This document shows, one piece after another, positions 1 to 64,000 of a stretch of DNA of 64,000 nt. The stretch lies in the NCBI RefSeq assembly GCF_000378765.1, contig NZ_KB905344.1, positions 264,332-328,331 on the forward strand, in the 5' to 3' direction. Positions within the stretch are counted from its first letter, which is position 1; the number at the start of each line of letters is the position of its first letter. The stretch comes from Psychroflexus tropicus DSM 15496 (GTDB taxonomy: Bacteria; Bacteroidota; Bacteroidia; Flavobacteriales; Flavobacteriaceae). Under the pieces are notes generated by a model. That model saw only the letters and a list, made by a program, of their open reading frames with translations. It ran no database searches and had not been told where the DNA came from. A program made the translations under genes and the position numbers.

Positions 1-198
1 TCAAACACCCACGGTACTGGTTGTAGCTTGTCTTCTGCCTTAGGAAGTTATTTAGCTCAGGGATTCAGTTTAGAAGAGGCTGCCAAAAAAGCCAAAGTCT
101 TTATTTACGAAGCCCTAAAAGCTGGAAGTGACTATACACTAGGTAAAGGTTCTGGGCCCGTTCATCACTTTTATAAATCGGATGAGGTTCCTAAATAG
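1..198 (+). CDS. thiD: ThiD, phosphomethylpyrimidine kinase, C-terminal part
   Basis: The window opens inside this gene; 65 codons remain before the TAG at 196-198. The fragment begins SNTHGTGCSLSSALGSYLA, the anion-hole/catalytic motif (HGTGC) near the C-terminus of HMP/HMP-P kinases of the ribokinase fold, followed by the usual final helix and a closing GSGPVHHF segment. The family phosphorylates hydroxymethylpyrimidine (phosphate) in cytosolic thiamine synthesis. The upstream part and any thiamine operon partners are outside the window. Element E1 starts 14 nt after the stop codon. Confidence 0.88.
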   Translation, partial: SNTHGTGCSLSSALGSYLAQGFSLEEAAKKAKVFIYEALKAGSDYTLGKGSGPVHHFYKSDEVPK

Positions 199-211
199 GA
201 GTTAATTATTT

Positions 212-355
212 GGAGCTTTTCCCGCTATCCATTTCAAGCTAGCCTCGTCCAGTTGGCTTTGGTAAAAGTTTTAAAAGAGCTTCTTGACGTCGCTTTTTAA
301 AACTTACCAAAGCACAACCGTTCTTCCTCCAGGCTTTCCATTGCTATCGGGGCTA
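212..355 (+). ncRNA. Dispersed structured 3'-UTR element, copy E1
   Basis: About 144 nt directly after thiD. It begins GGAGCTTTTCCCGCTATCC and ends CTATCGGGGCTA, like copies E2-E4. The centre is a long hairpin: the arm at 256-280 pairs with 292-313 (GCTTTGGTAA... against ...TTACCAAAGC), and the apical part contains the family motif AAAAGAGCTTC..GTCGCTTTTT. The outer ends can pair through AGC/CCCG with CGGG/GCT. It may be an RNA such as the Rfam Flavo-1 class, but that identity is not tested here. Confidence 0.65.
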
Positions 356-448
356 GTCTGCTAGTTCACCAGTAAACCAGTTAACCGGTCCATCAGTCAA
401 TGTATACCGAATACACGAATAGTCGAATATACGAATTCTGAATACTAA
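356..448. repeat. Degenerate simple-sequence tract after E1
   Basis: A stretch of imperfect short repeats on the themes 'agttcaccagt/agttaaccggt/catcagtcaat' followed by 'cgaatacacgaatagtcgaatatacgaat' type units. No reading frame is credible here. A similar pair of themes follows element E3 at 22715-22860, so it appears to travel with, or build up beside, these elements. Confidence 0.5.
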
Positions 449-2152
449 CTACCTGTTAACCAGTTCACCATCTATGTAAGCATTCACCCGTTCTTCCAGA
501 ATAGGCAAAGTAACCACTCCCTGCTCTAAAATGACTTCATGAAAAGCGCGGATATCAAAATTTTCTCCCAAGGCTTCCTCAGCTTTTGCTCGGAGTTCTC
601 GGATTTTAATTTCTCCAATTTTATAAGATACTGCCTGTCCAGGCCAGGAGATGTAGCGGTCGACTTCAGTATTGATGTTATGCAAGGAGAGCGCCGTGTT
701 TTTAACGAAATAGTCCACGGCCTGCTCCCTTGTCCAGCCCATAGCATGTATGCCGGTATCCACCACAAGTCGGCAGGCGCGCCACTGCTCGTAGGTCAAT
801 TTTCCAAAGCGTTCGTAGGGCGTGGTGTAAATGCCCATCTCTTCAGCCAAAAATTCCGAATAGAGTCCCCAACCTTCTCCGTAGGCAGAGAGGTACATGG
901 ATTTTCTGAATCTAGGGATACTATCGCCCATCTCAGCATTAAGCGCATTTTGAAGATGATGACCAGGGACAGCCTCATGAGCCGTTAAAGATGGCAAGAC
1001 ATAGAGCGGTCGGTTGGGTAAATTGTAAGTGTTGACCCAATAATAGCCTGGTTGCGTCTCATCAGAAGCACCGATGTAGCGTCCCGTGGTATATTTTGGA
1101 GCAATGGCATCCGGTACTTTAGCCACACCATAAGGTTTTCTGGGTAAAGTTTTAAAATAAGCTGGCAGTTTGGCGTCGATACGCTTGGCGATATCTCGGG
1201 CTTCTTTTAAAAGCTCTTCGCCAGAGGTCGCATAAAATTGGGGATCGGTTCTTAAAAAGGTGATAAACTCCTCCAGGTTACCCTCGTAATTCACTTCTTC
1301 GACAATAGCCTTCATCTCTGAATTAATTCGGCTCACTTCTTCAAGTCCAACCTCATGGATCTCCTTAGCAGATAAATCCAAAGTGGTGTAATAATTCAAC
1401 CGATTCTGATAATACGCCATGCCCTGCGGACCTTCAGACACCCCAAGATTGGATTTCGTATTCGGTAAATATTCTTTCTCAAAAAAGCTTTTGATGCGTT
1501 TGAACTCAGGAATGACATTGTCATTAATAGCTGTTTTAGCAGCATTCAGAACCGAATCTTTTTGAGTTCGAGATAGAGTAGAAGGTAAGTTTTCAAAAGG
1601 TTCATAAAAGAAGCTTTCTTCAGGTCGATTCACGATTTGAGAATCGTAAGTGGAGGCGTAGCCTTCAAATATCACTTTGGGTTGAGTGATGCCCTCCTTC
1701 AAGCCTTTTCGAAGTAATTTGAAATGCTGATCAACATAGGCAGGGATGGCATTTAATTTATTGAGATAGGCTTTTACTTGAGCGTAAGTGTTGAGGTCTC
1801 TCACCTGGTAAGATAAACTCAAATGAAAACCAGAATCTGAAAGTAAAGGATTGAGATAAGCTTTAAACTCATACCGATCTACCATCTCCTGTAATTTGAA
1901 TTTCAAAAGCTCTGAAGAAATGTATCGGGTTTCATCAAGTGCATCGGTATCAATTTTAGCTAAATCGGATAAAAGTTTCTGAGCAAACTCAGCTTCTTTT
2001 TTATAATAATTTTCGGTGTATAAACCTAAAGGATAAGCCTCTCTGTCGTAGCCTTTATGGTTGTGATATGTGGAAATGACACTATCCAGCTGCTGAGCCA
2101 GCACTGGCATACTCATCATCGCGGAGATAAAAATTGAAAAAAATACTTTCAT
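449..2152 (-). CDS. DUF885 family exported protein (metallopeptidase-like)
   Basis: A 567-residue protein with an N-terminal signal peptide (MKVFFSIFISAMMSMPVLAQ). The C-terminal half carries the DUF885 hallmark TAHEAVPGHHLQ, an extended HExxH-like zinc-binding motif, followed by a downstream glutamate-rich segment (GEGWGLYSEFLAEEMG) that plausibly gives the third ligand. Length matches the family (about 550-600 residues). DUF885 proteins are predicted metalloproteases or carboxypeptidases of the periplasm; substrates are unknown. It is monocistronic as far as can be seen; nothing on its strand follows before E1. Confidence 0.88.
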   Translation of the reverse strand: MKVFFSIFISAMMSMPVLAQQLDSVISTYHNHKGYDREAYPLGLYTENYYKKEAEFAQKLLSDLAKIDTDALDETRYISSELLKFKLQEMVDRYEFKAYLNPLLSDSGFHLSLSYQVRDLNTYAQVKAYLNKLNAIPAYVDQHFKLLRKGLKEGITQPKVIFEGYASTYDSQIVNRPEESFFYEPFENLPSTLSRTQKDSVLNAAKTAINDNVIPEFKRIKSFFEKEYLPNTKSNLGVSEGPQGMAYYQNRLNYYTTLDLSAKEIHEVGLEEVSRINSEMKAIVEEVNYEGNLEEFITFLRTDPQFYATSGEELLKEARDIAKRIDAKLPAYFKTLPRKPYGVAKVPDAIAPKYTTGRYIGASDETQPGYYWVNTYNLPNRPLYVLPSLTAHEAVPGHHLQNALNAEMGDSIPRFRKSMYLSAYGEGWGLYSEFLAEEMGIYTTPYERFGKLTYEQWRACRLVVDTGIHAMGWTREQAVDYFVKNTALSLHNINTEVDRYISWPGQAVSYKIGEIKIRELRAKAEEALGENFDIRAFHEVILEQGVVTLPILEERVNAYIDGELVNR

Positions 2153-2215
2153 GTAAATCGGAGTTTTGTAAATAAAATCAAATATACTCAGAATGATTCT
2201 TACACTTATAAAAAA

Positions 2216-2395
2216 CTATTTTCTTAGCTTATTCATCTGGTAAATAAAGGTACCAATATAAAAGGCTGCTAAGACAAACCACAGATAGGCCAACCATGCG
2301 AACTGACCTTTATCTCCAATTTTATAAAGTCCCGCGACAAGCCAGATCAGACCAAAGACAAGATTGAGGTATATGTATACTTTGGCTTTGTTCAC
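2216..2395 (-). CDS. Small two-helix membrane protein (59 aa)
   Basis: Reading on the minus strand from a GTG at 2395-2393 gives 59 codons ending in TAG at 2216-2218. The GTG overlaps the TGA stop of the upstream gene as GTGA, a typical translational-coupling overlap. The product has two hydrophobic helices (about residues 6-24 and 32-53) separated by a charged KIGDKG turn and a basic C-terminus. It resembles small hypothetical membrane proteins of flavobacteria; function unknown. Confidence 0.7.
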   Translation of the reverse strand: MNKAKVYIYLNLVFGLIWLVAGLYKIGDKGQFAWLAYLWFVLAAFYIGTFIYQMNKLRK

Positions 2396-2805
2396 GGTTT
2401 TAAAACCAATTTTTCTGGAGGTAATCCCCAGTCTGCCATTAACGTGTTCAATGCTTTTAAAGACTCTTCATGAATAAGGTCTGGATTGATTTTAAGATCT
2501 CTTTTTCTTGATTTCAGAATATAGTTTCCTCCAATTCTTTTGATAGTATCAATCTCATCGATTTTAATTTTGTTTCTAAAGCTGTACATCTTGTTTTTAT
2601 AAATCCAGCCATCTTTTATTATTAAATATTGGTGTTTATAATCGTAAGCAAACTGGACTAGATATATAAGACCAGGTAATAAGTATAAAAAACCCATCCA
2701 ATTGTCGACTGAAGGGACAACTAGACAAATGATGGCAAGACTCATCCAAACCAAACCTAACGAGAGATGGATGTAGAAGCGCTTTCTTTTTAATTTTATT
2801 TTCAT
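2392..2805 (-). CDS. Membrane-anchored hypothetical protein with PH-like C-terminal domain
   Basis: A 137-residue protein with a very basic N-terminus (MKIKLKRKRFYIH), two transmembrane helices (about 13-30 and 37-54) and a soluble C-terminal part rich in alternating hydrophobic/charged strands (YLIIKDGWIYKNK, IDEIDTIKRIGGNYIL). This layout is that of small bacterial PH-like membrane proteins. It is the first gene of a two-gene unit with the 59-residue membrane protein. I do not recognise a specific function. Confidence 0.72.
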   Translation of the reverse strand: MKIKLKRKRFYIHLSLGLVWMSLAIICLVVPSVDNWMGFLYLLPGLIYLVQFAYDYKHQYLIIKDGWIYKNKMYSFRNKIKIDEIDTIKRIGGNYILKSRKRDLKINPDLIHEESLKALNTLMADWGLPPEKLVLKP

Positions 2806-2863
2806 TTGCTTTAAAAAAGTTTCAAAATTCTACTATTTTAAGAATTAAAAAAATAGTCAATCG

Positions 2864-3271
2864 TTATAAATTATCATTTAGCTTTATAATTTGATTTATG
2901 AAACTTAAAACTGAATTTGATTTGTTTGTGAATTTAAAAAAATCAAAATATCCTTTAGGTAACTTCTTTTCTAAGATTTCTTTTTCTTCGAATTGAGTAT
3001 TAGAAAACTCTTCAATAAAATTCTAGAAGTATTCTACACCTGCTATTGTTAAACTTGCAGCTCTATTTTTGGTGTAATTTATTCCATCTAAATAATTTAT
3101 TGCAGTTAATAAATTGTCTTTTGAAAAATCATTTTTAAGAAGCCCTTTTATATCCTTTTCTAAGTTTCTAAAATATTTGTCTGTAGCTCCATTATTCTCA
3201 ATATATAGTTTAAACAAAATTAAGTGTCTATAAAAATTGTTTACTTCTAAAATATCTAAGGCCTTTTTCAT
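2864..3271 (-). pseudogene. Hypothetical gene interrupted by an in-frame TAG
   Basis: The minus-strand frame from ATG at 3271 runs 82 codons to TAG at 3025-3023, then continues in the same frame for another 52 sense codons to TAA at 2866-2864. The part after the TAG has the same K/E/N/F-rich composition and predicted helices (EEKEILEKKLPKGYFDFFKF) as the part before it, so this looks like a single gene of about 135 codons with one nonsense mutation. It could alternatively be a real 82-residue protein. Its start lies 6 nt from the stop of the DUF5694 gene. The protein is not recognised; its size and helical look are like small immunity-type proteins, which is only a guess. Confidence 0.55.
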
Positions 3272-3277
3272 TTTAAT

Positions 3278-4141
3278 CTAATTTGTTTGTAATTCATTAA
3301 ACTCAATTAATTCATGCTCTGGAGAAGCCTTAAAAAACGGTTTAAAACTCTCAGTATGTGAAGAGCCAAATAAAATCAATACGCGATCCTCTTCTGAGGT
3401 GATTTCTGAAGTGATCCGATGTAAAATTCTCATATTTCGACTGGTTTGGCCTAAAGTTAAAACATCTGCAACTCTGGTAGAACCTTTACCGATGGTACCT
3501 GCAAACTCATTGTAATAGCCTCGGTTTTGATACTCATTTGAGTTGAGGTGTTTAAAGTAGTCTAAAAGTGTGGCTTCCAGCAAATAGTCATCATCAATTT
3601 CATACCATTCTAAGTATTTTTGACCAATTTCACTTTCACCAAAGTCAGCATTGAAATCCAGGCCTTCGGTCAGTTCTTCTATGTAGGCTTTGGTGTTTGG
3701 ATTGTTGTAGAGGTCATGCATCATACTTTTTTCATCGACAGCATACAAGGTATCCAAATCGAATTTTGAAGCTAACCTAAAAGCGATCTGATCGATTTCA
3801 TCTACACTAAGTTGATACTCGCCGGAGGTATAGGCATTGAAGTTATTCATCAAAGCGTTGTTGGCATTGAAGTCTTCCACAAATATTTTAGTAGGCTTAA
3901 ATTTGGAAAGGTAATCTACCAGTTCAAGGATTTCTTGTTGTCGCTTTGGAGAAGAGATATCTATCCGTTTTTCAGGATCTGTTTTATAAAGATCCTGGTC
4001 GTAATAAGCAAAATGAAAAGTACCTACCAGTAAAACTTGAGGGCGTTTTTGACCACCGATAAGAATTTCATCGGGTGGAGTTTGGGCAAAGGTCAATTGA
4101 GTTAAAACTATTAAAAATAGTAGTAGCATTGACTTTGTCAT
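3278..4141 (-). CDS. DUF5694 family exported protein (TraB/GumN-like)
   Basis: 287 residues with a signal peptide ending in FAQ. It contains VLLVGTFHFAYYDQD and KIFVEDF, then ILFGSSHTESFKPFF near the C-terminus: the GTFH and GSSH histidine motifs are the pattern of the TraB/GumN (Tiki-like) superfamily, and the family match is DUF5694. Likely periplasmic or outer-surface. It precedes the interrupted small gene by 6 nt and may be transcribed with it. No experimentally defined role is known to me. Confidence 0.82.
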   Translation of the reverse strand: MTKSMLLLFLIVLTQLTFAQTPPDEILIGGQKRPQVLLVGTFHFAYYDQDLYKTDPEKRIDISSPKRQQEILELVDYLSKFKPTKIFVEDFNANNALMNNFNAYTSGEYQLSVDEIDQIAFRLASKFDLDTLYAVDEKSMMHDLYNNPNTKAYIEELTEGLDFNADFGESEIGQKYLEWYEIDDDYLLEATLLDYFKHLNSNEYQNRGYYNEFAGTIGKGSTRVADVLTLGQTSRNMRILHRITSEITSEEDRVLILFGSSHTESFKPFFKASPEHELIEFNELQTN

Positions 4142-4196
4142 AAAAGTGTAATTTAATTGTTTATTTGAAGATCTTTTAAAACTTAAGTTTTCCTAA

Positions 4197-4877
4197 TTAT
4201 TGCTTTTCATAGAAATACCCATTGAAAGTTGAAATCAGTTGCTGTTCCATAAATTCTGGATCTGTCGGTTCCTTTTCTTTATTCGTCAGCATTCTTCTAT
4301 AAAAAGCAACTTCATTTCGTTCAGAATCAAAAATATAAGTATAAAGTGTCATATTTGACTTTACTGGGGTTGGTACGTACATGCCTAAAGTTAGAATTCC
4401 AACGCCTATACCTTTAGCCACCTGTCCGCCATAGTTTCCCTTCTTTCTGCCAAACCCAGTAGCTATGCTTGCCATAGCAAAACGCTGATTCCTGCTCTCC
4501 AAAATTGAATCTAAAACTGGGGGTAGCACTATGCCCTCTAAATTATTCTTTTCAAATATCATCTGGGTTAAATTGCCTAGTTCATTCTCAATTTGTGCTT
4601 TTAGAGTATCATTTTCTATCGAAATTTTATCATTCAAATTCAATTTGGAAGCCTTGGTCTCTAGAATAGAATCCAAGGTCTGTCTGGTGATGGTGGAAAG
4701 TGAATCACTCAGTTTTGGTCGATTACCCTTTTCTATAAGCTGGATATAAGCCAATGGTTCGAAGTAATCGAGTTGTCTAATTTCTGAGGATGGTACAGAA
4801 GAGGATAAAAATTTATTGGTGCCGCATGAGCAAAGTACTAAGGTTAGTCCAAAGATGTAAAGAAGTCTTGATTTCAT
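4197..4877 (-). CDS. Hypothetical lipoprotein (226 aa)
   Basis: The N-terminus (MKSRLLYIFGLTLVLCSCG) has a lipobox with cysteine at 16 or 18. The mature part is helical in the middle (SDSLSTITRQTLDSILETKASKL) and has a glycine-rich stretch (GFGRKKGNYGGQVAKGIGVGI, about 142-162), then TPVKSNMTLYTYIFDSERNEVAFYRR. A separate transcription unit from its neighbours is possible given 55-61 nt gaps. I do not recognise the family. Confidence 0.72.
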   Translation of the reverse strand: MKSRLLYIFGLTLVLCSCGTNKFLSSSVPSSEIRQLDYFEPLAYIQLIEKGNRPKLSDSLSTITRQTLDSILETKASKLNLNDKISIENDTLKAQIENELGNLTQMIFEKNNLEGIVLPPVLDSILESRNQRFAMASIATGFGRKKGNYGGQVAKGIGVGILTLGMYVPTPVKSNMTLYTYIFDSERNEVAFYRRMLTNKEKEPTDPEFMEQQLISTFNGYFYEKQ

Positions 4878-4938
4878 AAGATTGATTTATAGATAAAAAC
4901 CGTTTATAACTATTGCAAAGATGTTGCAGAATACAAAG

Positions 4939-5403
4939 TTAACTTTTCAATTCGATATCCAGTTGGCGTCCTTCTTCTGCCGCTTTCTTATCCATTTGGG
5001 TGCCTACGGCAATACCAATAGCCATACCAATGGGTAAACCGATGCCGAGAAAGCCCATATTGCCCAGGCTTAGTCCAAAGGCCACGCCCAGCGGAAGACC
5101 AAAGGTCGTCATGCCTAAGACCAACCAAAGGTTGCGGTAGTGGTTTTTGGTGACTAGCTTGAGCTCTTTTTCGATGAGTTTGAGGATGCGTGACTGACTT
5201 TTCTTAAGCTGGGAGCGTTGTGCTTTCTCAGTCCCGGCTTCTGTATTTACGCATTTCACCTCAGTATTGATAGAATTGATGACTTCTGGTGAAAGTTCTC
5301 GTGTTTGCAGTTCCTCAAGCAACTGTTGCATCTGATAGTAAGCGCGGCCTAATTTTGGCTGATCTTCGAGACCGGAGGGTGGGGTTAGTTGGTGGAGGGT
5401 CAT
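4939..5403 (-). CDS. Hypothetical membrane protein with glycine-rich hairpin (154 aa)
   Basis: The first 85 residues are a soluble, mostly helical, heptad-like region (YYQMQQLLEELQTRELSPEV; SQLKKSQSRILKLIEKELKLV). Two Gly-rich membrane helices follow (about 92-112 and 116-135: GLPLGVAFGLSLGNMGFLGIGLPIGMAIGIAVGT), ending in a short charged tail. The GxxxG spacing suggests tightly packed helices. No assigned function. Confidence 0.7.
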   Translation of the reverse strand: MTLHQLTPPSGLEDQPKLGRAYYQMQQLLEELQTRELSPEVINSINTEVKCVNTEAGTEKAQRSQLKKSQSRILKLIEKELKLVTKNHYRNLWLVLGMTTFGLPLGVAFGLSLGNMGFLGIGLPIGMAIGIAVGTQMDKKAAEEGRQLDIELKS

Positions 5404-5488
5404 GAGGTTGATTATTGAAGGACAGAAACTTTTTCTATGACTACTTAGTTTTAAGTATTGTATGCATCACTTTAGAGTCTTTTTTAAT

Positions 5489-6244
5489 TTAAAAATATAA
5501 AATAAAGTCGATAATCGTGCCTACTAAGATTGTAAAAAAATAAAATGTTAGTATACCTAAAATGTAAGTTATTAGAGCTTTGAAATAATTTATTCTTTTT
5601 CGTTTATCAAAGAAGCGACCGATAGCCCAAGCGTAATAAGCCAATGTTATTGCTGTACCTAAATATGAAATTTCGAGTCCTGTAACTATCTCTAGTAAGG
5701 CAAATACCGAATAAACCAAAGTCCCCATACCTGTAACGTATAACAATAGTATAAGAATCTCAAAAAAATTGTAATTGTATTTTTTGAAAAAAAGTTTAAT
5801 CCATGATACTATAAACACTGAGATAAAGATATTAGTAAAGCCATAATTCTGCTTCAGCCATCCTAAAATATTTATTAATACTGACGCTTCTAATCCTAAT
5901 GAGTCTGTATAACCTTCACCAAAACCTTCAAGGAATCTATCATAGATGTTTTGTTTTACCAAAGTATAAAACAAAGAGCAAAATATGACAAAAGTAATGG
6001 GCTTTACCAGTCGTTTTCTATCATTTAGTATGAAGTTTTGGATGCACTGATCTGGTCTGAGTGCTAATTCTTTCATGGTGTAAAAGAACCCTTTTTCAAA
6101 GTTTAAAACACTCATAATTTCCGATACTATGTATCTTCCATTAATTCTTTTTAGAGTAGCCTGACTTTGACAGTTAGAGCAAAAATCATCTTTCATTTGC
6201 GCTGCACAATTTGGGCAATCATTAAGACTAAGATTAGTTTTCAA
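5489..6244 (-). CDS. DUF3667 family membrane protein
   Basis: 251 residues starting with a zinc-ribbon (CPNC at about 9-12, CSNC at 22-25), then the DUF3667 core (FEKGFFYTMKELALRPDQCI, and a KRLVKPITFVIF helix start) and about five transmembrane helices. The reading frame begins with TTG at 6244; no ATG lies between it and the first cysteine pair, and the preceding small gene ends exactly at 6245, so TTG with coupling is the best start. The family is common in Bacteroidota and its role is unknown. Confidence 0.85.
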   Translation of the reverse strand: MKTNLSLNDCPNCAAQMKDDFCSNCQSQATLKRINGRYIVSEIMSVLNFEKGFFYTMKELALRPDQCIQNFILNDRKRLVKPITFVIFCSLFYTLVKQNIYDRFLEGFGEGYTDSLGLEASVLINILGWLKQNYGFTNIFISVFIVSWIKLFFKKYNYNFFEILILLLYVTGMGTLVYSVFALLEIVTGLEISYLGTAITLAYYAWAIGRFFDKRKRINYFKALITYILGILTFYFFTILVGTIIDFILYF

Positions 6245-6358
6245 TTAACTTGACATTAATGGATAGATAAAATACTTAAAAATGTAAAACAATACACCGC
6301 CAACGATAGCTCCAATTATAAAATTTCGTGCGGGATTTTTGGATTTTTCTTTTTTCAT
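6245..6358 (-). CDS. Very small membrane protein (37 aa) upstream of the DUF3667 gene
   Basis: ATG at 6358-6356, TAA at 6247-6245, immediately abutting the TTG start of the DUF3667 gene. The product begins MKKEKSKNPARNF and then has one hydrophobic helix (IIGAIVGGVLFYIFKYFIYPL). The abutting arrangement suggests translational coupling; it may be a leader-like ORF or a small partner of the DUF3667 protein. Confidence 0.55.
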   Translation of the reverse strand: MKKEKSKNPARNFIIGAIVGGVLFYIFKYFIYPLMSS

Positions 6359-6714
6359 GTTAGTTAGATTTGACTTATAAGTTTGTTTAAAAACGGTTTA
6401 GATATGAAAAAGCATCTCCCGTGGAGGCATAGATTGTAGGTTTTGCTGACTTAATTTTTTATTTACAACCGTGCCGTTTATTGGCGATGAACCAATGTTG
6501 GGCATAGTTAGGTTTTTCTATCTATCCTAATAAAATTGTCATAACTTTTGCAGATATTATCTGCTAATTAGTTCAATCTTCAAATGCATCTACAGCTGCT
6601 TTTATCTATGCTGAAAATCATGTCTGTTATAGTGCAAAATAAGAAAGCAAACCGGCTCAGATTCATTTATCATTTAATCTAGCCAAATAGCTAAAACCGA
6701 CTTATTTATGGTCT
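6359..6714. other. Intergenic region, no gene seen
   Basis: 356 bp between the 37-codon ORF and the TraB-family gene, both on the minus strand. It has no convincing reading frame. A short GC-richer stretch around 6468-6510 contains an imperfect inverted repeat (ATTGGcgatgaaCCAAT). It should hold the promoter for the DUF3667 unit, but no clear -7 box was found. Confidence 0.5.
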
Positions 6715-7599
6715 CTATTGAACAGGCTCCACTTGATACCCCGCTTTTCTTAGGAGATTGACTACCCCATTGGCTCCGGCTAAGTGTGCAGCTCCAAACG
6801 CGAAAAATGTAGGTTGCTCTTTGGCTTTTTCTTCAATAACAGAAATCCAGTTTTTATTGCGGTTGTCTAAAAAGTCTTCGGTGTATAAATTTATGTTAGA
6901 CTCCTGTGAACTCATATAATTCATAAGCCCATCTAGGTCTTTAGCTTCATAGAACTCTATCATGTCGTTGAGGGACTGGCTGTTTTCTTCATCTGTCGCT
7001 TGGGCCATTTGCAGCAGATCTTCTACTTGGTCCTGGTAAGGTACCTTATCAATCATATTCAACTGGTCTTGTATGCTCTCTAAGCCGATAATTGATTTCT
7101 CTGCTGATTTTGCTTTTTCTAAAAAGTAAGTGTCATAGCCTTGAGGTGTTGCGCAACTTAGAAAGCTTGTCAACGCCATAGAACTCAGGAAAAATGGCTT
7201 GATGTTCTTCATCATCGAAAAGTTCATGCCTTGCACCTTACCGTCGAAAAAACATTCGAGTTTCTTTAGTTCTTCATCGCTTGTAAAGTCCGATAAACTT
7301 TTGCCTTCTTTCATGTACATGTTTTGCATCATGATGGTCATCATGTTGGGGTCGGCCATATTGATTTCTAAAGCTAATTGCTCTGTAGATTCGAAGGCCT
7401 CTTTAACGTCTTCCGATATATTAACCTCACAGGCGATGTGAATGGTCCCGTAGAGATAGGAGCTAGTCTTTAGGTTATTTCCGCTGACCTTCCACAGTAA
7501 AGCGTTTTCTATGGATTGAGCAGAGGATTGAGAACTTAATGAAGTACATAAAAGAAATAGAAATAGAAATTTTATTTTCATGAGAGTTTTAATTTTCAT
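6715..7599 (-). CDS. TraB/GumN family exported protein
   Basis: About 294 residues with a signal peptide. An internal Met at residue 7 (7581) gives a more usual signal peptide and is an alternative start. The mature protein has SSYLYGTIHIACE (GTIH motif), AISIIGLES-like central region and FFAFGAAHLAGANGVVNLLRKAGYQV at the C-terminus. These two histidine motifs define the TraB/GumN/PrgY (Tiki) family, predicted metal-dependent proteases or erythromycin-esterase-like enzymes. Length is typical. Substrate unknown. Confidence 0.88.
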   Translation of the reverse strand: MKIKTLMKIKFLFLFLLCTSLSSQSSAQSIENALLWKVSGNNLKTSSYLYGTIHIACEVNISEDVKEAFESTEQLALEINMADPNMMTIMMQNMYMKEGKSLSDFTSDEELKKLECFFDGKVQGMNFSMMKNIKPFFLSSMALTSFLSCATPQGYDTYFLEKAKSAEKSIIGLESIQDQLNMIDKVPYQDQVEDLLQMAQATDEENSQSLNDMIEFYEAKDLDGLMNYMSSQESNINLYTEDFLDNRNKNWISVIEEKAKEQPTFFAFGAAHLAGANGVVNLLRKAGYQVEPVQ

Positions 7600-7706
7600 T
7601 AGATTGATTATTTTGGATGAATTGTTTAGTTTTTAAATTTATGATTTTTTTATTATGCTGCTTTAATTAATTCATTTTATTCTTTTCAATTTTTATTTAG
7701 CAATCT

Positions 7707-8510
7707 ATGAATTTCTCCAATATCAAACTGGTCGTGTCCGATATGGACGGTACACTCTTGAATAGTCAGCACGAGGTGAGTGAGCGGTTTTTAAAGCAGT
7801 TCCAGCAGATGAAAGCCAAAGGGATTCATTTTGTGGCGGCTAGTGGTCGGCAATTCCAGAGCATCACTCATAAACTCTCCTCCATACAAGACGACATCAG
7901 TGTGATTGCAGAAAACGGAGCACTGATGCAACACAATGGGAATACTCAGGTGCTCTTAAAGCTTTCTCCCAGTGATGTCAACACTTGTATTTCGCTGCTA
8001 AGGCAAGTGAAAGGCTGTTATCCAGTTCTTTGCGGGAGAAAAGCGGCTTACATCGAGTCTAAAGACGATGCTTTTATTTCCGAGTTTCAGAATTATTACT
8101 CAGCGATTCAACAAGTCAGCGACCTCACTCAGGTGAAAGATGACGATTTCCTCAAAATAGCTGTGTTTCACTTTGAATCCACCGAAGACTTTGTGTATCC
8201 TCATCTGGACTCTATTCTGGAGCAGTTTCAGGTCATCGTCTCAGGGCAAAACTGGTTGGACATCTCCCATAAAGAGGCCAACAAAGTCTTTGCACTCAAG
8301 CATATCCAAACCGATTTGGGTGTCTCTCCAGAGGACACCATGGTCTTTGGTGATTATAACAATGATATCGAAATGCTGAAACTGGCTAAGTTCAGCTACG
8401 CCATGGCCAATGCGCATCCTCGGGTGAAGGCAACCGCCAAATACACGACCTCAAGCAACGATGCCTATGGGGTGGAGAACATTTTGGAACTATTGCTGTC
8501 GGGCAGGTAA
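7707..8510 (+). CDS. Cof-type HAD-superfamily phosphatase
   Basis: 267 residues. HAD motif I is DMDGTLLNS near residue 12, motif II is the S/T of AASGRQ, motif III is a Lys in HKEANKVFAL, and motif IV is FGDYNNDIEML. The cap insertion between motifs II and III is the C2B type of the Cof/YidA/YbiV subfamily. These are cytosolic sugar-phosphate or nucleotide phosphatases, often broad in substrate. It stands alone on the plus strand between two minus-strand units. Confidence 0.92.
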   Translation: MNFSNIKLVVSDMDGTLLNSQHEVSERFLKQFQQMKAKGIHFVAASGRQFQSITHKLSSIQDDISVIAENGALMQHNGNTQVLLKLSPSDVNTCISLLRQVKGCYPVLCGRKAAYIESKDDAFISEFQNYYSAIQQVSDLTQVKDDDFLKIAVFHFESTEDFVYPHLDSILEQFQVIVSGQNWLDISHKEANKVFALKHIQTDLGVSPEDTMVFGDYNNDIEMLKLAKFSYAMANAHPRVKATAKYTTSSNDAYGVENILELLLSGR

Positions 8511-8538
8511 AAGGAATCCACCCCTATAAATCCGTATG

Positions 8539-9714
8539 TTATTTCAGGACCATATCATCTCTGGAAAACTGCCTGAAACTGAAGTAACACATGGCAAAAG
8601 CCATCAGAGTTAATGACAATACAATAACGGCATATTGGCTGACTTGTATGCTGCCAGCAATGATCTCTTTGGTAGCCAGAGCGATGTTTAAAATTGGCAC
8701 CCAAACCGTCTGCCAGTTCAATTCAACACTTGGCATCAAGGCTACCATCGCCGGGATGATCACTACAAAATTAAGCGGAGTCACTATACTTTGGGCTTCC
8801 TTGAAGCTTTTGGCACGTATCACGATGGCAGAGAGCAGACCTGCAAAGAAAATGCTTAACGGAAACAGCATCCCAAAGAGCATCACGATGAATTTTGTAC
8901 TCAAAATATCGTTGATAGAGTCTAAAAAGTCGAGCGGGATATCGGGTAAAAATTTTAAACCGACCATCATCCCTAGAATCGTCATAAAAGCGGCAGAAAG
9001 GCCTACGATAGAAATGGTGATCATCTTACCCACCAGAATTTTAAAACGGGAGGCGGGGGAGGTCAATAGCGTTTCTATGGTTCCTCGTTCTTTTTCGCCG
9101 GTGATGAGGTCGATGGCCGGATACATGCAGCCTAAAAAGCAAAAGATGATAAAGATGTAAGGTAAAAATCCGCCCACGGTTTTGCCGATTTGTTCCTTTT
9201 GAGAAGCGATGTCTTGTTTAGAAATTACAATAGGGGTTAAGGCTTCAGCCGAAATGTTCAACTTTTGAATTCTATCGTCCAGAATTTGAGATTTCAAGAG
9301 ACCTATTTTATCGGAAATTCTATTGTAAAGCAGAAGGTTAGTCGATTTATAATACAGATTGAGATTGGCAGAACCCATGCCGTCGATCTTAGACATAAAA
9401 TCCGAATCAAATTCCAGGACCGCATCCAGCTCGTCGTTTTGGATATCAGTTTTTCCTGTCTCCAAATCAACATCCTCCAAAAGCATAAAACTATCCTCTT
9501 CGAATTCGCTGCGTATCGATTCTGGAGCATCGATGAAGGCAATTTTTAAGGCTTTCGTTTCTTCCTTATCCATCAGGATCTTTTGCAATTTGGTGACTCC
9601 AAAAAGCAATAAGGGAATGATCAACGCGGGAACAATGATAGCCGAAATCAGGGTGCGTTTGTCCCTTAGCGTATCGGTTAATTCTTTTTTGATGACTGTA
9701 AAGATAACGTTCAT
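8539..9714 (-). CDS. ABC-2 type transporter permease, NatB-like
   Basis: The frame is open to 9840, but the first 42 codons overlap the ATPase gene and read as non-membrane sequence; ATG at 9714 gives a proper start (MNVIFTVIKKELTDTLRDKRTLI) and 391 residues. One N-terminal helix, a large extracytoplasmic region (about 55-180), then five or six helices with GEKERGTIETLLTSP, a cytoplasmic coupling motif of NatB/YhaP-type permeases. The ATPase gene ends 16 nt upstream, so the two form one exporter operon. The family includes Na+ and antibiotic exporters; substrate here is unknown. Confidence 0.88.
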   Translation of the reverse strand: MNVIFTVIKKELTDTLRDKRTLISAIIVPALIIPLLLFGVTKLQKILMDKEETKALKIAFIDAPESIRSEFEEDSFMLLEDVDLETGKTDIQNDELDAVLEFDSDFMSKIDGMGSANLNLYYKSTNLLLYNRISDKIGLLKSQILDDRIQKLNISAEALTPIVISKQDIASQKEQIGKTVGGFLPYIFIIFCFLGCMYPAIDLITGEKERGTIETLLTSPASRFKILVGKMITISIVGLSAAFMTILGMMVGLKFLPDIPLDFLDSINDILSTKFIVMLFGMLFPLSIFFAGLLSAIVIRAKSFKEAQSIVTPLNFVVIIPAMVALMPSVELNWQTVWVPILNIALATKEIIAGSIQVSQYAVIVLSLTLMAFAMCYFSFRQFSRDDMVLK

Positions 9715-9730
9715 AGGAGATGGTATTAGG

Positions 9731-10504
9731 TTAGGCAGGAGTTTGAGCCTGATTGACGGTTTGGATAAAGGATTCTGTAAGGGAATTTCCAGAAGATAGT
9801 GTTCTGAAGTTTTCCATGCTGTCGTTATACAGCAATTCACCTTTATTGATGATGGCTAAATCATCACACAGCAAATCGACTTCACTCATGATGTGCGAGG
9901 AGAAAATAATGGTCTTGCCGTCGGCTTTACATTGTTTGATCAAGTCTATGATGCTGTTGGCCGTAATCACATCCAGGCCAGAGGTAGGTTCATCAAAAAT
10001 AACCACGCTGGGATCATGAATCATAGTCCTGGCGATGGAAACCTTCTGCTTCATCCCTGTTGACAACTGACTGATGGGTTTCTTCTGAAAGTCATGAATA
10101 TTCAATTGATCGAAGAGCATCTCTTTACGCTTTAAAAAGGTATTCTTGTCCATGCCGTGCAGATCGGCAAAGTACTTCACGATCTCCCCAGGATTAAGCC
10201 GGTCGTATAAATTGGTAGAGCCAGTAAGGAAACCAATCTTACGACGAACGGCTTGAGCCTGGTTTTCTACATTTAAGCCATCGACCAAAATTTGTCCTGA
10301 CGAAGGCTTAAGAATAGTAGAAATCATCCGCAATAATGTGGTCTTTCCCGCCCCATTGGGTCCCAGGAGCGAAAATACCCGGCCTGGCTGACAGGTAAAA
10401 CTAACGTCCTTCACCGCGTAGATGGAAGAGGCCTTAGTTTGCAGCTCCTTTTGTTTCTTTTTACTGAGTTTGTATTTCTTGGATACGTGTTGGATGTCGA
10501 TCAT
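9731..10504 (-). CDS. ABC transporter ATP-binding protein, NatA-like
   Basis: 257 residues. Walker A is GPNGAGKTT, signature LSTGMKQK, Walker B VVIFDEPTSGLD, H-loop FSSHIMSEV. This is the NatA/DrrA-type cytosolic ATPase that pairs with the ABC-2 permease encoded 16 nt downstream. A short basic insertion near the N-terminus (KYKLSKKKQKELQTKASSI) is longer than in many homologues. First gene of the operon; the promoter should lie in 10505-10600. Confidence 0.92.
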   Translation of the reverse strand: MIDIQHVSKKYKLSKKKQKELQTKASSIYAVKDVSFTCQPGRVFSLLGPNGAGKTTLLRMISTILKPSSGQILVDGLNVENQAQAVRRKIGFLTGSTNLYDRLNPGEIVKYFADLHGMDKNTFLKRKEMLFDQLNIHDFQKKPISQLSTGMKQKVSIARTMIHDPSVVIFDEPTSGLDVITANSIIDLIKQCKADGKTIIFSSHIMSEVDLLCDDLAIINKGELLYNDSMENFRTLSSGNSLTESFIQTVNQAQTPA

Positions 10505-10867
10505 GGATTGGATTTGGTTTTAATTCATAAGTAGCAGGCTTTTTGTCTAATTCAAGATTTGAGCCTTAATTCACTCACTATAGTTGATTAGTTGGTCTGT
10601 TTTAATGCTGATATGTTACAGTTTTATAAAAATTATTTGAAGGCTGATGTTAAGTTTAAATGTGTTGCATTTAAAACCCAGTAATAATGTGCCAGAAAAA
10701 AATCCGACATCAATTTCAGCAGATGTGAAAATGAAATTCAACAGGATTCATACTACACTGACAATGATTATAATGAGAGGTAAATTTTTTTTATCGGTTA
10801 GGTTAATAGCAACGGCTTTGATTTTGTCCGTATTCCGTTGAGTATTATGTATATTTTTATTAGCATA
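10505..10867. other. Intergenic region, no gene seen
   Basis: 363 bp between two minus-strand genes. A plus-strand frame at 10647-10841 is open but its product has no recognisable features. AT content is high and there is no clear hairpin terminator for the ATPase gene that is transcribed away from it. This is one boundary of the accessory-looking patch at 10.9-13.4 kb. Confidence 0.45.
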
Positions 10868-12394
10868 TTATATTAGATTTCTGTTACATCTCCAGCATTC
10901 AATTTCATAACCATCACCAGCCAATGAAATATCTAACAATACATCAGCGTCACAATGACTACATGTCATCCAATTAGATTTAATCCATTCTTCAATTGGC
11001 ACTTTACTGTTGATCATTCTATTGGCTCTAGCGTCTGAGATGAAATAAACCTGAGTAGGTTTCTTGGACTTCCCTCCTTTATCGTTTCCTACATTGTGGC
11101 AGAATCCTTTCTTTTCCCAACTCGCTACCTTTGGCCGTACAGAATTATTATGTGTTTTGTACACATTTGAAGCTAAATACGCTATAGTAAATAGTTCTTG
11201 GTCAATTTTTTTTATGTCTTTTAGAGCGTTTTCTCCGTAAAGCTCTTTGCAAATTTTTTCTGAATACTTTAAACTAGCTCGATCTAATGTTCTTTTATCA
11301 AGCTTGCTAACATTTGAATCGATCAAGGTCTGTTCAGCAATAATTTCGTCACAAAGCCGTATTACATTTCTTGGTGAATAACCACTCAATGTAATAATAA
11401 TATCATCAACATCGGTGCTAAGATCAGCAGTAAAAAGTTGAGAAAATGTGGTTACCTTTCCATCTGAAAAAACAGATAGTCTTTTACTCAACATGGCTTT
11501 TAGAGCATTTCTAGACCATAATAAGTTATGCTGTGTAATTCTATCGGGTCTGCCTCCTTTCAGATAGAATGGGTATATTTTGTCCCATAGAAAGTATTTG
11601 AATGCATACCCATTTAATGAGTGTGTATCAAGGTCCCTTATTAATGGCTCAATTAATTTGTAAGAGGCAAGTTGGTCATTTCCAGTTTTTTCGGTTTCGT
11701 CAATCTTATCTAGCAGAATGTAAATTGCTTGAAAACCAAACTTTTTAGATAGTTCAAATAAAAGTTCTAGCTGATATTTATATGACTCATTTAATTTTTT
11801 TTCTTCCTGTTTTAAACTTGGCAAATCAATTTCTGGTAAATCATAGTTTTTGAGTAAAAAATTTACTAATGAGTCAAGAAATCCAATATTTTCGCTCCAA
11901 AAAGCTTTGATTTTTTGTGGTAACGATTTAAGACTTGACATAATTTCTTTTGCTTGTCCGCCACTTAAATCACCTAAATAATTATGTGCTAACATCGAGA
12001 GATTCTTTTTATCTTCCTTTGAAAGATTTTTAAGAGTATCTGGATACTCGGAAGTCCAAAAAATTAGACTTAAGAGTGTGTTTGTGATAATACTTTTCAA
12101 ATGATAGGGCAGGGACACATCTTCTATTGTCTGAGTAGCTCCAAATTCAAATCGATCAATTGTGACTGACAGAATAGGCTTGTCTTTTGTCCACTCTTCG
12201 ATCATTTTTCTTTGTGCTGTTTTACCGCTTCCTCTAGGAGCCATGACAACCGAAGATGATGGGCTCTTATAATCTCCTTGAATAGCCTCAAAGTAAGGTG
12301 GCGGTACAAAGTATTCCGTTATTAATTGTTCTTTATCTGCATCTGTATAAGCAAATGGATTCTCTTTAAAACCTAGATTGTTATATATGCTCAT
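10868..12394 (-). CDS. P-loop ATPase with C-terminal zinc ribbon (Sll1717/ORC-CDC6-like)
   Basis: 508 residues. The N-terminus has NPFAYTDADKE..YFVPPPYFEAIQGD followed by the Walker A APRGSGKTAQRKMIEEW (about 52-68). A Walker B-like IYILLDKIDET lies near 224-234. Then comes an ORC/Cdc6-like LSGYSPRNVIRLCDEII sensor-type helix (about 334-350), and a zinc-ribbon at the C-terminus (CSHC...CWRC, about 480-503). The family is found scattered in bacteria and is usually annotated only as P-loop ATPase. It stands alone with no partner gene, next to a degraded toxin-antitoxin pair. A role in DNA handling or defence is inference from the domain plan and patchy context. Confidence 0.75.
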   Translation of the reverse strand: MSIYNNLGFKENPFAYTDADKEQLITEYFVPPPYFEAIQGDYKSPSSSVVMAPRGSGKTAQRKMIEEWTKDKPILSVTIDRFEFGATQTIEDVSLPYHLKSIITNTLLSLIFWTSEYPDTLKNLSKEDKKNLSMLAHNYLGDLSGGQAKEIMSSLKSLPQKIKAFWSENIGFLDSLVNFLLKNYDLPEIDLPSLKQEEKKLNESYKYQLELLFELSKKFGFQAIYILLDKIDETEKTGNDQLASYKLIEPLIRDLDTHSLNGYAFKYFLWDKIYPFYLKGGRPDRITQHNLLWSRNALKAMLSKRLSVFSDGKVTTFSQLFTADLSTDVDDIIITLSGYSPRNVIRLCDEIIAEQTLIDSNVSKLDKRTLDRASLKYSEKICKELYGENALKDIKKIDQELFTIAYLASNVYKTHNNSVRPKVASWEKKGFCHNVGNDKGGKSKKPTQVYFISDARANRMINSKVPIEEWIKSNWMTCSHCDADVLLDISLAGDGYEIECWRCNRNLI

Positions 12395-12591
12395 GAGAGA
12401 CTAATATTATTCTTTATATCCTCACTCAAATTAAAAACCAGCAGTGTCAATACCAGAATAAAGATAGAATGTTAATGAAGGTCTAAACTACAGCAATTTT
12501 CCTTAAAATAACGCTCTCACGTATAAAAGTTATCAACGACTTATCCACATTTGGGGCTGAGGCTCACGAATACTAGCCTCATGGCATAGGT

Positions 12592-12696
12592 TTATTTTGA
12601 AATGTGCTCCTCAAAAAACTTTAACTCCCGGGGTTCTTTTTTAATGTGGTAGCCGATACATACCGCTAAACTTACAGAAGCTATAAACTCGCTGTC
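12592..12696 (-). pseudogene. Remnant: 3' end of a paralogue of the 13399-13971 membrane protein
   Basis: An open minus-strand segment of 34 codons (TAA at 12594-12592) ends AVCIGYHIKKEPRELKFF..HISK. The intact neighbour ends AVFIGYHIKKELRDLRFF..LISK. DNA identity over roughly 78 bp (12592-12670 against 13400-13478) is about 84% by eye, with substitutions that mostly keep the protein similar. No 5' portion is present. The fragment and the intact gene bracket the toxin-antitoxin pair as direct repeats. Confidence 0.75.
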
Positions 12697-12709
12697 CTAC
12701 CCTTAGAAT

Positions 12710-13120
12710 TTATTCGATATGTTTTATAAATTCAGTAAAGGTCATGATTTGTGTTCGTTCCATTTTATCTAAAACAAGTAAATCATCATCTCCAGTAATT
12801 AAATAATCTGCTTTTGAGTCAACTAAAAGGTTGAGTAAAAAATTATCTTTAGGATCACGACAAAGTTTAATATCAGATTTTACTTATATCAACTCACCAA
12901 AATCGTCAAAATAATATAGAATTTTCTTGATGTCTTTTTTGGAAAAATATTTTTCAAATTTTGGTTGGTTGACAACATCTATAAATTCTGTTATCAATTC
13001 GTCTCAGAAAATTAAGATGATTTTCTTGCTCTTTACAAGTTGATCTATTTGAGTAAATTGTTTTGTTATCAAAAAGCTAATCTAAAGATTGGTATCCAGG
13101 ATTACCTTCTTATTTTTCAT
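12710..13120 (-). pseudogene. PIN-domain toxin gene with three nonsense codons
   Basis: The ATG at 13120 overlaps the end of the antitoxin gene. Read in one frame it gives a 136-codon PIN-family toxin (COG1569-like): KVILDTNL at the start with the first acidic residue, DELITEF in the middle, LCRDPKDNFLLNL with the second acidic cluster, and YLITGDDDLLVL near the end. Stops interrupt it at 13084-13082 (TAG, codon 13, where the family usually has Trp), 13006-13004 (TGA, codon 39, probably from Ser TCA) and 12886-12884 (TAA, codon 79). No frameshift is needed. The endoribonuclease would not be made. Confidence 0.85.
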
Positions 13121-13325
13121 GACGCAATTTTCTTATTTGCTCTACTTCATCGGTTATCTCATCAAGTGAGATTTCGTCATCAGAATTTGATTTTAATTTT
13201 TTGAGTAAAGATGAAAAGTCTGATTTAGTATTTTCTTTATTTATTTTAATTAAATTCAAGTCAGCTAAATCCTTCAAAAGCTTTTTCGCTTTTGGATTAA
13301 GTATATCAATTTGAATTGTTTCCAT
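13110..13325 (-). CDS. Antitoxin partner of the PIN toxin
   Basis: 71 residues from ATG at 13325 (a GTG one codon upstream is also possible). It begins METIQIDILNPKAKKLLKDLADLNLIKI, a short N-terminal strand-helix typical of small antitoxins that precede COG1569-type PIN toxins in Bacteroidota, followed by an acidic, Lys-rich tail (EISLDEITDEVEQIRKLRHEK) that would wrap the toxin. It overlaps the toxin ATG by 11 nt. The frame is intact although the toxin is not. Confidence 0.78.
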   Translation of the reverse strand: METIQIDILNPKAKKLLKDLADLNLIKINKENTKSDFSSLLKKLKSNSDDEISLDEITDEVEQIRKLRHEK

Positions 13326-13398
13326 CACTAATATTTTTTCCTAAATTAAGAAATTTAATTGTACTAATTATTTTAATTATTTGGTGAAATAGTTTCAT

Positions 13399-13971
13399 TT
13401 ATTTCGAAATCAGCTGCTCAAAAAACCTTAAGTCCCGGAGTTCTTTTTTAATGTGGTAACCGATAAATACGGCTAAGCCCAAAAAAACCAAGCTGCCACT
13501 AATCAGAATATAGGTGTAAAATCCGCTGGAGAGGTTGGTCTTAAAGGCAGGCAACATTTGCCAGAATCCCCAAAAATAAAGCAGGTAGACCAGGGGCGTA
13601 AATCCAAAATGCACCCACTGCCGTTGTTTAAAATAGCTTCGGTGCTGTTGCAGAAAAGTCTGCTGGTCCTGGGTGGGGTCGATGTTCTTCAGGCTTTGGT
13701 TGTGGTAGACTTCCAGCCCCATCCGCAGCACTAAACTCAGCACCATTACCAGAATGCCCAATCCCGACCAGAGGTCGTTGTAAGCTTCGATGTAGATGTA
13801 GAAGCCGGCCAAAACCAGACAGGTGACTCCCAGGATAATCAAGGTGTAAAGTTGTTGGATTCTCATCTGCCTTAGGCTGGCTTTAGCTTTGGTGGCGACC
13901 TCTTCTGAAGAAAGAGGATGTTTTGCGGGAGCTTGCCCCTGCCAGGTCTGTTCTAGGTCTTGAAAGGTCAT
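13399..13971 (-). CDS. Four-helix membrane protein downstream of an ECF sigma factor (possible anti-sigma)
   Basis: 190 residues from ATG at 13971, which overlaps the sigma gene's stop as ATGA; an ATG four codons earlier (13983) is possible but overlaps more. The first 40 residues are cytosolic and include HPLSSEEVATKAKASLRQM; four membrane helices follow (about 45-62, 67-83, 119-140, 150-170) and a basic tail. The position and coupling to the sigma gene suggest it controls sigma activity, although it lacks a recognisable ZAS or FecR domain. A 3'-end duplicate lies at 12592-12696. Confidence 0.75.
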   Translation of the reverse strand: MTFQDLEQTWQGQAPAKHPLSSEEVATKAKASLRQMRIQQLYTLIILGVTCLVLAGFYIYIEAYNDLWSGLGILVMVLSLVLRMGLEVYHNQSLKNIDPTQDQQTFLQQHRSYFKQRQWVHFGFTPLVYLLYFWGFWQMLPAFKTNLSSGFYTYILISGSLVFLGLAVFIGYHIKKELRDLRFFEQLISK

Positions 13972-14456
13972 AAGGATACGCATTTTGATAGTTTGTCTTT
14001 AATTCGGTGAATTTTAACCCGGAGGTTATTTTCTGAAATACCCAGGATGCTGGCAATTTCAGGATAAGGTTCTTGCTCCAAGACCAGCAGAATGATGGAC
14101 CGGTCTTTAGGATTCAGTTGTTCGATACAGGCATACATGGCTTGTAAGCGGGCATTGGTATGGCCTGGGGTGTTGTCCTCAGCCGCAACAAGGTGGTCCT
14201 GAAGCTCAAGCGTTTGTGGTGTCGACTTGTTTTTCCTTAAGGCGTTGAGGCAGGTATTCACGGCGATGCGGTAAATCCAGGTGCTCACCTGAGACTTACC
14301 TTCAAACTTATTCATGTGTTTCCATACTTTGATAAAAATCTCCTGGCAAACGTCATTAGCCTTATCCTGATCACCGCCAAAGTATCCCAAACACAAGCGC
14401 ATTACCGCTGGTTGCTGAGCTTTGTAAATCGATTCAAAATCAGCCGACTTAGTCAT
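13968..14456 (-). CDS. ECF-type RNA polymerase sigma factor
   Basis: 162 residues. Region 2 is ANDVCQEIFIKVWKHMNKF followed by VSTWIYRIAVNTCLN; region 4 is LNPKDRSIILLVLEQEPYPEIASILGISENNLRVKIHR. Length and domain order are those of group IV (ECF) sigma-70 factors that recruit core RNA polymerase to a stress or envelope regulon. The start overlaps the end of the alpha/beta hydrolase gene by 8 nt and the end overlaps the membrane-protein gene, so all three are one operon. The trigger is not evident. Confidence 0.93.
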   Translation of the reverse strand: MTKSADFESIYKAQQPAVMRLCLGYFGGDQDKANDVCQEIFIKVWKHMNKFEGKSQVSTWIYRIAVNTCLNALRKNKSTPQTLELQDHLVAAEDNTPGHTNARLQAMYACIEQLNPKDRSIILLVLEQEPYPEIASILGISENNLRVKIHRIKDKLSKCVSL

Positions 14457-15282
14457 TCAGCGCCAGATTAAGTTGGGTGTAAAACCACTCGGGTTGATCG
14501 TACATGATGTAATGGGCAGAGGTTGGTGCCATTTTTAAGTCATAATGTTTCAGCAACTGGTACTGGTCCTTATAGGTTTGTTTAGCTTGTGCTTCGCCAT
14601 AACTTGTCACTCCCAAAATCAGCACCGGGCAATCAATCTGTTCGAGAAAGGTCGTGGCATTAAAGTTAAGATAATCTATATAACCATTGACATAGGTTTT
14701 ACGATCGGTGTTGAGAATCCATTCCAGAATTTGAGGTCGTTTGTCTTCGTTAAAGGCCATCATATTTACCTGTTGAGTAGCCATAGTTTCGAAAGACGAG
14801 TCATCCATCTCCAGCATGGATTTTGAAAAAAGGTTGTCGTACTCAAATTCAGTCTGGTTTGGGAACATCAATTTGGCGGTGTACGGAAGCGCATCTACCA
14901 GAATGATCTCCTTGACCCGCTCTTTTAATTCTGCCGCCAGGTAAAGCGCAAGAGTACCGCCAAGACTATGGCCAACAAGCGTTACCTGCTTCAGATCCTT
15001 GGACTGGATGTAGTCTACCAGCGCCTGATTCACCCGAGGCAGCCAAGGGCTGTCTATAGGGGGCAAGCCATTAAAACCGGCATAATCGATAAGGTGAGTT
15101 TGATAAGTGCCGTCCAGATGATCCAGAGTTTCTGTCCAGACCTCAGACGAATTGGCGAAGCCTGGGAGAAACAAAATCGGTTCGCCTTCCCCGTTTTGCT
15201 GAACCTGTATGGCCTGCTGAGAAAAGCCTTTGAGTTGAACTAAAAAAAAGAATAGTACTGAAAATGTAGTCGAATGTGTCAT
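14449..15282 (-). CDS. Exported alpha/beta hydrolase
   Basis: 277 residues with a signal peptide (cleavage near GFSQQ). The alpha/beta-hydrolase core is clear: ILFLPGFANSSEVW (oxyanion region), VTLVGHSLGGTLALYLA with the nucleophile Ser in GHSLGG, an acid after strand 7 (LILGVTSYGE region), and the catalytic His in TSAHYIMYDQP. Likely a periplasmic esterase or lipase-like enzyme. It is the first gene of the sigma operon, which is unusual for an enzyme and suggests it belongs to the sigma factor's regulon. Confidence 0.85.
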   Translation of the reverse strand: MTHSTTFSVLFFFLVQLKGFSQQAIQVQQNGEGEPILFLPGFANSSEVWTETLDHLDGTYQTHLIDYAGFNGLPPIDSPWLPRVNQALVDYIQSKDLKQVTLVGHSLGGTLALYLAAELKERVKEIILVDALPYTAKLMFPNQTEFEYDNLFSKSMLEMDDSSFETMATQQVNMMAFNEDKRPQILEWILNTDRKTYVNGYIDYLNFNATTFLEQIDCPVLILGVTSYGEAQAKQTYKDQYQLLKHYDLKMAPTSAHYIMYDQPEWFYTQLNLALND

Positions 15283-15445
15283 GTCTATTAAGTTTAAGTT
15301 TCACCTTTTAGACACAACACTTTTGAATTATTACAGGTTGGAAGAAAATTTTTTAGACTCGCTGAAATATTGGGTTTTAGATAAGGTTTTCATGGAAAGG
15401 CTTTAAAAATAGAAAAATGACTTTCTCAAAACCCATAATATTGTC

Positions 15446-15493
15446 ATTCTGAGCCTGCCTGAAAGCATCACGCAGGCAGGTTTATTTCAGAAT
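15446..15493. repeat. Nested inverted repeat, intergenic
   Basis: ATTCTGA (15446-15452) pairs with TCAGAAT (15487-15493) and, inside, CCTGCCTG (15454-15461) pairs with CAGGCAGG (15473-15480). Together they form a two-step hairpin in a gap without genes. A related smaller hairpin (CTGCC-TCT-GGCAG) is at about 15731-15745. These palindromes resemble intergenic repeats common in flavobacterial genomes. Confidence 0.6.
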
Positions 15494-15597
15494 CTTAAAG
15501 CAGCTGATAGCTAGTGTCTATCAAGACCTTGAAACAAGTTCAAGGTGATATTTACGAGGTGTAAGATGGATTTTTTGAGCTTGTAGTGACCAAAATG

Positions 15598-15646
15598 GAT
15601 TCACTTCGTGCATCCCAAAGCGTTCAGCTTTGAAAATAAAAACACC
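15598..15646. repeat. Direct repeat near the tRNA, copy 1 (degenerate)
   Basis: A 49-bp stretch GATTCACTTCGTGCATCC...AAAATAAAAACACC that matches copy 2 at 15758-15808 with few differences. In this copy the following hairpin is degraded: AAAAACAC pairs only with GTGTTTTTTT about 30 nt on. It looks like an older duplicate of the tRNA-downstream region. Confidence 0.6.
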
Positions 15647-15757
15647 CTATATAAAACCAAAAGCGAACTTGTAAGTGTTTTTTTGTTAAATCCACAATGT
15701 AGTTGTGAGTGATTGTGACCTTTCCTGTCGTCTGCCTCTGGCAGGTAGGCATGGCAA

Positions 15758-15808
15758 GATTCACTTCGTGCATCCCCCCAAGCGTTCCGCTTTGAAAATA
15801 AAAACACC
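15758..15808. repeat. Direct repeat near the tRNA, copy 2
   Basis: Second copy of the GATTCACTTCGTGCATCC...AAAACACC unit. It runs into the left arm of the perfect hairpin that follows the tRNA-Arg gene. Preceding bases 'ggcaagattca...gcatccc' resemble the tRNA's own 'ggcaggattca...gcaaccc', so the repeat may contain a decayed tRNA 3' end. Confidence 0.55.
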
Positions 15809-15858
15809 TTATTTAAAATCTCAAGCGAGCTTGGTTTTTAAATAAGGTGTTTTTATTT
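15796..15858 (-). terminator. Long hairpin terminator downstream of tRNA-Arg
   Basis: A perfect 23-bp inverted repeat: 15796-15818 pairs with 15836-15858 (core AAAAACACCTTATTTAAAA). A small CAAGC/GCTTG pair lies in the loop. It starts 5 nt after the tRNA 3' end on the minus strand, and A/T-rich flanks on both sides would give a U-tract in either direction. Confidence 0.75.
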
Positions 15859-15863
15859 ATTCG

Positions 15864-15937
15864 TGACCGCGGCAGGATTCAAACCTGCAACCCTCAGAGC
15901 CGAAATCTGATGCGCTATTCAGTTGCGCCACGCGGCC
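15864..15937 (-). tRNA. tRNA-Arg (anticodon TCG)
   Basis: On the minus strand, 74 nt with a 7-bp acceptor stem (GGCCGCG with CGCGGTC, one G-U pair), D arm GCGC..GCGC with AACTGAATA loop, anticodon stem TCAGA/TCTGA around loop TTTCGGC, giving anticodon TCG, and T arm GCAGG-TTTGAAT-CCTGC, ending in discriminator A. CCA is not encoded. It reads CGA/CGN arginine codons. Confidence 0.93.
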
Positions 15938-15992
15938 TCAAATTTCCGTGAACACGGAAATCTATTATGCAAACTTACAACACTAATCGATT

Positions 15993-16442
15993 CTATGACA
16001 GCTTCTCTTTCACGATTTTAGAAATAGTTTTGCCATCAGCCTTTCCAGCTAAGCGTTGAGAGGCTAAGCCCATGACTTTACCCATATCCTTCATCGAACT
16101 AGCGCCAGTTTCTGCGATAATCGCTTCTACTTCTTTACCGATTTCCTCTTCACTTAACTGAGCCGGTAAAAACTGCTCAATGATTTTAGCTTCTTCCAGT
16201 TCAGCTTCAGCGAGGTCCTCTCTGTTCTGTTCTTTGTAGGTCTGAGCACTGTCTTTTCGTTGCTTCACAAGTTTCTGAACCAGCTTCAACTCTTCGGCTT
16301 CACTCATATCGTCTTTGTTGGCCGATGCTGTTTTTGCTTTTAAAATTTCACTTTTTATAGAGCGATAAGAAGCTAAAGCCACTGTGTCTTTTGCTTTCAT
16401 TGCTTCTTTCATTTTTTGCATTACCTCTTGTTCAAGTGCCAT
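15993..16442 (-). CDS. yqeY: GatB/YqeY domain protein
   Basis: 149 residues, the full length of the stand-alone YqeY family. It begins ALEQEVMQKMKEAMKAKDTVALASYRSIKSEIL, contains EAKIIEQFLPAQLSEEEI and closes with MGKVMGLASQRLAGKADGKTISKIVKEKL, the signature C-terminal KADGK motif shared with the tail domain of GatB. YqeY is cytosolic; a role in tRNA-dependent amidation or tRNA binding is assumed from the shared domain. Usually monocistronic, as here. Confidence 0.93.
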   Translation of the reverse strand: MALEQEVMQKMKEAMKAKDTVALASYRSIKSEILKAKTASANKDDMSEAEELKLVQKLVKQRKDSAQTYKEQNREDLAEAELEEAKIIEQFLPAQLSEEEIGKEVEAIIAETGASSMKDMGKVMGLASQRLAGKADGKTISKIVKEKLS

Positions 16443-16506
16443 GTTTATTTTTTAGGCTAAGATAAATAATATTACTTCAAAATCAATCCAAAGCCTTACT
16501 TTCAAT

Positions 16507-16520
16507 GTAACCAAAGTTAC
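16507..16520 (+). promoter_or_regulatory. GTAAC-N4-GTTAC operator, TauE/SafE gene
   Basis: Perfect palindrome GTAACCAAAGTTAC. A -7 box TACCTTTG lies at 16543-16550, its centre 33 bp from the palindrome centre, and the start codon is at 16573. One of five perfect copies in the window, all at the same position relative to their genes. The 5-4-5 layout is that of Crp/Fnr-family operators with a changed half-site. Confidence 0.7.
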
Positions 16521-16572
16521 TGCAGTAGCTTTATCTTCGATCTACCTTTGCCCCACAAATGATTCACTTTTC

Positions 16573-17376
16573 ATGGAAATAATAGAACTCTTAGGATTTT
16601 TCGGAGCTTTAGTTATAGGTGTTGTTTTAGGTTTAATCGGTGGAGGGGGCTCTATACTCACCGTACCGGTTTTGGTCTACCTCTTGATGGAAGATCCCGT
16701 CACAGCAACAGCCTACTCTTTATTCGTCGTCGGTACAGCCAGTTTGGTGGGGGCAGTGCGTAACATGCAAAAAGGTCTGGTCGATATCAGAACAGCCATC
16801 GTGTTTGCTATCCCTGCGTTTATCGCCGTCTATGCCACCAGAAAGTATGCAGTTCCCGCTATTCCTGAGTCTATATTTACTTTAGGCGGTTTCGAAGTGA
16901 CTAAAGATATCGGTATCATGTTGTTCTTCGCGCTCATTATGGTACTGGCGTCCTATTCCATGATTAAAAATAAAAAGAAGGATGTAGCCGAAAAAGAAGT
17001 GGAGGTGAAGTATAATTATCCGCTGATTATCATAGAAGGAGTAGTCGTTGGATTTCTTACCGGTATTGTAGGTGCTGGTGGTGGATTTCTGATTATTCCG
17101 GCCCTGGTACTTCTCGCTAAACTTCCTATGAAAAAAGCAGTAGCGACTTCGCTATTGATTATCGCTGTTAAATCCCTGATTGGTTTTCTGGGAGATGTGC
17201 AAAACATCGACATCGACTGGAGTTTCTTAGGTCTCTTCACCGGACTCTCCGTCGTGGGGATCTTTGTAGGCATCTGGCTGAATAAATTCATCGATGGCGC
17301 AAAATTGAAAAAAGGCTTTGGCTGGTTTGTCCTCCTCATGGGGATTTACATTGTCTATAAAGAATTTACTCAATAG
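16573..17376 (+). CDS. TauE/SafE family sulfite/sulfonate exporter-like permease
   Basis: 267 residues with about eight membrane helices in two homologous halves, each starting with the family signature: GLIGGGGSILTVPVLVYLL near residue 20 and GIVGAGGGFLIIPALVLLA near 163. TSUP/TauE proteins export sulfite, sulfoacetate or related anions across the inner membrane. Its operator is shared with a sulfide:quinone reductase-like gene and a peroxiredoxin, which supports a sulfur role. Element E2 starts 13 nt after the stop codon. Confidence 0.9.
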   Translation: MEIIELLGFFGALVIGVVLGLIGGGGSILTVPVLVYLLMEDPVTATAYSLFVVGTASLVGAVRNMQKGLVDIRTAIVFAIPAFIAVYATRKYAVPAIPESIFTLGGFEVTKDIGIMLFFALIMVLASYSMIKNKKKDVAEKEVEVKYNYPLIIIEGVVVGFLTGIVGAGGGFLIIPALVLLAKLPMKKAVATSLLIIAVKSLIGFLGDVQNIDIDWSFLGLFTGLSVVGIFVGIWLNKFIDGAKLKKGFGWFVLLMGIYIVYKEFTQ

Positions 17377-17388
17377 CTTCTATCCTGA

Positions 17389-17531
17389 GGAGCTATTCCC
17401 GCTATCCATTGCAAGTCCGCTCCGCTCTGCTGTAAAAGCTAATCCACCAAAAGAGCTTCCCTTGGTCGCTTTATGGCCATTGCTTTTATATAGCAGAACC
17501 GTTTGCGGGCTTTCCATTTCTATCGGGGCTA
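17389..17531 (+). ncRNA. Dispersed structured 3'-UTR element, copy E2
   Basis: Begins GGAGCTATTCCCGCTATCC and ends CTATCGGGGCTA. The central hairpin pairs CTGCTGTAAAAGC with GCTTTTATATAGCAG, inside which is AAAAGAGCTTCCCTTGGTCGCTTT, the conserved apex. The stem sequence differs from E1 and E3 while pairing is preserved. Confidence 0.65.
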
Positions 17532-17581
17532 GGGGTTTCCATTTAGTATTTTTTATTTCAAATTTTTTATTTCTTATTTTT

Positions 17582-17707
17582 CACTAATCACTAATCACTA
17601 ATCACTAATCACTAATCACTAATCATTAATCACTAATCACTAATCACTAATCACTAATCACTAATCACTAATCACTAATCACTAATCACTAATCACTAAT
17701 CATTAAT
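17582..17707. repeat. Heptanucleotide tandem array (CACTAAT x18)
   Basis: Eighteen consecutive 7-bp units CACTAAT, interrupted only by two CATTAAT variants (about 17624 and 17701), then decaying into CACTACC-CACTACC. It lies between element E2 and the peroxiredoxin promoter and is not in a gene. The near-perfect identity suggests recent slippage and a likely variable copy number. Confidence 0.93.
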
Positions 17708-17781
17708 CACTACCCACTACCTACTTTCTAGCAACAGTCAACTAATCATCAACCTATTTTTTTTAATATTCGCTATCAGGC

Positions 17782-17795
17782 GTAACTATTGTTAC
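17782..17795 (+). promoter_or_regulatory. GTAAC-N4-GTTAC operator, peroxiredoxin gene
   Basis: Perfect palindrome GTAACTATTGTTAC. The -7-like octamer TATATTCG (17818-17825; one mismatch to TAnnTTTG) is centred exactly 33 bp downstream. ATG follows at 17850. Confidence 0.7.
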
Positions 17796-17849
17796 TTAAA
17801 AAACTATAGTTATAACTTATATTCGTACTGTAATTAGAAAGATAAAACT

Positions 17850-18521
17850 ATGGAAGATTTAAAGAATCAAAACACATCAGAACAGCCTATACAAATGCCA
17901 AGAATTGGTGATCAGGCGCCAGATTTTGAAGCGGTGACAACACATGGAAAAATGAAAATGTCTGAATTTGCGCCAGATAAATGGACGGTCATGTTTTCTT
18001 ACCCGGCAGATTTCACCCCCGTATGTACCACAGAAATGAGTGGATTTGCAGAACGTAAATCAGAATTTGAAGCCCTTAATACCGAATTGTTAGGATTGAG
18101 TATCGACTCGATTCATTCACACATCGGATGGGTAGACAGCGTTAAGCAAAACACAGGCGTCTATATGGATTTTCCTATCATCGCCGACATTGATATGAAA
18201 GTATCTAAGCTTTACGGAATGCTGCAACCTAATGAAAGTGAAACCGCAGCTGTAAGAGCCGTTTTCTTTATAGATCCAAGCAAAAAAATAAGACTGATCA
18301 TGTATTACCCACTTAACGTTGGTAGAAATATGGATGAGATCTTAAGGTCATTAGAAGCGCTTCAATTTTCAGATGAAAATTCTGCAGCCTGCCCATTAGA
18401 CTGGAAAAAAGGTGATAAAGGAATCGTTTCTCCTCCAAAGACTTTAAAAGACTATGAGGCTAGATTAGAGGATGATTATGTAGAGAAAACCACCTGGTAC
18501 CTGGCTAAGAAACAATTTTAG
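17850..18521 (+). CDS. 1-Cys peroxiredoxin (Prx6/AhpC-TSA family)
   Basis: 223 residues. The thioredoxin fold has the peroxidatic motif DFTPVCTTEM (Cys near 57), and AVRAVFFIDPSKKIRLIMYYPLNVGRN carries the conserved Arg. The long C-terminal domain (CPLDWKKGDKGIVSPP, then DYEARLEDDY) is that of Prx6-type enzymes, which reduce peroxides with an external thiol donor. The N-terminal 20 residues (NQNTSEQPIQ) are a short extension. Cytosolic. Its operator links it to sulfide oxidation genes. A strong terminator follows. Confidence 0.93.
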   Translation: MEDLKNQNTSEQPIQMPRIGDQAPDFEAVTTHGKMKMSEFAPDKWTVMFSYPADFTPVCTTEMSGFAERKSEFEALNTELLGLSIDSIHSHIGWVDSVKQNTGVYMDFPIIADIDMKVSKLYGMLQPNESETAAVRAVFFIDPSKKIRLIMYYPLNVGRNMDEILRSLEALQFSDENSAACPLDWKKGDKGIVSPPKTLKDYEARLEDDYVEKTTWYLAKKQF

Positions 18522-18544
18522 TTGACATTTATTTTAGTTGATTT

Positions 18545-18575
18545 AAAAGCGGAGATTTCATCTCCGCTTTTTTTT
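18545..18575 (+). terminator. Rho-independent terminator of the peroxiredoxin gene
   Basis: Stem AAAAGCGGAGAT / ATCTCCGCTTTT with a 3-nt loop, continued by a T run to 18575. It separates the peroxiredoxin unit from the next operator 8 nt later. Confidence 0.9.
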
Positions 18576-18582
18576 GCTTCTT

Positions 18583-18596
18583 GTAACTTTGGTTAC
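18583..18596 (+). promoter_or_regulatory. GTAAC-N4-GTTAC operator, cytochrome/carbonic anhydrase unit
   Basis: Perfect palindrome GTAACTTTGGTTAC just after the previous terminator. At the 33-bp position lies only a poor -7 match (TAACTTGC, 18619-18626), the weakest of the set. The start codon is 50 nt after the palindrome, at 18646. Confidence 0.65.
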
Positions 18597-18645
18597 TGTT
18601 CCTTTATCATGCTGAAAGTAACTTGCAGTATCAAATACGATAGTG

Positions 18646-19647
18646 ATGAAATGGATCCTAATAGCCTTCGTCTTGCTTTTAAGCCTGGCGTCCTGCAAGC
18701 AAAAAACCAAAAAACCTGAAGGCGATTATATCAAAATCAAGTCAGAGGATATCAACTCCGAAGACCTGGCAGTAAGAGGAAAAAAACTGATGGAAAACAA
18801 GTGTTACCTCTGTCATAGTCCTAGTGCAGAACAGGCCTCGATGATTGCTCCACCTATGGCAGCCATCAAGGCAAGGTATTCCAGGGATGCCCAAAATAAA
18901 GAAGAGTTTATCAAGCATATTTGGAATTTTGTAGAACGCCCAGCTCAAGAAAAAGTAAAGCTGAAAGGAGCGGTGAAGCGTTTTGGATTGATGCCTTATC
19001 AACCCTATCAACAGAAAGACATTGAGGCTATTGCTGCATTTATGTACGATTATGAGATTGCTCAACCTGAGTGGTTTGAAGCACATTGGCAGAAGCATCA
19101 CGGGAAAAAATACAAACAAAAGGGTAAGTCCGTTAGTTCACTTCCAGCTGCTGAGCAGAGTTATGCTGATATCGGGATGTCTTATGCAAAATCCACCAAA
19201 GCGACTTTAGGTAAAAACCTAATGGGAGCGATACAAAAAGAAGGCGTCCTTCACGCGCTTTCCTTTTGTAATGTGCAGGCGATGCCACTCACAGATTCTA
19301 TGGCCACTAAGCACAACGCGATCATAAAGCGAGTGTCTGATCAGAATAGAAATCCGAAAAATGAGGCAAATCCTGAAGAATTGAAATACATCTCAGTCTA
19401 TAAAGAGGTTTTAAAAAATGGTGAAGAGCCAGAACCAATAGTAGTAGAGAAGGGTGAAAACGTCAATTTTTACTATCCAATAGTGACTAATAACATGTGT
19501 TTGAAATGCCACGGTTCTCCTGGACAGGACATTCATTCCAAAACCTTACAAAGGATTCAGAAACTCTATCCCAACGACAAGGCCATAGGTTATGATGTAA
19601 ATGAAGTGAGAGGGATGTGGAGCATAACTTTTAATACCAATGAATAA
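18646..19647 (+). CDS. Di-heme c-type cytochrome lipoprotein with DUF3365 domain
   Basis: 333 residues from ATG 18646 (a GTG one codon upstream is possible). The N-terminus is a lipoprotein signal (LLLSLASC). An N-terminal cytochrome c domain has CYLCH (about 53-57) and a distal Met in GLMPYQPY. The second half is a DUF3365 (Tll0287-like) heme-PAS domain with CLKCH near 286 and NFYYPIVTNNMC. Such proteins are periplasmic redox carriers or sensors. It overlaps the carbonic anhydrase gene by 8 nt. Likely an electron carrier in the sulfur/redox group. Confidence 0.88.
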   Translation: MKWILIAFVLLLSLASCKQKTKKPEGDYIKIKSEDINSEDLAVRGKKLMENKCYLCHSPSAEQASMIAPPMAAIKARYSRDAQNKEEFIKHIWNFVERPAQEKVKLKGAVKRFGLMPYQPYQQKDIEAIAAFMYDYEIAQPEWFEAHWQKHHGKKYKQKGKSVSSLPAAEQSYADIGMSYAKSTKATLGKNLMGAIQKEGVLHALSFCNVQAMPLTDSMATKHNAIIKRVSDQNRNPKNEANPEELKYISVYKEVLKNGEEPEPIVVEKGENVNFYYPIVTNNMCLKCHGSPGQDIHSKTLQRIQKLYPNDKAIGYDVNEVRGMWSITFNTNE

Positions 19648-20413
19648 ATTAATCTTATCGTTTTCGGCCTTATTTTTAATAATAGGTTGTCAGCAGTCCG
19701 CTGAAGAACATAAAGAAAATAAACATAATTCCAAGCATTGGAGTTACGATGGAGAGACAGGGCCAGAGCATTGGGCCGAACTTGAAGGAGAGACTAATTG
19801 TAATGGAAACTTTCAGTCTCCTATCAACTTGGTAAATTTCAAAACTGCAGAAGACCTCGAGCCAGTGGACTTACATTATGCTGAAGAAACCCTGCTCCAC
19901 GATGTAGTTAACAATGGACATTCGATTCAGTATGATTTTGAACACGGTGATTTTTTGATTCATAAGCAGGATACTTTTCACCTGAAACAGTTTCATTTTC
20001 ATGAACCAGCAGAGCATCTTATCGAAGGGGTACGTTATCCTTTAGAGATTCACCTGGTTCATCAAAATTCGGATACCGAGTTTTTAGTTTTATCTGTCAT
20101 GGTGAAAGAGGGCCAAAATAGCAAGCCTTTTGAGTTACTGGAAAGTTACCTTCCAATCCAAAAAGGGGAGACTAAACTGATTCAGGCACCCTTTGACATG
20201 TCTCAAAACCTACCCGACCAGAAAGGTTATTTTACCTATCAGGGTTCGCTGACTACACCCCCATGTTCTGAAGATGTGACCTGGATTGTCTTTAAAAAAC
20301 CCATAGAGATCGCCCTTGAACAGGTAGAATTGCTAAGATATCTGATGCCTATCAATAATTACAGGGACGAACAGCCTCATCATGGAAGGGTCATCTATTC
20401 TACTTCGTTTTAA
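19640..20413 (+). CDS. Alpha-type carbonic anhydrase, lipoprotein
   Basis: 257 residues, with a lipobox (FLIIGCQQ). Alpha-CA motifs are all present: HWSYDGETGPEHW, QSPINL, zinc ligands in QFHFHEPAEHLI (two His) and EIHLVHQN (third His), and the closing YQGSLTTPPCSEDVTW. It interconverts CO2 and bicarbonate in the periplasm. Start overlaps the cytochrome stop by 8 nt (ATGAATAA), so it is translationally coupled. Confidence 0.93.
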   Translation: MNKLILSFSALFLIIGCQQSAEEHKENKHNSKHWSYDGETGPEHWAELEGETNCNGNFQSPINLVNFKTAEDLEPVDLHYAEETLLHDVVNNGHSIQYDFEHGDFLIHKQDTFHLKQFHFHEPAEHLIEGVRYPLEIHLVHQNSDTEFLVLSVMVKEGQNSKPFELLESYLPIQKGETKLIQAPFDMSQNLPDQKGYFTYQGSLTTPPCSEDVTWIVFKKPIEIALEQVELLRYLMPINNYRDEQPHHGRVIYSTSF

Positions 20414-20455
20414 TCTCTGAAGTATGAATATCAGTACCATAAAAAAACATTGAAT

Positions 20456-21136
20456 ATGAAACGACTAGGACTTATTGGAGGAACCTCCTACCATTCCACC
20501 TTGGAATACTATCGCGAAATCAATAAAAAAGTTGGTGATGAGATTGGCAGTTCACAGAATCCAGAATTGCTCTTATACAGTATCAACATAGAGGTGATGA
20601 GACGGCAGGATGAAGACGAAATCAATAAGACTTATTTAAAAGTAGCGAAAACCCTGGAGCAGGCTGGAGCAGAAGCGCTTATGATCTGCGCCAACACTCC
20701 TCATATGGCTGTAGAGTATGTGCAGCCTAAAATAGGAATTCCATTTCTTCATATCGCCGATGCTGTTGCTGCCGAAGCGAAGCTCCAGGGCCATCAAAGC
20801 TTACTTTTACTGGGAAATAAACCCACGATGACTAAAGCTTTTTTAAAGGACTACCTCGCAAAAACTCATCACCTTCAAATCAGTATCCCTGATGAAGAGA
20901 ACATTAACCGGTCTCATTACTTTGTTTCCAAAGAATTGACGCAGGGACAGTTCACCAAAGAAGCTAAAGAATTTTACATCAAACTAATTTCAGCTCATGA
21001 GACTAAAGTAGATGCCGTGATTCTGGGATGCACAGAACTTCCGATTTTGCTTAAAAAAGAACAGGCTAAACTTCCTTTTTTAAAAACTACAGATTTACAC
21101 ATTCAGGCAGCAGTCGATTTTATATTATCTAAGTAA
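20456..21136 (+). CDS. Aspartate/glutamate racemase family protein
   Basis: 226 residues from ATG 20456 (a TTG two codons earlier is also in frame). Starts KRLGLIGGTSYHSTLEYYR; the two catalytic cysteines of the family are in MICANTPH and LGCTELP. Length and motifs fit PLP-independent amino-acid racemases such as aspartate racemase. It follows the carbonic anhydrase by about 40 nt on the same strand and probably belongs to that unit. Cytosolic. Confidence 0.9.
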   Translation: MKRLGLIGGTSYHSTLEYYREINKKVGDEIGSSQNPELLLYSINIEVMRRQDEDEINKTYLKVAKTLEQAGAEALMICANTPHMAVEYVQPKIGIPFLHIADAVAAEAKLQGHQSLLLLGNKPTMTKAFLKDYLAKTHHLQISIPDEENINRSHYFVSKELTQGQFTKEAKEFYIKLISAHETKVDAVILGCTELPILLKKEQAKLPFLKTTDLHIQAAVDFILSK

Positions 21137-21201
21137 TCTGTTTTATTTTTATAGATAATACATTAAACACTTCATAAACTTAAGAATATCACTTTATTAG
21201 G

Positions 21202-21215
21202 GTAACATTTGTTAC
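21202..21215 (+). promoter_or_regulatory. GTAAC-N4-GTTAC operator, SQR-like gene
   Basis: Perfect palindrome GTAACATTTGTTAC. An octamer TATTTTTA (21238-21245; one mismatch to TAnnTTTG) is centred 33 bp away, with ATG at 21261. Confidence 0.7.
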
Positions 21216-21260
21216 ATAATTAATAATGCATTTTGGTTATTTTTATGAAAATTTAGTTTT

Positions 21261-22517
21261 ATGAAGTCAAAGTATTCAGTATTAATTATTGGAGGAGGTA
21301 CGGCAGGAATTATGACGGCGGCACAACTCCTCAAAAAGGATTCCAGCCTTTCTATTGGAATTATTGATCCCGCAGACACACATTATTATCAGCCCGCATG
21401 GACCCTTGTTGGCGGAGGAACTTATAATTATGACGACACAGCTAAACCAATGAAGGATTTAATTCCTGAGGGCGCTGATTGGATTCAGGACTATGCAACT
21501 GGTTTTGATGCCGATAATAATATAGTGAAAACTCAAAATTCTGGTGAGATTGCTTACGATTATTTAGTGGTAGCTCCAGGCTTAGTGATGGATCTCACCT
21601 TGATCGATGGTTTAGAATCAGCTTTAGGTAAAGGTGTGGTGTGTAGTAATTATACCGATCCTAAACATACCTGGGAGGTGATTCAAAACTTTAAAGGAGG
21701 GAATGCGGTATTTACGCAACCTACAACGCCTATCAAATGTGGAGGTGCTCCTCAAAAAATAGCTTATCTTGCCGCCGATCATTTTAGAAAAAATAAAGTA
21801 AATGCCCGAGTGATTTTTGCGACGCCAGGTACCGTGTTGTTTGGTGTAAAAGAAATTCGTGAGACTTTACAGAAAGTAGTCGACCGATACGGCATGCACT
21901 TCAAACCATTTTATGCACCTATTAAGATAGATGCGGATAAAAAAATCATCACTTATAAATACGTTGGAGATGATGAAAACCAATGTGTGACCAACGAAAG
22001 TAAAGAAATTGGAGAGCGTATATCTGGAGAGGCACTTATTGATATGCCTTTTGATATGCTCCACCTGGCACCACCTCAAACCGCTCCAAAATTTATTAAA
22101 GAATCCAACCTGGTCAACCAAGATGGTTGGGTAGATGTTAATATCAATTCTCTACAACATAACACCTATCCCAATATTTTCGCTTTAGGCGATGTAGCGG
22201 CTTTACCAACGGCAAAAACAGGAGCAGCCATCAGAAAACAGGTGCCTGTTGTGGTTGAGAACTTAACGTTTATGATGAATAATAAACCTGCGTCCAACAA
22301 AGATTATAAAGGCTATTCCTCTTGTCCACTAGTGACTGGCTATGGTAAAATGGCCTTAGCAGAGTTTGACTATGAAGGAAACTTCACTCCAGACCCTAAA
22401 CTAAAACAAATGCTGGTCTTTAATTCGGCTAAAGAACATTGGAGACTTTGGATGTTAAAAAAATACGGTTTACCTTATTTGTACTGGAACAAAATGATGA
22501 AAGGGGAAGCCGTGTAA
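21261..22517 (+). CDS. Sulfide:quinone oxidoreductase-like FAD enzyme
   Basis: 418 residues. An N-terminal FAD motif (LIIGGGTAGIMTAAQLL) is followed by HYYQPAWTLVGGG, a pattern of type II SQR. Redox cysteines are in VVCSNYT (about 130) and IKCGGAPQK (about 160). The second FAD motif is NIFALGDVAALPTAKTGAAIRKQ, and the C-terminus has YKGYSSCPLVTGYGKMALAEF and a membrane-binding tail (LKKYGLPYLYWNKMM). SQRs oxidise sulfide at the inner membrane and pass electrons to quinone. Regulation with a TauE exporter and peroxiredoxin supports this. A terminator and E3 follow. Confidence 0.9.
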   Translation: MKSKYSVLIIGGGTAGIMTAAQLLKKDSSLSIGIIDPADTHYYQPAWTLVGGGTYNYDDTAKPMKDLIPEGADWIQDYATGFDADNNIVKTQNSGEIAYDYLVVAPGLVMDLTLIDGLESALGKGVVCSNYTDPKHTWEVIQNFKGGNAVFTQPTTPIKCGGAPQKIAYLAADHFRKNKVNARVIFATPGTVLFGVKEIRETLQKVVDRYGMHFKPFYAPIKIDADKKIITYKYVGDDENQCVTNESKEIGERISGEALIDMPFDMLHLAPPQTAPKFIKESNLVNQDGWVDVNINSLQHNTYPNIFALGDVAALPTAKTGAAIRKQVPVVVENLTFMMNNKPASNKDYKGYSSCPLVTGYGKMALAEFDYEGNFTPDPKLKQMLVFNSAKEHWRLWMLKKYGLPYLYWNKMMKGEAV

Positions 22518-22538
22518 TTAGTGTTTAAATTCAAATTT

Positions 22539-22571
22539 AAAACAGAGTCTCAAAAGGATTCTGTTTTTTTT
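22539..22571 (+). terminator. Rho-independent terminator after the SQR-like gene
   Basis: AAAACAGAGTC / GGATTCTGTTTT with a short loop, then a T run to 22571. It abuts E3, whose first base is 22572. E3 would therefore be transcribed only by read-through or from its own promoter. Confidence 0.75.
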
Positions 22572-22714
22572 GGAGCTATTCCCGCTATCCTTTACAATCT
22601 GTCGTCGTCCTGCTGAGCAAGCTAAAGCTCCAAAAGAGCTTCTGTTGGTCGCTTTTTGGATCTAGCTCTAGCTACGTAGGTCTTCCTCCAGGATTTCCAC
22701 TCCTATCGGGGCTA
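22572..22714 (+). ncRNA. Dispersed structured 3'-UTR element, copy E3
   Basis: Same ends as the other copies (GGAGCTATTCCCGCTATCC ... CTATCGGGGCTA). The hairpin pairs AGCTAAAGCTCCAAAAG with CTTTTTGGATCTAGCT with a small bulge. The apex is AGAGCTTCTGTTGGTCGCTT. Confidence 0.65.
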
Positions 22715-22983
22715 TTTAACCGTGAATCAGTTCAGCAGTCCACTAGTCCGCCGATTTTTAAAATACAAGAATATTAAATATCGAATGATGAATACCGAAT
22801 AACGATTAACGAATATCGATTACACGACTACACGACCACACGTATAAAAACGAATAAAGACGAAGTCATAACTCAACGGAGTAATAAATCCTACAACCTA
22901 ATAACTAAATCCTGCCCATAATTTTATTTCAAATTTCAAATTTTTGATTTCCTATTTTTACTATCCACTCCTCACCAACCTCT
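22715..22983. repeat. Degenerate simple sequence after E3, no gene
   Basis: First a run of 'agttcagcagtccactagtcc' type units, then 'cgaatgatgaataccgaataacg...cacgactacacg', then AT-rich 'tttcaaatttcaaatttttg'. The first two themes recur after E1 (356-448) and the last before the heptamer array near E2. No reading frame or promoter is evident for the flanking genes, which converge here. Confidence 0.5.
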
Positions 22984-24093
22984 TTACTTACGACTAAGGA
23001 TTTCCATAAATTCAATAGCTATGGATGCTCCAATAAAAAAGTTTGAATTATCCCTATTATTTTCAGGTCCTAAAACAGCATCTTCACTATCTAGCCAGCG
23101 AGTCTCCAACCTGCAAGCCAGATTTGGTATAGGAGCGTAATCTATATTTGCAGAAAGTCCTGTTGTTTTAAACCCGCTAGGAGAAAACGTTGGTATAATC
23201 ACTGCATTTTCATCCTGATAATATTCAACTCTTAAGGCCGTTTTCCATCTCTCGTTTATATGATATTGTCCTATCAAAGTGGGACAAAACCAAAAATCAT
23301 AGCTTGAGCTACCCTTAGAAGTTTGCTGAGCACCTACATCAAAGCCAGCTAGAAATTGAAAGCGCTCTGAAACCCAAAATTGACCATAAAGGTTACTAAA
23401 ATAACGCATACGTCGAGTTTCATCCGGATCATCTGTGCCTATAAACGTGCTCCAGTTTAAGCTCAATCGATCTGAAGCCTCATACAAGAGTTGGGTACCA
23501 AAAGAGGGCAGTGAATTTCCTTCTAGTCGTTGGATACGTTGCCATCCATTTACCATGAGTCCTGCGATTTCTAGCTTGTCATTGAGCTGGTAAGTCAATT
23601 TAGCCCCGGCCAAAAAATAAGGCGAGTTTTCTGCCGATAAGGAACGGGTGAGGGTGAAATTATCCAGAGAAATAGCACTCTCGAAGCCTAGATGAGACGG
23701 GAGTATTCCCACATCCAGCCATAAATTTTGATTAGCAGTTAATGCGATACCTACGTTGGCTTCAAAAATATTTTTTAAGACACCGGGTTCCTGCGCATAA
23801 TTATCGTTGGCATAAGTCCCCGTCTGTAAAGCAAGATTAGCCCTGTATCTTGAATGGTCCAGACCTAACTTGATCAGACCTAAGTTTAAGTTGTATTCAT
23901 TATGCCGATTGTGATTAAAAAAGAACGGCTGTCTGAGGTCACCTTCTGGTTCATTAAAATCATAAACATAAAAAAGATCGGCAAAGCCATAGATACTTAA
24001 AGAAGGACTTTCTTTCCAGGCTTCATCTACTTGTGCATTGACGTAGAAAGTCGCACATAAAACAAAACTAAGTGAACATAATAGATTTTTCAT
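22984..24093 (-). CDS. Outer-membrane beta-barrel porin (BBP2/OmpL-like)
   Basis: 369 residues, signal peptide ending in VNAQ. The mature protein has a run of amphipathic strands (SLSIYGFADLFYVYDF; RYRANLALQTGTYAND; LSLNWSTFIGTDD) and the FNHNRHNEYNLNLGLIKL motif near the start typical of the bbp2 family. Ends in a strand with a near-terminal aromatic. It lies downstream of the copper receptor on the same strand with E5 in between, so it may be the distal gene of that operon. Solute unknown. Confidence 0.83.
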   Translation of the reverse strand: MKNLLCSLSFVLCATFYVNAQVDEAWKESPSLSIYGFADLFYVYDFNEPEGDLRQPFFFNHNRHNEYNLNLGLIKLGLDHSRYRANLALQTGTYANDNYAQEPGVLKNIFEANVGIALTANQNLWLDVGILPSHLGFESAISLDNFTLTRSLSAENSPYFLAGAKLTYQLNDKLEIAGLMVNGWQRIQRLEGNSLPSFGTQLLYEASDRLSLNWSTFIGTDDPDETRRMRYFSNLYGQFWVSERFQFLAGFDVGAQQTSKGSSSYDFWFCPTLIGQYHINERWKTALRVEYYQDENAVIIPTFSPSGFKTTGLSANIDYAPIPNLACRLETRWLDSEDAVLGPENNRDNSNFFIGASIAIEFMEILSRK

Positions 24094-24174
24094 GATCCAT
24101 GAAATTTGAGTTGAGGGTAAAGGTTGTTTTGAAACGCTAATGTAGAATAAAAAACTAGATGTAAAAGAGGTTAA

Positions 24175-24320
24175 GCGTTAGGGATAGATGTGGATAGCCC
24201 GTAAAAGCCAAAGCCCAGAAGTTCTTGGCAAAGCAGAGCGACCACAGAAGCTCCTTCTTTGCCTTAGAGACTCTTGGCTTTGGCTTGCGGACTAGTAACG
24301 GACATCCCGTATAAACGCCC
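24175..24320 (-). ncRNA. Dispersed structured 3'-UTR element, variant copy E5
   Basis: Minus-strand element starting 7 nt after the TonB receptor's stop. The ends differ from E1-E4: GGGCGTT...AACGC, which can pair. The hairpin arms AAGCCAAAGCC / GGCTTTGGCTT are perfect over 11 bp, an inner pair AGGCAAAG / CTTTGCC continues it, and the apex GGAGCTTCTGTGGTCGCTC is the same as in the other copies. It is intercistronic between the receptor and the porin. Confidence 0.6.
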
Positions 24321-24326
24321 AAATGG

Positions 24327-26624
24327 TTAAAACGCATACTTCACAAATACCGTAAAGTTTCGTCCTGGATCGGTTAAACGTTCCATGCCACTTAAGTTAG
24401 CATTTGCTTGATTTCTGAAAGCAAAGTTGAGGTGATCAAAATACTGCGTATCAAACGCATTAAGTACCGCTGCTCCAAGGTTAAGTCCCGGAATCAATTC
24501 ATATCCCAGTCTAAAGTCAACTAATTCATAGCCTGGGGTCGCCTGGTTTTCGCCAAAGGACGTGGCTAATTCATCTTGCTGACTTACAAGTCGTAAATCG
24601 GTAGCTGCCCAAAATTTATTTTTGGTATAGCCTAAGCTGAATAAGGTTCGCAAAGGTGGGGTAAGGGGTAAAGACTCGCTCAAGTCCTCATTTCTGGCAT
24701 AGACGTAGGCCGTCTCAGCATCAAATTGAAAATTCTTCAAGAAGCTTAAGCTTAAGTTAGCTTCAAAACCTGTTTTGTAGGCCTCCTCAAGATTTCTAAA
24801 CACTTTGGGATTTTGTGGTTCTTGATTTGGCATAAACTTTCTGGTTTTGGTAGGATCGATGATGGCAACGATGTAATTTTCAAAATGAGAAAAATACACG
24901 GAAGCTCCCCAATCTAATCTATTGATGGCACCATCTAACACCTTCTTACCGGTATAAGCGACTTCAAATTGATTATTGACTTCGGCATCCAAGTTGGGAT
25001 TACCAATGTATTCAAACGGGTCTTGACCTACCTGAAAATGATTGATAAAACGTTCAATCATGTTAGCTGAACGCACGCCACGGCCAACTGCAAATTCCAA
25101 CTGATTATCAGCATCCAACAGTTTCTTAAGGGATACAGTGGCGCTCACATTATGCTCTGTCCTGTTTCCTAAACCAGGGTAGTAAGCTTGAAAATCTGAT
25201 GCTGGATCTTGAATGTCAGAATTGACCAGGTCATAACGAATACCAGCGTTAAGTACAGTTGACGAACTGAGCCTATAGCGTGATTCCGCAAATAACCCGT
25301 AATCATTGATATAGGAATCCTGCCAGATTTTGTCTGTAAATTCCAGAGGCGGATTAAGGGGCATGCCCATCATATTCTGCTTGACCAGTCGATTTCTTTG
25401 TCCGTCTCTACTGATGAGCAGCGCATCTGTCCCTGTAAATAAGGTCCAGAATTCATCCAATTTCCATTCTAATTCGAATCGGCCTCCAGCGGTTGTGGCT
25501 TCCACAGGAGATTCTGCTTCTACGGTATTGAAATTACTTCTTCTGCGATTGCTCATCAGGTGATCCACGTAAGAATAATAGGCTTTGGCCTGAATTTTTT
25601 GCAGGGTCTTACCAGGTCTTTTTTTGTGATAATCTAAAGATAACATCGATGAATCATCAAAGTCTGAATCCATGGGTAAAGAGGCGTGCAGCACATCTCT
25701 GCCAAAGGATTGTCTCCAGTGTAATTGTAGGCGCTCCAAAGGGGTAAAATTATAACCCACAAGCAGACTGTAATCTATACTTCTGAAAGATGAAGGAATT
25801 TCTCTTCCAGCACCGTCTTCATAGTTACCAAAATCCCGATAGCCATACATGCCGACGACATCAAATTTTTCTTCTGCATACTGAAGTCTGGCCATACTAA
25901 CCTGTGAATTCCCATTGCTTTCGAAACCAGTCGATGCACTACCTGACAAGCCATAGCTTCCTATTTCAGGTCGTTTGGACACCATGTTAATCAACCCACC
26001 AAAGGTGGCTCCGTATCGCATGGTGTAGGGTCCCCGTACCACTTCAATTTTTGAAATGTCTTCAGGAATCACGTGGGTCGTGATAGGATCCATCCGGTTG
26101 GGGCAGGCATGCATCACTTTGGTTCCTCCATCGTACTGAATGTTGAGTTGCTCATATTGAGCAGCACGAAAGGAGGGATCGATGGCGTAATTTCCTCGTT
26201 TTATGAGTCCAAAACCATTGATGTCTCTAAAGAGATCCGCTACATTTTTAGGTTGAGTCACGCGTTCGGTTAAGTCAGGGGTAGTCGTATTCATCACCGG
26301 GTCTTGAAAAATCCTACCCGTGACCAAAACTTCACCAAGTTCAGTTGGTATGGCTTTTAGTGCTATTGTTGCAGGAGTGGCTTCTTCTACCTTTAATAAT
26401 ATAGGAGTGTACCCTATATGATTGATGAGGTAGACTTCACCGATGTCTAACTTCAATACCTTATTTTCTGTAAGGCGATAGTCTTTTTTATTGTTTTGAT
26501 TGATGGCGTAAACGCCTGTAAGAGTTTCTTGAGTTTGCGCGTCTTTAACTTCTATAGATTTTGTCTGCGCTAAAAGCGTCATAAAACTAAACGTATAGAA
26601 TACTGCGCTTAAAATAAATTTCAT
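24327..26624 (-). CDS. TonB-dependent receptor, NosA/OprC-like (probable copper)
   Basis: 765 residues. A signal peptide is followed by a carboxypeptidase-regulatory-like domain (about 20-95), plug domain (to about 215) and a 22-strand barrel ending in FTVFVKYAF. In the plug, MHACPNRMDPITTHV matches the Cys/Met-containing copper-binding loop of NosA/OprC receptors, then IEVVRGPYTMRYGATFGGLINMVS. NosA/OprC import copper for NosZ maturation. The gene belongs to an operon headed by the small exported protein, with a Crp/Fnr-type site at its promoter, and sits 11 kb from nosZ. Copper specificity is inferred from the motif and context. Confidence 0.85.
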   Translation of the reverse strand: MKFILSAVFYTFSFMTLLAQTKSIEVKDAQTQETLTGVYAINQNNKKDYRLTENKVLKLDIGEVYLINHIGYTPILLKVEEATPATIALKAIPTELGEVLVTGRIFQDPVMNTTTPDLTERVTQPKNVADLFRDINGFGLIKRGNYAIDPSFRAAQYEQLNIQYDGGTKVMHACPNRMDPITTHVIPEDISKIEVVRGPYTMRYGATFGGLINMVSKRPEIGSYGLSGSASTGFESNGNSQVSMARLQYAEEKFDVVGMYGYRDFGNYEDGAGREIPSSFRSIDYSLLVGYNFTPLERLQLHWRQSFGRDVLHASLPMDSDFDDSSMLSLDYHKKRPGKTLQKIQAKAYYSYVDHLMSNRRRSNFNTVEAESPVEATTAGGRFELEWKLDEFWTLFTGTDALLISRDGQRNRLVKQNMMGMPLNPPLEFTDKIWQDSYINDYGLFAESRYRLSSSTVLNAGIRYDLVNSDIQDPASDFQAYYPGLGNRTEHNVSATVSLKKLLDADNQLEFAVGRGVRSANMIERFINHFQVGQDPFEYIGNPNLDAEVNNQFEVAYTGKKVLDGAINRLDWGASVYFSHFENYIVAIIDPTKTRKFMPNQEPQNPKVFRNLEEAYKTGFEANLSLSFLKNFQFDAETAYVYARNEDLSESLPLTPPLRTLFSLGYTKNKFWAATDLRLVSQQDELATSFGENQATPGYELVDFRLGYELIPGLNLGAAVLNAFDTQYFDHLNFAFRNQANANLSGMERLTDPGRNFTVFVKYAF

Positions 26625-26669
26625 CTTTAAGCAGTTCTAGTTTAACAAATGTGTTTTTAAAATGGGATG

Positions 26670-27053
26670 TTAAATTGAAAGGGCTGGAGGTTTGAAGTTG
26701 CTTTGTAGAAATTTGAATTTATACAGTGAAGTATGAAAATAAGGTGTAGTTTTTACATAAGGTATGGCAGCTATAATCAAATCGGATTCAAAATCGACCG
26801 TTGTGAAAATAAGTTCGCTTTCTAGAAAAACAGAAGCATTTTTTGGGGTTTCTGGTTCTTTTCTATCAAGGACATCACTCAAGTAGCATTTTCCATCACA
26901 TTCAAGTTCAGGCTGGTCTTTATTTTCACAGTAATTTTCGATGAAGTTATCGGTGAAGGCTACGTAGTATGATAGCCAAAAACCAGACTTCATCGTAAAG
27001 AGAAGTACGATAAGGCATAGTGCAAATGTGATATGTGACTTGAATTTATTCAC
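26670..27053 (-). CDS. Small exported protein preceding the TonB receptor, ECDGKCYL motif
   Basis: The frame is open from ATG 27101, but that codon lies inside the palindrome at 27087-27102 and ahead of the -7 box, so GTG at 27053 is more likely, giving 127 residues with an N-terminal helix (SHITFALCLIVLLFT). The mature part has NYCENKDQPELECDGKCYL, a cysteine cluster seen in small proteins encoded next to metal TonB receptors in Bacteroidota. With a -7 box at 27058-27065 the transcript would be nearly leaderless. Possible periplasmic or membrane metal-binding helper; function unproven. Confidence 0.6.
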   Translation of the reverse strand: MNKFKSHITFALCLIVLLFTMKSGFWLSYYVAFTDNFIENYCENKDQPELECDGKCYLSDVLDRKEPETPKNASVFLESELIFTTVDFESDLIIAAIPYVKTTPYFHTSLYKFKFLQSNFKPPALSI

Positions 27054-27057
27054 ATCA

Positions 27058-27102
27058 CAAAAATAACTTGTATATGTATTTTGGTTTGTGATTGAAATCA
27101 CA
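27058..27102 (-). promoter_or_regulatory. Promoter of the copper-receptor operon with TGTGA-N6-TCACA operator
   Basis: The palindrome TGTGATTGAAATCACA (27087-27102) is a perfect Crp/Fnr-type site. On the minus strand a -7 box TATTTTTG is at 27058-27065, centre 33 bp from the palindrome centre, the same geometry as the other regulated promoters in the window. Confidence 0.72.
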
Positions 27103-27125
27103 TAAGCCCTGCTTTAATCCAAAAA

Positions 27126-27139
27126 CTGACAATAATCAG
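27126..27139. promoter_or_regulatory. Candidate autoregulatory site upstream of the Crp/Fnr gene
   Basis: CTGACAATAATCAG, a TGA-N6-TCA palindrome. A -7 box TAAATTTG (27158-27165) lies 29 bp downstream on the plus strand, closer than the 33 bp of the activated promoters, so repression or weak control is possible. Confidence 0.5.
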
Positions 27140-27177
27140 AAAAAAAAATGGCATATTTAAATTTGTAATGTATTGTT

Positions 27178-27774
27178 ATGATTGAGACTAAATTTTTAGA
27201 TGAATTTGATGCTGAACTTCTTGAAGTTGAGAAAGGAGAGGTAATTTTTGAATATGGCAGTAAAGCCCAATTTTACTTCCAAGTGAAGTCTGGAGAGGTT
27301 AAGATGAATAATTTTAATAGAGATGGGAAGGAGTTTATACAAGGCATTTTTTATTCTGGACAAAGTTTTGGAGAACCTCCTTTGTTTGCAGACGTAGCAT
27401 ATCCTGCTGCTGCAGAGGCCATAACCGATGCTGAAATTTATCGCCTCCCTAAAACCAACTTTTTTAAATTGCTTGAGCAATATCCAAAAGTTCACCTTAA
27501 AATATCAGAAGGATTGGCCTCCCGTCTTTACTATAAAGCTATTATGGCTTCGGAGATATCGTCTCAGGATCCAGAACATCGTATACTCAGATTATTGGAT
27601 TATACCAAGAAACATATTCAAAATCTTGAAGCACACCAGATCTTAGAGGTGGATTTGACTAGACAACAAATAGCAGATCTTACAGGTTTGAGGGTAGAAA
27701 CCGTGATAAGAGCTTGTAAAGCTTTGGAAAAAAAAGGGGAAATTAGGATTGTTAAACGCAAATTGCTAAGGTAA
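27178..27774 (+). CDS. Crp/Fnr family transcriptional regulator
   Basis: 198 residues. A cyclic-nucleotide-binding-like beta roll (about 15-115, VKSGEVKMNNFNRDGKEFIQGIFYSGQSFGEPPLF) is followed by the long dimer helix and a winged HTH whose recognition helix is TRQQIADLTGLRVETVIRACKAL. The VE..IR pattern resembles Fnr-type readers of TGA half-sites. There are no N-terminal cysteines for an Fe-S cluster, so sensing by haem or another ligand as in DNR/NnrR is plausible. It lies between the copper receptor and NO-detoxification genes that carry TGA-N6-TCA sites, so it is the best candidate regulator. Confidence 0.9.
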   Translation: MIETKFLDEFDAELLEVEKGEVIFEYGSKAQFYFQVKSGEVKMNNFNRDGKEFIQGIFYSGQSFGEPPLFADVAYPAAAEAITDAEIYRLPKTNFFKLLEQYPKVHLKISEGLASRLYYKAIMASEISSQDPEHRILRLLDYTKKHIQNLEAHQILEVDLTRQQIADLTGLRVETVIRACKALEKKGEIRIVKRKLLR

Positions 27775-27794
27775 CGTGATAAACCCTGTTGTCC

Positions 27795-27837
27795 TGATTC
27801 AGATCATAAATGCACTTCCTTGAGTCTTTTACTTTTG
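27795..27837 (+). promoter_or_regulatory. Promoter with TGA-N6-TCA site for the globin/hemerythrin unit
   Basis: The operator TGATTCAGATCA (27795-27806) is a perfect palindrome over TGAT-N4-ATCA. The -7 box TACTTTTG is at 27830-27837, centre 33 bp away. ATG of the first gene is at 27863. Confidence 0.75.
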
Positions 27838-27862
27838 TAGCTAACATTTACAAAAAGAAAAG

Positions 27863-28150
27863 ATGATGACAATTTTTGAACGCTTATCTAACGATTTTGA
27901 ACGATTTTACATGGCCAATTCCATACTAGGTATCATAGTGTCTAGTTGCCTAGGTTCTATTGCTGCTATGATGATATTGATGCAGGGTAATTCCCTCATT
28001 TATATGTTGCATTTGGGATGGATTGTTGTGGTTTGTATGGCTTATAATGCCTCAGTTCTTGCTGGATTAAAACATAAAGCGGTATTTATACTTCAGATCA
28101 TTAGTGTTTTGTCTAGTATAATTTCAATTTTATTTTATATAATTTTCTAA
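27863..28150 (+). CDS. Small three-helix membrane protein (95 aa)
   Basis: After a short cytosolic N-terminus (TIFERLSNDFERFYM) there are three hydrophobic segments (about 18-38, 45-65, 72-94). The stop overlaps the ATG of the globin gene by one base (TAATG), so they are coupled. First gene of a predicted NO-stress unit. Not recognised; no metal-ligand motif stands out. Confidence 0.72.
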   Translation: MMTIFERLSNDFERFYMANSILGIIVSSCLGSIAAMMILMQGNSLIYMLHLGWIVVVCMAYNASVLAGLKHKAVFILQIISVLSSIISILFYIIF

Positions 28151-28542
28151 TGAAAAGAGAAATAAAAACAAGAGATGATGTTTCTTTACTGGTGACCGAG
28201 TTTTATAAAAAGATTAGAGCCGATGAAGACATTGGCTTTTTTTTCAATAAATCGATTCAGGATTGGGACGAGCATCTTGAAAAACTAACTGATTTCTGGG
28301 AGACTAATTTATTGTTTAAGCGAAATTACAAAGGCAATCCAAAACAAGCACACTTAGAGGTAGATCATAATTTTAATCAGTCAATTGAGCAAAAACATTT
28401 TGGAGTCTGGCTAAACCTTTGGTTTGAAACTATTAATGAATATTTTGAAGGTGACTTAGCCAACCGCGCCAAAAACAATGCAAGGAATATGGCCTTTCAC
28501 ATTTTTATGACTATTTATAAATCTAGAGAAACGTATCTTTAA
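28150..28542 (+). CDS. Group III truncated hemoglobin
   Basis: 130 residues with the 2-over-2 globin pattern: VSLLVTEFYKKIRADEDIGFFF, then WDEHLEKLTDFWETNLLFKRNYKGNP and the F-helix segment SIEQKHFGVWLNLW, whose His is the likely proximal haem ligand, and a final NARNMAFHIFMTIYKS helix. The KGNP and W-L-x-L-W features are typical of group III. Cytosolic; group III globins are associated with NO and oxygen chemistry. Coupled to the upstream membrane protein. Confidence 0.92.
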   Translation: MKREIKTRDDVSLLVTEFYKKIRADEDIGFFFNKSIQDWDEHLEKLTDFWETNLLFKRNYKGNPKQAHLEVDHNFNQSIEQKHFGVWLNLWFETINEYFEGDLANRAKNNARNMAFHIFMTIYKSRETYL

Positions 28543-28572
28543 TCTTAAACTGATTTTCAAAATTACTTAGCT

Positions 28573-29034
28573 ATGCCTAATGAACCCTTAAAGCGCCACG
28601 AAGCCCTTAAAAACCTGAGTCGAGAGCATCACGATGGACTTATCTTTGCTTTGCGATTACAAAAGGGTGTTGCCAAAAGAGCAAGGCTTGAGGAGATGGA
28701 AAACTATGCTATCTGGTTTTGGAAACAACATCTATTACCACACTTCAAAATGGAAGAACTACAGCTTTTTCCAATGCTTAAAGAAGATTATGAACTAGTC
28801 AAAACAGCAAGACAACAACATAGAGATTTGGAATCGCTTTTTAATACACAACCTAAAACTTATAAAGATTTTAAAGCGATTTATGAGTTGCTTCAACTTC
28901 ACATTAGGCTAGAAGAACGAGAGCTGTTCAATTGGATTCAGGAGGAATTAAATAGTGAAGAGCTAGCAAAATTTCAAGCTATACATGACTCTCAGAGCAC
29001 TTGTGAGGTGTGGCCTCATCCGTTCTGGAAGTGA
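28573..29034 (+). CDS. Hemerythrin-domain protein
   Basis: 153 residues forming one four-helix bundle with di-iron ligand motifs in order: REHHDGLIFA, KQHLLPHFKMEELQLFP, RQQHRDLE and LHIRLEERELF. It begins 30 nt after the globin gene and is likely in the same unit. Such proteins bind O2, NO or handle iron. Cytosolic. Confidence 0.88.
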   Translation: MPNEPLKRHEALKNLSREHHDGLIFALRLQKGVAKRARLEEMENYAIWFWKQHLLPHFKMEELQLFPMLKEDYELVKTARQQHRDLESLFNTQPKTYKDFKAIYELLQLHIRLEERELFNWIQEELNSEELAKFQAIHDSQSTCEVWPHPFWK

Positions 29035-29079
29035 TTATTTCAAACCCACTTTGTGTAATAAAACGTCGCAATAGAACTT

Positions 29080-29667
29080 TTAATGCATAAGGTGGGATAA
29101 GCTTTTATTGACGTAAATTTTTAAACTAGGAACGACCTTTTCCTCAAACCATGGATTTTTTTTCAGCCAAATATTGTTTCTTGGTGAAGGGTGAGGTAAC
29201 ACAAAAAATCTTGGTAAATAGGTTTTAAAATTTGCCACGCGTTGTGTCAGGTTTAACCGGGTATCTTCACTTTTCATATAATAGTTTTGGGCATATTGTC
29301 CTACTAAAATTATAAGCTTCAAATTTTTAAGTTCCTCAAATAATGGGGGATGCCACATGGGGGCACAAATTTTCTTTGGGGGTAAATCGCCAGACTTTCC
29401 TTTTCCAGGATAACAAAAACCCATGGGAATAAGGGCAAATTTTGAGGTATCGTAAAACGAAGTTTTATCCACGCCCATCCATTCTCTTAAGCGTTTACCA
29501 CTGGCGTCATCCCAAGGAATTCCGGAAGCGTGAACTTTGGTTCCTGGTGCTTGCCCTATTACTGCGATTTTACTTAATAGATTTGCTTCCACAATAGGTC
29601 GTGGTCCTAAGGGTAATTCCTGCTCGCAGGCAGAGCAATCTCTTATGTCATTTAAAAGTGTTTCCAT
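29080..29667 (-). CDS. Uracil-DNA glycosylase family protein
   Basis: 195 residues. Motif 1 is AVIGQAPGTKVHASGIPWDDASG, and motif 2 is VLPHPSPRN near the C-terminus. CSACEQELPLGPRP at the N-terminus carries a CxxC pair but not the full four-cysteine Fe-S set of family 4. The form with HPSPRN and single-domain length matches the UDG-like family found in Bacteroidota. It would remove uracil or related damage from DNA. It converges with the hemerythrin gene and has 73 nt before the next minus-strand gene. Confidence 0.88.
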   Translation of the reverse strand: METLLNDIRDCSACEQELPLGPRPIVEANLLSKIAVIGQAPGTKVHASGIPWDDASGKRLREWMGVDKTSFYDTSKFALIPMGFCYPGKGKSGDLPPKKICAPMWHPPLFEELKNLKLIILVGQYAQNYYMKSEDTRLNLTQRVANFKTYLPRFFVLPHPSPRNNIWLKKNPWFEEKVVPSLKIYVNKSLSHLMH

Positions 29668-29740
29668 GATCTCTATTGCAAATAAACTTTAAATTTATAC
29701 TTAAACAGTGCTTTAGCCTCAGAAAAAAACACTCAAGCTT

Positions 29741-30976
29741 TTATTTTTCCAAAGGATTGGAATACTTAGTTTTTGCTAAAAGTGATTCTACCAGAATCCA
29801 AAAAATACTTAGGACTAACAATAGGGAGTATGCTGCAATATGAATGTTTAGAGATGGCAGCATAGGGAAGTGAAACACCGCCATCCCAGCCCTATAAAAT
29901 ATTGAAATTTCAGTAAGTAGAAATCCCGATACAAAAAGCCCTAAGCTTATATTAGAAAGCTTGATCCATCTCAAATAAGACGCCATAAATAATAAAAATA
30001 GACTTATAAATCCAAGAAAAAACCAATGCAGGTAGCCAATAACCAAGTCTACATTAATTGCAGTAATTGTAACAAAATAAGGAATTCCACCAAGACTTTG
30101 CATAACGAACTTGAGCAAAAAAACACCAAGGAGAAAGATGAGTATAAATTTAGTTTGGCTAGATTGGTTCTTATAAAATGATTTTAAAGGATTTTTTACT
30201 GATGTCCAGAAGTAGAATAATCCCACCCATAAGCACAAGCTGCCCAGATTTGCAAGACCATAAATCGCCCAATGTGAAAACGCCCATAGCGCAGATAAAA
30301 AAGCGCTAAAAATTGTGCCTAAGTTAAATAGCACAAAGAATTTATTGAAGGCTTTCTTCTCGATCTGAAGGTTGACTTTTTCTAACAAAAAGAGCAATAA
30401 TCCAATAGCTGCTAATATAAACCAGGCGTTGTATTGAAAGTGCAGATAAAAATAAATCGAAAGCTTGTACCAGACAGATTGATTCCCTAAAGTAACCATT
30501 ATTCCTCCCAAAGCCCAGGGGCCTATAGAAGATAAGACCATATACAACAATGCCCATTTGATGATAAGGAATGACTTCTTTTGGCGTACGCGGGATTGAG
30601 TATGCTTCAATAGAAAACCGAAGAAGATATAGCTAAGGATTAAAAATAGTGTGGAAAATATTATAGAAAATAAGGCGTAACCTTGAATGGGAAAACAAAT
30701 AAGCATTCCTAAAATACAGAATTGAGTAGCCCAAAATAGCTTAAGATAATGTTTGAGAGATTGTGATTTGTCGATAAAAAAATAAACCAGGAGACTACTT
30801 AAGCCCAAATATACCCAGCCAAGAAGTGCGATGTGAGAATGGGTATGAACCCAAAACCTGTACGCTGTAGGAAGATCGATACTAAAGGGGGTAGACTCTA
30901 GCCGAAGTAAAAAACCTAAAACAGCAGTTATAAGAAAGTAAATAAAACCACTTCTAAATTGCTGTTTTAGGATCAT
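29741..30976 (-). CDS. Multi-helix membrane protein, heme-copper-oxidase-I/NnrS-like
   Basis: 411 residues with about 12 membrane helices. Histidines sit at helix ends: VHTHSHIALLGW (about 43-54), YLHFQYNAWF, SHWAIYGL, YLHWFFLGF. The pattern is like NO-reductase-like or NnrS haem-copper membrane proteins. Ends at 30976, 15 nt from the RIC gene with which it shares a strand and a promoter, so a role in NO resistance is likely. The exact subfamily cannot be settled from sequence alone. Confidence 0.7.
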   Translation of the reverse strand: MILKQQFRSGFIYFLITAVLGFLLRLESTPFSIDLPTAYRFWVHTHSHIALLGWVYLGLSSLLVYFFIDKSQSLKHYLKLFWATQFCILGMLICFPIQGYALFSIIFSTLFLILSYIFFGFLLKHTQSRVRQKKSFLIIKWALLYMVLSSIGPWALGGIMVTLGNQSVWYKLSIYFYLHFQYNAWFILAAIGLLLFLLEKVNLQIEKKAFNKFFVLFNLGTIFSAFLSALWAFSHWAIYGLANLGSLCLWVGLFYFWTSVKNPLKSFYKNQSSQTKFILIFLLGVFLLKFVMQSLGGIPYFVTITAINVDLVIGYLHWFFLGFISLFLLFMASYLRWIKLSNISLGLFVSGFLLTEISIFYRAGMAVFHFPMLPSLNIHIAAYSLLLVLSIFWILVESLLAKTKYSNPLEK

Positions 30977-30991
30977 AAATAAACAAACTAA

Positions 30992-31711
30992 CTATGAAAA
31001 AATAGCTTTCTCCATCGCCAAAGCTTTAGGGAAAAGTATATTATTTTCTAAATGAATATGCAAATGTAAATCATTTTGAAACTCTTCCAATTTATGGTAC
31101 ATGGCTTTATACGTGTTGCAAGCATTGGCAGGTAAGGTATAATCCTGAGTCAATCTGGCAATTTCTTTAAACAAATCTCCAGCTGCCTCATGTTCATCTT
31201 CCATCATTGCAATTGGACTTTCTACACTACCAAAAGGAGGACGACTTAGTTTCTGATTGTTCTTATAGGCACTTTCCATTTTTTCTATGAAGGGGAATAA
31301 AATAAGCTCTTCTTTCTTCAAGTGGGTGGTTAGCTCATTGGCTACTTTGCGAAATAGTTCTTTGATTTGAATTAACTCGGGATTGGTTTTTCCATGCACT
31401 TTTTCTACCTTATTGGTGTATTGGATGAGCAAAGGTATACTCTCCTCTACGTAGGTGTGGTGAATATTTTTGATGTGTTGAGCTAAAAAGCTTAAATCCC
31501 AGGTATTGTAATTATAACTTCTTCCGTTTTCTACCAGGTTTTGAAGGTCTAGAATAACTTCATCTATATTGGCATTGCGATCTTCACAAGCCTTGCTAAG
31601 ACTCACACCACCGCCGCAACAAAAATCTATATCGTATTTTTTGAAAACGTGAGCGGTATTAATATTTTCACTAACCAACTCTGCTACTGTTTTGTTTTTT
31701 AATGCTGTCAT
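30992..31711 (-). CDS. ric: RIC family di-iron protein, ScdA/YtfE
   Basis: 239 residues. The ScdA N-terminal domain has FKKYDIDFCCGGGVSLSKAC (about 22-42), and the hemerythrin-like C-terminal part has di-iron ligands in IHHTYVEE, HLKKEELILFPFIE, EDEHEAAGDLF and HLHIHLENNILFPKA. RIC proteins repair Fe-S clusters damaged by NO or oxidants. The upstream site at 31771-31782 with a -7 box suggests NO-responsive induction. Confidence 0.93.
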   Translation of the reverse strand: MTALKNKTVAELVSENINTAHVFKKYDIDFCCGGGVSLSKACEDRNANIDEVILDLQNLVENGRSYNYNTWDLSFLAQHIKNIHHTYVEESIPLLIQYTNKVEKVHGKTNPELIQIKELFRKVANELTTHLKKEELILFPFIEKMESAYKNNQKLSRPPFGSVESPIAMMEDEHEAAGDLFKEIARLTQDYTLPANACNTYKAMYHKLEEFQNDLHLHIHLENNILFPKALAMEKAIFS

Positions 31712-31739
31712 GATACGTAGTTTTTAATAATTTAATATC

Positions 31740-31782
31740 AAAAGTAGAGTACAGGTTTTCAAAAGTTTATGACTTCAATCAA
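31740..31782 (-). promoter_or_regulatory. Promoter with TGA-N6-TCA site for the RIC operon
   Basis: The operator TGACTTCAATCA is at 31771-31782. On the minus strand the -7 box TACTTTTG is at 31740-31747, centre 33 bp away. It sits between the end of nosY and the RIC gene, so RIC can be expressed separately from the nos operon. Confidence 0.7.
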
Positions 31783-31795
31783 GTTAAAGAAATAA

Positions 31796-32578
31796 TTAAA
31801 AATCTTTGCGTTGAGCAACCTTCAGCATTCGCCATGATGGGAGTAAAACCCAGGCTAAGAGTACTCCGAGAGAAACCAAACTTCCCGTAAGGGTGCCAAA
31901 GAAATCCTTAAAAATAGCTCCCGTATATCCTAATAAAGCCGAAATGTCTAATTTCAATAGAATGAGAATTCTAGATAAATCTATAGGATTGAATAAGGTT
32001 GCAAACAGAGTAAATTGATCCAAAGGATAATCTTGAAAGTACACCAGAGCTATTAAAAATGCACCATCATAAATAACGGCCATAAAAAGCCATAACAATA
32101 TAGCATAACCAAATCCCTTAATTTTATTGGAATTGGACAGGGCGATATTAAAAGCTAGTCCACTAAAAATAAAACTTAAAACTATGGCGACGACAATCAA
32201 AATTAAGAAGTCGAATATCACGTTGGATTGAAACAAGCCGTACAGAGCGAATGGAATCCCCAAACCGAGAAGCACACTTAAAGATAAGGAAACGGCTACG
32301 CCAAGAAATTGTCCCATAAAGATAGATCTTCTGCGGATAGGCTGTGCCAAAAGAAGGGCTGTAAATTCTTGAGAGTTATAGTAATACATCACACCGAATA
32401 TGGTACCAATAAGAGGAACCAAAACGATAACTACATTTAGAAGGGTGATGATGGCATTAGAAATATTATTATTTAAAAATAGCAATACTGAACTTAAAAG
32501 CAGATAGAACAAGAAGTAAACATAACTCCATCGGCTTCTTACCAAATCGAAAAAACTATATTTTAAAATTTTAAGCAT
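31796..32578 (-). CDS. nosY: NosY, ABC permease for nitrous oxide reductase maturation
   Basis: 260 residues with six membrane helices, DLVRSRWSYVYFLFYLLLSS at the start and QEFTALLLAQPIRRRSIFMGQF, a coupling-helix region. NosY pairs with NosF to form the ABC transporter that supplies sulfur for the NosZ CuZ site with NosD. Start overlaps nosF stop by 8 nt. Last gene of the nos operon. Confidence 0.9.
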   Translation of the reverse strand: MLKILKYSFFDLVRSRWSYVYFLFYLLLSSVLLFLNNNISNAIITLLNVVIVLVPLIGTIFGVMYYYNSQEFTALLLAQPIRRRSIFMGQFLGVAVSLSLSVLLGLGIPFALYGLFQSNVIFDFLILIVVAIVLSFIFSGLAFNIALSNSNKIKGFGYAILLWLFMAVIYDGAFLIALVYFQDYPLDQFTLFATLFNPIDLSRILILLKLDISALLGYTGAIFKDFFGTLTGSLVSLGVLLAWVLLPSWRMLKVAQRKDF

Positions 32579-33278
32579 GGTTATCTTTTAACAAATTAGC
32601 AATAGCATATTCAAAGTTAGGTTCTCCTGTAGTCGATTTCAGTTGGTCTATGCTTCCATCAAAATAGACTTTCCCATCTAAAATAAAACTGATATGGTCT
32701 GAAATCTCTTCTACAAAACTCATGATATGAGAAGTAATTAAAATTGTTTTTCCTTTAGATTGTTCTTTCTTCAAAAGCTCCTTAAGCTTAATCAAAGAAA
32801 CGGGGTCCAGTCCAGAAGTAGGCTCATCAAGAATGATAAATGGACTATCGAACATCAAACTCAGAACCAGATTTACTTTCTGTTTAAACCCTCCCGATAA
32901 GTTGCTTAATTTAATATTGAGGTAAGGTGCTAAGCCAAAATAAGTAATCAATTCCTCATCTCGTGTCTTTTGGTTTCGCAAATCCTTAATCATACGAATG
33001 ATTTCTTTCACTTTGATATTTTCTGGAAAATTGGCTATTTGAGGGAGGTAATCTATGTTTTTACGGTAAGTCCAGTTCTGTCTAATGCTGGATGCATTAG
33101 ACAGGACGTCACCCTTATTGGGGTGGCTCATTCCCAGAAGGATTTTGATTAAAGTGGTTTTGCCAGAACCATTAGGCCCTAGTATGGCCGTAGTTTTTCC
33201 GTTTTGTATCGTGAGGTTGATCCCTTTTAACACCTCATTTTTATCGAACTTTTTATATATATCTTTAAATTCTACCAT
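32571..33278 (-). CDS. nosF: NosF, ABC ATPase for NosZ maturation
   Basis: 235 residues. Walker A GPNGSGKTT, signature LSGGFKQK, Walker B FIILDEPTSGLDP, H-loop ITSHIMSFV. The IDYLPQIANFPENIKVKEII Q-loop region is typical of NosF. It energises NosY. It overlaps both neighbours (8 nt with nosY, 7 nt with nosD). Confidence 0.93.
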   Translation of the reverse strand: MVEFKDIYKKFDKNEVLKGINLTIQNGKTTAILGPNGSGKTTLIKILLGMSHPNKGDVLSNASSIRQNWTYRKNIDYLPQIANFPENIKVKEIIRMIKDLRNQKTRDEELITYFGLAPYLNIKLSNLSGGFKQKVNLVLSLMFDSPFIILDEPTSGLDPVSLIKLKELLKKEQSKGKTILITSHIMSFVEEISDHISFILDGKVYFDGSIDQLKSTTGEPNFEYAIANLLKDNHA

Positions 33279-34519
33279 TCTACTTTACGCATTAAAGGCT
33301 GTTGATCTATTAGATTTTCTGGAGTGAATACTGGAGTTACTTTTTCTGAAAAATTGATGATATCAATAAATAAACTTCTTAACAAAATAATGCTTTCTGG
33401 AGTTTCATTTACAAGGTAACTAAAGAGTTTGACCGGCCGGTAGGGTACATCACCATACCCATCTCTGTCTAGGTCGTAGCCAGTATAATCACTCCAATAA
33501 TTGTTATCGAAGCTGTTATCGTTTAGGCCACCAGAATAACTCAAGTCAAAATTGTTGTATAAGAAATTATTTTTGTGAAATTTATTACGATAACTTCCAC
33601 CTACAAACTTTACGGCATATCCATTGTCTATAAAATCATTTTCGTAATACGTCATTCTGGTGGAGCCATCTGCAGTAATTCCTATCGTATTATTTCTAAA
33701 TGTGTTATGTGTAATCTCACCGTCATTTATTTCTTTCAACAAAAGTCCGTAAGAAGCGGTTCCCCAATTTTTTTCGAAGATATTATTGTTCATAATGATG
33801 CGTTTCGAAAACATCACAGCAACACCCGCGCTATTGTTTGTAAATGTATTATGACTGTACCTGTTGTCATTAGAAAACATAAAATGTAAGCCATAACGCC
33901 TATTATCATAACTCCTATTGTTTTCGAATACATTGTTATTTCCAAATTCTATGTAGATTCCATCTCTCATCTTAAAAACTTGATTATTCTTCACTACCAT
34001 ATCTTTGGAATCCCATAGGTGTATGGCATTTCCAGAGTTGGCCTCTGTACTACCACTTCCTGAAATAGTATTGCCCTCTACAAGTCCATTTTTTGACTTT
34101 TCTATCAAAAATCCAAAAAATGCGTTTTTAAGGGTAATTTTTCTTAGCTTAAAGTCATAACATTTAAATAAATAAATAGCAGCATAATCTGTGGTATAAC
34201 TCACTTTTGTGTTCACTACAGTCAAATTTTCCAAGCTGAAGTTTGTTGCTTCTATTTTAAAACCATAGCCTTTATTATCTGTATCTATAATTGTTCCTTC
34301 TTCGCCATAGAGATGAAGAGACTTTTTATCGATGAAGATATCGTGTTCTTTGTAAACTCCTTTTTTTATAAATATGGAATCTCCTGGTTGAGCGTGATTT
34401 ACAGCTTCTTGTACAGACTTAAAATCACATGCGTTCTTGCAAACATCAATGATTTGATGCTGAGCAAATAGAAGGTTTGTATGAATAACTAAGAGAAAAA
34501 ACACAAATGAATTATACAT
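33272..34519 (-). CDS. nosD: NosD, periplasmic copper/sulfur-delivery protein
   Basis: 415 residues, signal peptide ending in FAQ. A right-handed beta-helix of CASH repeats (N-x-F-x-x-N-R patterns: NKFHKNNFLYNNF, NVFENNRSYDNRRYGLHFMFSNDN) and a conserved NYWSDYTGYDLDRDGYGDVPYRPVKL C-terminal box, divided as usual for NosD. It works with NosF and NosY on NosZ assembly. Confidence 0.93.
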   Translation of the reverse strand: MYNSFVFFLLVIHTNLLFAQHQIIDVCKNACDFKSVQEAVNHAQPGDSIFIKKGVYKEHDIFIDKKSLHLYGEEGTIIDTDNKGYGFKIEATNFSLENLTVVNTKVSYTTDYAAIYLFKCYDFKLRKITLKNAFFGFLIEKSKNGLVEGNTISGSGSTEANSGNAIHLWDSKDMVVKNNQVFKMRDGIYIEFGNNNVFENNRSYDNRRYGLHFMFSNDNRYSHNTFTNNSAGVAVMFSKRIIMNNNIFEKNWGTASYGLLLKEINDGEITHNTFRNNTIGITADGSTRMTYYENDFIDNGYAVKFVGGSYRNKFHKNNFLYNNFDLSYSGGLNDNSFDNNYWSDYTGYDLDRDGYGDVPYRPVKLFSYLVNETPESIILLRSLFIDIINFSEKVTPVFTPENLIDQQPLMRKVEW

Positions 34520-34522
34520 AGC

Positions 34523-34972
34523 TTATTTAGAATAAACGTCTTTTTTTATAGCTTCAGGAAGTTCTCCCCAATGATGAATAGAGCCTTCAAGTTGTTTTTT
34601 TGTTTTTAAAGCGTCTGCTTCATTTTTGAAAGCAGTAAGGTAAGCTCCCATTGGACTTGGTAAGTTTTTGCTAATTAAATAGCTAGCTTCTTTTGCAGGA
34701 ATCATTTGTCCTGGTGCTGTGTAATTGGCCACCCATAAGTTTGCATCTTTTAAGCTTTGAGAGTCTTTTTCAATATAATTGACCATGCACTCAATGGCAT
34801 CAAATTTACGCTGCTTTCCTTTAGAAGTGACCAACTGGGCTGAGTGCGTTTTCTGCACGATTCCCATGCTGCAATAATCACATTGGTCGCGACCATACTG
34901 TATAGGTTTTATAGAGGTATCGCAAGCCATAAAAACTAAAAGACTTGCAGTATAAAGGATTATCTTTTTCAT
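34523..34972 (-). CDS. nosL: NosL, copper chaperone lipoprotein
   Basis: 149 residues with lipobox FMACD. Key motif QCDYCSMGI (Cys and Met copper ligands), then FDAIECMVNYIE, and YTAPGQMIPAKEASYL. NosL delivers Cu(I) to apo-NosZ and NosD at the outer face of the membrane. One nucleotide separates it from the upstream gene. Confidence 0.95.
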   Translation of the reverse strand: MKKIILYTASLLVFMACDTSIKPIQYGRDQCDYCSMGIVQKTHSAQLVTSKGKQRKFDAIECMVNYIEKDSQSLKDANLWVANYTAPGQMIPAKEASYLISKNLPSPMGAYLTAFKNEADALKTKKQLEGSIHHWGELPEAIKKDVYSK

Positions 34973-34973
34973 T

Positions 34974-35579
34974 CTATTTTGCTTTTTTTAGACCTATAAA
35001 ATAGGCTATAAAGGTTAGAAACATTCCTGTGCCCATCAATATGGCTCCCAACGCGGGGTAGGAGTGTGCTTTAAAATTTAAAATGTCTTTAGAACCAAAA
35101 AGGGGTGGCTTATAGCTTAATGGATTCCCGTCAGCATCGGTCATTTTCATAATAGCTTTCGGGTCTAAGTTGGTACCATAATCTGTCATCCAGGCATTAA
35201 AATCGAACATCCCTGCAACGCCCAATACGGTCATTAAAATCAACCAGCCCAAAAACCACTTGTAAGATACTTTTTTAAAAAATCCTAACAATCCAATAAG
35301 AATTCCTAAAATAGCCATACCACCTACAACAATAGGGAATACAGAAAACTCCCACATTTCATCTTGTTTAGGAAGCTTACGCATACCTATATAGTGATTG
35401 AGTCCATCAATATTTTGGATATCGTGTTTTTCGTGACCTTGGAGCCCATCTAAATGAATGTACATGCCGATACCACTTGGATATTGGGGAGCTTCTAAAC
35501 TAATACTCCATAACGGGAAGATGAACAACCCCAGTAATAAAGCAGATCCTATTATCATTGATATACTTGCAGCTTTCAT
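34974..35579 (-). CDS. Conserved membrane protein of the nos cluster (201 aa)
   Basis: ATG at 35579 gives 201 residues; an upstream in-frame Met at 35651 adds 24 non-hydrophobic residues and is less likely. Four membrane helices (about 5-22, 80-102, 112-130, 175-196) surround a periplasmic segment (about 23-78). The position between nosZ and nosL is common in flavobacterial nos clusters. It could support electron flow or NosZ assembly, without direct evidence. Confidence 0.75.
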   Translation of the reverse strand: MKAASISMIIGSALLLGLFIFPLWSISLEAPQYPSGIGMYIHLDGLQGHEKHDIQNIDGLNHYIGMRKLPKQDEMWEFSVFPIVVGGMAILGILIGLLGFFKKVSYKWFLGWLILMTVLGVAGMFDFNAWMTDYGTNLDPKAIMKMTDADGNPLSYKPPLFGSKDILNFKAHSYPALGAILMGTGMFLTFIAYFIGLKKAK

Positions 35580-35661
35580 AGTTTTATGTTTTTGATGAAA
35601 AAAGGGTGAGCAGAGATTCCACTCACCCATGAGGAGTAATGATATAATCAAAAATCAATTA

Positions 35662-37632
35662 TTACTCTTTCCATTCATCGTCTAGCGACCATCTTAATTT
35701 AGTAGAACTGTTCTTTCCAGAAACCCTTACATAACCTTGCATTTCTTGGTGGAGAGCAGAACAAAAGTCGGTGCAATAAAATGGCCACACGCCTTCTCGC
35801 TCTGGTTCCCAAGTGATGGTTTTGGTTTGTCCAGGCATAATCAATATTTCAGAGGTATTAGCCCCTATTACAGCAAATCCATGAGGAACGTCAAAGTCTT
35901 GTTCTAGGTTGGTGATATGGAAATACACTTTATCACCTACCTTTATTCCTTCAATATTATCAGGAGCAAAATGACTTCTAACAGTTGTTGCATAAACATG
36001 AACTTCATTACCATTTCGTTCTACTCGTGTAGCTGCTTCACTTTTTGCTGCATATTTGTGATTATTTTCCTCTAGGTCATAGTATTTTTTAGACTTAGAT
36101 TTTATCAAGTCTGCAGGAATAGCTGCGGCATAATGTGGTTCGCCATGAGTAGGGAAATCCAATAGAAGATCCATCTTATCGCCACTAATATCATATAGCT
36201 GTGCAGAATGTTCTAGTTCTGGCCCTGTAGGTAAGTACCTGTCTTTTGTAATTTTGTTCATGCTAAACATGTACTTTCCAAATGGTTTTCTAGAGTTACC
36301 TCCAGGTATTGTAAGGTGCCCAACAGAATAGAACGAAGGTAATCTGTCTACGACTTCCCAAGTTCCAATTTTCCACTTCACCACTTCAGAAGAAATAAAG
36401 AAGGTGGTATAACCAAAACCTTTACCGTCAAACTCTGTGTGCAAAGGACCTAAACCTCCACTATCTACAACACCTTCCAAAACAGAATCGAATTTTAGAA
36501 TAGGTATCCCATAGGCATCTCCATCGTAATCTTTATTTTCTATTGCCTTCATCATTTTATCAAAAGAATAGACACTCAATTGAGTAGATAATTTTCCATT
36601 CCCGATAATATACTGCCCCGATGGATCCACATCTAAACCGTGTGGAGATTTAGGAACAGGCATATAATATACCGCACCTTCAACATTTCTTGGATCTACA
36701 GAGATCACACCTTCTTTCATCTCGGTAGTTGCAGTCATCGTTGATTCGTCATAAACATTATGAGCATAAGTACCAGCTACTTTAGTGCCTCCACCATTTT
36801 TTACATATTCTGCAAGTTTCTTCCAGTTTACAGCTGCTATGAAATCCTTATCGTTCTGAGAGGCATTAACTTCTTGCATAGAGTGTGCTTCCTCTGTATT
36901 ATAGGAGGTAAAGAAAAACCATCCGTGTGATTTATCCCGACCAGGATGAGCCAGATCATAATTAAAGCCAGGCATATTCAACTGGAAATCCAGGTTCATG
37001 TGGCCGTGTTCTTGATCTATGGAGATAAAGCTTAAAGGCCCTTTAAATTCCCCTTTCATCTCATCAATTGGCATATCCTTTTGAGGATTTGGAACTGCAA
37101 AACGGGTACCTGCAACGATGTATTCTGTATTTTCAGTTACAAAAGAAGAAGCATGGTTTCCTGCAGAATTTGGAATCTCAATAATCTCCTCCGTTTCGAA
37201 AGTGGTTAAACTGATTCTTGCAATACGAGGGGTATTGTTTTCATTGATAAAGATCCATCGTCCATCCAGAACACCATCAGTTTGGGAAATATCAGGATGG
37301 TGCGCATCTCCCCAAGGTATAAATCCAAAAGAGGTGTTAAGCATTGCCTTCGATTCTTCAGAATAACCATAACCATTGGTTGGAAATTGAGAAAAAACAG
37401 GAATTTCCTTAAGCATTCTTCCACTAGGCAAACCATAAACCGTTAGATTTCCAGAATATCCTCCAGACATGAAGGCATAAAACTCATCGTGTTCTCCAGG
37501 CGGAACGTAGACCTTTTCAGCATTAGAAGACGACATAGCGCCAGAATTAGAACTATCTTTTGATGTGTTACCACAGCCTACTAGCAGTAGTCCTGCACTT
37601 AAGCCTAGTAAAAATTTTTGTATTGTTTTCAT
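35662..37632 (-). CDS. nosZ: NosZ, nitrous oxide reductase, clade II
   Basis: 656 residues. The N-terminus is a Sec/SPII lipoprotein signal (LLVGCGNTS), not a twin-arginine signal, the mark of clade II enzymes. The beta-propeller domain has His ligands of CuZ (DAHHPDIS, GHLTIPGG, SPHGLDVD, EPHYA). The C-terminal cupredoxin domain has the CuA motif FYCTDFCSALHQEM (CxxxCxxxHxxM). It reduces N2O to N2 in the periplasm, taking electrons from c-type cytochromes or quinol. Third gene of the operon. Confidence 0.97.
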   Translation of the reverse strand: MKTIQKFLLGLSAGLLLVGCGNTSKDSSNSGAMSSSNAEKVYVPPGEHDEFYAFMSGGYSGNLTVYGLPSGRMLKEIPVFSQFPTNGYGYSEESKAMLNTSFGFIPWGDAHHPDISQTDGVLDGRWIFINENNTPRIARISLTTFETEEIIEIPNSAGNHASSFVTENTEYIVAGTRFAVPNPQKDMPIDEMKGEFKGPLSFISIDQEHGHMNLDFQLNMPGFNYDLAHPGRDKSHGWFFFTSYNTEEAHSMQEVNASQNDKDFIAAVNWKKLAEYVKNGGGTKVAGTYAHNVYDESTMTATTEMKEGVISVDPRNVEGAVYYMPVPKSPHGLDVDPSGQYIIGNGKLSTQLSVYSFDKMMKAIENKDYDGDAYGIPILKFDSVLEGVVDSGGLGPLHTEFDGKGFGYTTFFISSEVVKWKIGTWEVVDRLPSFYSVGHLTIPGGNSRKPFGKYMFSMNKITKDRYLPTGPELEHSAQLYDISGDKMDLLLDFPTHGEPHYAAAIPADLIKSKSKKYYDLEENNHKYAAKSEAATRVERNGNEVHVYATTVRSHFAPDNIEGIKVGDKVYFHITNLEQDFDVPHGFAVIGANTSEILIMPGQTKTITWEPEREGVWPFYCTDFCSALHQEMQGYVRVSGKNSSTKLRWSLDDEWKE

Positions 37633-37652
37633 GATATGTAAAATTTAAATAA

Positions 37653-38243
37653 TTAATTTGGGAGTAAAACCTCTTCGATGATATGAACCCAGCCATTGCT
37701 CACATTTACCGACTTTATAATTTTTGTGCCTCCAATGTAGATATCATCACCCTGGGTGGTAACATCAAGGTATTGGCCGTCTGCCATGTAAAGCTTTCTG
37801 TTTTTTTCTACGTTTTTTTGAAGTGTTTTTAAGGGGTAGTTGCTTGGAGCCACATGATGAACAAGAATACCAGCTAGGGCAGACTTATGTTCTGGCTTTA
37901 GCAAATCTTCAAGTGTTGCTTTATCTATTTTATTAAACGCAGCATTGGTGGGAGCAAATACTGTGAGTGGTCCTACATTTACCAGAGCGTTTTCTACCTC
38001 TGCCTCCTGTACAGCCTTTACCAGAGTGGTATGGTCTGGAGAAGTAAGTGCCAGTTTGAGAGCATTCATTTCATTACCGTCATCTTCCATAAAGGCTTGA
38101 CCTTGTTTGGAAGTGGAGACCTCGTTGAGGTATGCCTTAGAGGTTTTATCTTCTGTATCGGCTTTACCTTTGGTATTACAGGCAAGCAAACATGCCATTG
38201 ATAAAACAATTGCTGAACAATTCAGCATTTTTTTGAGGTCCAT
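37653..38243 (-). CDS. Fasciclin-domain lipoprotein
   Basis: The ATG at 38243 gives 196 residues with a lipobox (CLLACN); the longer open frame to 38315 overlaps the cytochrome gene and is unlikely. A single fasciclin (FAS1) domain runs from about 70 to the end: VGPLTVFAPTNAAFNKI, LAGILVHHVAPSNYPL, KSVNVSNGWVHIIEEVLLPN. Located 10 nt after the cytochrome and 20 nt before nosZ. FAS1 domains mediate protein contact, so it might organise NosZ and cytochrome at the membrane, which is inference. Confidence 0.85.
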   Translation of the reverse strand: MDLKKMLNCSAIVLSMACLLACNTKGKADTEDKTSKAYLNEVSTSKQGQAFMEDDGNEMNALKLALTSPDHTTLVKAVQEAEVENALVNVGPLTVFAPTNAAFNKIDKATLEDLLKPEHKSALAGILVHHVAPSNYPLKTLQKNVEKNRKLYMADGQYLDVTTQGDDIYIGGTKIIKSVNVSNGWVHIIEEVLLPN

Positions 38244-38253
38244 GAGCTTAGTA

Positions 38254-38766
38254 TTATTGGTTATCGATTTGTCTAAAATATTCCAAGATCGCTCTGGCAT
38301 CTTCTTCAGAGACATTTTGGTTGGCCATCACAGCCATGTTATTTTCTACCAACAGACGCTTAGCAATAGGGTCTTTTTTAATCATTTCTTCAGGATTCAA
38401 AATCATGTTCATAATCCATTCTGGAGATCTTCTCTTGGTAACTCCAGATATTGCTGGTCCTACGAATTTTTTGTCCATTTTATGGCAGGCTGTACATAAG
38501 TTGTTAAAGACCTCTTTTCCTCTACCAGCCATGGCTTCATCAATACCATCGCCAACCTCTACAGATGTGATAGGTCCTATGCCAATATTAGCCATATCAT
38601 CTTCTGTGGAAGTTTTTTGAGTTGCTTTTGGGGTAGTCTCCTTTTTCCCTGTATTAGATGTATTGCTTATTTTGATTTGGTCTTTGTCTTTTTTTTCTTC
38701 GTTTCCTCCACATGCCATTGCAAAGCCGAGTAGAATAATGGCACTGATTTTAATTATTGATTTCAT
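38254..38766 (-). CDS. Mono-heme cytochrome c lipoprotein, first gene of the nos operon
   Basis: 170 residues from ATG 38766 (an in-frame ATG at 38790 overlaps the -7 box and is rejected). Lipobox FAMACG, a Lys/Thr-rich linker (about 20-65), then the cytochrome domain with NLCTACHKMDKKFVGP and distal Met in NNMAVMANQN. Probable electron donor to NosZ. Regulated from the TGA-N6-TCA site upstream. Confidence 0.88.
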   Translation of the reverse strand: MKSIIKISAIILLGFAMACGGNEEKKDKDQIKISNTSNTGKKETTPKATQKTSTEDDMANIGIGPITSVEVGDGIDEAMAGRGKEVFNNLCTACHKMDKKFVGPAISGVTKRRSPEWIMNMILNPEEMIKKDPIAKRLLVENNMAVMANQNVSEEDARAILEYFRQIDNQ

Positions 38767-38789
38767 GATGTTGATTTTGATTACTCCCA

Positions 38790-38835
38790 CAAAACTAAAA
38801 ATGAAGGAACCATATTTATTATGACCAGAATCATA
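38790..38835 (-). promoter_or_regulatory. nos operon promoter with TGA-N6-TCA operator
   Basis: The palindrome TATGACCAGAATCATA is at 38820-38835. The minus-strand -7 box TAGTTTTG is at 38790-38797, its centre 34 bp away. This is the only promoter signal I find for the eight-gene nos operon. Confidence 0.75.
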
Positions 38836-39371
38836 AAGACTAGCTCTTTTTTAAAACTTAAAGGTGTAAACAGCTGGTAATAAGGCAGATTTGAACTGAT
38901 TTTTTTTGATCCTCGATAAGGAACTTATTCGTATAAAACTGATAAATGTCAATTTTTGAATGAATACATATAATACTACAGTATCTGATTTTTTTATCGT
39001 TTCCATTATCGATTTATACCAATCTAAATCGAAATATGATTCAACTGAAGGAGGAGTATAACAGTAAGAACTAATATAAAGTGTAAAATCTTTGATCTAT
39101 TTGGAAGGAAAGCGAATAAACATCCGTGATTTAATTCATAATAGAAGAATAATTAATCCAAATGTAAACCTCTTCAACAGTAGGGGGGTTACTTCTAATT
39201 TTCATAAATACTTCCTAATGTTATGTAAGTCGCATCAAATAAAGTTATATCAAATTGAAATTAAGCTTTTATGTAGGACTAATAAAGATCGAAATTATAA
39301 TGAAGATTTAGTTAGATTTGTGTAATAAATCAATAAAGTAGTAATCAATTAAAAAAATCGAATTCATCATT
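38836..39371. other. Intergenic region between nos operon and M61 peptidase
   Basis: 536 bp, AT-rich. A TTG-initiated plus-strand frame at 39092-39325 (77 codons) has no recognisable family and poor composition and is not called. No hairpins with T runs were found. It should contain the M61 peptidase promoter. Confidence 0.4.
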
Positions 39372-41264
39372 ATGAAGAAAACCTTAAGTATTTTAAGTCT
39401 GGGATTATTGTTGGTCGCTTGTGATGCCACCAAATCCAAAATAAATGATTTAGCAGTCAACACCCCTATTAAAACCTCTTTGGACCTGACAGCTGTCGAT
39501 AACGATAGGGTACCGGTAAGTATTGATCCAGGTCGTTTTACAAAAGATACAGTTACCTACAGATTGCCTAGAGTTATACAAGGCACCTATTCTGTAAGTG
39601 ATTTTGGAAAGTATGTCGATGATTTCACGGCAATGGATTATGAAGGGAATACTTTAACGGCCACTAAAGAAGGAAACAATACGTGGACCATTGTAGGTGC
39701 TAAAAATCTAGATAAGATCACCTATTACGTCAATGATACCTATGATATTGAAACCAGTGGAGGAATAGGCGGGGAACAGCCATTTTCGCCAGCAGGAACC
39801 AATATAGAGCTAGATAACTATGTTCTGAATTTACATGGCTTTATCGGTTACTTCGATGAATTAAAAAGCAATCAGTATACCTTGGATGTTACCGCTCCTG
39901 TTGATTTCGACCGGACTTCTGCTTTACAAAGTACCGGAGAAACCACTAGTGAAGACGGCAATAGCCTAACGACTACTTATTTTGCTCCAAGGTATTTCGA
40001 CATTACCGACAATCCGATGATGTATGGAGATCTAGATGTTGAAGAATTTATGGTAGGCGATATCAAAATCGTTTTGAGTTTGTTTTCACCAAATAAAACG
40101 CATACTGCAGAAAGCTTAAAAGAAACCGTCTATGAGATGATGGAGGCGCAGAAAGCCTACTTAGGTGAAATCAATACGACCTCACGCTATGATATTTATG
40201 TCTACCTATCTGAAGGTAAAGAAGATTCTCCAAAGGGATTTGGAGCCTTAGAACACCAAACTTCTACGGTTGCGGTCTTTAGCGAAAGCATGCCATTAGA
40301 AAGCCTCAAAGGAACGATGATTGATGTGATTGCACACGAGTTCTTCCACATTGTTACTCCACTTTCAGTTCATTCTGAAGATGTGCATTACTTTGATTAC
40401 AATGACCCGACATTCTCTAAACACTTATGGATGTATGAAGGGGTAACTGAGTATTTTGCTCAGCATTTTCAGGTGTACAAAGACCTGGTAGAACCTCAGG
40501 AATTTTATAACACTGTCAACAGTAAAATCATGACATCGAAAAATCTTGATGACAGCATGAGCTTTACAAAAATGAGTGAAAATGTATTGGAAGAACCTTA
40601 CGCTTCAAACTATTACAACGTTTATATGAAAGGGGCATTAATTGGGATGTGTGTTGATATCTTGATGAGAAAGGAAAGCAATGGCGAGCGTAGCATGCTG
40701 TCTTTAATGAAAGAATTATCCAGCAAATATGGAGTGGACCAACCTTTTGAAGACGATCAATTGATTTCTGAAATCACTAAAATGACCTATCCAAGTGTTG
40801 GGGAGTTTTTGACGACTCATGTTGAAGGGGAAACTCCGATCAACTACGATGAATTTTTTCAAATGGTAGGCCTAACCAAAGCAGAAAAAGAAGTAGAAAC
40901 CAACTTTATTTTTTCTGGTGGACAAAACATCATTTTTGGTGCTGATCAAGAAAAAGGAGCAATCATCTTTAAGGAGAATGCGCTAAACAATTCCTTTTGG
41001 AAATCTCAAAACATACAAGCTGGGGATGTGATTAAAAAAGTGAATGACTCAGAATTGACGATGGCCAATGCACAGCAAACTGTCGGAATGATGTATAGCT
41101 GGCAAGTCGGACAAGACATCACTATGGAACTAGAGCGCGATGGAGAAGTCATAGTTATCGAGACGACACTGACCAAGCCTGTAGCCGTTTCAGAATCTAT
41201 TGTAGAAGATGAAAATGCTACTGAAGAGCAGATTGCAGTTCGTAAGGCCTGGTTAAATCAGTAA
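39372..41264 (+). CDS. M61 family metallopeptidase with PDZ domain, lipoprotein
   Basis: 630 residues. Lipobox LLVACD. The N-terminal domain (about 30-200) is the beta-sandwich of M61 glycyl aminopeptidases. The catalytic motif is VIAHEFFHIVTP (HExxH, about 324-328) with a glutamate in LWMYEGVTEYFAQH, and a PDZ domain at the C-terminus (NSFWKSQNIQAGDVIKKVND). Likely anchored at the periplasmic or outer face. It is monocistronic and followed by a terminator. Confidence 0.92.
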   Translation: MKKTLSILSLGLLLVACDATKSKINDLAVNTPIKTSLDLTAVDNDRVPVSIDPGRFTKDTVTYRLPRVIQGTYSVSDFGKYVDDFTAMDYEGNTLTATKEGNNTWTIVGAKNLDKITYYVNDTYDIETSGGIGGEQPFSPAGTNIELDNYVLNLHGFIGYFDELKSNQYTLDVTAPVDFDRTSALQSTGETTSEDGNSLTTTYFAPRYFDITDNPMMYGDLDVEEFMVGDIKIVLSLFSPNKTHTAESLKETVYEMMEAQKAYLGEINTTSRYDIYVYLSEGKEDSPKGFGALEHQTSTVAVFSESMPLESLKGTMIDVIAHEFFHIVTPLSVHSEDVHYFDYNDPTFSKHLWMYEGVTEYFAQHFQVYKDLVEPQEFYNTVNSKIMTSKNLDDSMSFTKMSENVLEEPYASNYYNVYMKGALIGMCVDILMRKESNGERSMLSLMKELSSKYGVDQPFEDDQLISEITKMTYPSVGEFLTTHVEGETPINYDEFFQMVGLTKAEKEVETNFIFSGGQNIIFGADQEKGAIIFKENALNNSFWKSQNIQAGDVIKKVNDSELTMANAQQTVGMMYSWQVGQDITMELERDGEVIVIETTLTKPVAVSESIVEDENATEEQIAVRKAWLNQ

Positions 41265-41297
41265 TACTGAATTTTAATTAAATTTAAGAGTAAAACG

Positions 41298-41328
41298 AAA
41301 CCCGCAGCATTTATGCTGCGGGTTTTTG
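41298..41328 (+). terminator. Terminator of the M61 peptidase gene
   Basis: AAACCCGCAGCAT / ATGCTGCGGGTTT with a 2-nt loop and a T tract interrupted by one G, 34 nt after the stop codon. Confidence 0.9.
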
Positions 41329-41433
41329 TTTATAGCTGTTTATACTAAAACCATTGTGTTTATTTAGCTTTAGCATTAAATTACAAAAAGAAATTAAGTG
41401 GTCCGAAAGAGTTTAAAGTCTAAAGTCATATAC

Positions 41434-43917
41434 TTAAAACTTAAACTGTAAGGTGGCATAAAAACTACGCGGTAAGGCAGGAATTATACCCGGCCCCGGA
41501 TAACCTGTTGCACGTTGAGTAAAATAGGCATTGTCCAGCATATTATTGACGCCGGTTTCTAGGGTCCACTTTCGGTAACGATAGGAAAAGGACAAATCAA
41601 AAACTCCATAGGCTGGTATGCTACCAATAATACCACTTTGATTGTCATTGACATCCTGAGGCGCATTGGTGGCGTCTGTAAATTGCTTAGACAAATAAGA
41701 ATACTGGAAATCCATCAGGAAATTCTTGTAGCCTGCTCGTATTCCGGTTCTTAGGTTAAAGTTAGGTACAAAAGGAAGTTCATTGCCTTCTACACCTGGC
41801 TCTTCAGAATCGGTGAATTCAGATTGTGTTACAGCCAGGTTCACGTAAGTGTTCAGTCTAAGTTCGTTTTGTTCCTCAAAAAATGTCTCTTTTATGTTCC
41901 AGTCAACTAAACTCTCCAAACCATAAATGAGAGCATTACCGATATTACCTCTAAACCTGACGACACGCCCCGCCTCAACTTCCTCTCCAAAAGCATTGAT
42001 TCGGGTACCTACTTTTTGAACTTCAGAAATGATATCATTATACCAGAGCCCAAAGACATTGGCATCGTAGGAAAGGATGTTTTTATAGCGTCCTCTATAC
42101 CCCAGATCTGCTGTAAACCCGTCTTCATCTTTAATGTTGGGATCTACCTGAAAGGAAGGGTTTACAATTCTAATATCGTTAAACGTTACCGAGCGGTAGT
42201 TTCTAGATATGTTACCGTAAACTTCAGCGTATTTTTTAGGCTTATAACTTACTCCAACACCACCTAAGACAATCATACGCTCTCGTTCGCGCTGATCGAC
42301 AAAGGTAGAATCCTGTAAGGCATTTCCCGCCAGGTCTCTGTTCACAGAACGAAAGGTGCCTTCTGCTTCAGTTTTGATATACTCCAGTCGAAAGCCAGGC
42401 GTTACTGAGAGCTTATCGTTGAGGTAAAAAATATTTTCTCCAAATAGAGCAACATTCAGATTAGGGAAATCAAAGTCAGATTGTCTCAGCTCTGTTGGAA
42501 GTTCTGAAACGGGATAATCTATAAAATTAAAATTGGCGTCAGCCTCTCGAGTTCCAGGGCCTTGTCGTTGTCCGTTTTTAGATTGATAGTATTTACTTCC
42601 CAGAAGTAAAGTAGAGTTGAAGTCTTCTCCTAACTTATATTCGGTCAGGTATCGGAATTCTGCCCCCCAGTTCACAAACTCTCCGCGTTCTAGATCTCGA
42701 GGTTCGTCGAGATTATCAACTTGAGATACCCTATCGGTTCGAAAGCCTATAGCTTCTCTGGACGAATTCATGCCCCATCCAATCAAACTGATTTTAGTTT
42801 TTTCAGAGAGTTGGTGATTGAATTTGGCTGTCAACAAATTCCAGTTGACTTTGAACCAGTTTCTAGTTCGGTTGCTGAAGGTGGGATCTTCATAAAACTG
42901 CACATCAGTCAATCCTCCAGCTTGCTGAGCCAGATAGCTCATGTGAGTGTATTCAAGACCTATTTTCGTGTCCTCATTAAATTGATAATTCAGGCTGGTA
43001 AAGGCATTAAAAGCTTCAAGGCTCATATTATCTCTAGGGGCCTGGTCAAGGTTGTTTTTATAATTGATGTAGGTATAATGACTAAACTTACCGTTAGTCC
43101 CACTAAAGCTATTAAAGGTTGAGTAGCCGCAGTTGCTGTCGAAGGATTGTCGGGTGACTACTTCAAAAGGCTGTTTTGATGGCGATTTAAGTTTAAAATT
43201 GATTAAACCTCCAAATTGGGTACCGTATTGTAAAGAAGCAGCCCCTCTTACGATTTGAATTTCCTCGAGAGCTTCAGCAGGCGGGGTGTAATAGCTTTCG
43301 GGATAACCTAGTACATCCGCACTGATGTCATAGCCGTTCTGCCTGGTATTGAAATTGGAGGTTCTGTTGGGATCCAGTCCTCGACCACCAATAGACAGCT
43401 GCAGTCCGCAGTTGGTGCTTTGGTAAATATTGAGCCCTGCGACCTGAGCGTAAATTTGGCGGGCATTAGAAGTTGAGGTGTTACCCACCATTTGACCTAC
43501 GAGAACAACTTCGGTTTTCTTTCCGGCATTGATTTGGAGCTCTTCCACATCGTTAAGTCGTCTCAATTCAAACAGTTCTCTCTTTTTGGCCTGGACGACG
43601 ACTTCTGAAAGATTAATAGACTGCTTAAGCTTAAACATTAAATCTAAATCAGCCTGTAAGTCGACCACCTTTTCGTCGTACGAATAATTATCGATAAGAA
43701 ACACAAAGGTGCGTTGTCCAGCTTCTAAATCCTCGAATTTGAAATTCCCTGCCTCATCGCTCATTGCAGTTTTCCCGGAGGCGGTATCCCATACCTGAAC
43801 GTTTGACATCGGTTTGTTGTTCTCTTGACTCACCACTTTACCAGATAATTCATATTGAGCCTGAAGGCTTAATGACAGTAGACTTAGCAGTGAAATTAAA
43901 ATTAGTTTAAAACCCAT
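41434..43917 (-). CDS. TonB-dependent receptor, FecA-like, of the imelysin operon
   Basis: 827 residues from ATG 43917, which overlaps the HTTM stop by 11 nt (the frame extends to 43971 without a signal peptide). Signal peptide, carboxypeptidase-like domain (ELSGKVVSQENNKPMSNVQV), plug with SIGGRGLDPNRTSN and LEEIQIVRGAASLQYGTQFGG, and barrel ending SFYATLQFKF. The association with imelysin and DUF4856 indicates uptake of iron (free or citrate-type complex); this is inferred, not read from a ligand motif. Confidence 0.88.
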   Translation of the reverse strand: MGFKLILISLLSLLSLSLQAQYELSGKVVSQENNKPMSNVQVWDTASGKTAMSDEAGNFKFEDLEAGQRTFVFLIDNYSYDEKVVDLQADLDLMFKLKQSINLSEVVVQAKKRELFELRRLNDVEELQINAGKKTEVVLVGQMVGNTSTSNARQIYAQVAGLNIYQSTNCGLQLSIGGRGLDPNRTSNFNTRQNGYDISADVLGYPESYYTPPAEALEEIQIVRGAASLQYGTQFGGLINFKLKSPSKQPFEVVTRQSFDSNCGYSTFNSFSGTNGKFSHYTYINYKNNLDQAPRDNMSLEAFNAFTSLNYQFNEDTKIGLEYTHMSYLAQQAGGLTDVQFYEDPTFSNRTRNWFKVNWNLLTAKFNHQLSEKTKISLIGWGMNSSREAIGFRTDRVSQVDNLDEPRDLERGEFVNWGAEFRYLTEYKLGEDFNSTLLLGSKYYQSKNGQRQGPGTREADANFNFIDYPVSELPTELRQSDFDFPNLNVALFGENIFYLNDKLSVTPGFRLEYIKTEAEGTFRSVNRDLAGNALQDSTFVDQRERERMIVLGGVGVSYKPKKYAEVYGNISRNYRSVTFNDIRIVNPSFQVDPNIKDEDGFTADLGYRGRYKNILSYDANVFGLWYNDIISEVQKVGTRINAFGEEVEAGRVVRFRGNIGNALIYGLESLVDWNIKETFFEEQNELRLNTYVNLAVTQSEFTDSEEPGVEGNELPFVPNFNLRTGIRAGYKNFLMDFQYSYLSKQFTDATNAPQDVNDNQSGIIGSIPAYGVFDLSFSYRYRKWTLETGVNNMLDNAYFTQRATGYPGPGIIPALPRSFYATLQFKF

Positions 43918-45268
43918 AAATCGTTTCGTCAAATGGTAAAATCCATTCTTTGTGTTGCCAGGTATCTTCAAACTCAGTCAGATCGATGTCTGGATTGATG
44001 TATCTTTTACTTAATCTTCCATTAAGGGCGATAAAGCTGTTGACATAAATTTCAGGATCGTCGATACCTTTTTGTTTATAATAATCTTCTAAATAGTGCG
44101 CAAATTCCAGGATAAAATCAGGCTGAATGCGCATTTGCTTTTGTTGATATTCAGTTAGGAATTCGTAATTCTCTACATAAAACCATTTTCCATTTTCGGG
44201 ATTGACTACTTTAAATTGTACATAACCTCCTTTCTCCATTAGCATAACCCTCCAAGAAAAACGATAGCCCTCCTCGGTCCAGAACAACTCATCTGGATAA
44301 AGCAAATGTCTGAATGGAAAAATCAGTTGAAAACTAAAAAACAGGATAAAGAAGCCTGCGATTAATTTGTTTTTAAGGGTAGGGATCCAATTCAAAATGG
44401 ATACTTCCTGTTGAGGTTTTATCCTGAAGATTTTTCGTAAGAAACGGATGATTTTTTCATGAAAAGAAGCATCAAAGAAAATAAGCGTTGAACAGATCAT
44501 AACGTATGGAAAAATACCAATCGGAAATAAAACCCTGGTCATGATATGAAAAACGACGACCAGAATAAAAGCTAAGAGTCGGGTTCGCTTGTAAAACAGT
44601 AAAAAAGGAATCGACAGGTCGTAAAGCATTCCACTCCAGCTCATCACGTAATGCATCCATTCCATTTGAAACAGGTCTCCCAGCACCGGTAGGTCGTAAC
44701 GGGAAGGCAGCCAGATTTTGAGAGGCATAGCTTCTAGTAACCATTCTGAATTAATCTTAGCCAGCCCCGCGTAGAAATAAACGATACTCAACATGAACTG
44801 AATAGCAAAAATGCTATATCGCGGTATCATCGAAAAAGCAATGCGCTTATTCTTCTTGGCATCTATTGAAAAATAGGAATTAGCCGGTAAAAAAATCAGC
44901 AGTAAGCTGATGATACTTACGAAGTAATAATGATTGAGGTAATACGTCTTGTCAATAAGCTCACAGTAGGTAAAGCTCAAAAAAAACAGAATGGCAGATA
45001 ATCGGTATTTATAACCCAGAGTAATTCCTAGCGCTGCAATAAAGGAAACCACATAAAGCAAGTAAGTGTATTCGCCCAATGACTCTACAAATTCAAAGCC
45101 ATAATACTTAAAATTGAACTGGGGTTGTACGTAATATTTATCCACCCAGCCCTGTAAGACAAACCTCAAGGTGGTATAAAGCATTAAGCTCCCAAACAAA
45201 ACCCTAAAAACCGCAAGAGGTGCGGCTTTTACAGGGGTCTTTAAATATGTAAGGATACTATTTATCAA
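43907..45268 (-). CDS. HTTM-domain membrane protein
   Basis: 453 residues. Horizontally transferred transmembrane (HTTM) domain, related to vitamin-K-dependent gamma-carboxylase: LAVFRVLFGSLMLYTTLRF at the start, then YLNHYYFVSIISLLLIFLP and IQFMLSIVYFYAGLAKINSEWL with the conserved Lys. About seven helices and a C-terminal soluble part. In Bacteroidota it is found beside imelysin genes; biochemical role here is unknown. Confidence 0.88.
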   Translation of the reverse strand: MINSILTYLKTPVKAAPLAVFRVLFGSLMLYTTLRFVLQGWVDKYYVQPQFNFKYYGFEFVESLGEYTYLLYVVSFIAALGITLGYKYRLSAILFFLSFTYCELIDKTYYLNHYYFVSIISLLLIFLPANSYFSIDAKKNKRIAFSMIPRYSIFAIQFMLSIVYFYAGLAKINSEWLLEAMPLKIWLPSRYDLPVLGDLFQMEWMHYVMSWSGMLYDLSIPFLLFYKRTRLLAFILVVVFHIMTRVLFPIGIFPYVMICSTLIFFDASFHEKIIRFLRKIFRIKPQQEVSILNWIPTLKNKLIAGFFILFFSFQLIFPFRHLLYPDELFWTEEGYRFSWRVMLMEKGGYVQFKVVNPENGKWFYVENYEFLTEYQQKQMRIQPDFILEFAHYLEDYYKQKGIDDPEIYVNSFIALNGRLSKRYINPDIDLTEFEDTWQHKEWILPFDETIYGF

Positions 45269-45329
45269 TACAAAAGTTGAATTTTACAACATTGATTTTT
45301 CAGGTTGCAAAGATAACCTTATTCAAGGT

Positions 45330-46466
45330 TTAATCTCCGTCTCCACTATCAAATTCTAAAGCTATACTCAGTGCAGAAAACATATCAGATTTTAGATAAA
45401 CTACATTATCTTGAAGACTCTCGAAAGCCTGAAGCATACTTGTATTATCGGTATTGATTTGTTCAAAGAAATTTGAATTCAAGGCACTGATAAAAGACTC
45501 AGAGACTTCATATTGCTCATTGATTAGGGTTGATAAGTTTTCACCTTCTTTCATCGTGTTTAAGAAATCAAGGTAATCGGCAAAGCTCTCAGCAGAGCTG
45601 TCTACGTTAGCAGCAGTGCCATTAAAAAAGTCTTGATGTGCTCTTAAAGCCTCTAAACTTAAACGACCAGATAGGTCTTTGTTGTACAGAGCTTCCACAA
45701 GTCTTGGTTGTGGATCGCCTCCAGAATAAACACCTGCTGGAAATCCGATTTTTCCATTTCTCAATCTTACTTCATAATATTCCATAAACACATTGGCCAT
45801 ACGATTAGTCGAGCTATTAGCAGATGAACCAGAATTTTCTACAAAAACATCTCTGTAACTCGTTTCCCAGGCTTGCAGTACGTCACTGGACAAGCTGTTA
45901 ATTCTGTTCACAACATCTTCAAGGTACTGTCTTCTGTTATCAGCGTTTGGAGCAGTCGTGTAGAGCTCCAAGATTTGAGCGTCGTTTTCTGCAGCTCCAA
46001 AAAGCAAATAATCTAAGGCTGGAAAACCCTGCTCGTCATTTAGGTTGGGATCCAGAAGGTTATAATTTGAGTTCTCTATAAAACTCTCAATATTAGTTGT
46101 GTTAGTTGGATAAGTGTTTAGAAAACTTCTCATCACCACATCTTGTGCTGGACCTATATTGAAAATTGCAACATTTTGCCAAGAAATATAAGCCTCCTCC
46201 CATTCTTCTCTCAAGCTTGTCAGATTCTCCATGCTCGGATCGTCTACAAAAGCATCAGAAGCCTCTTTAAGAGTATTGGTTTCATTAGAGAAATTTTCAT
46301 AAGATGGAATGATAATATTGTCTGCCCAGTTAACGAGCATTAAACTTCTATCGAAGTTATTGGCATTACCATTGTCATCACCGTTGGAGTCATCGTCTGA
46401 GCAGGCGATAAAGGTACTGGAAATGACCAGTATGATGAATGGTAAAATAAGCTTATTAATTTTCAT
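45330..46466 (-). CDS. Imelysin family lipoprotein
   Basis: 378 residues with lipobox STFIACS and a D/N-rich linker. The imelysin fold is recognised by LVNWADNIIIPSYENF near residue 43, WEEAYISWQNVAIFNIGPA, and GFPALDYLLFG in place of the classical GxHxxE. Members are iron-regulated surface or periplasmic proteins of iron uptake systems. Separated by 57 nt from the DUF4856 gene and 61 nt from HTTM in a single operon. Confidence 0.92.
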   Translation of the reverse strand: MKINKLILPFIILVISSTFIACSDDDSNGDDNGNANNFDRSLMLVNWADNIIIPSYENFSNETNTLKEASDAFVDDPSMENLTSLREEWEEAYISWQNVAIFNIGPAQDVVMRSFLNTYPTNTTNIESFIENSNYNLLDPNLNDEQGFPALDYLLFGAAENDAQILELYTTAPNADNRRQYLEDVVNRINSLSSDVLQAWETSYRDVFVENSGSSANSSTNRMANVFMEYYEVRLRNGKIGFPAGVYSGGDPQPRLVEALYNKDLSGRLSLEALRAHQDFFNGTAANVDSSAESFADYLDFLNTMKEGENLSTLINEQYEVSESFISALNSNFFEQINTDNTSMLQAFESLQDNVVYLKSDMFSALSIALEFDSGDGD

Positions 46467-46523
46467 AGCATTAAATTTAAAATTTCAGCACTTGAGGTTA
46501 CACCCAAGCGCTGAAAGGAATAT

Positions 46524-47660
46524 TTACGGGTTGTTATTTTCGTAAAAGCTTTCGACTTCTGCGTCGCTAAAGCCATAGATGTTTTGAATGTAATCGACAG
46601 TTTCATCTAGATTTTGACTTAGACTAGTATCATTTAAAAACTCATAGCTTTCAGGATTTTGACCTTCAACAGCTTTTAATTTCTCAAGAATAAAATCGAT
46701 TTCCTCATCTGTGATCTGAGTATTAGCTAAACGCTTGAAACCATGAGCAAACGCAACACCTTCAGCATAAGCATGCATAGCATTTCCCAAAGCTATATCT
46801 TTCTGTTCACCATCGGCTAATTGGAAAGCAGCATTTAACTGATCTTTAGCAGCATTGCAATAAAAGATTACGGTTGCGAAGTTTGACTTTTCCCAGTTCA
46901 ATAAAAAGGCATCTAAAGCTTCATCGCGTTCAACCACAAATTGATCTCCTGCTTCCATCGCTGCCTTTGCAGTGATGAGGTTGGATTTGATATCGAAAAA
47001 GAATCCAGTTTCAGCCGTTAAATCAGAACGTCTTCTAGAATATTTTGCTGCAGCAGTGACTTCATTCACGTCGAAGTTTGGTTCTGTACCGTGAATCTCC
47101 ACTAATCTGTCGATTGCATCGCTAGTGGTGAACCCTTCTTCCTCCATTTTGATGTTATCTACCACAAATGAAGCGTGATTATAAAGAGCTGCACCAAATG
47201 AACCTTTTTCGATCATCTGTTCTAATTCAAGACCATACTCATCTAAAAGTCTGGTTCCTAATAGTCCGCCTTCATTGCTTTCATCTGGTGTGTTACCTAA
47301 TCCTGGATTGTTAAATCCATCGTTAGAATTGGCAGCATTCACGAGTTCTGGTAACCAACCTTCGATTAATGATCTGTAGTTAGATTGAGTCACAGAGGAA
47401 AGAGTAGATGGATATTCTATTGTAGAAATTCCAGCATTTGGAGCTGCTGCTTCAGCATCATTTGCCGCTGAAGCTAAACTTCCTACTTCATCGATAACCT
47501 GACCTTCTGTTTCTACATTGACTTCATAATTTGAAGTTTCATAAGAAGTTGGAACATCTAAAGTCTGGATGTCGTCCCCATCATCATCAGAACAAGAAAT
47601 CATTCCTAGAGCGAAAATACCGCTCAACATGGCTAATCTTACATGTTTTAAATTTGTCAT
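46524..47660 (-). CDS. DUF4856 lipoprotein
   Basis: 378 residues, lipobox GMISCSDDDGDD. The body is all-helical: IEYPSTLSSVTQSNYRSLIEGW, LLDEYGLELEQMIEKGSFGAALYNHA, KYSRRRSDLTAETGFFFDIK. DUF4856 proteins occur upstream of imelysins in Bacteroidota iron-uptake operons. First gene of the operon, with a long palindrome at its promoter. Confidence 0.9.
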   Translation of the reverse strand: MTNLKHVRLAMLSGIFALGMISCSDDDGDDIQTLDVPTSYETSNYEVNVETEGQVIDEVGSLASAANDAEAAAPNAGISTIEYPSTLSSVTQSNYRSLIEGWLPELVNAANSNDGFNNPGLGNTPDESNEGGLLGTRLLDEYGLELEQMIEKGSFGAALYNHASFVVDNIKMEEEGFTTSDAIDRLVEIHGTEPNFDVNEVTAAAKYSRRRSDLTAETGFFFDIKSNLITAKAAMEAGDQFVVERDEALDAFLLNWEKSNFATVIFYCNAAKDQLNAAFQLADGEQKDIALGNAMHAYAEGVAFAHGFKRLANTQITDEEIDFILEKLKAVEGQNPESYEFLNDTSLSQNLDETVDYIQNIYGFSDAEVESFYENNNP

Positions 47661-47686
47661 TTTAGTTTGATTTGTGATTATTTCTG

Positions 47687-47727
47687 CAAATATATAGAAT
47701 GAATCTAGATAACAAAGCTTATCTAGA
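47687..47727 (-). promoter_or_regulatory. Promoter of the imelysin operon with 24-bp palindrome
   Basis: TCTAGATAA-N6-TTATCTAGA (47704-47727) is a perfect 9-bp inverted repeat. A minus-strand -7 box TATATTTG is at 47687-47694, so the palindrome covers the -33 region and fits a repressor site. The gene set points to an iron-responsive regulator such as Fur; the sequence is not a classical Fur box. Confidence 0.6.
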
Positions 47728-48014
47728 CTAAATATGAATAAAGTTTATTAAATTTTAAGTATTATTTATTGATGCTTTTATTGCCAATGAAACCTTAACA
47801 ATTTTAGGTTTAAGAGACTCTTTTGATAATCAAATATTTATACATCAAAAGTCAGCCAAGGTGGCAAGAGCGAGGTAAATCCAAATTCATTTATAAGATT
47901 TATAATATTCACAAATTATAACTCGCTACTTTCAAAATTTGTCTCTTGTTAATTCAATACTGATGAGCGTTATACAAACTAATCAGAATTATCTAGTGAA
48001 TAAAGCATTGATAA

Positions 48015-48059
48015 GTAACATAAGTAGCTAAATTATCTAAGGGCTAATATTTATTTTTG
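48015..48059 (+). promoter_or_regulatory. cydAB promoter with degenerate GTAAC-N4-GTTAC-like site
   Basis: GTAACATAAGTAGC (48015-48028) has one perfect half and two mismatches in the other. A -7 box TATTTTTG (48052-48059) is centred 34 bp away, the same spacing as the perfect sites. The match alone is weak; the spacing makes it worth keeping. Confidence 0.45.
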
Positions 48060-48075
48060 TAAAAAATTGTTGATT

Positions 48076-49452
48076 ATGGATGTTGAGATTCTCTCCCGGA
48101 TTCAGTTTGCCTTTACCGTAGCCTTTCACTATATCTATCCGCCATTAAGTATTGGATTAGGACTTATTATGGTCGTTTTTGAAAGCATGTATTTGCGCAC
48201 AAAAAAGAAAGAATACGAGGTACTAGCTAAATTTTGGACCAAAATTTTTGCGATTACTTTTGGAATAGGTGTGGTGACCGGTATTGTGATGGAGTTTGAA
48301 TTTGGAACCAATTGGGCGACATACTCGCGTTATGTTGGTGATATTTTTGGAAGCGCCCTCGCTGCCGAAGGTATTTTTGCCTTTGCGCTCGAAAGTAGTG
48401 CGTTGGGAGTTTTACTCTTCGGATGGAACCGTGTAAAGCCTTGGGTTCACCTTGTTGCCACCTGGGGAGTATTCCTGGGTTCTATGTTTTCAGCGGTATG
48501 GATTGTGGTGGCCAATTCCTGGCAGCAAACCCCAGCAGGTTATCATATCGTGGGCGAAGGTATGCAGGCCAGAGCTGAAATTGTCGATTTCTGGGCTATG
48601 GTTTTTAATCCCTCTTCAGTAGATCGACTTACTCACGTTTGGCTTGGAGCTTTCTTAGCCGGAACTTTTTTGATTTTAAGTGTTCATGCTTACTATATAT
48701 TGAAAGGACGCTATGTGGTTCTTTCCAAAAAAGCTTTTAAAATCACCTTAGTTGTGGCGGCCATTTGTTCACTCGCTCAATTATTTACCGGACATAGTTC
48801 TGCAGAAGGGGTGTCTGAAAATCAACCGGCTAAGCTGGCTGCTATGGAGGGCCACTTTGAAGCAGAAGCACCAGCCGACTTATACTTACTTGGCTGGGTG
48901 GATAAAGAAAATAAAGAAACGACAGGGCTCAAAATTCCAGGGGGCTTATCTTTTATGTTAGATCAGGATTTTGAAACACCAGTCACCGGTCTTAACGCTT
49001 TTCCAGTTGAAGATCAGCCTTCTCAGGTGAATGCTGTGTTTCAATTGTATCACCTAATGGTAGCCATCGGAATGTTTCTCATCGCCCTGAGTTTATTCGC
49101 GCTTTGGCAATGGAAACGAGGTAAGCTGTTCGAAAAGAAATGGCTGATGTGGACCTTTGTCTTCACCGCTTTACTGCCGCAGTTGGCCAATCAGTTTGGT
49201 TGGTTTACGGCCGAACTCGGACGGCAGCCTTGGGTAGTATACGGGCTTTTAAGAACTTCAGACGCCCTGTCTAAAAGTGTACAGGCTAATCAGGTCTTGT
49301 TTTCTCTAATCCTGTTTTTCATCGTGTATTTTGTGTTGTTTTTGCTTTTCATATATCTGATGAACAAAAAAATACAAAGTGGTCCGTCGAGCGATATCGA
49401 TTTTGATCAGGGTAGTTTAAATAAAGAAATTGCAGACGTAGTCTCAAAATAA
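48076..49452 (+). CDS. cydA: Cytochrome bd oxidase subunit I
   Basis: 458 residues from ATG 48076 (TTG codons upstream are in frame but unnecessary). Nine-helix core with FAFTVAFHYIYPPLSIG (haem b595/d region His), GIVMEFEFGTNWATYSRYVGDIFGSALAAEG and GWFTAELGRQPWVVYGLLRT. The Q loop is short, as in CIO-type enzymes, compared with the longer E. coli CydA. It is the quinol oxidase for low oxygen and resists NO and sulfide. Confidence 0.95.
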   Translation: MDVEILSRIQFAFTVAFHYIYPPLSIGLGLIMVVFESMYLRTKKKEYEVLAKFWTKIFAITFGIGVVTGIVMEFEFGTNWATYSRYVGDIFGSALAAEGIFAFALESSALGVLLFGWNRVKPWVHLVATWGVFLGSMFSAVWIVVANSWQQTPAGYHIVGEGMQARAEIVDFWAMVFNPSSVDRLTHVWLGAFLAGTFLILSVHAYYILKGRYVVLSKKAFKITLVVAAICSLAQLFTGHSSAEGVSENQPAKLAAMEGHFEAEAPADLYLLGWVDKENKETTGLKIPGGLSFMLDQDFETPVTGLNAFPVEDQPSQVNAVFQLYHLMVAIGMFLIALSLFALWQWKRGKLFEKKWLMWTFVFTALLPQLANQFGWFTAELGRQPWVVYGLLRTSDALSKSVQANQVLFSLILFFIVYFVLFLLFIYLMNKKIQSGPSSDIDFDQGSLNKEIADVVSK

Positions 49453-49465
49453 TAAAATTCGATTT

Positions 49466-50503
49466 ATGGAAACGTTTTTAGGAATAGATTATCCCACCTG
49501 GTGGTTTTTAGTAGTAGGAGGACTCTTTTCTGGGTATGCTATTTTAGATGGCTTTGATTTTGGCGCTGGAGCCTGGCATATGTTTTTTAAACAAAATTCG
49601 AGTAGAGAAACGGCTTTAAAAGCCATTGACCCGACCTGGCATGGGAACGAAGTCTGGTTGGTGATAGGGGGAGGTACTTTATTCGCAGGTTTCCCTGTGT
49701 TTTACGGAACCCTGTTTTCTGCAATGTATACGCCCTTTATCTTATTTCTTCTCTTCATTATATTTCGAGGGATTTCTATCAAATTCAGAAATATGGAAGA
49801 GATGCTCTGGTGGAGGCGAATGTGGGATTGGGGATATTCCATCTCCAGCATCATGCTGGCTTTTTTATTGGGTGTAGTTCTTGGAAATATCCTTAATGGT
49901 ATGCCACTGGATGAAAACTTTGAATATACAGGACGTGGATTCTTCGAGTTTCTTAATCCGTTTTCAATCTTGGTTGGCGTTACGAGTTTAGCCTTGTTTA
50001 TGATGCACGGTGCCATTTATCTGCTGCTAAAAACTGAAGGGAAGTTGTACAACCGTATTCAGCAGTTTCTTAAAATAGGAATAGCTTTTTTTATCATTTC
50101 TTATGTGGTCACTACCAGTTACGGGTTCTTTAATCTAGAGCACCTTTTGGTGGTGTTTGAGAATAACCAAATTCTTTTTGTAGTTCCGTTTTTGGTCTTT
50201 CTGAGCATCGCTAACGTTCCCCGCCTGGCCAGTAAAAAGAAATATGGCTGGGCTTTTATTTTTACTAGTCTGACCATTGCATTATTACTGGTAATCGTTG
50301 CCTTTGAATTATATCCGCGTTTGCTTTTATCCAATGAGGTTGCAGATAATAGTATCACCATTTACAATGCAGCTGCTTCAACCAAAACCCTAAAAATTAT
50401 GATGGGATTTGTGGCTGTGGGTGGCCCTTTGGTACTATTGTATAGCTATTTTGTCTATAGAACCTTTTGGGGTAAAGTAAAATCGGATACTGAGGGTTAT
50501 TAG
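49466..50503 (+). CDS. cydB: Cytochrome bd oxidase subunit II
   Basis: 345 residues with about eight membrane helices. GYAILDGFDFGAGAWHMFF at the start, then WHGNEVWLVIGGGTLFAGFP and LVGVTSLALFMMHGAIYLLLKTEG are CydB signatures. It lies 13 nt after cydA. Partner of CydA in the membrane. Confidence 0.95.
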   Translation: METFLGIDYPTWWFLVVGGLFSGYAILDGFDFGAGAWHMFFKQNSSRETALKAIDPTWHGNEVWLVIGGGTLFAGFPVFYGTLFSAMYTPFILFLLFIIFRGISIKFRNMEEMLWWRRMWDWGYSISSIMLAFLLGVVLGNILNGMPLDENFEYTGRGFFEFLNPFSILVGVTSLALFMMHGAIYLLLKTEGKLYNRIQQFLKIGIAFFIISYVVTTSYGFFNLEHLLVVFENNQILFVVPFLVFLSIANVPRLASKKKYGWAFIFTSLTIALLLVIVAFELYPRLLLSNEVADNSITIYNAAASTKTLKIMMGFVAVGGPLVLLYSYFVYRTFWGKVKSDTEGY

Positions 50504-50513
50504 TCTTTCGAGC

Positions 50514-50527
50514 GTAACCCTTGTTAC
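50514..50527 (+). promoter_or_regulatory. GTAAC-N4-GTTAC operator, porin gene
   Basis: Perfect palindrome GTAACCCTTGTTAC 10 nt after cydB. The -7-like octamer CAATTTTG (50550-50557, one mismatch) is centred 33 bp away, ATG at 50575. Confidence 0.7.
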
Positions 50528-50574
50528 TGTGTAAATCTTCATTTTGAATCAATTTTGTACTGCAATTTTGATTT

Positions 50575-51933
50575 ATGATGCGACGTTTATTCCCCATTCT
50601 TTTCATTGCTTTTATCGGTAGTCACTTCAGTTTTAGTCAGGAAGCTCAAAGTGAAAAATCGCTCTATAACGCTTTTGCTAAAGGCGAACTGCATGGAGAA
50701 GTACGTAACTTCTTTATGAATACCATCAATGAAGGTAAACTAAAGGACTATTATACCAATGCCACGGGAATAGCCTTTAACTACGAAACAAAACCTTTAT
50801 ATGGGTTTTTTGCAGGAGTTCACTTTAGATCGGTGTTTAAGACTTTTGGAGTTTCGTTATCCCAAGAGGATCCCCTAGTAGGAGCAGCAGCAAAGTGGGA
50901 GTATGAACTCTACGATCTTTTAGAAAAGGGAAACTATAAAGACCTCAATAAAGTGCAGGAACTGTATTTGAAATATCAATACAAGAACTCTTACTTTAGC
51001 ATTGGCCGTATCGAAACAGAGTACACGCCACTGCTCAATAATAGTGATGGCAGAATGGGACCGTTCGCTCATCAAGGGGTCTGGTGGCATCACCGATGGA
51101 ATGATAATTCTACTTTAGATTTTGGGTTCATCAACGCTATTTCTCCCAGATCCACCACAGATTGGTTTTCTTTAAACGAAGGTATTGGTCTTTTTTCTAA
51201 TGGTTTTTTACCCAATGGTGAGATAGCAGATTATAGAAATTATACAAATTCTGAAGGTTTGGGTGTCATAAAATACCTGTACTCTAAGGCTAATTTGAAC
51301 TTCATATTATATGATATCTTCGTCCACAACCTTTTAAATACTGTTTGGCTGGAAACCGATTATAGTCTCAATAACTGGCGTTTGGGTCTGCAGTATGCCC
51401 TGCAGCATGGGGCTGGGGCTCAGAAGGATTTACCGCTTCAAAATCAATATACCCGCGATGGGGAAAACGGGCAAGTCCTGAGTACTGAGTTGACCTGGTC
51501 AACCTATAACTGGACCTTTAGTTTTGCATACTCGCATCTCTTTGATACCGGTCGTTTTTTATTTCCTAAAGAGCTGGGCCGGGATCGGTTCTACACTTCT
51601 ATTCCACGGTCCAGGATGGAAGGACTTGGCAACGCCAATGCTGCAGTTTTAAAAATCGGTAAGTCTTATCCACAATCTAATTTAGATGTGCTTTTCGAAT
51701 TTCAAACCATACAAGGTTTAGAGCTTGAGGAGTTTACTTTTAATAAATACAACAAAGACGAAAGTTTTCAGGTTAATTCGATTATCAATTACAGTGCTGA
51801 CCAATTTTTAAGAGGCTTAAGCTTCGAAGCCCTTTTGGTTTACAGGCGTAACCTTAACGACACCTCAAATCCCGTTATTTTCAACAGGAGTAATTTCCTT
51901 CAGCTCAACTTTATGACCTATTTTAGATTCTAG
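50575..51933 (+). CDS. Outer-membrane porin (OprD-like barrel)
   Basis: 452 residues with a signal peptide (SHFSFSQ). Sixteen or so amphipathic strands: GIAFNYETKPLYGFFAGVHF, YLKYQYKNSYFSIGRIETEYTP, WRLGLQYALQHGAGAQ, ending LQLNFMTYFRF with terminal Phe. The substrate-specific OprD pattern (TGxxF/GRxxxxTPLL) is partly visible. Its operator is that of the sulfur/redox set, so it may pass anionic substrates. The TAG stop supplies the first G of E4. Confidence 0.82.
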   Translation: MMRRLFPILFIAFIGSHFSFSQEAQSEKSLYNAFAKGELHGEVRNFFMNTINEGKLKDYYTNATGIAFNYETKPLYGFFAGVHFRSVFKTFGVSLSQEDPLVGAAAKWEYELYDLLEKGNYKDLNKVQELYLKYQYKNSYFSIGRIETEYTPLLNNSDGRMGPFAHQGVWWHHRWNDNSTLDFGFINAISPRSTTDWFSLNEGIGLFSNGFLPNGEIADYRNYTNSEGLGVIKYLYSKANLNFILYDIFVHNLLNTVWLETDYSLNNWRLGLQYALQHGAGAQKDLPLQNQYTRDGENGQVLSTELTWSTYNWTFSFAYSHLFDTGRFLFPKELGRDRFYTSIPRSRMEGLGNANAAVLKIGKSYPQSNLDVLFEFQTIQGLELEEFTFNKYNKDESFQVNSIINYSADQFLRGLSFEALLVYRRNLNDTSNPVIFNRSNFLQLNFMTYFRF

Positions 51934-52073
51934 GAGCTATTCCCGCTTTCCATTACAAGTCCTTGCTGGTCTGCTGTAAAATTCAAATGTCAAAAGAGCT
52001 CTCTAAGGTCGCTTTTTTCCATTGTATTTTATTCAGCAGTCAACCTGCGTGCTTTCCATTGCAATCGGGGCTA
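51933..52073 (+). ncRNA. Dispersed structured 3'-UTR element, copy E4
   Basis: Starts inside the porin's stop codon (TAGGAGC). GGAGCTATTCCCGC ... CAATCGGGGCTA. The stem pairs CTGCTGTAAAATTCAAATG with CATTGTATTTTATTCAGCAG, with small mismatches; the apex is AAAAGAGCTCTCTAAGGTCGC. Confidence 0.65.
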
Positions 52074-52254
52074 AATAGTAAATACAGGTTTTTTTAGAAT
52101 AGAGACAATATACATATAGACAAAATTTGAATCGACAATTATTTAGGATTCAATTATGGTAAGACATAACTCGAACAATAGTTAAAAGTTTTTTAGTAAG
52201 CCTCAAGCTGTTCAAATAATAAGTAGTTTAACCTAAAATTTTAAAACTATTTTT

Positions 52255-54696
52255 ATGAATGTCGTTAAGCTCTCTGAGGTTAAATTATCCGACTTACAAC
52301 GTGTCGGCGGAAAAAGTGCATCGCTAGGTGAGATGATTCAAAATATGAGTAAGCTTGGGGTCAACATCCCCGATGGATTTGCCATAACCGTAGACGCTTA
52401 TTGGGCATTCATAAAACATAATCATCTTGAAGAACGAATTAAATCCAGTTTAGCTGGACTTCAACACGATGATCTTATCTCCCTCAATAAAACCGGTTTA
52501 GAGATTAGACAAATGATCCGTAATGGTAAGTGGCCGCTAGCTATTGAGGAAGAAATCAAAAGAGAATATTCACGTTTATCAGCAATCTATAAGCAAGAGT
52601 TTACCGATGTAGCTGTGCGTTCATCAGCTACTGCAGAAGATTTGCCAGACGCTTCTTTCGCCGGGCAACAGGAAACGTATTTAAATGTTCGCGGTCCAGA
52701 ACAATTGTTGATTTCAGTACGGGATTGTTTTGCATCCTTATTCACCGATCGGGCAATTTCCTATCGCGATAATTTTGGATTCGATCATTTTAATATCGGG
52801 TTATCAGTTTGTGTCCAAAAAATGGTACGATCAGATTTAGCGTCCTCAGGGGTAGCCTTTTCGATCGACACGGAAAGCGGCTTTAAAGATGTGGTACTCA
52901 TCAATGCTTCTTATGGCCTTGGAGAAAGTGTGGTACAAGGTAGCGTCTCACCAGACGAATGCCTCATTTTCAAACCCACTCTGGAGGAAGGTCACGAAGC
53001 AATCATAGAGAAAAAATTGGGTCGCAAACATTCAAAAATGATTTATTCGACCGAGCCCGGTAAGTTGGTTAAGACCGTTCAGGTAGGAAAGGAACAGCAA
53101 AATCAGTTTTGCATTAGTGATGAACAACTGCTTCAACTTGCCAAATGGGTTTGCATGATAGAAATCTATTACTCCAAACTGAAAGGTCATTGGTGCCCTG
53201 TCGATACCGAGTGGGCTTTGGATGGACTCACCGGTGAGTTGTTTGTCGTTCAAGCCAGACCAGAGACTATCCATTCCAGAGTTAAATCGGATACATTGGT
53301 AGAATATAAGATTGACAAAGCTGCCGAGCCAACAGTAAGACTTTCAGGTATCGCTGTAGGCGATAAAGTAGGGCAGGGGAAGATCCAAAAGATGTATTCC
53401 TTAGATGGTCGTGACGGAAGTTTCGACGGTTCTAAATTTAAAGAAGGAGATATTTTGGTCACAGAAATGACAGATCCAGACTGGGAACCGGTGATGAAAA
53501 AAGCTTCTGCGATTGTTACCAATAAAGGCGGTAGAACATGCCATGCGGCAATTGTTGCCCGGGAAATGGGTATTGCTGCAATCGTAGGTACAGAAAATGG
53601 AACTGAGCTTCTGAATAATGGTGAGGAAATGACGGTTTCCTGTGCAGAAGGCGATGTGGGGAAAATTTATGAAGGCTTGGTCTCTTTCAGGATAGAAGAA
53701 ACGAATCTGGATCAATTGCCAGAAACCAAAACCCCTATAATGCTCAATGTAGCCTCACCCGACTTGGCTTTCAAGTTCAGTAGAATTCCTAATGCAGGAG
53801 TAGGCCTTGCAAGAGAAGAATTTATTATCAATAATTATATCAAAGCTCACCCTTTGGCCTTGCTCAACCATCGACAGCTTGATGATAATGAACTCACGGC
53901 GTCTATCCTGGATCTGACTCGAGGCTATGCCGATGAAGAAACCTTTTTCGTTAAGCGCCTGTCGTATGGCATCGCTAAAATAGCGTCAGCCTTTTATCCT
54001 AAGCAGGTTATCGTGCGTTTATCTGATTTTAAATCCAATGAGTATGCTAATTTGTTGGGTGGTAAATATTATGAGCCCGAAGAAGAAAATCCAATGATTG
54101 GCTGGAGAGGTGCCTCACGCTATTATTCCGAAGCCTATGAATATGCCTTTGGGATGGAATGTAAAGCCATCAAAAGAGTGAGAGAAAAAATGGGCCTAAA
54201 GAACGTCACGATTATGATTCCCTTTTGCAGAACAGTAGAAGAACTACAAAAGGTTTATAAAGTGATGAAGACTTATGGTCTGGAACGCGGAAAAGACGGT
54301 CTCACGGTGTTTTTAATGGCCGAACTACCCTCCAACATTTGGATGGCCGAAGAGTTTGCAGAACATATCGACGGTTTCTCTATAGGATCAAACGATCTTA
54401 CGCAGCTCACTTTAGGTCTCGATCGCGACTCGTCTCTTGTTGCACATATTTACAACGAAAGAAATCCAGCTGTAAAGCGTTCTATCAACGCCTTAATAGT
54501 TGCGGCCAAAAAAACAGGAACTAAAGTGGGCATTTGTGGCCAGGGGCCATCCGATTACCCGGATTTCGCTCAATTTTTAGTTGAAGCCGGTATAGATACC
54601 ATATCGGTCACTCCAGACTCCATGTTGAAAACCATTAAAGCCATTAGCAGTATAGAACATCAGCTCGAAGACAAAGCTAGCCTAAATATCAATTGA
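52255..54696 (+). CDS. ppsA: Phosphoenolpyruvate synthase
   Basis: 813 residues in the PEP-utilising fold: an ATP-grasp nucleotide domain (VAVRSSATAEDLPDASFAGQQ), the phosphohistidine swivel domain with GGRTCHAAIVAREMG (catalytic His), and the PEP/pyruvate barrel with ISIGSNDLTQL-like motif, and CGQGPSDYP (catalytic Cys). Converts pyruvate and ATP to PEP, AMP and phosphate in gluconeogenesis. It stands alone with about 180 bp upstream after E4. Confidence 0.95.
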   Translation: MNVVKLSEVKLSDLQRVGGKSASLGEMIQNMSKLGVNIPDGFAITVDAYWAFIKHNHLEERIKSSLAGLQHDDLISLNKTGLEIRQMIRNGKWPLAIEEEIKREYSRLSAIYKQEFTDVAVRSSATAEDLPDASFAGQQETYLNVRGPEQLLISVRDCFASLFTDRAISYRDNFGFDHFNIGLSVCVQKMVRSDLASSGVAFSIDTESGFKDVVLINASYGLGESVVQGSVSPDECLIFKPTLEEGHEAIIEKKLGRKHSKMIYSTEPGKLVKTVQVGKEQQNQFCISDEQLLQLAKWVCMIEIYYSKLKGHWCPVDTEWALDGLTGELFVVQARPETIHSRVKSDTLVEYKIDKAAEPTVRLSGIAVGDKVGQGKIQKMYSLDGRDGSFDGSKFKEGDILVTEMTDPDWEPVMKKASAIVTNKGGRTCHAAIVAREMGIAAIVGTENGTELLNNGEEMTVSCAEGDVGKIYEGLVSFRIEETNLDQLPETKTPIMLNVASPDLAFKFSRIPNAGVGLAREEFIINNYIKAHPLALLNHRQLDDNELTASILDLTRGYADEETFFVKRLSYGIAKIASAFYPKQVIVRLSDFKSNEYANLLGGKYYEPEEENPMIGWRGASRYYSEAYEYAFGMECKAIKRVREKMGLKNVTIMIPFCRTVEELQKVYKVMKTYGLERGKDGLTVFLMAELPSNIWMAEEFAEHIDGFSIGSNDLTQLTLGLDRDSSLVAHIYNERNPAVKRSINALIVAAKKTGTKVGICGQGPSDYPDFAQFLVEAGIDTISVTPDSMLKTIKAISSIEHQLEDKASLNIN

Positions 54697-54938
54697 GGCG
54701 TTTGAAGGGACTCGATAGTTCACTATTTAGAGCTTAATGATTAATTGTTTTAAAAACCTGGTCGTTCCTATAGGGGGGTAAATCATTCAATGTTTTTGAA
54801 AAGGAAAGGATGATAGTTTTTTATTGGTAGTAAAATGATTTACTTTTATGTGGCATCATTATTGGTAATTTTCTAAAGCTAGCACATACACGAATTCGTT
54901 TTGAACCTTAAGTCTGCAAATTATCAATTGTAGGGCTA

Positions 54939-55694
54939 ATGATTTACTACACCTTTAAAAAACGAATGATGATACCTAAAAAACATCCCACTAAAAATTT
55001 AAATCAAAAAAAGACACTATTCTTTCAAATTGGCCTCATTGCAACGCTAGTTTTTATTTTGATTCTGGTAGAATGGAAAACAGAAGCTTCAACAAATGTT
55101 GACCAGGATACCGTCTCTTATCTTATGCTGGAAGATGAAGAGATGCCCACCATCAAAATTCCAAAAGAGAAACCTGAACCTTTGCCAGAACCTAAGCCAA
55201 TAATCGATGATTATATCATTGATGAGGAACCGCCAGAGACAGAGAAGAAAACAATCAAGACAGAAGAGCCCTCAAAAGGTGCAATTCCGTTAGATCTGGG
55301 CGAGATTGAGACCGTACCGGATGAACCTATCAAAGAAATTCCATTTGAACTGATTGAAGATGTCCCAATCTTTCCTGGTTGTGAACAGTATACAGATAAC
55401 AAAGAGAGAAAAGCCTGTATGAGCGAACAACTCAAGGAATTTATCAACAAAAAATTTGATACAGGTTTGGCTTCAGATTTGGGCTTGAAAGGCATCCATA
55501 GAATTTATACCTCTTTTAAAATTAAAGCCAATGGTGAAGTAGAATTTATCAATGCCAGAGCTCCTCACCCCAAGCTTAAACAGGAAAGTCAGCGTGTGAT
55601 TGAAAAGCTACCTAGCATGCAGCCTGGCAAGCAAAGGGGTAAGCCTGTAGATGTTATTTTCTCTTTACCTATCATGTTTAAGGTTTCTGATTAA
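54939..55694 (+). CDS. tonB: Energy transducer TonB
   Basis: 251 residues as called; ATG 54966 or 54969 (MMIPKKHPTKN) would be a more usual start. One membrane helix (about 30-48), a Pro/Glu/Lys-rich linker (KEKPEPLPEPKPIIDDYI, about 70-105), then the TonB C-terminal domain (FPGCEQYTDNKERKACM with the Bacteroidota Cys pair, RIYTSFKIKANGEVEFINARAP). It couples the proton-motive force to TonB receptors. Close to HmuR and located on the opposite strand. Confidence 0.9.
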   Translation: MIYYTFKKRMMIPKKHPTKNLNQKKTLFFQIGLIATLVFILILVEWKTEASTNVDQDTVSYLMLEDEEMPTIKIPKEKPEPLPEPKPIIDDYIIDEEPPETEKKTIKTEEPSKGAIPLDLGEIETVPDEPIKEIPFELIEDVPIFPGCEQYTDNKERKACMSEQLKEFINKKFDTGLASDLGLKGIHRIYTSFKIKANGEVEFINARAPHPKLKQESQRVIEKLPSMQPGKQRGKPVDVIFSLPIMFKVSD

Positions 55695-55704
55695 AACCAA
55701 AAAA

Positions 55705-55730
55705 AACCTTGCACTGTTTTGTGCAAGGTT
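55705..55730. terminator. Bidirectional terminator between tonB and hmuY
   Basis: AACCTTGCAC-TGTTTT-GTGCAAGGTT with A's before and T's after, between converging genes, so it can serve both. Confidence 0.88.
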
Positions 55731-55751
55731 TCTTCAATTTGAAATGATAGG

Positions 55752-57155
55752 CTAATTCAATTTTTCATAAGTAAAGGCAGGATAACCCCTAATGCCATTT
55801 TCATTGGTTAGAGCTGTAAATTTTAATTTGTAGATATTCTCATCCCCATCTTTAAGCACAAAAAAGACCTCTTCTTTTAAGGTTGGAGAAGAATTTGGAC
55901 CACCACCAACTCTCCAATTACTTCCTATACCGCGTTGATCTGAAGTGAAGTTAGTGTCTTCTACCTGCTCAAGATTAAATTCATCGTAAGTAGAGGTTTC
56001 TACCATATAAGCTTTTACTTCATTAAGACTATTATTTACAATAAAATCAGTAAACCCATAAGATCCAGCCCCAGGAATTTCATTGGTAAATACCGTAAAA
56101 TTCAAGTCCCAGCGAATGTCACTATTCACTTGAACCACTTCATTAGAAGCTAAACTCACGTGGGTAAAAGAGCTTTGTGAGTTTTTATTAATGACGATTT
56201 CCTGAAAATCTGTGTCATCTAAATCAGCGTGCTGAAGAATATAATTCTCTCTATCTCTTAATATTCTTATTTTTTTCCATCCTCTTGCTTCTCCCGCTAC
56301 AGCTACGCTTCCAGGTTGTGGAGCCTCTGTACCGATTTCATTTCCCAGATTAAGCAGGTAGACTTTATTTTCTGCATCTGTTGCTGAAATTTCAGAAATA
56401 GCAGTTCCTGAAAGATTTCCATTGGGTGCATCAATATATTCCATGTTGGTAGGGTTAAACGTACCTACCATAACCTGACCTTGTAGAGCTGTGACATCTT
56501 CTGCAGTAACATTCGTAATGTCTGTAACGTCTAATTCTGCTGCCGCCATAAATAGGGAGCCGTTCAGTTTTACTCTAAAATCCTCTCCGTTGTAAAATTT
56601 CAAATCCCAGGCGTCTCTTCTTGACGTTGCAGATGACTGGGAGCTCAAATCCACAAAGACCTGGTTGGGCTGATTAGGCCCGCCAACTTCAGGAGCAAAG
56701 TTGCCGCTGGAGGCGGCGGCTTCAGAAAAAGCAACTTCTAAATCTGTATTTCCTCCTGCAATGAAATTGGGTAAAGACGATGAAGAAATGCTGAAGTTGA
56801 TGCTTTTGTTTTGCCCTTCAATGGGATTTTGAAGCTTTTGTAAATTGAAGGAAACCCCTTCAGCTCCATTTTCAAAGGTGAGTTCCAGAGTACCGGTTTC
56901 AGAGCTAGGTATGGTAATAAAATCCTCCTCATAATTGGAGCTACTAGAATTCCAGCCTATTTCAATACTTCCAGCTTGTTGCGCCGGATTAGAAAAAACC
57001 ACATTGATGTTGCGTTCATCTACAGCTGTCGAAAAAACAAGCTCAGAATTCTCAAAAGCTACTATCGTTTCTGTTTGAACAGGGTTGTCATCATCGCTAC
57101 AACTGAATAACAGAGCAATAATTAAAATTTGTAAGGTAAATGATAATTGTTTCAT
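55752..57155 (-). CDS. hmuY: HmuY family haem-binding lipoprotein
   Basis: 467 residues with lipobox LLFSCSDDD. An N-terminal immunoglobulin-like segment (about 30-130) precedes the HmuY domain: SRRDAWDLKFYNGEDFRVKLNG, then ISEISATDAENKVYLLNLGNE, VNSDIRWDLNFTVFTN and YGFTDFIVNNSLNEVKAY. HmuY captures haem at the cell surface and passes it to HmuR. The ATG is 5 nt after the receptor's stop. Longer than the Porphyromonas protein because of the extra N-terminal domain. Confidence 0.9.
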   Translation of the reverse strand: MKQLSFTLQILIIALLFSCSDDDNPVQTETIVAFENSELVFSTAVDERNINVVFSNPAQQAGSIEIGWNSSSSNYEEDFITIPSSETGTLELTFENGAEGVSFNLQKLQNPIEGQNKSINFSISSSSLPNFIAGGNTDLEVAFSEAAASSGNFAPEVGGPNQPNQVFVDLSSQSSATSRRDAWDLKFYNGEDFRVKLNGSLFMAAAELDVTDITNVTAEDVTALQGQVMVGTFNPTNMEYIDAPNGNLSGTAISEISATDAENKVYLLNLGNEIGTEAPQPGSVAVAGEARGWKKIRILRDRENYILQHADLDDTDFQEIVINKNSQSSFTHVSLASNEVVQVNSDIRWDLNFTVFTNEIPGAGSYGFTDFIVNNSLNEVKAYMVETSTYDEFNLEQVEDTNFTSDQRGIGSNWRVGGGPNSSPTLKEEVFFVLKDGDENIYKLKFTALTNENGIRGYPAFTYEKLN

Positions 57156-57160
57156 GGTGT

Positions 57161-59293
57161 TTAAAATTTGAATTGATATAAGAGTTTAATAAAATAAGAA
57201 CGTCCGTAGGCTAGCAAAAGGCTGGAAGGAGGGCCCGAATGTGCTCCGCCTTCTACAGCAGTGGTGTTTACCCTATCCACATCGAGAAGGTTTCTTGCTC
57301 CAAGAGTGATGTCTAGCCGTTGATTAAAAACTTGTTTTCTTAAGCTGAAATCCATCAGGCCAAAGCCATCTTGTTTTCCTCGTTCCAGAATGGTTTCTCC
57401 AGCCTCGTTTTGTTGTTGAACAAATTGATACTGTGGGCCGTTATACTTAAAAAATAAAGAAGAGGTTATATTTAATTTTGGCACTGTATAGCTCAAACTT
57501 GAATTGGCTTGTAGTCCAAACAGAAAGTCATCATTGAAATTTTCTCTGCTATCTAGTATTTGAGAAACGCCTGTGAATGATAAACCTAGGTTTGCCTTAA
57601 AATTTTGATAATCTATAGCGGTTGTAAGGGAGGCACCAACAGTTTGAAATTCATCAATATTAACATATTGATAAGCAAGTGGACTCGGGTTCACAATGCT
57701 GAGTTGAATCCTATCTTCAACATTGAGGTACCAAAGGCTCAATTTTGGTTTCACTTTTAAAGTATAATCCCTATTCCAATAGGCTTTTTTGAAGTATAAA
57801 AAGGCCGAATAGCCTTGCTCAGGAATGAGATTTTCGTTTCCTCTTACATCGTGATTGATGTCCACAAAATAGGTGAACAACTCATCGTAACTTGGGGTTC
57901 TGGGAGAACTTCCAACGACGGCTCTCACTTGCAAACCGTTTTTAAAAATATATTTTGAGCTTAACGAGATAGCATAGAGTGGATCAAAATTATTGGTCAT
58001 TAAGATTCTGGCCCCTGGACGAATGGAAAACCGTTCTGATAATTCAAGTCTTGAGGTTAAAAAGGTATCATAGGAATGCAGACTTCGACTTACAGCTTCA
58101 GATTGAAGAGGATTTGACATAGGAGAGGCAAAACCATCTATAAGATTGATTTCATAACCCGCTTGTAAGTCAAACTTATCGGTAGATAAGAAATTACTCA
58201 AATTACCTCTGGAAAAGAATACGCTTCTGGATTCAAATTCATTTTTACGAACGTTTTCTTTTCTTCCAGTAAAAAACCTGTAAGTGAATTGTTCTACATT
58301 TCGCGTTTGCTTCTGGAAAGATGCAGAAATATCCAACCTTGACTTTTCAAAAACTAGGGTATTTAAATTGAGATGATGTACTAGACGCTGTGTGTCGAAA
58401 ATTTCATCATTTGCCGTTGGATTAGACGTTTGCGTAGAAGGATTAAAGTTTCTAAAGACACTTTCAGAATACCGACTTACCGTTTCATCAAATAATTCAA
58501 ACTTATAAAATAAGTTTATATGGTTTTTACTGAACCTTAGAAGACCTTTATAATTTGTCTGTTGCTTTGGCAACCATTCATAACCCCGTAAGCCGTCGTT
58601 TTCAGAATAATTTTGACCTTGCTTTTCTCCAAATCTACCCTTGAAATCATTTCTGAACGCACTTGCTTGTACGTACCAGTTCTTGTTGATATTATGACTA
58701 ACCCGTAAAGATTGGATGTGTCTGCCCTGGTCGCTAAGATTATACTCATCTCCTATACTTTCTTCCTGAATGAAAGGAGTGACTTCCCAGGTGTAGTCGG
58801 AATTTTTTCTAGTGATAATATTTATAATTCCTGATACAGCATTGGCGCCATATTGAACTCCCATAGCTCCTTCCACGATTTCAATTCGTTCAATATCGTC
58901 TAAGTTGATTTGTGTGAGATCGGCATTATTTCCTAGACCTTCATCACTTACAAGCGGAATATTATCGACCAATATTTTGAAATACTGAGCATCCAGTCCA
59001 AAAAGCTGAACCCCAGATTTACCAGTAGAGGCATTCGGTACAATATTAATATTGAGTTGCTGATTCAAGATATCAGCCAAATTATTTGCGGCCAGATTGT
59101 CAATAGTCTGCCTGTTGATGACTTTCACTTCAAAAACAGATTTGTCGACACTTTGCGGATTGATTTGGCCTGTGACGACGACTTCTTCTAAATCATTTAT
59201 GCTATCTAGATAAGATTCAGATGTCTTTTTTGTTTGAGCAGTACTTGCATTCAACACCCCTATAAAAGCAACAATAATAAGTAGTTTCCTCAT
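57161..59293 (-). CDS. hmuR: HmuR-like TonB-dependent receptor
   Basis: 710 residues. The N-terminus is a signal peptide followed directly by a plug without a carboxypeptidase domain (LEEVVVTGQINPQSVDKSVF; RIEIVEGAMGVQYGANAVSGIINIITR). It ends SYFIKLLYQFKF. Linked to HmuY, so haem is the expected ligand. First gene of a two-gene operon, divergent from the DUF6607 unit. Confidence 0.9.
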   Translation of the reverse strand: MRKLLIIVAFIGVLNASTAQTKKTSESYLDSINDLEEVVVTGQINPQSVDKSVFEVKVINRQTIDNLAANNLADILNQQLNINIVPNASTGKSGVQLFGLDAQYFKILVDNIPLVSDEGLGNNADLTQINLDDIERIEIVEGAMGVQYGANAVSGIINIITRKNSDYTWEVTPFIQEESIGDEYNLSDQGRHIQSLRVSHNINKNWYVQASAFRNDFKGRFGEKQGQNYSENDGLRGYEWLPKQQTNYKGLLRFSKNHINLFYKFELFDETVSRYSESVFRNFNPSTQTSNPTANDEIFDTQRLVHHLNLNTLVFEKSRLDISASFQKQTRNVEQFTYRFFTGRKENVRKNEFESRSVFFSRGNLSNFLSTDKFDLQAGYEINLIDGFASPMSNPLQSEAVSRSLHSYDTFLTSRLELSERFSIRPGARILMTNNFDPLYAISLSSKYIFKNGLQVRAVVGSSPRTPSYDELFTYFVDINHDVRGNENLIPEQGYSAFLYFKKAYWNRDYTLKVKPKLSLWYLNVEDRIQLSIVNPSPLAYQYVNIDEFQTVGASLTTAIDYQNFKANLGLSFTGVSQILDSRENFNDDFLFGLQANSSLSYTVPKLNITSSLFFKYNGPQYQFVQQQNEAGETILERGKQDGFGLMDFSLRKQVFNQRLDITLGARNLLDVDRVNTTAVEGGAHSGPPSSLLLAYGRSYFIKLLYQFKF

Positions 59294-59326
59294 TATTTAT
59301 ATTAAGTCTTAATAAAAATACTTTGG

Positions 59327-59375
59327 CAAATATATTATTGTTTTTATTAAATCTAAATAAAAATACATATTTTTG
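59327..59375. promoter_or_regulatory. Divergent hmuR / DUF6607 promoters with shared operator
   Basis: Minus-strand -7 box TATATTTG is at 59327-59334; plus-strand -7 box TATTTTTG is at 59368-59375. Between them, at 59342-59360, lies TTTATT-N7-AATAAA, which covers both -33 regions. A second palindrome TATTAAG-T-CTTAATA is at about 59299-59313, in the hmuR leader. One regulator bound at 59342-59360 could silence both directions. Confidence 0.58.
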
Positions 59376-59407
59376 CTTCCATGATTTAACCTAAAAACAT
59401 AAAACAA

Positions 59408-60307
59408 ATGAGAATCAAGAGTTTAGTACTTTCTGTTTTTTTATTAACAACATTTCTGAGTTTAGAAGCTCAGGAGTCAAAAAAAGTCCAGGATCAAAAA
59501 GCCATCAAAGACATGTGTGGTTGCTTTGAAGTAAGCTTTAAATACACCGAAACCTTTTCACCAGAAATCGATTACGAAAAGAAATTAGATTATACGGCTT
59601 ACGCTTTAGAATGGGCTGAACTTGTTGAAGATAAAGAGGATGAGATTTCTATTCAACATTTATTAGTAATCAATGACACCATGGTCATAAAGCATTGGCG
59701 TCAAGATTGGTTGTTTGAGGATGACAGTAAATTTGTTTATGACACGGGGAACACCTGGAAATTCATCGATCAGGACAAAGATGAAGTCCAAGGAAAATGG
59801 ACGCAAAAGGTTTATCAAGTCGATGATAGCCCAAGATATTCGGGAACTGCCACATGGGTTCATTATGACGACAAAACCTATTGGGAGAATGAAAGCAATT
59901 CGCCATTACCAAGACGAGAATATACCAAAAGGGATGATTATAATTTAATGAAAAGAGGCAACAGACAAGAAATCACAGATGAAGGCTGGGTACATGAGCA
60001 GGATAATAAAAAGATCGTAAAACAGGATGATAATAATGAGTCGCTTTTAGTGATGGAAAAAGGATACAATACTTATACTCGTGTAGAAGATGAGCAGTGT
60101 TTAGCAGCAAAAGAATGGTGGTCTGATAATCAAAAATACTGGTCTAAAGTGAGAAAAATTTGGGATGATATTTATACTTCTAATGAAGTTTTGGAATTAA
60201 GAAAGTCTGTAGATGGAAAGCCGCTTTACATGCACTTAACACCAGAAAAGGCTCCTTCTAAAAAGGCCATTAGGACAACTATTGAAAAATTCATCGTAAA
60301 AGCTTAA
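59408..60307 (+). CDS. DUF6607 family exported protein
   Basis: 299 residues with signal peptide (cleaved near SLEAQ). KDMCGCFEVSFKYTETFSP and IKHWRQDWLFEDDSKF, WKFIDQDKDEVQGKWTQKVYQVDDSPRY and TATWVHYDD match DUF6607, which resembles the CpcT/CpeT lipocalin-like fold. It is encoded opposite hmuRY in Bacteroidota and likely handles haem or its products. First of three genes in a unit. Confidence 0.85.
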   Translation: MRIKSLVLSVFLLTTFLSLEAQESKKVQDQKAIKDMCGCFEVSFKYTETFSPEIDYEKKLDYTAYALEWAELVEDKEDEISIQHLLVINDTMVIKHWRQDWLFEDDSKFVYDTGNTWKFIDQDKDEVQGKWTQKVYQVDDSPRYSGTATWVHYDDKTYWENESNSPLPRREYTKRDDYNLMKRGNRQEITDEGWVHEQDNKKIVKQDDNNESLLVMEKGYNTYTRVEDEQCLAAKEWWSDNQKYWSKVRKIWDDIYTSNEVLELRKSVDGKPLYMHLTPEKAPSKKAIRTTIEKFIVKA

Positions 60308-60309
60308 GC

Positions 60310-60825
60310 ATGAAATGGATTTATTTTTTAGGCCTGACTTATTTTTTCTGCTTTTCATTTATAACCACTTCTTTTAATATTCCGAATATATTGCAGCAAA
60401 AACTTGAGAAAGCTATTTCATCAACTTTTGAGGATGAGAAGTTAACTATTTCTGAAGTGGATTTTAGTCAGTATGAAATTCAAAAAAAAGATGAGTTGCA
60501 TATTTTCAGAATTTCAAAAAATGAAAATCTTATAGGTTACGCCTATCTATCTCAGGCCAATTCCAAACATGATGTTTATGATTTTGTGGTTTTGTACGAT
60601 AAGGATTTAGAGATTAAGAAGTCTAAAATCTTAATCTACAGAGAAAATTATGGAAGACAAGTAGGCTCACAAAGATGGTTGAGGCAATTCATAGGAATGA
60701 AACCTGGAGAGACCTTTAAATATGGGGACGATATTTCAGCGGTTTCTGGTGCTACTATTACGGCAACATCTATGACTAAAGCAGTGCAAAAATCACTCGA
60801 CGATATGAAGACTTTTAATCAATAA
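60310..60825 (+). CDS. FMN-binding domain protein
   Basis: 171 residues with an N-terminal membrane or signal segment. The core (DISAVSGATITATSMTKAVQKSL) is the FMN-binding/covalent flavinylation site, with Thr in SGATITATS. Related to NqrC/RnfG domains. It begins 2 nt after DUF6607, so it is in the same operon. In haem uptake sets such proteins may reduce haem or iron in the periplasm (inference). Confidence 0.87.
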   Translation: MKWIYFLGLTYFFCFSFITTSFNIPNILQQKLEKAISSTFEDEKLTISEVDFSQYEIQKKDELHIFRISKNENLIGYAYLSQANSKHDVYDFVVLYDKDLEIKKSKILIYRENYGRQVGSQRWLRQFIGMKPGETFKYGDDISAVSGATITATSMTKAVQKSLDDMKTFNQ

Positions 60826-60836
60826 AGAGATCAATT

Positions 60837-61325
60837 ATGATCATTAGTCAATCTTTAAAAGATCAATCTAAAGAAGTGAAACATCTTATTTCTGCGTTTC
60901 TGGTCGTACTGAACATCGGATACTTTACAGGAATTACTTTTGTGGATGACACTACAGATCAGTCTCCTGAAGGAATTGAGGAAAACTATTTGGGAAATGA
61001 GAGCGATGAAGCAGCGATGGAAATGAAGTTTAAAAAAAGTAAGCAAGAGATTTTAAATATAGTGCATACTCACATGCTGTCTATTTCTGTTATTTTTTTT
61101 CTTACAGGCATTTTGGTGTCAAAAACTTCAGTTAATTCTATACTCAGGAAGATTTTAATGATTGAACCATTTTTGTCTATACTCCTAACTTTTGGAGGTA
61201 TTTATCTGCTGTGGTCTGGAATAATCTGGATGAAATACGTAGTAATGGTATCTGGAATAGCTATGACATTTGCATTTATTGGTGCCTTAATCGTCATTTT
61301 TAAGTCAATGTATTTTTCCAAATAA
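60837..61325 (+). CDS. Four-helix membrane protein of the DUF6607/FMN-binding unit
   Basis: 162 residues, with helices at about 17-33, 78-97, 106-126 and 130-155. A soluble acidic loop follows the first helix (DDTTDQSPEGIEENYLGNESDEAAM). HTHMLSIS carries two His in the second helix. Located 11 nt after the FMN-binding gene. Possible haem-binding membrane electron carrier for the FMN protein; not recognised by name. Confidence 0.72.
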   Translation: MIISQSLKDQSKEVKHLISAFLVVLNIGYFTGITFVDDTTDQSPEGIEENYLGNESDEAAMEMKFKKSKQEILNIVHTHMLSISVIFFLTGILVSKTSVNSILRKILMIEPFLSILLTFGGIYLLWSGIIWMKYVVMVSGIAMTFAFIGALIVIFKSMYFSK

Positions 61326-61365
61326 AAATAAACCCCTTTCAAATTTATTTGAAAGGGGTTTATTT
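61326..61365. terminator. Bidirectional terminator
   Basis: AAATAAACCCCTTTCAAAT / ATTTGAAAGGGGTTTATTT, a 19-bp inverted repeat with a 2-nt loop, between converging genes; A/T tracts on both sides. Confidence 0.9.
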
Positions 61366-61383
61366 ATTTTATAAAAGTCCTAA

Positions 61384-61779
61384 CTATATATCGTCGAAAC
61401 TCACATTTGTAAATGCTGTAGCGCTAGTACTTTCTTCAGCAACTTCACTTTTAGTTTCGCTAGTTTCTGCTTCAGAAGGCTTCGTGAAATCCTTTTGATG
61501 GCGATCACTTATGACTTCTTCTCCTTTTTTGTCAATGATAAAATTCGTAGTTTCATCTAAAGCTTCTTTAAAATTTTCAAAATCTTCTTTATAAAGGTAG
61601 ATTTTGTGCTTTCTGTAAAAGAAAGACCCATCGTCATTTGTGAATTTTTTACTTTCTGTAATCGTCAGGTAATAATCATCTGCTTTGGTAGATCTTACAT
61701 CAAAAAAGTAAGTTCTTCTCCCTGCTCTAATGACTTTAGAGAAAATGTCTTCGTTCTTCATCGACCCTTGTTCACTCAT
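61384..61779 (-). CDS. DUF3276 (PUR family) nucleic-acid-binding protein
   Basis: 131 residues. The PUR-alpha-like repeat: IFSKVIRAGRRTYFFDVRST, DDYYLTITESKKF and HKIYLYKEDFENFKEALDETTNFI, followed by an acidic, disordered C-terminal tail (SEAETSETKSEVAEE). Bacteroidota DUF3276 proteins bind single-stranded nucleic acids. Cytosolic. Convergent with the upstream unit. Confidence 0.92.
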   Translation of the reverse strand: MSEQGSMKNEDIFSKVIRAGRRTYFFDVRSTKADDYYLTITESKKFTNDDGSFFYRKHKIYLYKEDFENFKEALDETTNFIIDKKGEEVISDRHQKDFTKPSEAETSETKSEVAEESTSATAFTNVSFDDI

Positions 61780-61854
61780 AATGCTATTGTTAAATAAGAT
61801 TAATATAACGTTTGTTCAAAAGTCTTAAAAAAAATCAAAAAAGCAAATAAAATC

Positions 61855-63615
61855 CTAACTTTCTTTTTCTGATAGTTGCTTATTGTAAAGATCTTTATAG
61901 TAGCCACCTTTCTCTAATAGTTCAGAATGGGTGCCTTCTTCAAGGATTCTTCCTTCTTCTAAAATAATAATATGATTGGCATTTTTTGCCGAGGAAGCAC
62001 GATGGCTCACCACCACCGAAGTCTTATTGCTTGAAATTTTGTTGAGTTTGTTAAATATTTCTTCTTCTGTTTCTGTATCTACCGCAGAGAGACAGTCATC
62101 AAATAAAACAATTTGAGGGTCTTTAATGATAGCTCTGGCAATAGACACTCTTTGCTTTTGTCCGCCAGAAAGTGTTATTCCTCTTTCTCCTAAAACAGTG
62201 TCATACCCTTTATTAAATTCAATAATGTTATCGTGTACCGCAGCATTTTTGGCGGCATTGATGATGTCTTCCTCCGTGGCATCTGCTTTCCCGAATTTGA
62301 TGTTGTCTCTTATGGAACTACTAAAAAGAAAGGCATCCTGAGGAACATAACCCAGTTGTTCTCTCAGGGCGTTGAGGTTGAGATTTTCTATGGGCTTACC
62401 GTCGATTAGGATTTCACCCTGATTAACGTCATAAAGTCGACCAATTAACTCTAAAATTGTAGATTTTCCTGAACCAGTCTTTCCCATAATCGCCAAAGTT
62501 TCTCCTTTATTGACTTTAAAGGAGACGTCTTTTAAAGCAACAATATTGGTATCTTCATAAGTGAAGCTTACATTCTTGAATTCAATTTCTCCTAAAATGG
62601 ACTCTGAGGTATCTGGAGCATGATTTTTAATTCGAGGCTCTTCACTTAGAAATTCGTTGATGCGTTCCTGAGAGGCCTCCGCTCTTTGTATCATGGATGT
62701 GATCCAGCCTACCGAAGCTACCGGCCAGGTCAACATATTTACATAAAGTAAAAACTCAACGATAAGTCCTACGTTTTCAATCTTGCCTTCGATATACTGC
62801 ATTCCTCCGAAATAAATCACGAACAAATTGCTAAAGCCAATCAGGAGGACCATTAATGGAAAAAAAATAGCTTCAACCTTTGCTAGGTTCACGTTTTTTT
62901 CTTTGCTTTCATTAGAAAGCTGTTCGAAATTTGTGTTAAATCGATTGAGAATACCGTATGATTTTATCACTGCGATGCCGCTAAAGCTTTCTTGAGTATA
63001 GGTATTTAGATGCGATAAAAACCGCTGAATTTCTGCACTTCTTTTGTTGATAGCAACACTCAATTTATAAATCGCAAAGGATAAAATGGGAAAGGGGATT
63101 AAGGTGTACAGTGTAAGCGTAGGCGCCGCCTTGACCATAAAATAAATGACTACTACAAATAGTGTAAGAGTTTGCACCCCATACATGAGAGCTGGGCCTA
63201 CATACATTCTAACCTTGGAGACATCTTCAGAAATACGATTCATCAAATCTCCAGTTCGGTTTCTTTTGTAAAAATCTAGAGATAGGTTTTGGTATTGAGT
63301 ATAAACTTCATTTTTGAGATCATATTCGATATACCTGGACACCACGATGAAGGTTTGTCTCATTAAGAAGGTGAAAATAGCTGACGCTAATGCTGCCCCT
63401 ACAATAAGACCAATATTCATAAGTAACTTGTCTTTAACGATGTCTACACGGGCAATATCTCCATTAACGTAGTCTTCAATAGCATTGGTCGACTTTCTTA
63501 TGAGTTGCGGAGTAAATACAGCAAACACCCGGGCGCCAATGGTAATGATAAGCCCAAGAAAAAGTCTTCCTCGATACTTGTATAAATACTTATTTAGACT
63601 TTGAAGAGCCTTCAT
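61855..63615 (-). CDS. ABC exporter half-transporter, MsbA-like, with Asp in place of Walker B Glu
   Basis: 586 residues: membrane domain with six helices (about 15-310) and an ATPase domain. Walker A GKTGSGKS, signature LSGGQKQR, Walker B IVLFDDCLSAVD, H-loop VVSHR. In Walker B the catalytic Glu is Asp (FDD), as in the degenerate half of heterodimeric exporters such as TM287 and LmrC. Such half-transporters usually need a partner with the consensus site, which is not in the window. Type IV ABC exporter of lipids or drugs. Confidence 0.9.
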   Translation of the reverse strand: MKALQSLNKYLYKYRGRLFLGLIITIGARVFAVFTPQLIRKSTNAIEDYVNGDIARVDIVKDKLLMNIGLIVGAALASAIFTFLMRQTFIVVSRYIEYDLKNEVYTQYQNLSLDFYKRNRTGDLMNRISEDVSKVRMYVGPALMYGVQTLTLFVVVIYFMVKAAPTLTLYTLIPFPILSFAIYKLSVAINKRSAEIQRFLSHLNTYTQESFSGIAVIKSYGILNRFNTNFEQLSNESKEKNVNLAKVEAIFFPLMVLLIGFSNLFVIYFGGMQYIEGKIENVGLIVEFLLYVNMLTWPVASVGWITSMIQRAEASQERINEFLSEEPRIKNHAPDTSESILGEIEFKNVSFTYEDTNIVALKDVSFKVNKGETLAIMGKTGSGKSTILELIGRLYDVNQGEILIDGKPIENLNLNALREQLGYVPQDAFLFSSSIRDNIKFGKADATEEDIINAAKNAAVHDNIIEFNKGYDTVLGERGITLSGGQKQRVSIARAIIKDPQIVLFDDCLSAVDTETEEEIFNKLNKISSNKTSVVVSHRASSAKNANHIIILEEGRILEEGTHSELLEKGGYYKDLYNKQLSEKES

Positions 63616-63802
63616 TCAGTTGCTACTTTAGGCTTGCAAATGTAATCAAAAGAGTGAATCACCTTTTAATATAACAAAAGTTTAAACCTTAACTAAAGAA
63701 TCTTTATCTAGCTGTTTTTCTTTTGTGTTTAAAAATTTTCAAATAGGGTCTCTTCTCACCTTTTAAATATTATTTTTGCGCTCTAAATTCTATTTTTTAA
63801 AC

Positions 63803-64000
63803 ATGTTGACAAGAAGACATATTCGTGCTAAAGTGATGCAGTCCCTATACGCCTTTCATCAAGGAAAAAAAGACTCCATGCAGACTGAAGAAAAATTCCT
63901 GAAAAAAAGTACAGAAGATATGTATAATCTCTTCTTACTCAATCTCGAACTTCTGGTAAGTATTAAAAAGCAAGCAGAAGAGTATTATAAAATTGTCAAA
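63803..64000 (+). CDS. nusB: NusB, transcription antitermination factor, N-terminal part
   Basis: 66 codons to the window edge. MLTRRHIRAKVMQSLYAFHQ is the conserved N-terminus of flavobacterial NusB (a longer form than in E. coli), followed by DMYNLFLLNLELLVSI. A -7 box TATTTTTG is at 63771-63778. NusB with NusE forms part of the antitermination complex on rRNA. The C-terminus is outside the window. Confidence 0.9.
   Translation, partial: MLTRRHIRAKVMQSLYAFHQGKKDSMQTEEKFLKKSTEDMYNLFLLNLELLVSIKKQAEEYYKIVK

Follow-up and report, generated by a model that had tools for sequence, protein, structure and literature searches.

A 64,000-nucleotide stretch of the Psychroflexus tropicus genome (hereafter the window) carries five perfect GTAAC-N4-GTTAC palindromes, which raises the question of what protein reads them and what the genes behind them share.

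Palindromes and promoter geometry in the window

Searching the whole window recovered exactly five palindromes, with no others even at one mismatch, and all five, as the preliminary description had it, lie in promoters (Table 1). In 100 shuffled versions of the window the mean was 1.18 and the maximum 4. Genome-wide (3.0 Mb), the exact palindrome occurs 10 times and its reversed-pattern control 5 times (1.7 per Mb); the earlier estimate of one chance occurrence per Mb was thus somewhat low, but five in 34 kb is still far above it. Seven of the ten genomic palindromes are promoter-located, and three (C2:378888, C3:177633 and C4:4481) fall within genes that, from their translations, we take to be thiolase-like, electron-transfer-flavoprotein-alpha-like and histidine-kinase-like. 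We rejected these three as operators and regard them as chance occurrences, because none has a -7 box (5/6 fixed bases) at the +29 spacing described below and the control count is 5; C3:177633 has a 5/6 octamer at +30 instead. The genome motif work consisted of pattern searches and fetched stretches, which may miss weak sites outside the window.

Table 1. Palindromes, -7 boxes and downstream genes of the window (+29, distance of the first octamer base from the palindrome centre)
Feature	Sequence	Positions	Strand	Remarks
Operator palindrome	GTAACCAAAGTTAC	16507..16520	+	TauE gene promoter; exact match
Operator palindrome	GTAACTATTGTTAC	17782..17795	+	Peroxiredoxin promoter; exact match
Operator palindrome	GTAACTTTGGTTAC	18583..18596	+	Cytochrome/carbonic anhydrase/racemase promoter; exact match
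Operator palindrome	GTAACATTTGTTAC	21202..21215	+	SQR promoter; exact match
Operator palindrome	GTAACCCTTGTTAC	50514..50527	+	After cydAB, ahead of porin; exact match
-7 box	TACCTTTG	16543..16550	+	6/6 fixed bases; +29
-7 box	TATATTCG	17818..17825	+	5/6 fixed bases; +29
Weak -7 box	TAACTTGC	18619..18626	+	4/6 fixed bases; +29
-7 box	TATTTTTA	21238..21245	+	5/6 fixed bases; +29
-7 box	CAATTTTG	50550..50557	+	5/6 fixed bases; +29
TauE/SafE sulfite-exporter family gene		16573..17376	+	PF01925, E 1.1e-45
1-Cys-type peroxiredoxin		17850..18521	+	PF00578, PF10417; NF009668 above cut-off
Cytochrome c + Tll0287-like domain protein		18646..19647	+	PF00034, PF11845
Carbonic anhydrase, eukaryotic-type (alpha) family		19640..20413	+	PF00194, E 4.3e-47
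Asp/Glu racemase family protein		20456..21136	+	PF01177
Sulfide:quinone reductase (SQR)-like flavoprotein		21261..22517	+	PF07992
OprD-like outer-membrane porin (weak match)		50575..51933	+	PF03573, E 5.7e-4, 19.5 of 25 bits

Domain matches bear out the gene identities first proposed for TauE, the 1-Cys peroxiredoxin, the cytochrome with carbonic anhydrase and racemase, and the SQR-like enzyme; the porin does have an OprD-like match, but a weak one, under the curated cut-off. The racemase scores below threshold against the cysteate racemase CuyB model NF052483 (72 bits, cut-off 190), and the nearest NCBIfam model of the flavoprotein, the type III SQR (selenoprotein subtype), gives 208 bits, under its cut-off of 525. 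The cydAB genes preceding the 50514 palindrome were assigned by PF01654 and PF02322. For the cytochrome c-Tll0287 gene, a GTG start at 18643 is conceivable besides the ATG at 18646.

The spacing between palindrome and octamer is constant within the window: the octamer starts at +29 at every site, giving the 33 bp from centre to centre originally noted, with the octamer at 18619 indeed the poorer one, and the same +29 spacing recurs at two genomic sites outside the window (C2:921137 and C5:27405). The palindromes do lie upstream of start codons, but a little closer than the 50-60 bp first given: 45 to 54 nt separate the end of the palindrome from the start codon. The 80 named regulator loci contain 169 exact palindromes, of which 156 show a -7 octamer (at least 5/6) at +29 on at least one strand; none of the other offsets from 8 to 61 is shared by more than 15 palindromes. 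The available text on the Flavobacterium psychrophilum transcription start site map (PMC9723704) places TAnnTTTG at -12 to -5; aligning the +29 octamer to this map centres the palindrome at -41.5, a position that suggests class II activation. The base following the palindrome is T in 64% of cases, against the A expected from full symmetry, so that most promoters lack the full 16-bp palindrome TGTAAC-N4-GTTACA.

The candidate regulator and its match to the operator

The preliminary description had likened the 5-4-5 layout to Crp/Fnr operators and suggested looking for a Crp/Fnr protein adjoining such sites. Both leads held up: a 211-aa Crp/Fnr protein is encoded outside the window at G000:C2:920498-921130, with a palindrome 3 bp past its stop codon, followed by metallo-beta-lactamase (MBL)-rhodanese (persulfide-dioxygenase-like) genes. 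The remark that no regulator is obvious in the window was accordingly right in that the likely regulator lies elsewhere, but it missed a Crp/Fnr gene within the window at 27178-27774. The candidate exceeds the cut-offs of PF00027 (36.9 bits) and PF13545 (32.7 bits), and structure prediction (pLDDT 84.8) gives a Crp/Fnr fold, the fold match being that of the P. gondwanensis orthologue. It falls short of the equivalog model for CRP (48.4 of 266 bits) and of the FNR model (24.6 of 228 bits), the N-terminal Fe-S cysteines of the latter being absent. The cyanobacterial global nitrogen regulator NtcA is among its nearest named sequence and structure relatives and has R-V at the recognition positions in the alignment, but the candidate scores far under the NtcA equivalog cut-off (46.9 of 244.95 bits). 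NtcA responds to 2-oxoglutarate and controls nitrogen genes through GTA-N8-TAC, a consensus that contains the present motif.

Among 204 distinct regulators, R182 and R187 of the recognition helix (equivalent to CRP 180 and 185) are present in every one, as is Cys77, with Cys83 in 191 and Cys84 in 171. Leaving out the 80 loci chosen by peptide patterns, the counts are 124/124, 115/124 and 95/124 for Cys77, Cys83 and Cys84, respectively. The regulator of this genome has cysteines solely at these three positions, within a CAMTLSCC sequence that occupies the place of the cAMP phosphate-binding cassette of CRP, whose generally known consensus served for comparison. Since some relatives are without Cys83/Cys84, a disulfide or polysulfide pair is not universal. 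The best PDB match by both sequence and fold, 3dv8 (EUBREC_1222 from Eubacterium rectale), is a functionally uncharacterised Crp/Fnr structure that shares a C-x5-C motif at the corresponding place.

Residue 183 (CRP position 181), which is Val in 162 and Glu in 42 of the 204 regulators, varies with the operator. Next to Val regulators, 119 of 126 nearby sites read GTAAC/GTTAC; next to Glu regulators none of 19 does, and all 19 contain a GTGA/TCAC half, such sites being found by the criteria used for 19 of the 42 Glu regulators. A prediction of this relationship set beforehand was largely borne out at 23 new loci, where 10 of 12 sites were pure and 2 mixed. The association is strong when ancestry is ignored (Fisher test, P = 2e-18), and the residue changes at least five times on a FastTree tree built without the recognition helix. 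An under-powered independent-pair test with three supported pairs gave a mean of 2.7 of 3 concordant and none opposed (median P = 0.25). Regulator and operator are thus matched in silico through residue 183, and it is because the DNA-reading residue and the switch sequence vary together in related bacteria that the probable master regulator can be named.

Distribution, targets and proposed mechanism

In 120 genomes of the family, the palindrome with fixed spacing and -7 box gave 449 matches, whereas its reversed control gave 35. Sites occur in 94 of the 95 genomes with the regulator (at least 150 bits) and in 4 of the 25 without; this co-occurrence is in part a genome-size effect, since 11 of the 17 genomes without any regulator match are no larger than 2.2 Mb. 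Among the regulator loci read, 58 of 76 regulator ORFs have a palindrome (at most one mismatch) within 250 bp past the stop codon. Two observations that could have spoken against a regulon went the other way: instead of random scatter through coding regions, only 4 of the 150 family sites examined (out of 449) were inside coding sequence by the script criterion, and in other genomes the palindrome persists with identical spacing in promoters of TauE, dioxygenase-rhodanese, YeeE, peroxiredoxin, cytochrome-Tll0287 and SQR homologues. Regulator relatives were confirmed at no fewer than 588 encoding places. In a phylum-wide count, the site pattern outside the regulator's class was not above control (26 matches versus 32). 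Single sites outside the class still adjoin the regulator.

In two sets, dioxygenase-rhodanese, TauE and YeeE genes turn up as targets more often than any others, with TauE homologues behind 20 of the 150 family sites examined, and adjacency of the regulator to sulfur genes recurs outside the family (loci L305, L307 and L317). Cytochrome bd, cytochrome c, peroxiredoxin and thioredoxin are also targeted, as are genes with no obvious sulfur role (DUF983, fatty-acid hydroxylase and aldehyde dehydrogenase). The porin at 50575 has no counterpart among the targets examined in other genomes. The regulon initially proposed to link sulfur, peroxide and porin genes is supported, but its recurring theme is sulfide, persulfide and sulfite metabolism, to which the peroxiredoxin and porins seem accessory. 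Control of sulfide and persulfide oxidation genes, as exerted by persulfide-sensing regulators, is likewise apparent in silico. Bacteroidota play a major part in the marine degradation of sulfated algal polymers and have to cope with sulfide and sulfite.

With operators, spacing, co-occurrence, gene adjacency and residue-operator matching demonstrated by sequence comparison, we hold it highly probable that the palindromes serve the Crp/Fnr activator at C2:920498-921130 as class II operators; this activator would run a sulfur regulon with sulfane sulfur as the probable signal. Operator binding, activation, ligand and cysteine chemistry we infer as follows. A regulator dimer would bind TGTAAC-N4-GTTAC centred at -41.5, overlapping the -33 region, and touch the sigma-A RNA polymerase reading the -7 TAnnTTTG box. 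It would thereby activate sulfide oxidation (SQR), persulfide and thiosulfate handling (the MBL-rhodanese persulfide-dioxygenase-like protein, rhodaneses and YeeE sulfur transporters) and disposal of sulfite and sulfate (TauE, a sulfite-oxidase-like enzyme and SulP), together with partner genes for peroxiredoxin, thioredoxins, cytochromes, porins and DUF983. Sulfane sulfur derived from sulfide would probably be sensed through Cys77 with Cys83/Cys84, in the loop found in place of the cAMP phosphate-binding cassette. The evidence leans, less firmly, towards a wider generalization: a sulfide/persulfide-responsive Crp/Fnr regulator with a C77-x5-C83-C84 loop governing one class II sulfide-oxidation/sulfite-export regulon throughout one class of Bacteroidota, its operator repeatedly retuned from GTAAC to GTGAC by V183 to E. 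If true, one operator and one regulator would locate sulfide-response genes in hundreds of genomes, hint at functions for DUF983 and further orphan genes, provide a natural experiment on joint specificity change of a regulator and its operators, and mean that sulfane sulfur is read by a Crp/Fnr activator as well as by the known CsoR, ArsR and sigma-54 types.

Related systems and alternative readings

The persulfide sensors CstR, SqrR/BigR and FisR resemble the proposed system in controlling sulfide-oxidation and sulfur-transfer genes and in cysteine sensing, which is conjectural here, but according to the accessible portion of PMC9774590 they belong to the CsoR, ArsR and Fis/sigma-54 families, whereas the present regulator is a Crp/Fnr protein. 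That portion of the 2022 review names no Crp/Fnr persulfide sensor, and the word 'Bacteroid' is absent from the review's text. We found no earlier report of this regulon in the literature searched, nor, with subscription journals outside the scope, a Crp/Fnr sulfide/persulfide regulator; the accessible text on PgRsp (PMC6955866) yielded no operator or sensor-cysteine data for comparison. The common fold, palindrome and -41.5 centre recall class II activation by CRP and FNR, from which the proposed system differs in the Bacteroidota -7 box, in the cysteines replacing the cAMP cassette and in having no extra cysteines for an FNR-type cluster.

The regulator might be the right one and yet sense redox state, or oxygen through an FNR-like iron-sulfur cluster, rather than sulfide or persulfide. 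Three clustered cysteines could ligate a cluster or be oxidised to disulfides by peroxide, and the cytochrome bd, cytochrome c, peroxiredoxin and thioredoxin targets would suit such a sensor; we nevertheless consider it unlikely, given that the commonest targets are the dioxygenase-rhodanese, TauE and YeeE genes, that the regulator again sits beside sulfur genes outside the family and that Cys77 is the sole invariant cysteine.

Less probable still is an HcpR2-type regulon, in which NO or nitrosative stress would be sensed through heme and the sulfur genes would be secondary. The operator motif is not wholly new: the part of Rodionov et al. (2005, PMC1274295) available to us predicts the identical consensus, GTAACnnnnGTTAC, for the Crp/Fnr protein HcpR2 upstream of hcp, with hcp neighbours in Clostridium, Bacteroides, Thermotogales and Treponema, and this string was found in no other source in the literature searched. 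HcpR2 controls hcp, and the residue reported there for CRP position 181 is Pro; in the present case a sulfur regulon goes with Val or Glu, in a genome from which hcp (PF03063) is absent. Nor does hcp appear among the named downstream genes, of which singletons were only partly named, and no chain among PDB matches up to E 0.01 is called HcpR, 9day (20 bits) being a 'putative transcriptional regulator'. We rejected the HcpR2 identity on the missing hcp and the non-Pro residue 181.

That the palindromes are read instead by another Crp/Fnr protein of the genome, such as the one encoded at 27178-27774 between the sites, is very hard to credit. The window protein was rejected because its occurrence across genomes does not track that of the sites: orthologues (at least 150 bits) occur in just 26 of 120 genomes, and the five genomes with this type but without the strong regulator have 0, 0, 1, 0 and 1 sites. 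Its recognition helix, V-E-T-V-I-R, is moreover FNR-like and would predict TTGAT-like sites. Two further cNMP-binding proteins are encoded in the genome, at C2:19856 (a receiver-Crp fusion) and C2:882863.

Predicted operator sites and promoter geometry

A search for GTAAC-N4-GTTAC returned the five palindromes of the preliminary description (see table) and no other in the window, even at up to one mismatch. In the 3.0-Mb genome (G000, 16 contigs), ten exact palindromes were found versus five for the reversed control; seven lie in promoters, five of these being the window's, and three inside genes. The claimed fixed spacing to the -7 element was borne out: at six of the seven promoter sites, an octamer agreeing with TAnnTTTG at five or all six of its fixed positions starts precisely 29 bases past the palindrome centre (+29), the palindrome at 18583 being poorer, with only four of six. 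No intragenic palindrome has such an octamer at +29 (0/3), and one has it at +30.

With one mismatch allowed, the palindrome with an octamer at the fixed distance matched in 98 of 120 Flavobacteriaceae genomes (449 matches versus 35 for the reversed pattern), and the random scatter through coding regions considered earlier was not seen, as 4 of 150 surveyed family sites fall within coding sequence. The 80 named regulator loci, about 0.98 Mb in all, contain 169 exact palindromes. Of these, 156 have an octamer of 5/6 or 6/6 at +29, three of them on both strands and the others on one; the runner-up offset between 8 and 61 accounts for 15. The standard position of a class II Crp/Fnr activator is -41.5. 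In the available text of a Flavobacterium psychrophilum transcription start site map (PMC9723704), TAnnTTTG sits at -12 to -5, which, together with the +29 spacing, places the palindrome centre at -41.5.

The predicted regulator and its specificity

The genome encodes four cNMP-binding proteins. The gene of one of them lies outside the window and is directly followed by a palindrome; it is the predicted regulator (hereafter the regulator), and its closest named relative among the matches listed is from Psychroflexus gondwanensis (82% identical). Relatives with E 1e-8 or better occur in 103 of the 120 family genomes. Taking a best match of at least 150 bits as a strong regulator, a cut chosen after viewing the score list, at least one site is present in 94 of 95 genomes with it (444 sites, control 30) versus 4 of 25 without (5 sites, control 5; Fisher p 2e-18, ignoring ancestry). 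Split by any match at E 1e-8, the figures are 97 of 103 versus 1 of 17, and 11 of these 17 genomes measure 2.2 Mb or less. The 80 named loci yielded 76 regulator ORFs (four were missed). A palindrome with at most one mismatch lies in the 250 bp following the stop of 58 of these ORFs, accompanied in 56 cases by a -7 box at +29; in nine a palindrome lies upstream. The window's own Crp/Fnr gene was rejected as the regulator because its distribution does not track the sites; orthologues (at least 150 bits) occur in 26 of 120 family genomes.

CRP reads its operator through residues 180, 181 and 185, and Rodionov et al. (PMC1274295) invoked changes at these positions to account for the motif of HcpR2. 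The regulator's equivalents are R182, V183 and R187. Glutamate occupies position 183 in 13 of 166 regulators of a first set, and several of these neighbourhoods contained GTGAY/RTCAC halves, spotted partly by eye. A residue-operator prediction was recorded before the test, for which the Glu-type alignment was searched against 345 Bacteroidia genomes and 23 fresh loci were examined. Sites whose -7 box lies 28 to 30 bases away were classed by two bases, the third of the left half and the one opposite it in the right half. Fresh Val loci gave A/T five times and G/T once, and Glu loci G/C five times and G/T once; such a site was absent from 2 of 8 Val and 10 of 15 Glu loci. Over 204 distinct regulators, a nearby site accompanies 117 of 162 with Val183 and 19 of 42 with Glu183. 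GTAAC/GTTAC makes up 119 of 126 sites of Val regulators versus 0 of 19 of Glu regulators, all 19 of the latter having a GTGAY/RTCAC half on one side or both (9 mixed G/T, 7 G/C, 3 mixed A/C; Fisher p 2e-18, ignoring ancestry). When a tree was inferred by FastTree with the recognition helix left out, residue 183 changed on it at least five times. An independent-pair test gave three supported pairs, of which 2.7 on average agreed and none disagreed, a number too small to reach significance. This matching argues strongly, if short of proof on the tree, that the protein reads these operators. In genus g121 (L349-L360), the regulators read carry Glu183 and the operators are mostly mixed, one half GTAAC and one GTGAY/RTCAC, as if between two specificities.

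Cys77 is found in all 204 regulators, Cys83 in 191 and Cys84 in 171. For the 80 named loci this conservation is in part circular, as they were selected by two peptide patterns, of which one includes Cys77 and the second covers the S-R-V-V helix. Outside these loci (n = 124), the counts are 124, 115 and 95. Alignment to NtcA places the cysteines at the position that the phosphate-binding cassette occupies in CRP. For the orthologue from P. gondwanensis, the AlphaFold model (mean pLDDT 84.8) shows a Crp/Fnr fold and is least certain at residues 81-90 (block mean 54). Relatives lacking Cys83/84 (L300-L303, L306, L307) have thioredoxin or rhodanese genes as neighbours or, for L307, a TauE-YeeE-YeeE-dioxygenase group. 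Cys77 may thus be central to sensing of a presumed ligand, with the pair refining it.

Predicted target genes and distribution

We surveyed 150 of the 449 family matches, from 39 genomes, classing genes by best BLAST hit to the P. tropicus gene set. Dioxygenase-rhodanese (23), TauE (20) and YeeE (15) genes led, followed by CydA (3), SQR (2) and one each of peroxiredoxin, cytochrome-Tll0287, HMA and the regulator itself; 72 were unclassified at this step and 11 sites had no ORF. Clustering the 72, with one member per named group identified by Pfam, gave DUF983 (14), outer-membrane efflux (10), rhodanese (8), thioredoxin-9 (4), unknown proteins (4), and three each of a further pyridine-nucleotide-disulfide reductase, SulP and another small group; among the pairs are molybdopterin oxidoreductase (sulfite-oxidase-like), DsrE-like, Porin O/P and fatty-acid hydroxylase proteins, and there were singletons as well. 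In the 80 named loci, whose selection around the regulator biases the mix towards its neighbours, 182 site orientations carry a -7 box at +29: dioxygenase-rhodanese 48, TauE 39, YeeE 14, rhodanese 12, DUF983 9, regulator 7, peroxiredoxin, cytochrome-Tll0287 and SulP 6 each, HMA, fatty-acid hydroxylase, SQR-like reductase and efflux 3 each, CydA 2, SQR 1, unclassified 5 and without ORF 15. The label persulfide dioxygenase is putative: it reflects the combination of Lactamase_B with Rhodanese domains and a score below threshold against a bifunctional sulfurtransferase/dioxygenase model. DUF983 genes recur behind the operator in P. tropicus and L309. In L309, L311 and L312, which are from other families, they immediately precede the regulator gene, which hints at a part for DUF983 in the sulfide response.

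Among 247 Bacteroidota genomes, 99 matched the regulator profile at E 1e-20 and 71 contained the site pattern. Pattern matches versus control were 85 versus 9 in the family (27 genomes), 40 versus 13 in the rest of Bacteroidia (34 genomes) and, not above control, 26 versus 32 in the rest of the phylum. In this last group, single sites nonetheless adjoin the regulator (L300, L301, L302 and L305; see table). Of 19 loci read from other genomes, several lack a GTAAC-type site in the vicinity of the regulator.

Sites, regulator loci and other features (window coordinates unless a contig or locus is named)
Feature	Position	Context
Window	G000:C3:264332-328331
Palindromes	16507, 17782, 18583, 21202, 50514	promoters
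Regulator gene	G000:C2:920498-921130
Palindrome	C2:921137	three bases past regulator stop; ahead of heavy-metal-associated-domain and metallo-beta-lactamase-rhodanese genes
Palindrome	C5:27405	ahead of two sulfur-transport (PF04143) genes
Site, one mismatch	C5:129939	ahead of DUF983 gene; -7 octamer spacing as at promoter sites
DUF983 gene	L299 3018-3483 (contig C5)	behind operator
Locus beyond class	L305	regulator, site, YeeE, YeeE, dioxygenase-rhodanese, TauE, rhodanese
Loci beyond class	L301, L302	regulator, site, rhodanese, thioredoxin
Locus beyond class	L300	regulator, site, thioredoxin
Locus, another family of class	L307	regulator, site, TauE, YeeE, YeeE, dioxygenase
No nearby GTAAC-type site, Glu183	L310, L311, L313, L314, L315, L317, L318
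No nearby GTAAC-type site, Val183	L312, L316
Second Crp/Fnr gene	27178-27774	FNR-like recognition helix; near hemerythrin-domain gene 28573-29034
GAGCTATTCCCGCT element	17390, 22573, 51934; 213 (one mismatch)	intergenic
TCACTAA repeat	17581-17712	intergenic, ahead of peroxiredoxin promoter
Region of gamma-carboxylase-like gene	43907-46466	adjoins imelysin gene

Known systems and other window features

The operator consensus is already published for HcpR2 (PMC1274295, available text); P. tropicus differs in that hcp was not found in its genome and the regulator diverges at the key residue. Among regulators that respond to reactive sulfur, a 2022 review names, in its available text, CstR, SqrR, BigR, PigS and FisR and no Crp/Fnr sensor, and no report of this sulfur regulon was found in the non-subscription literature searched. 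The predicted regulon is of Crp/Fnr type, with a known operator type and a new target set, and its sensor is probably new.

The element beginning GAGCTATTCCCGCT, with four window copies versus 0.01 expected, looks like a dispersed intergenic repeat. The 7-base TCACTAA is repeated nearly nineteen times, and the gamma-carboxylase-like gene encodes a membrane protein resembling vitamin K-dependent enzymes (HTTM and lumenal domain).
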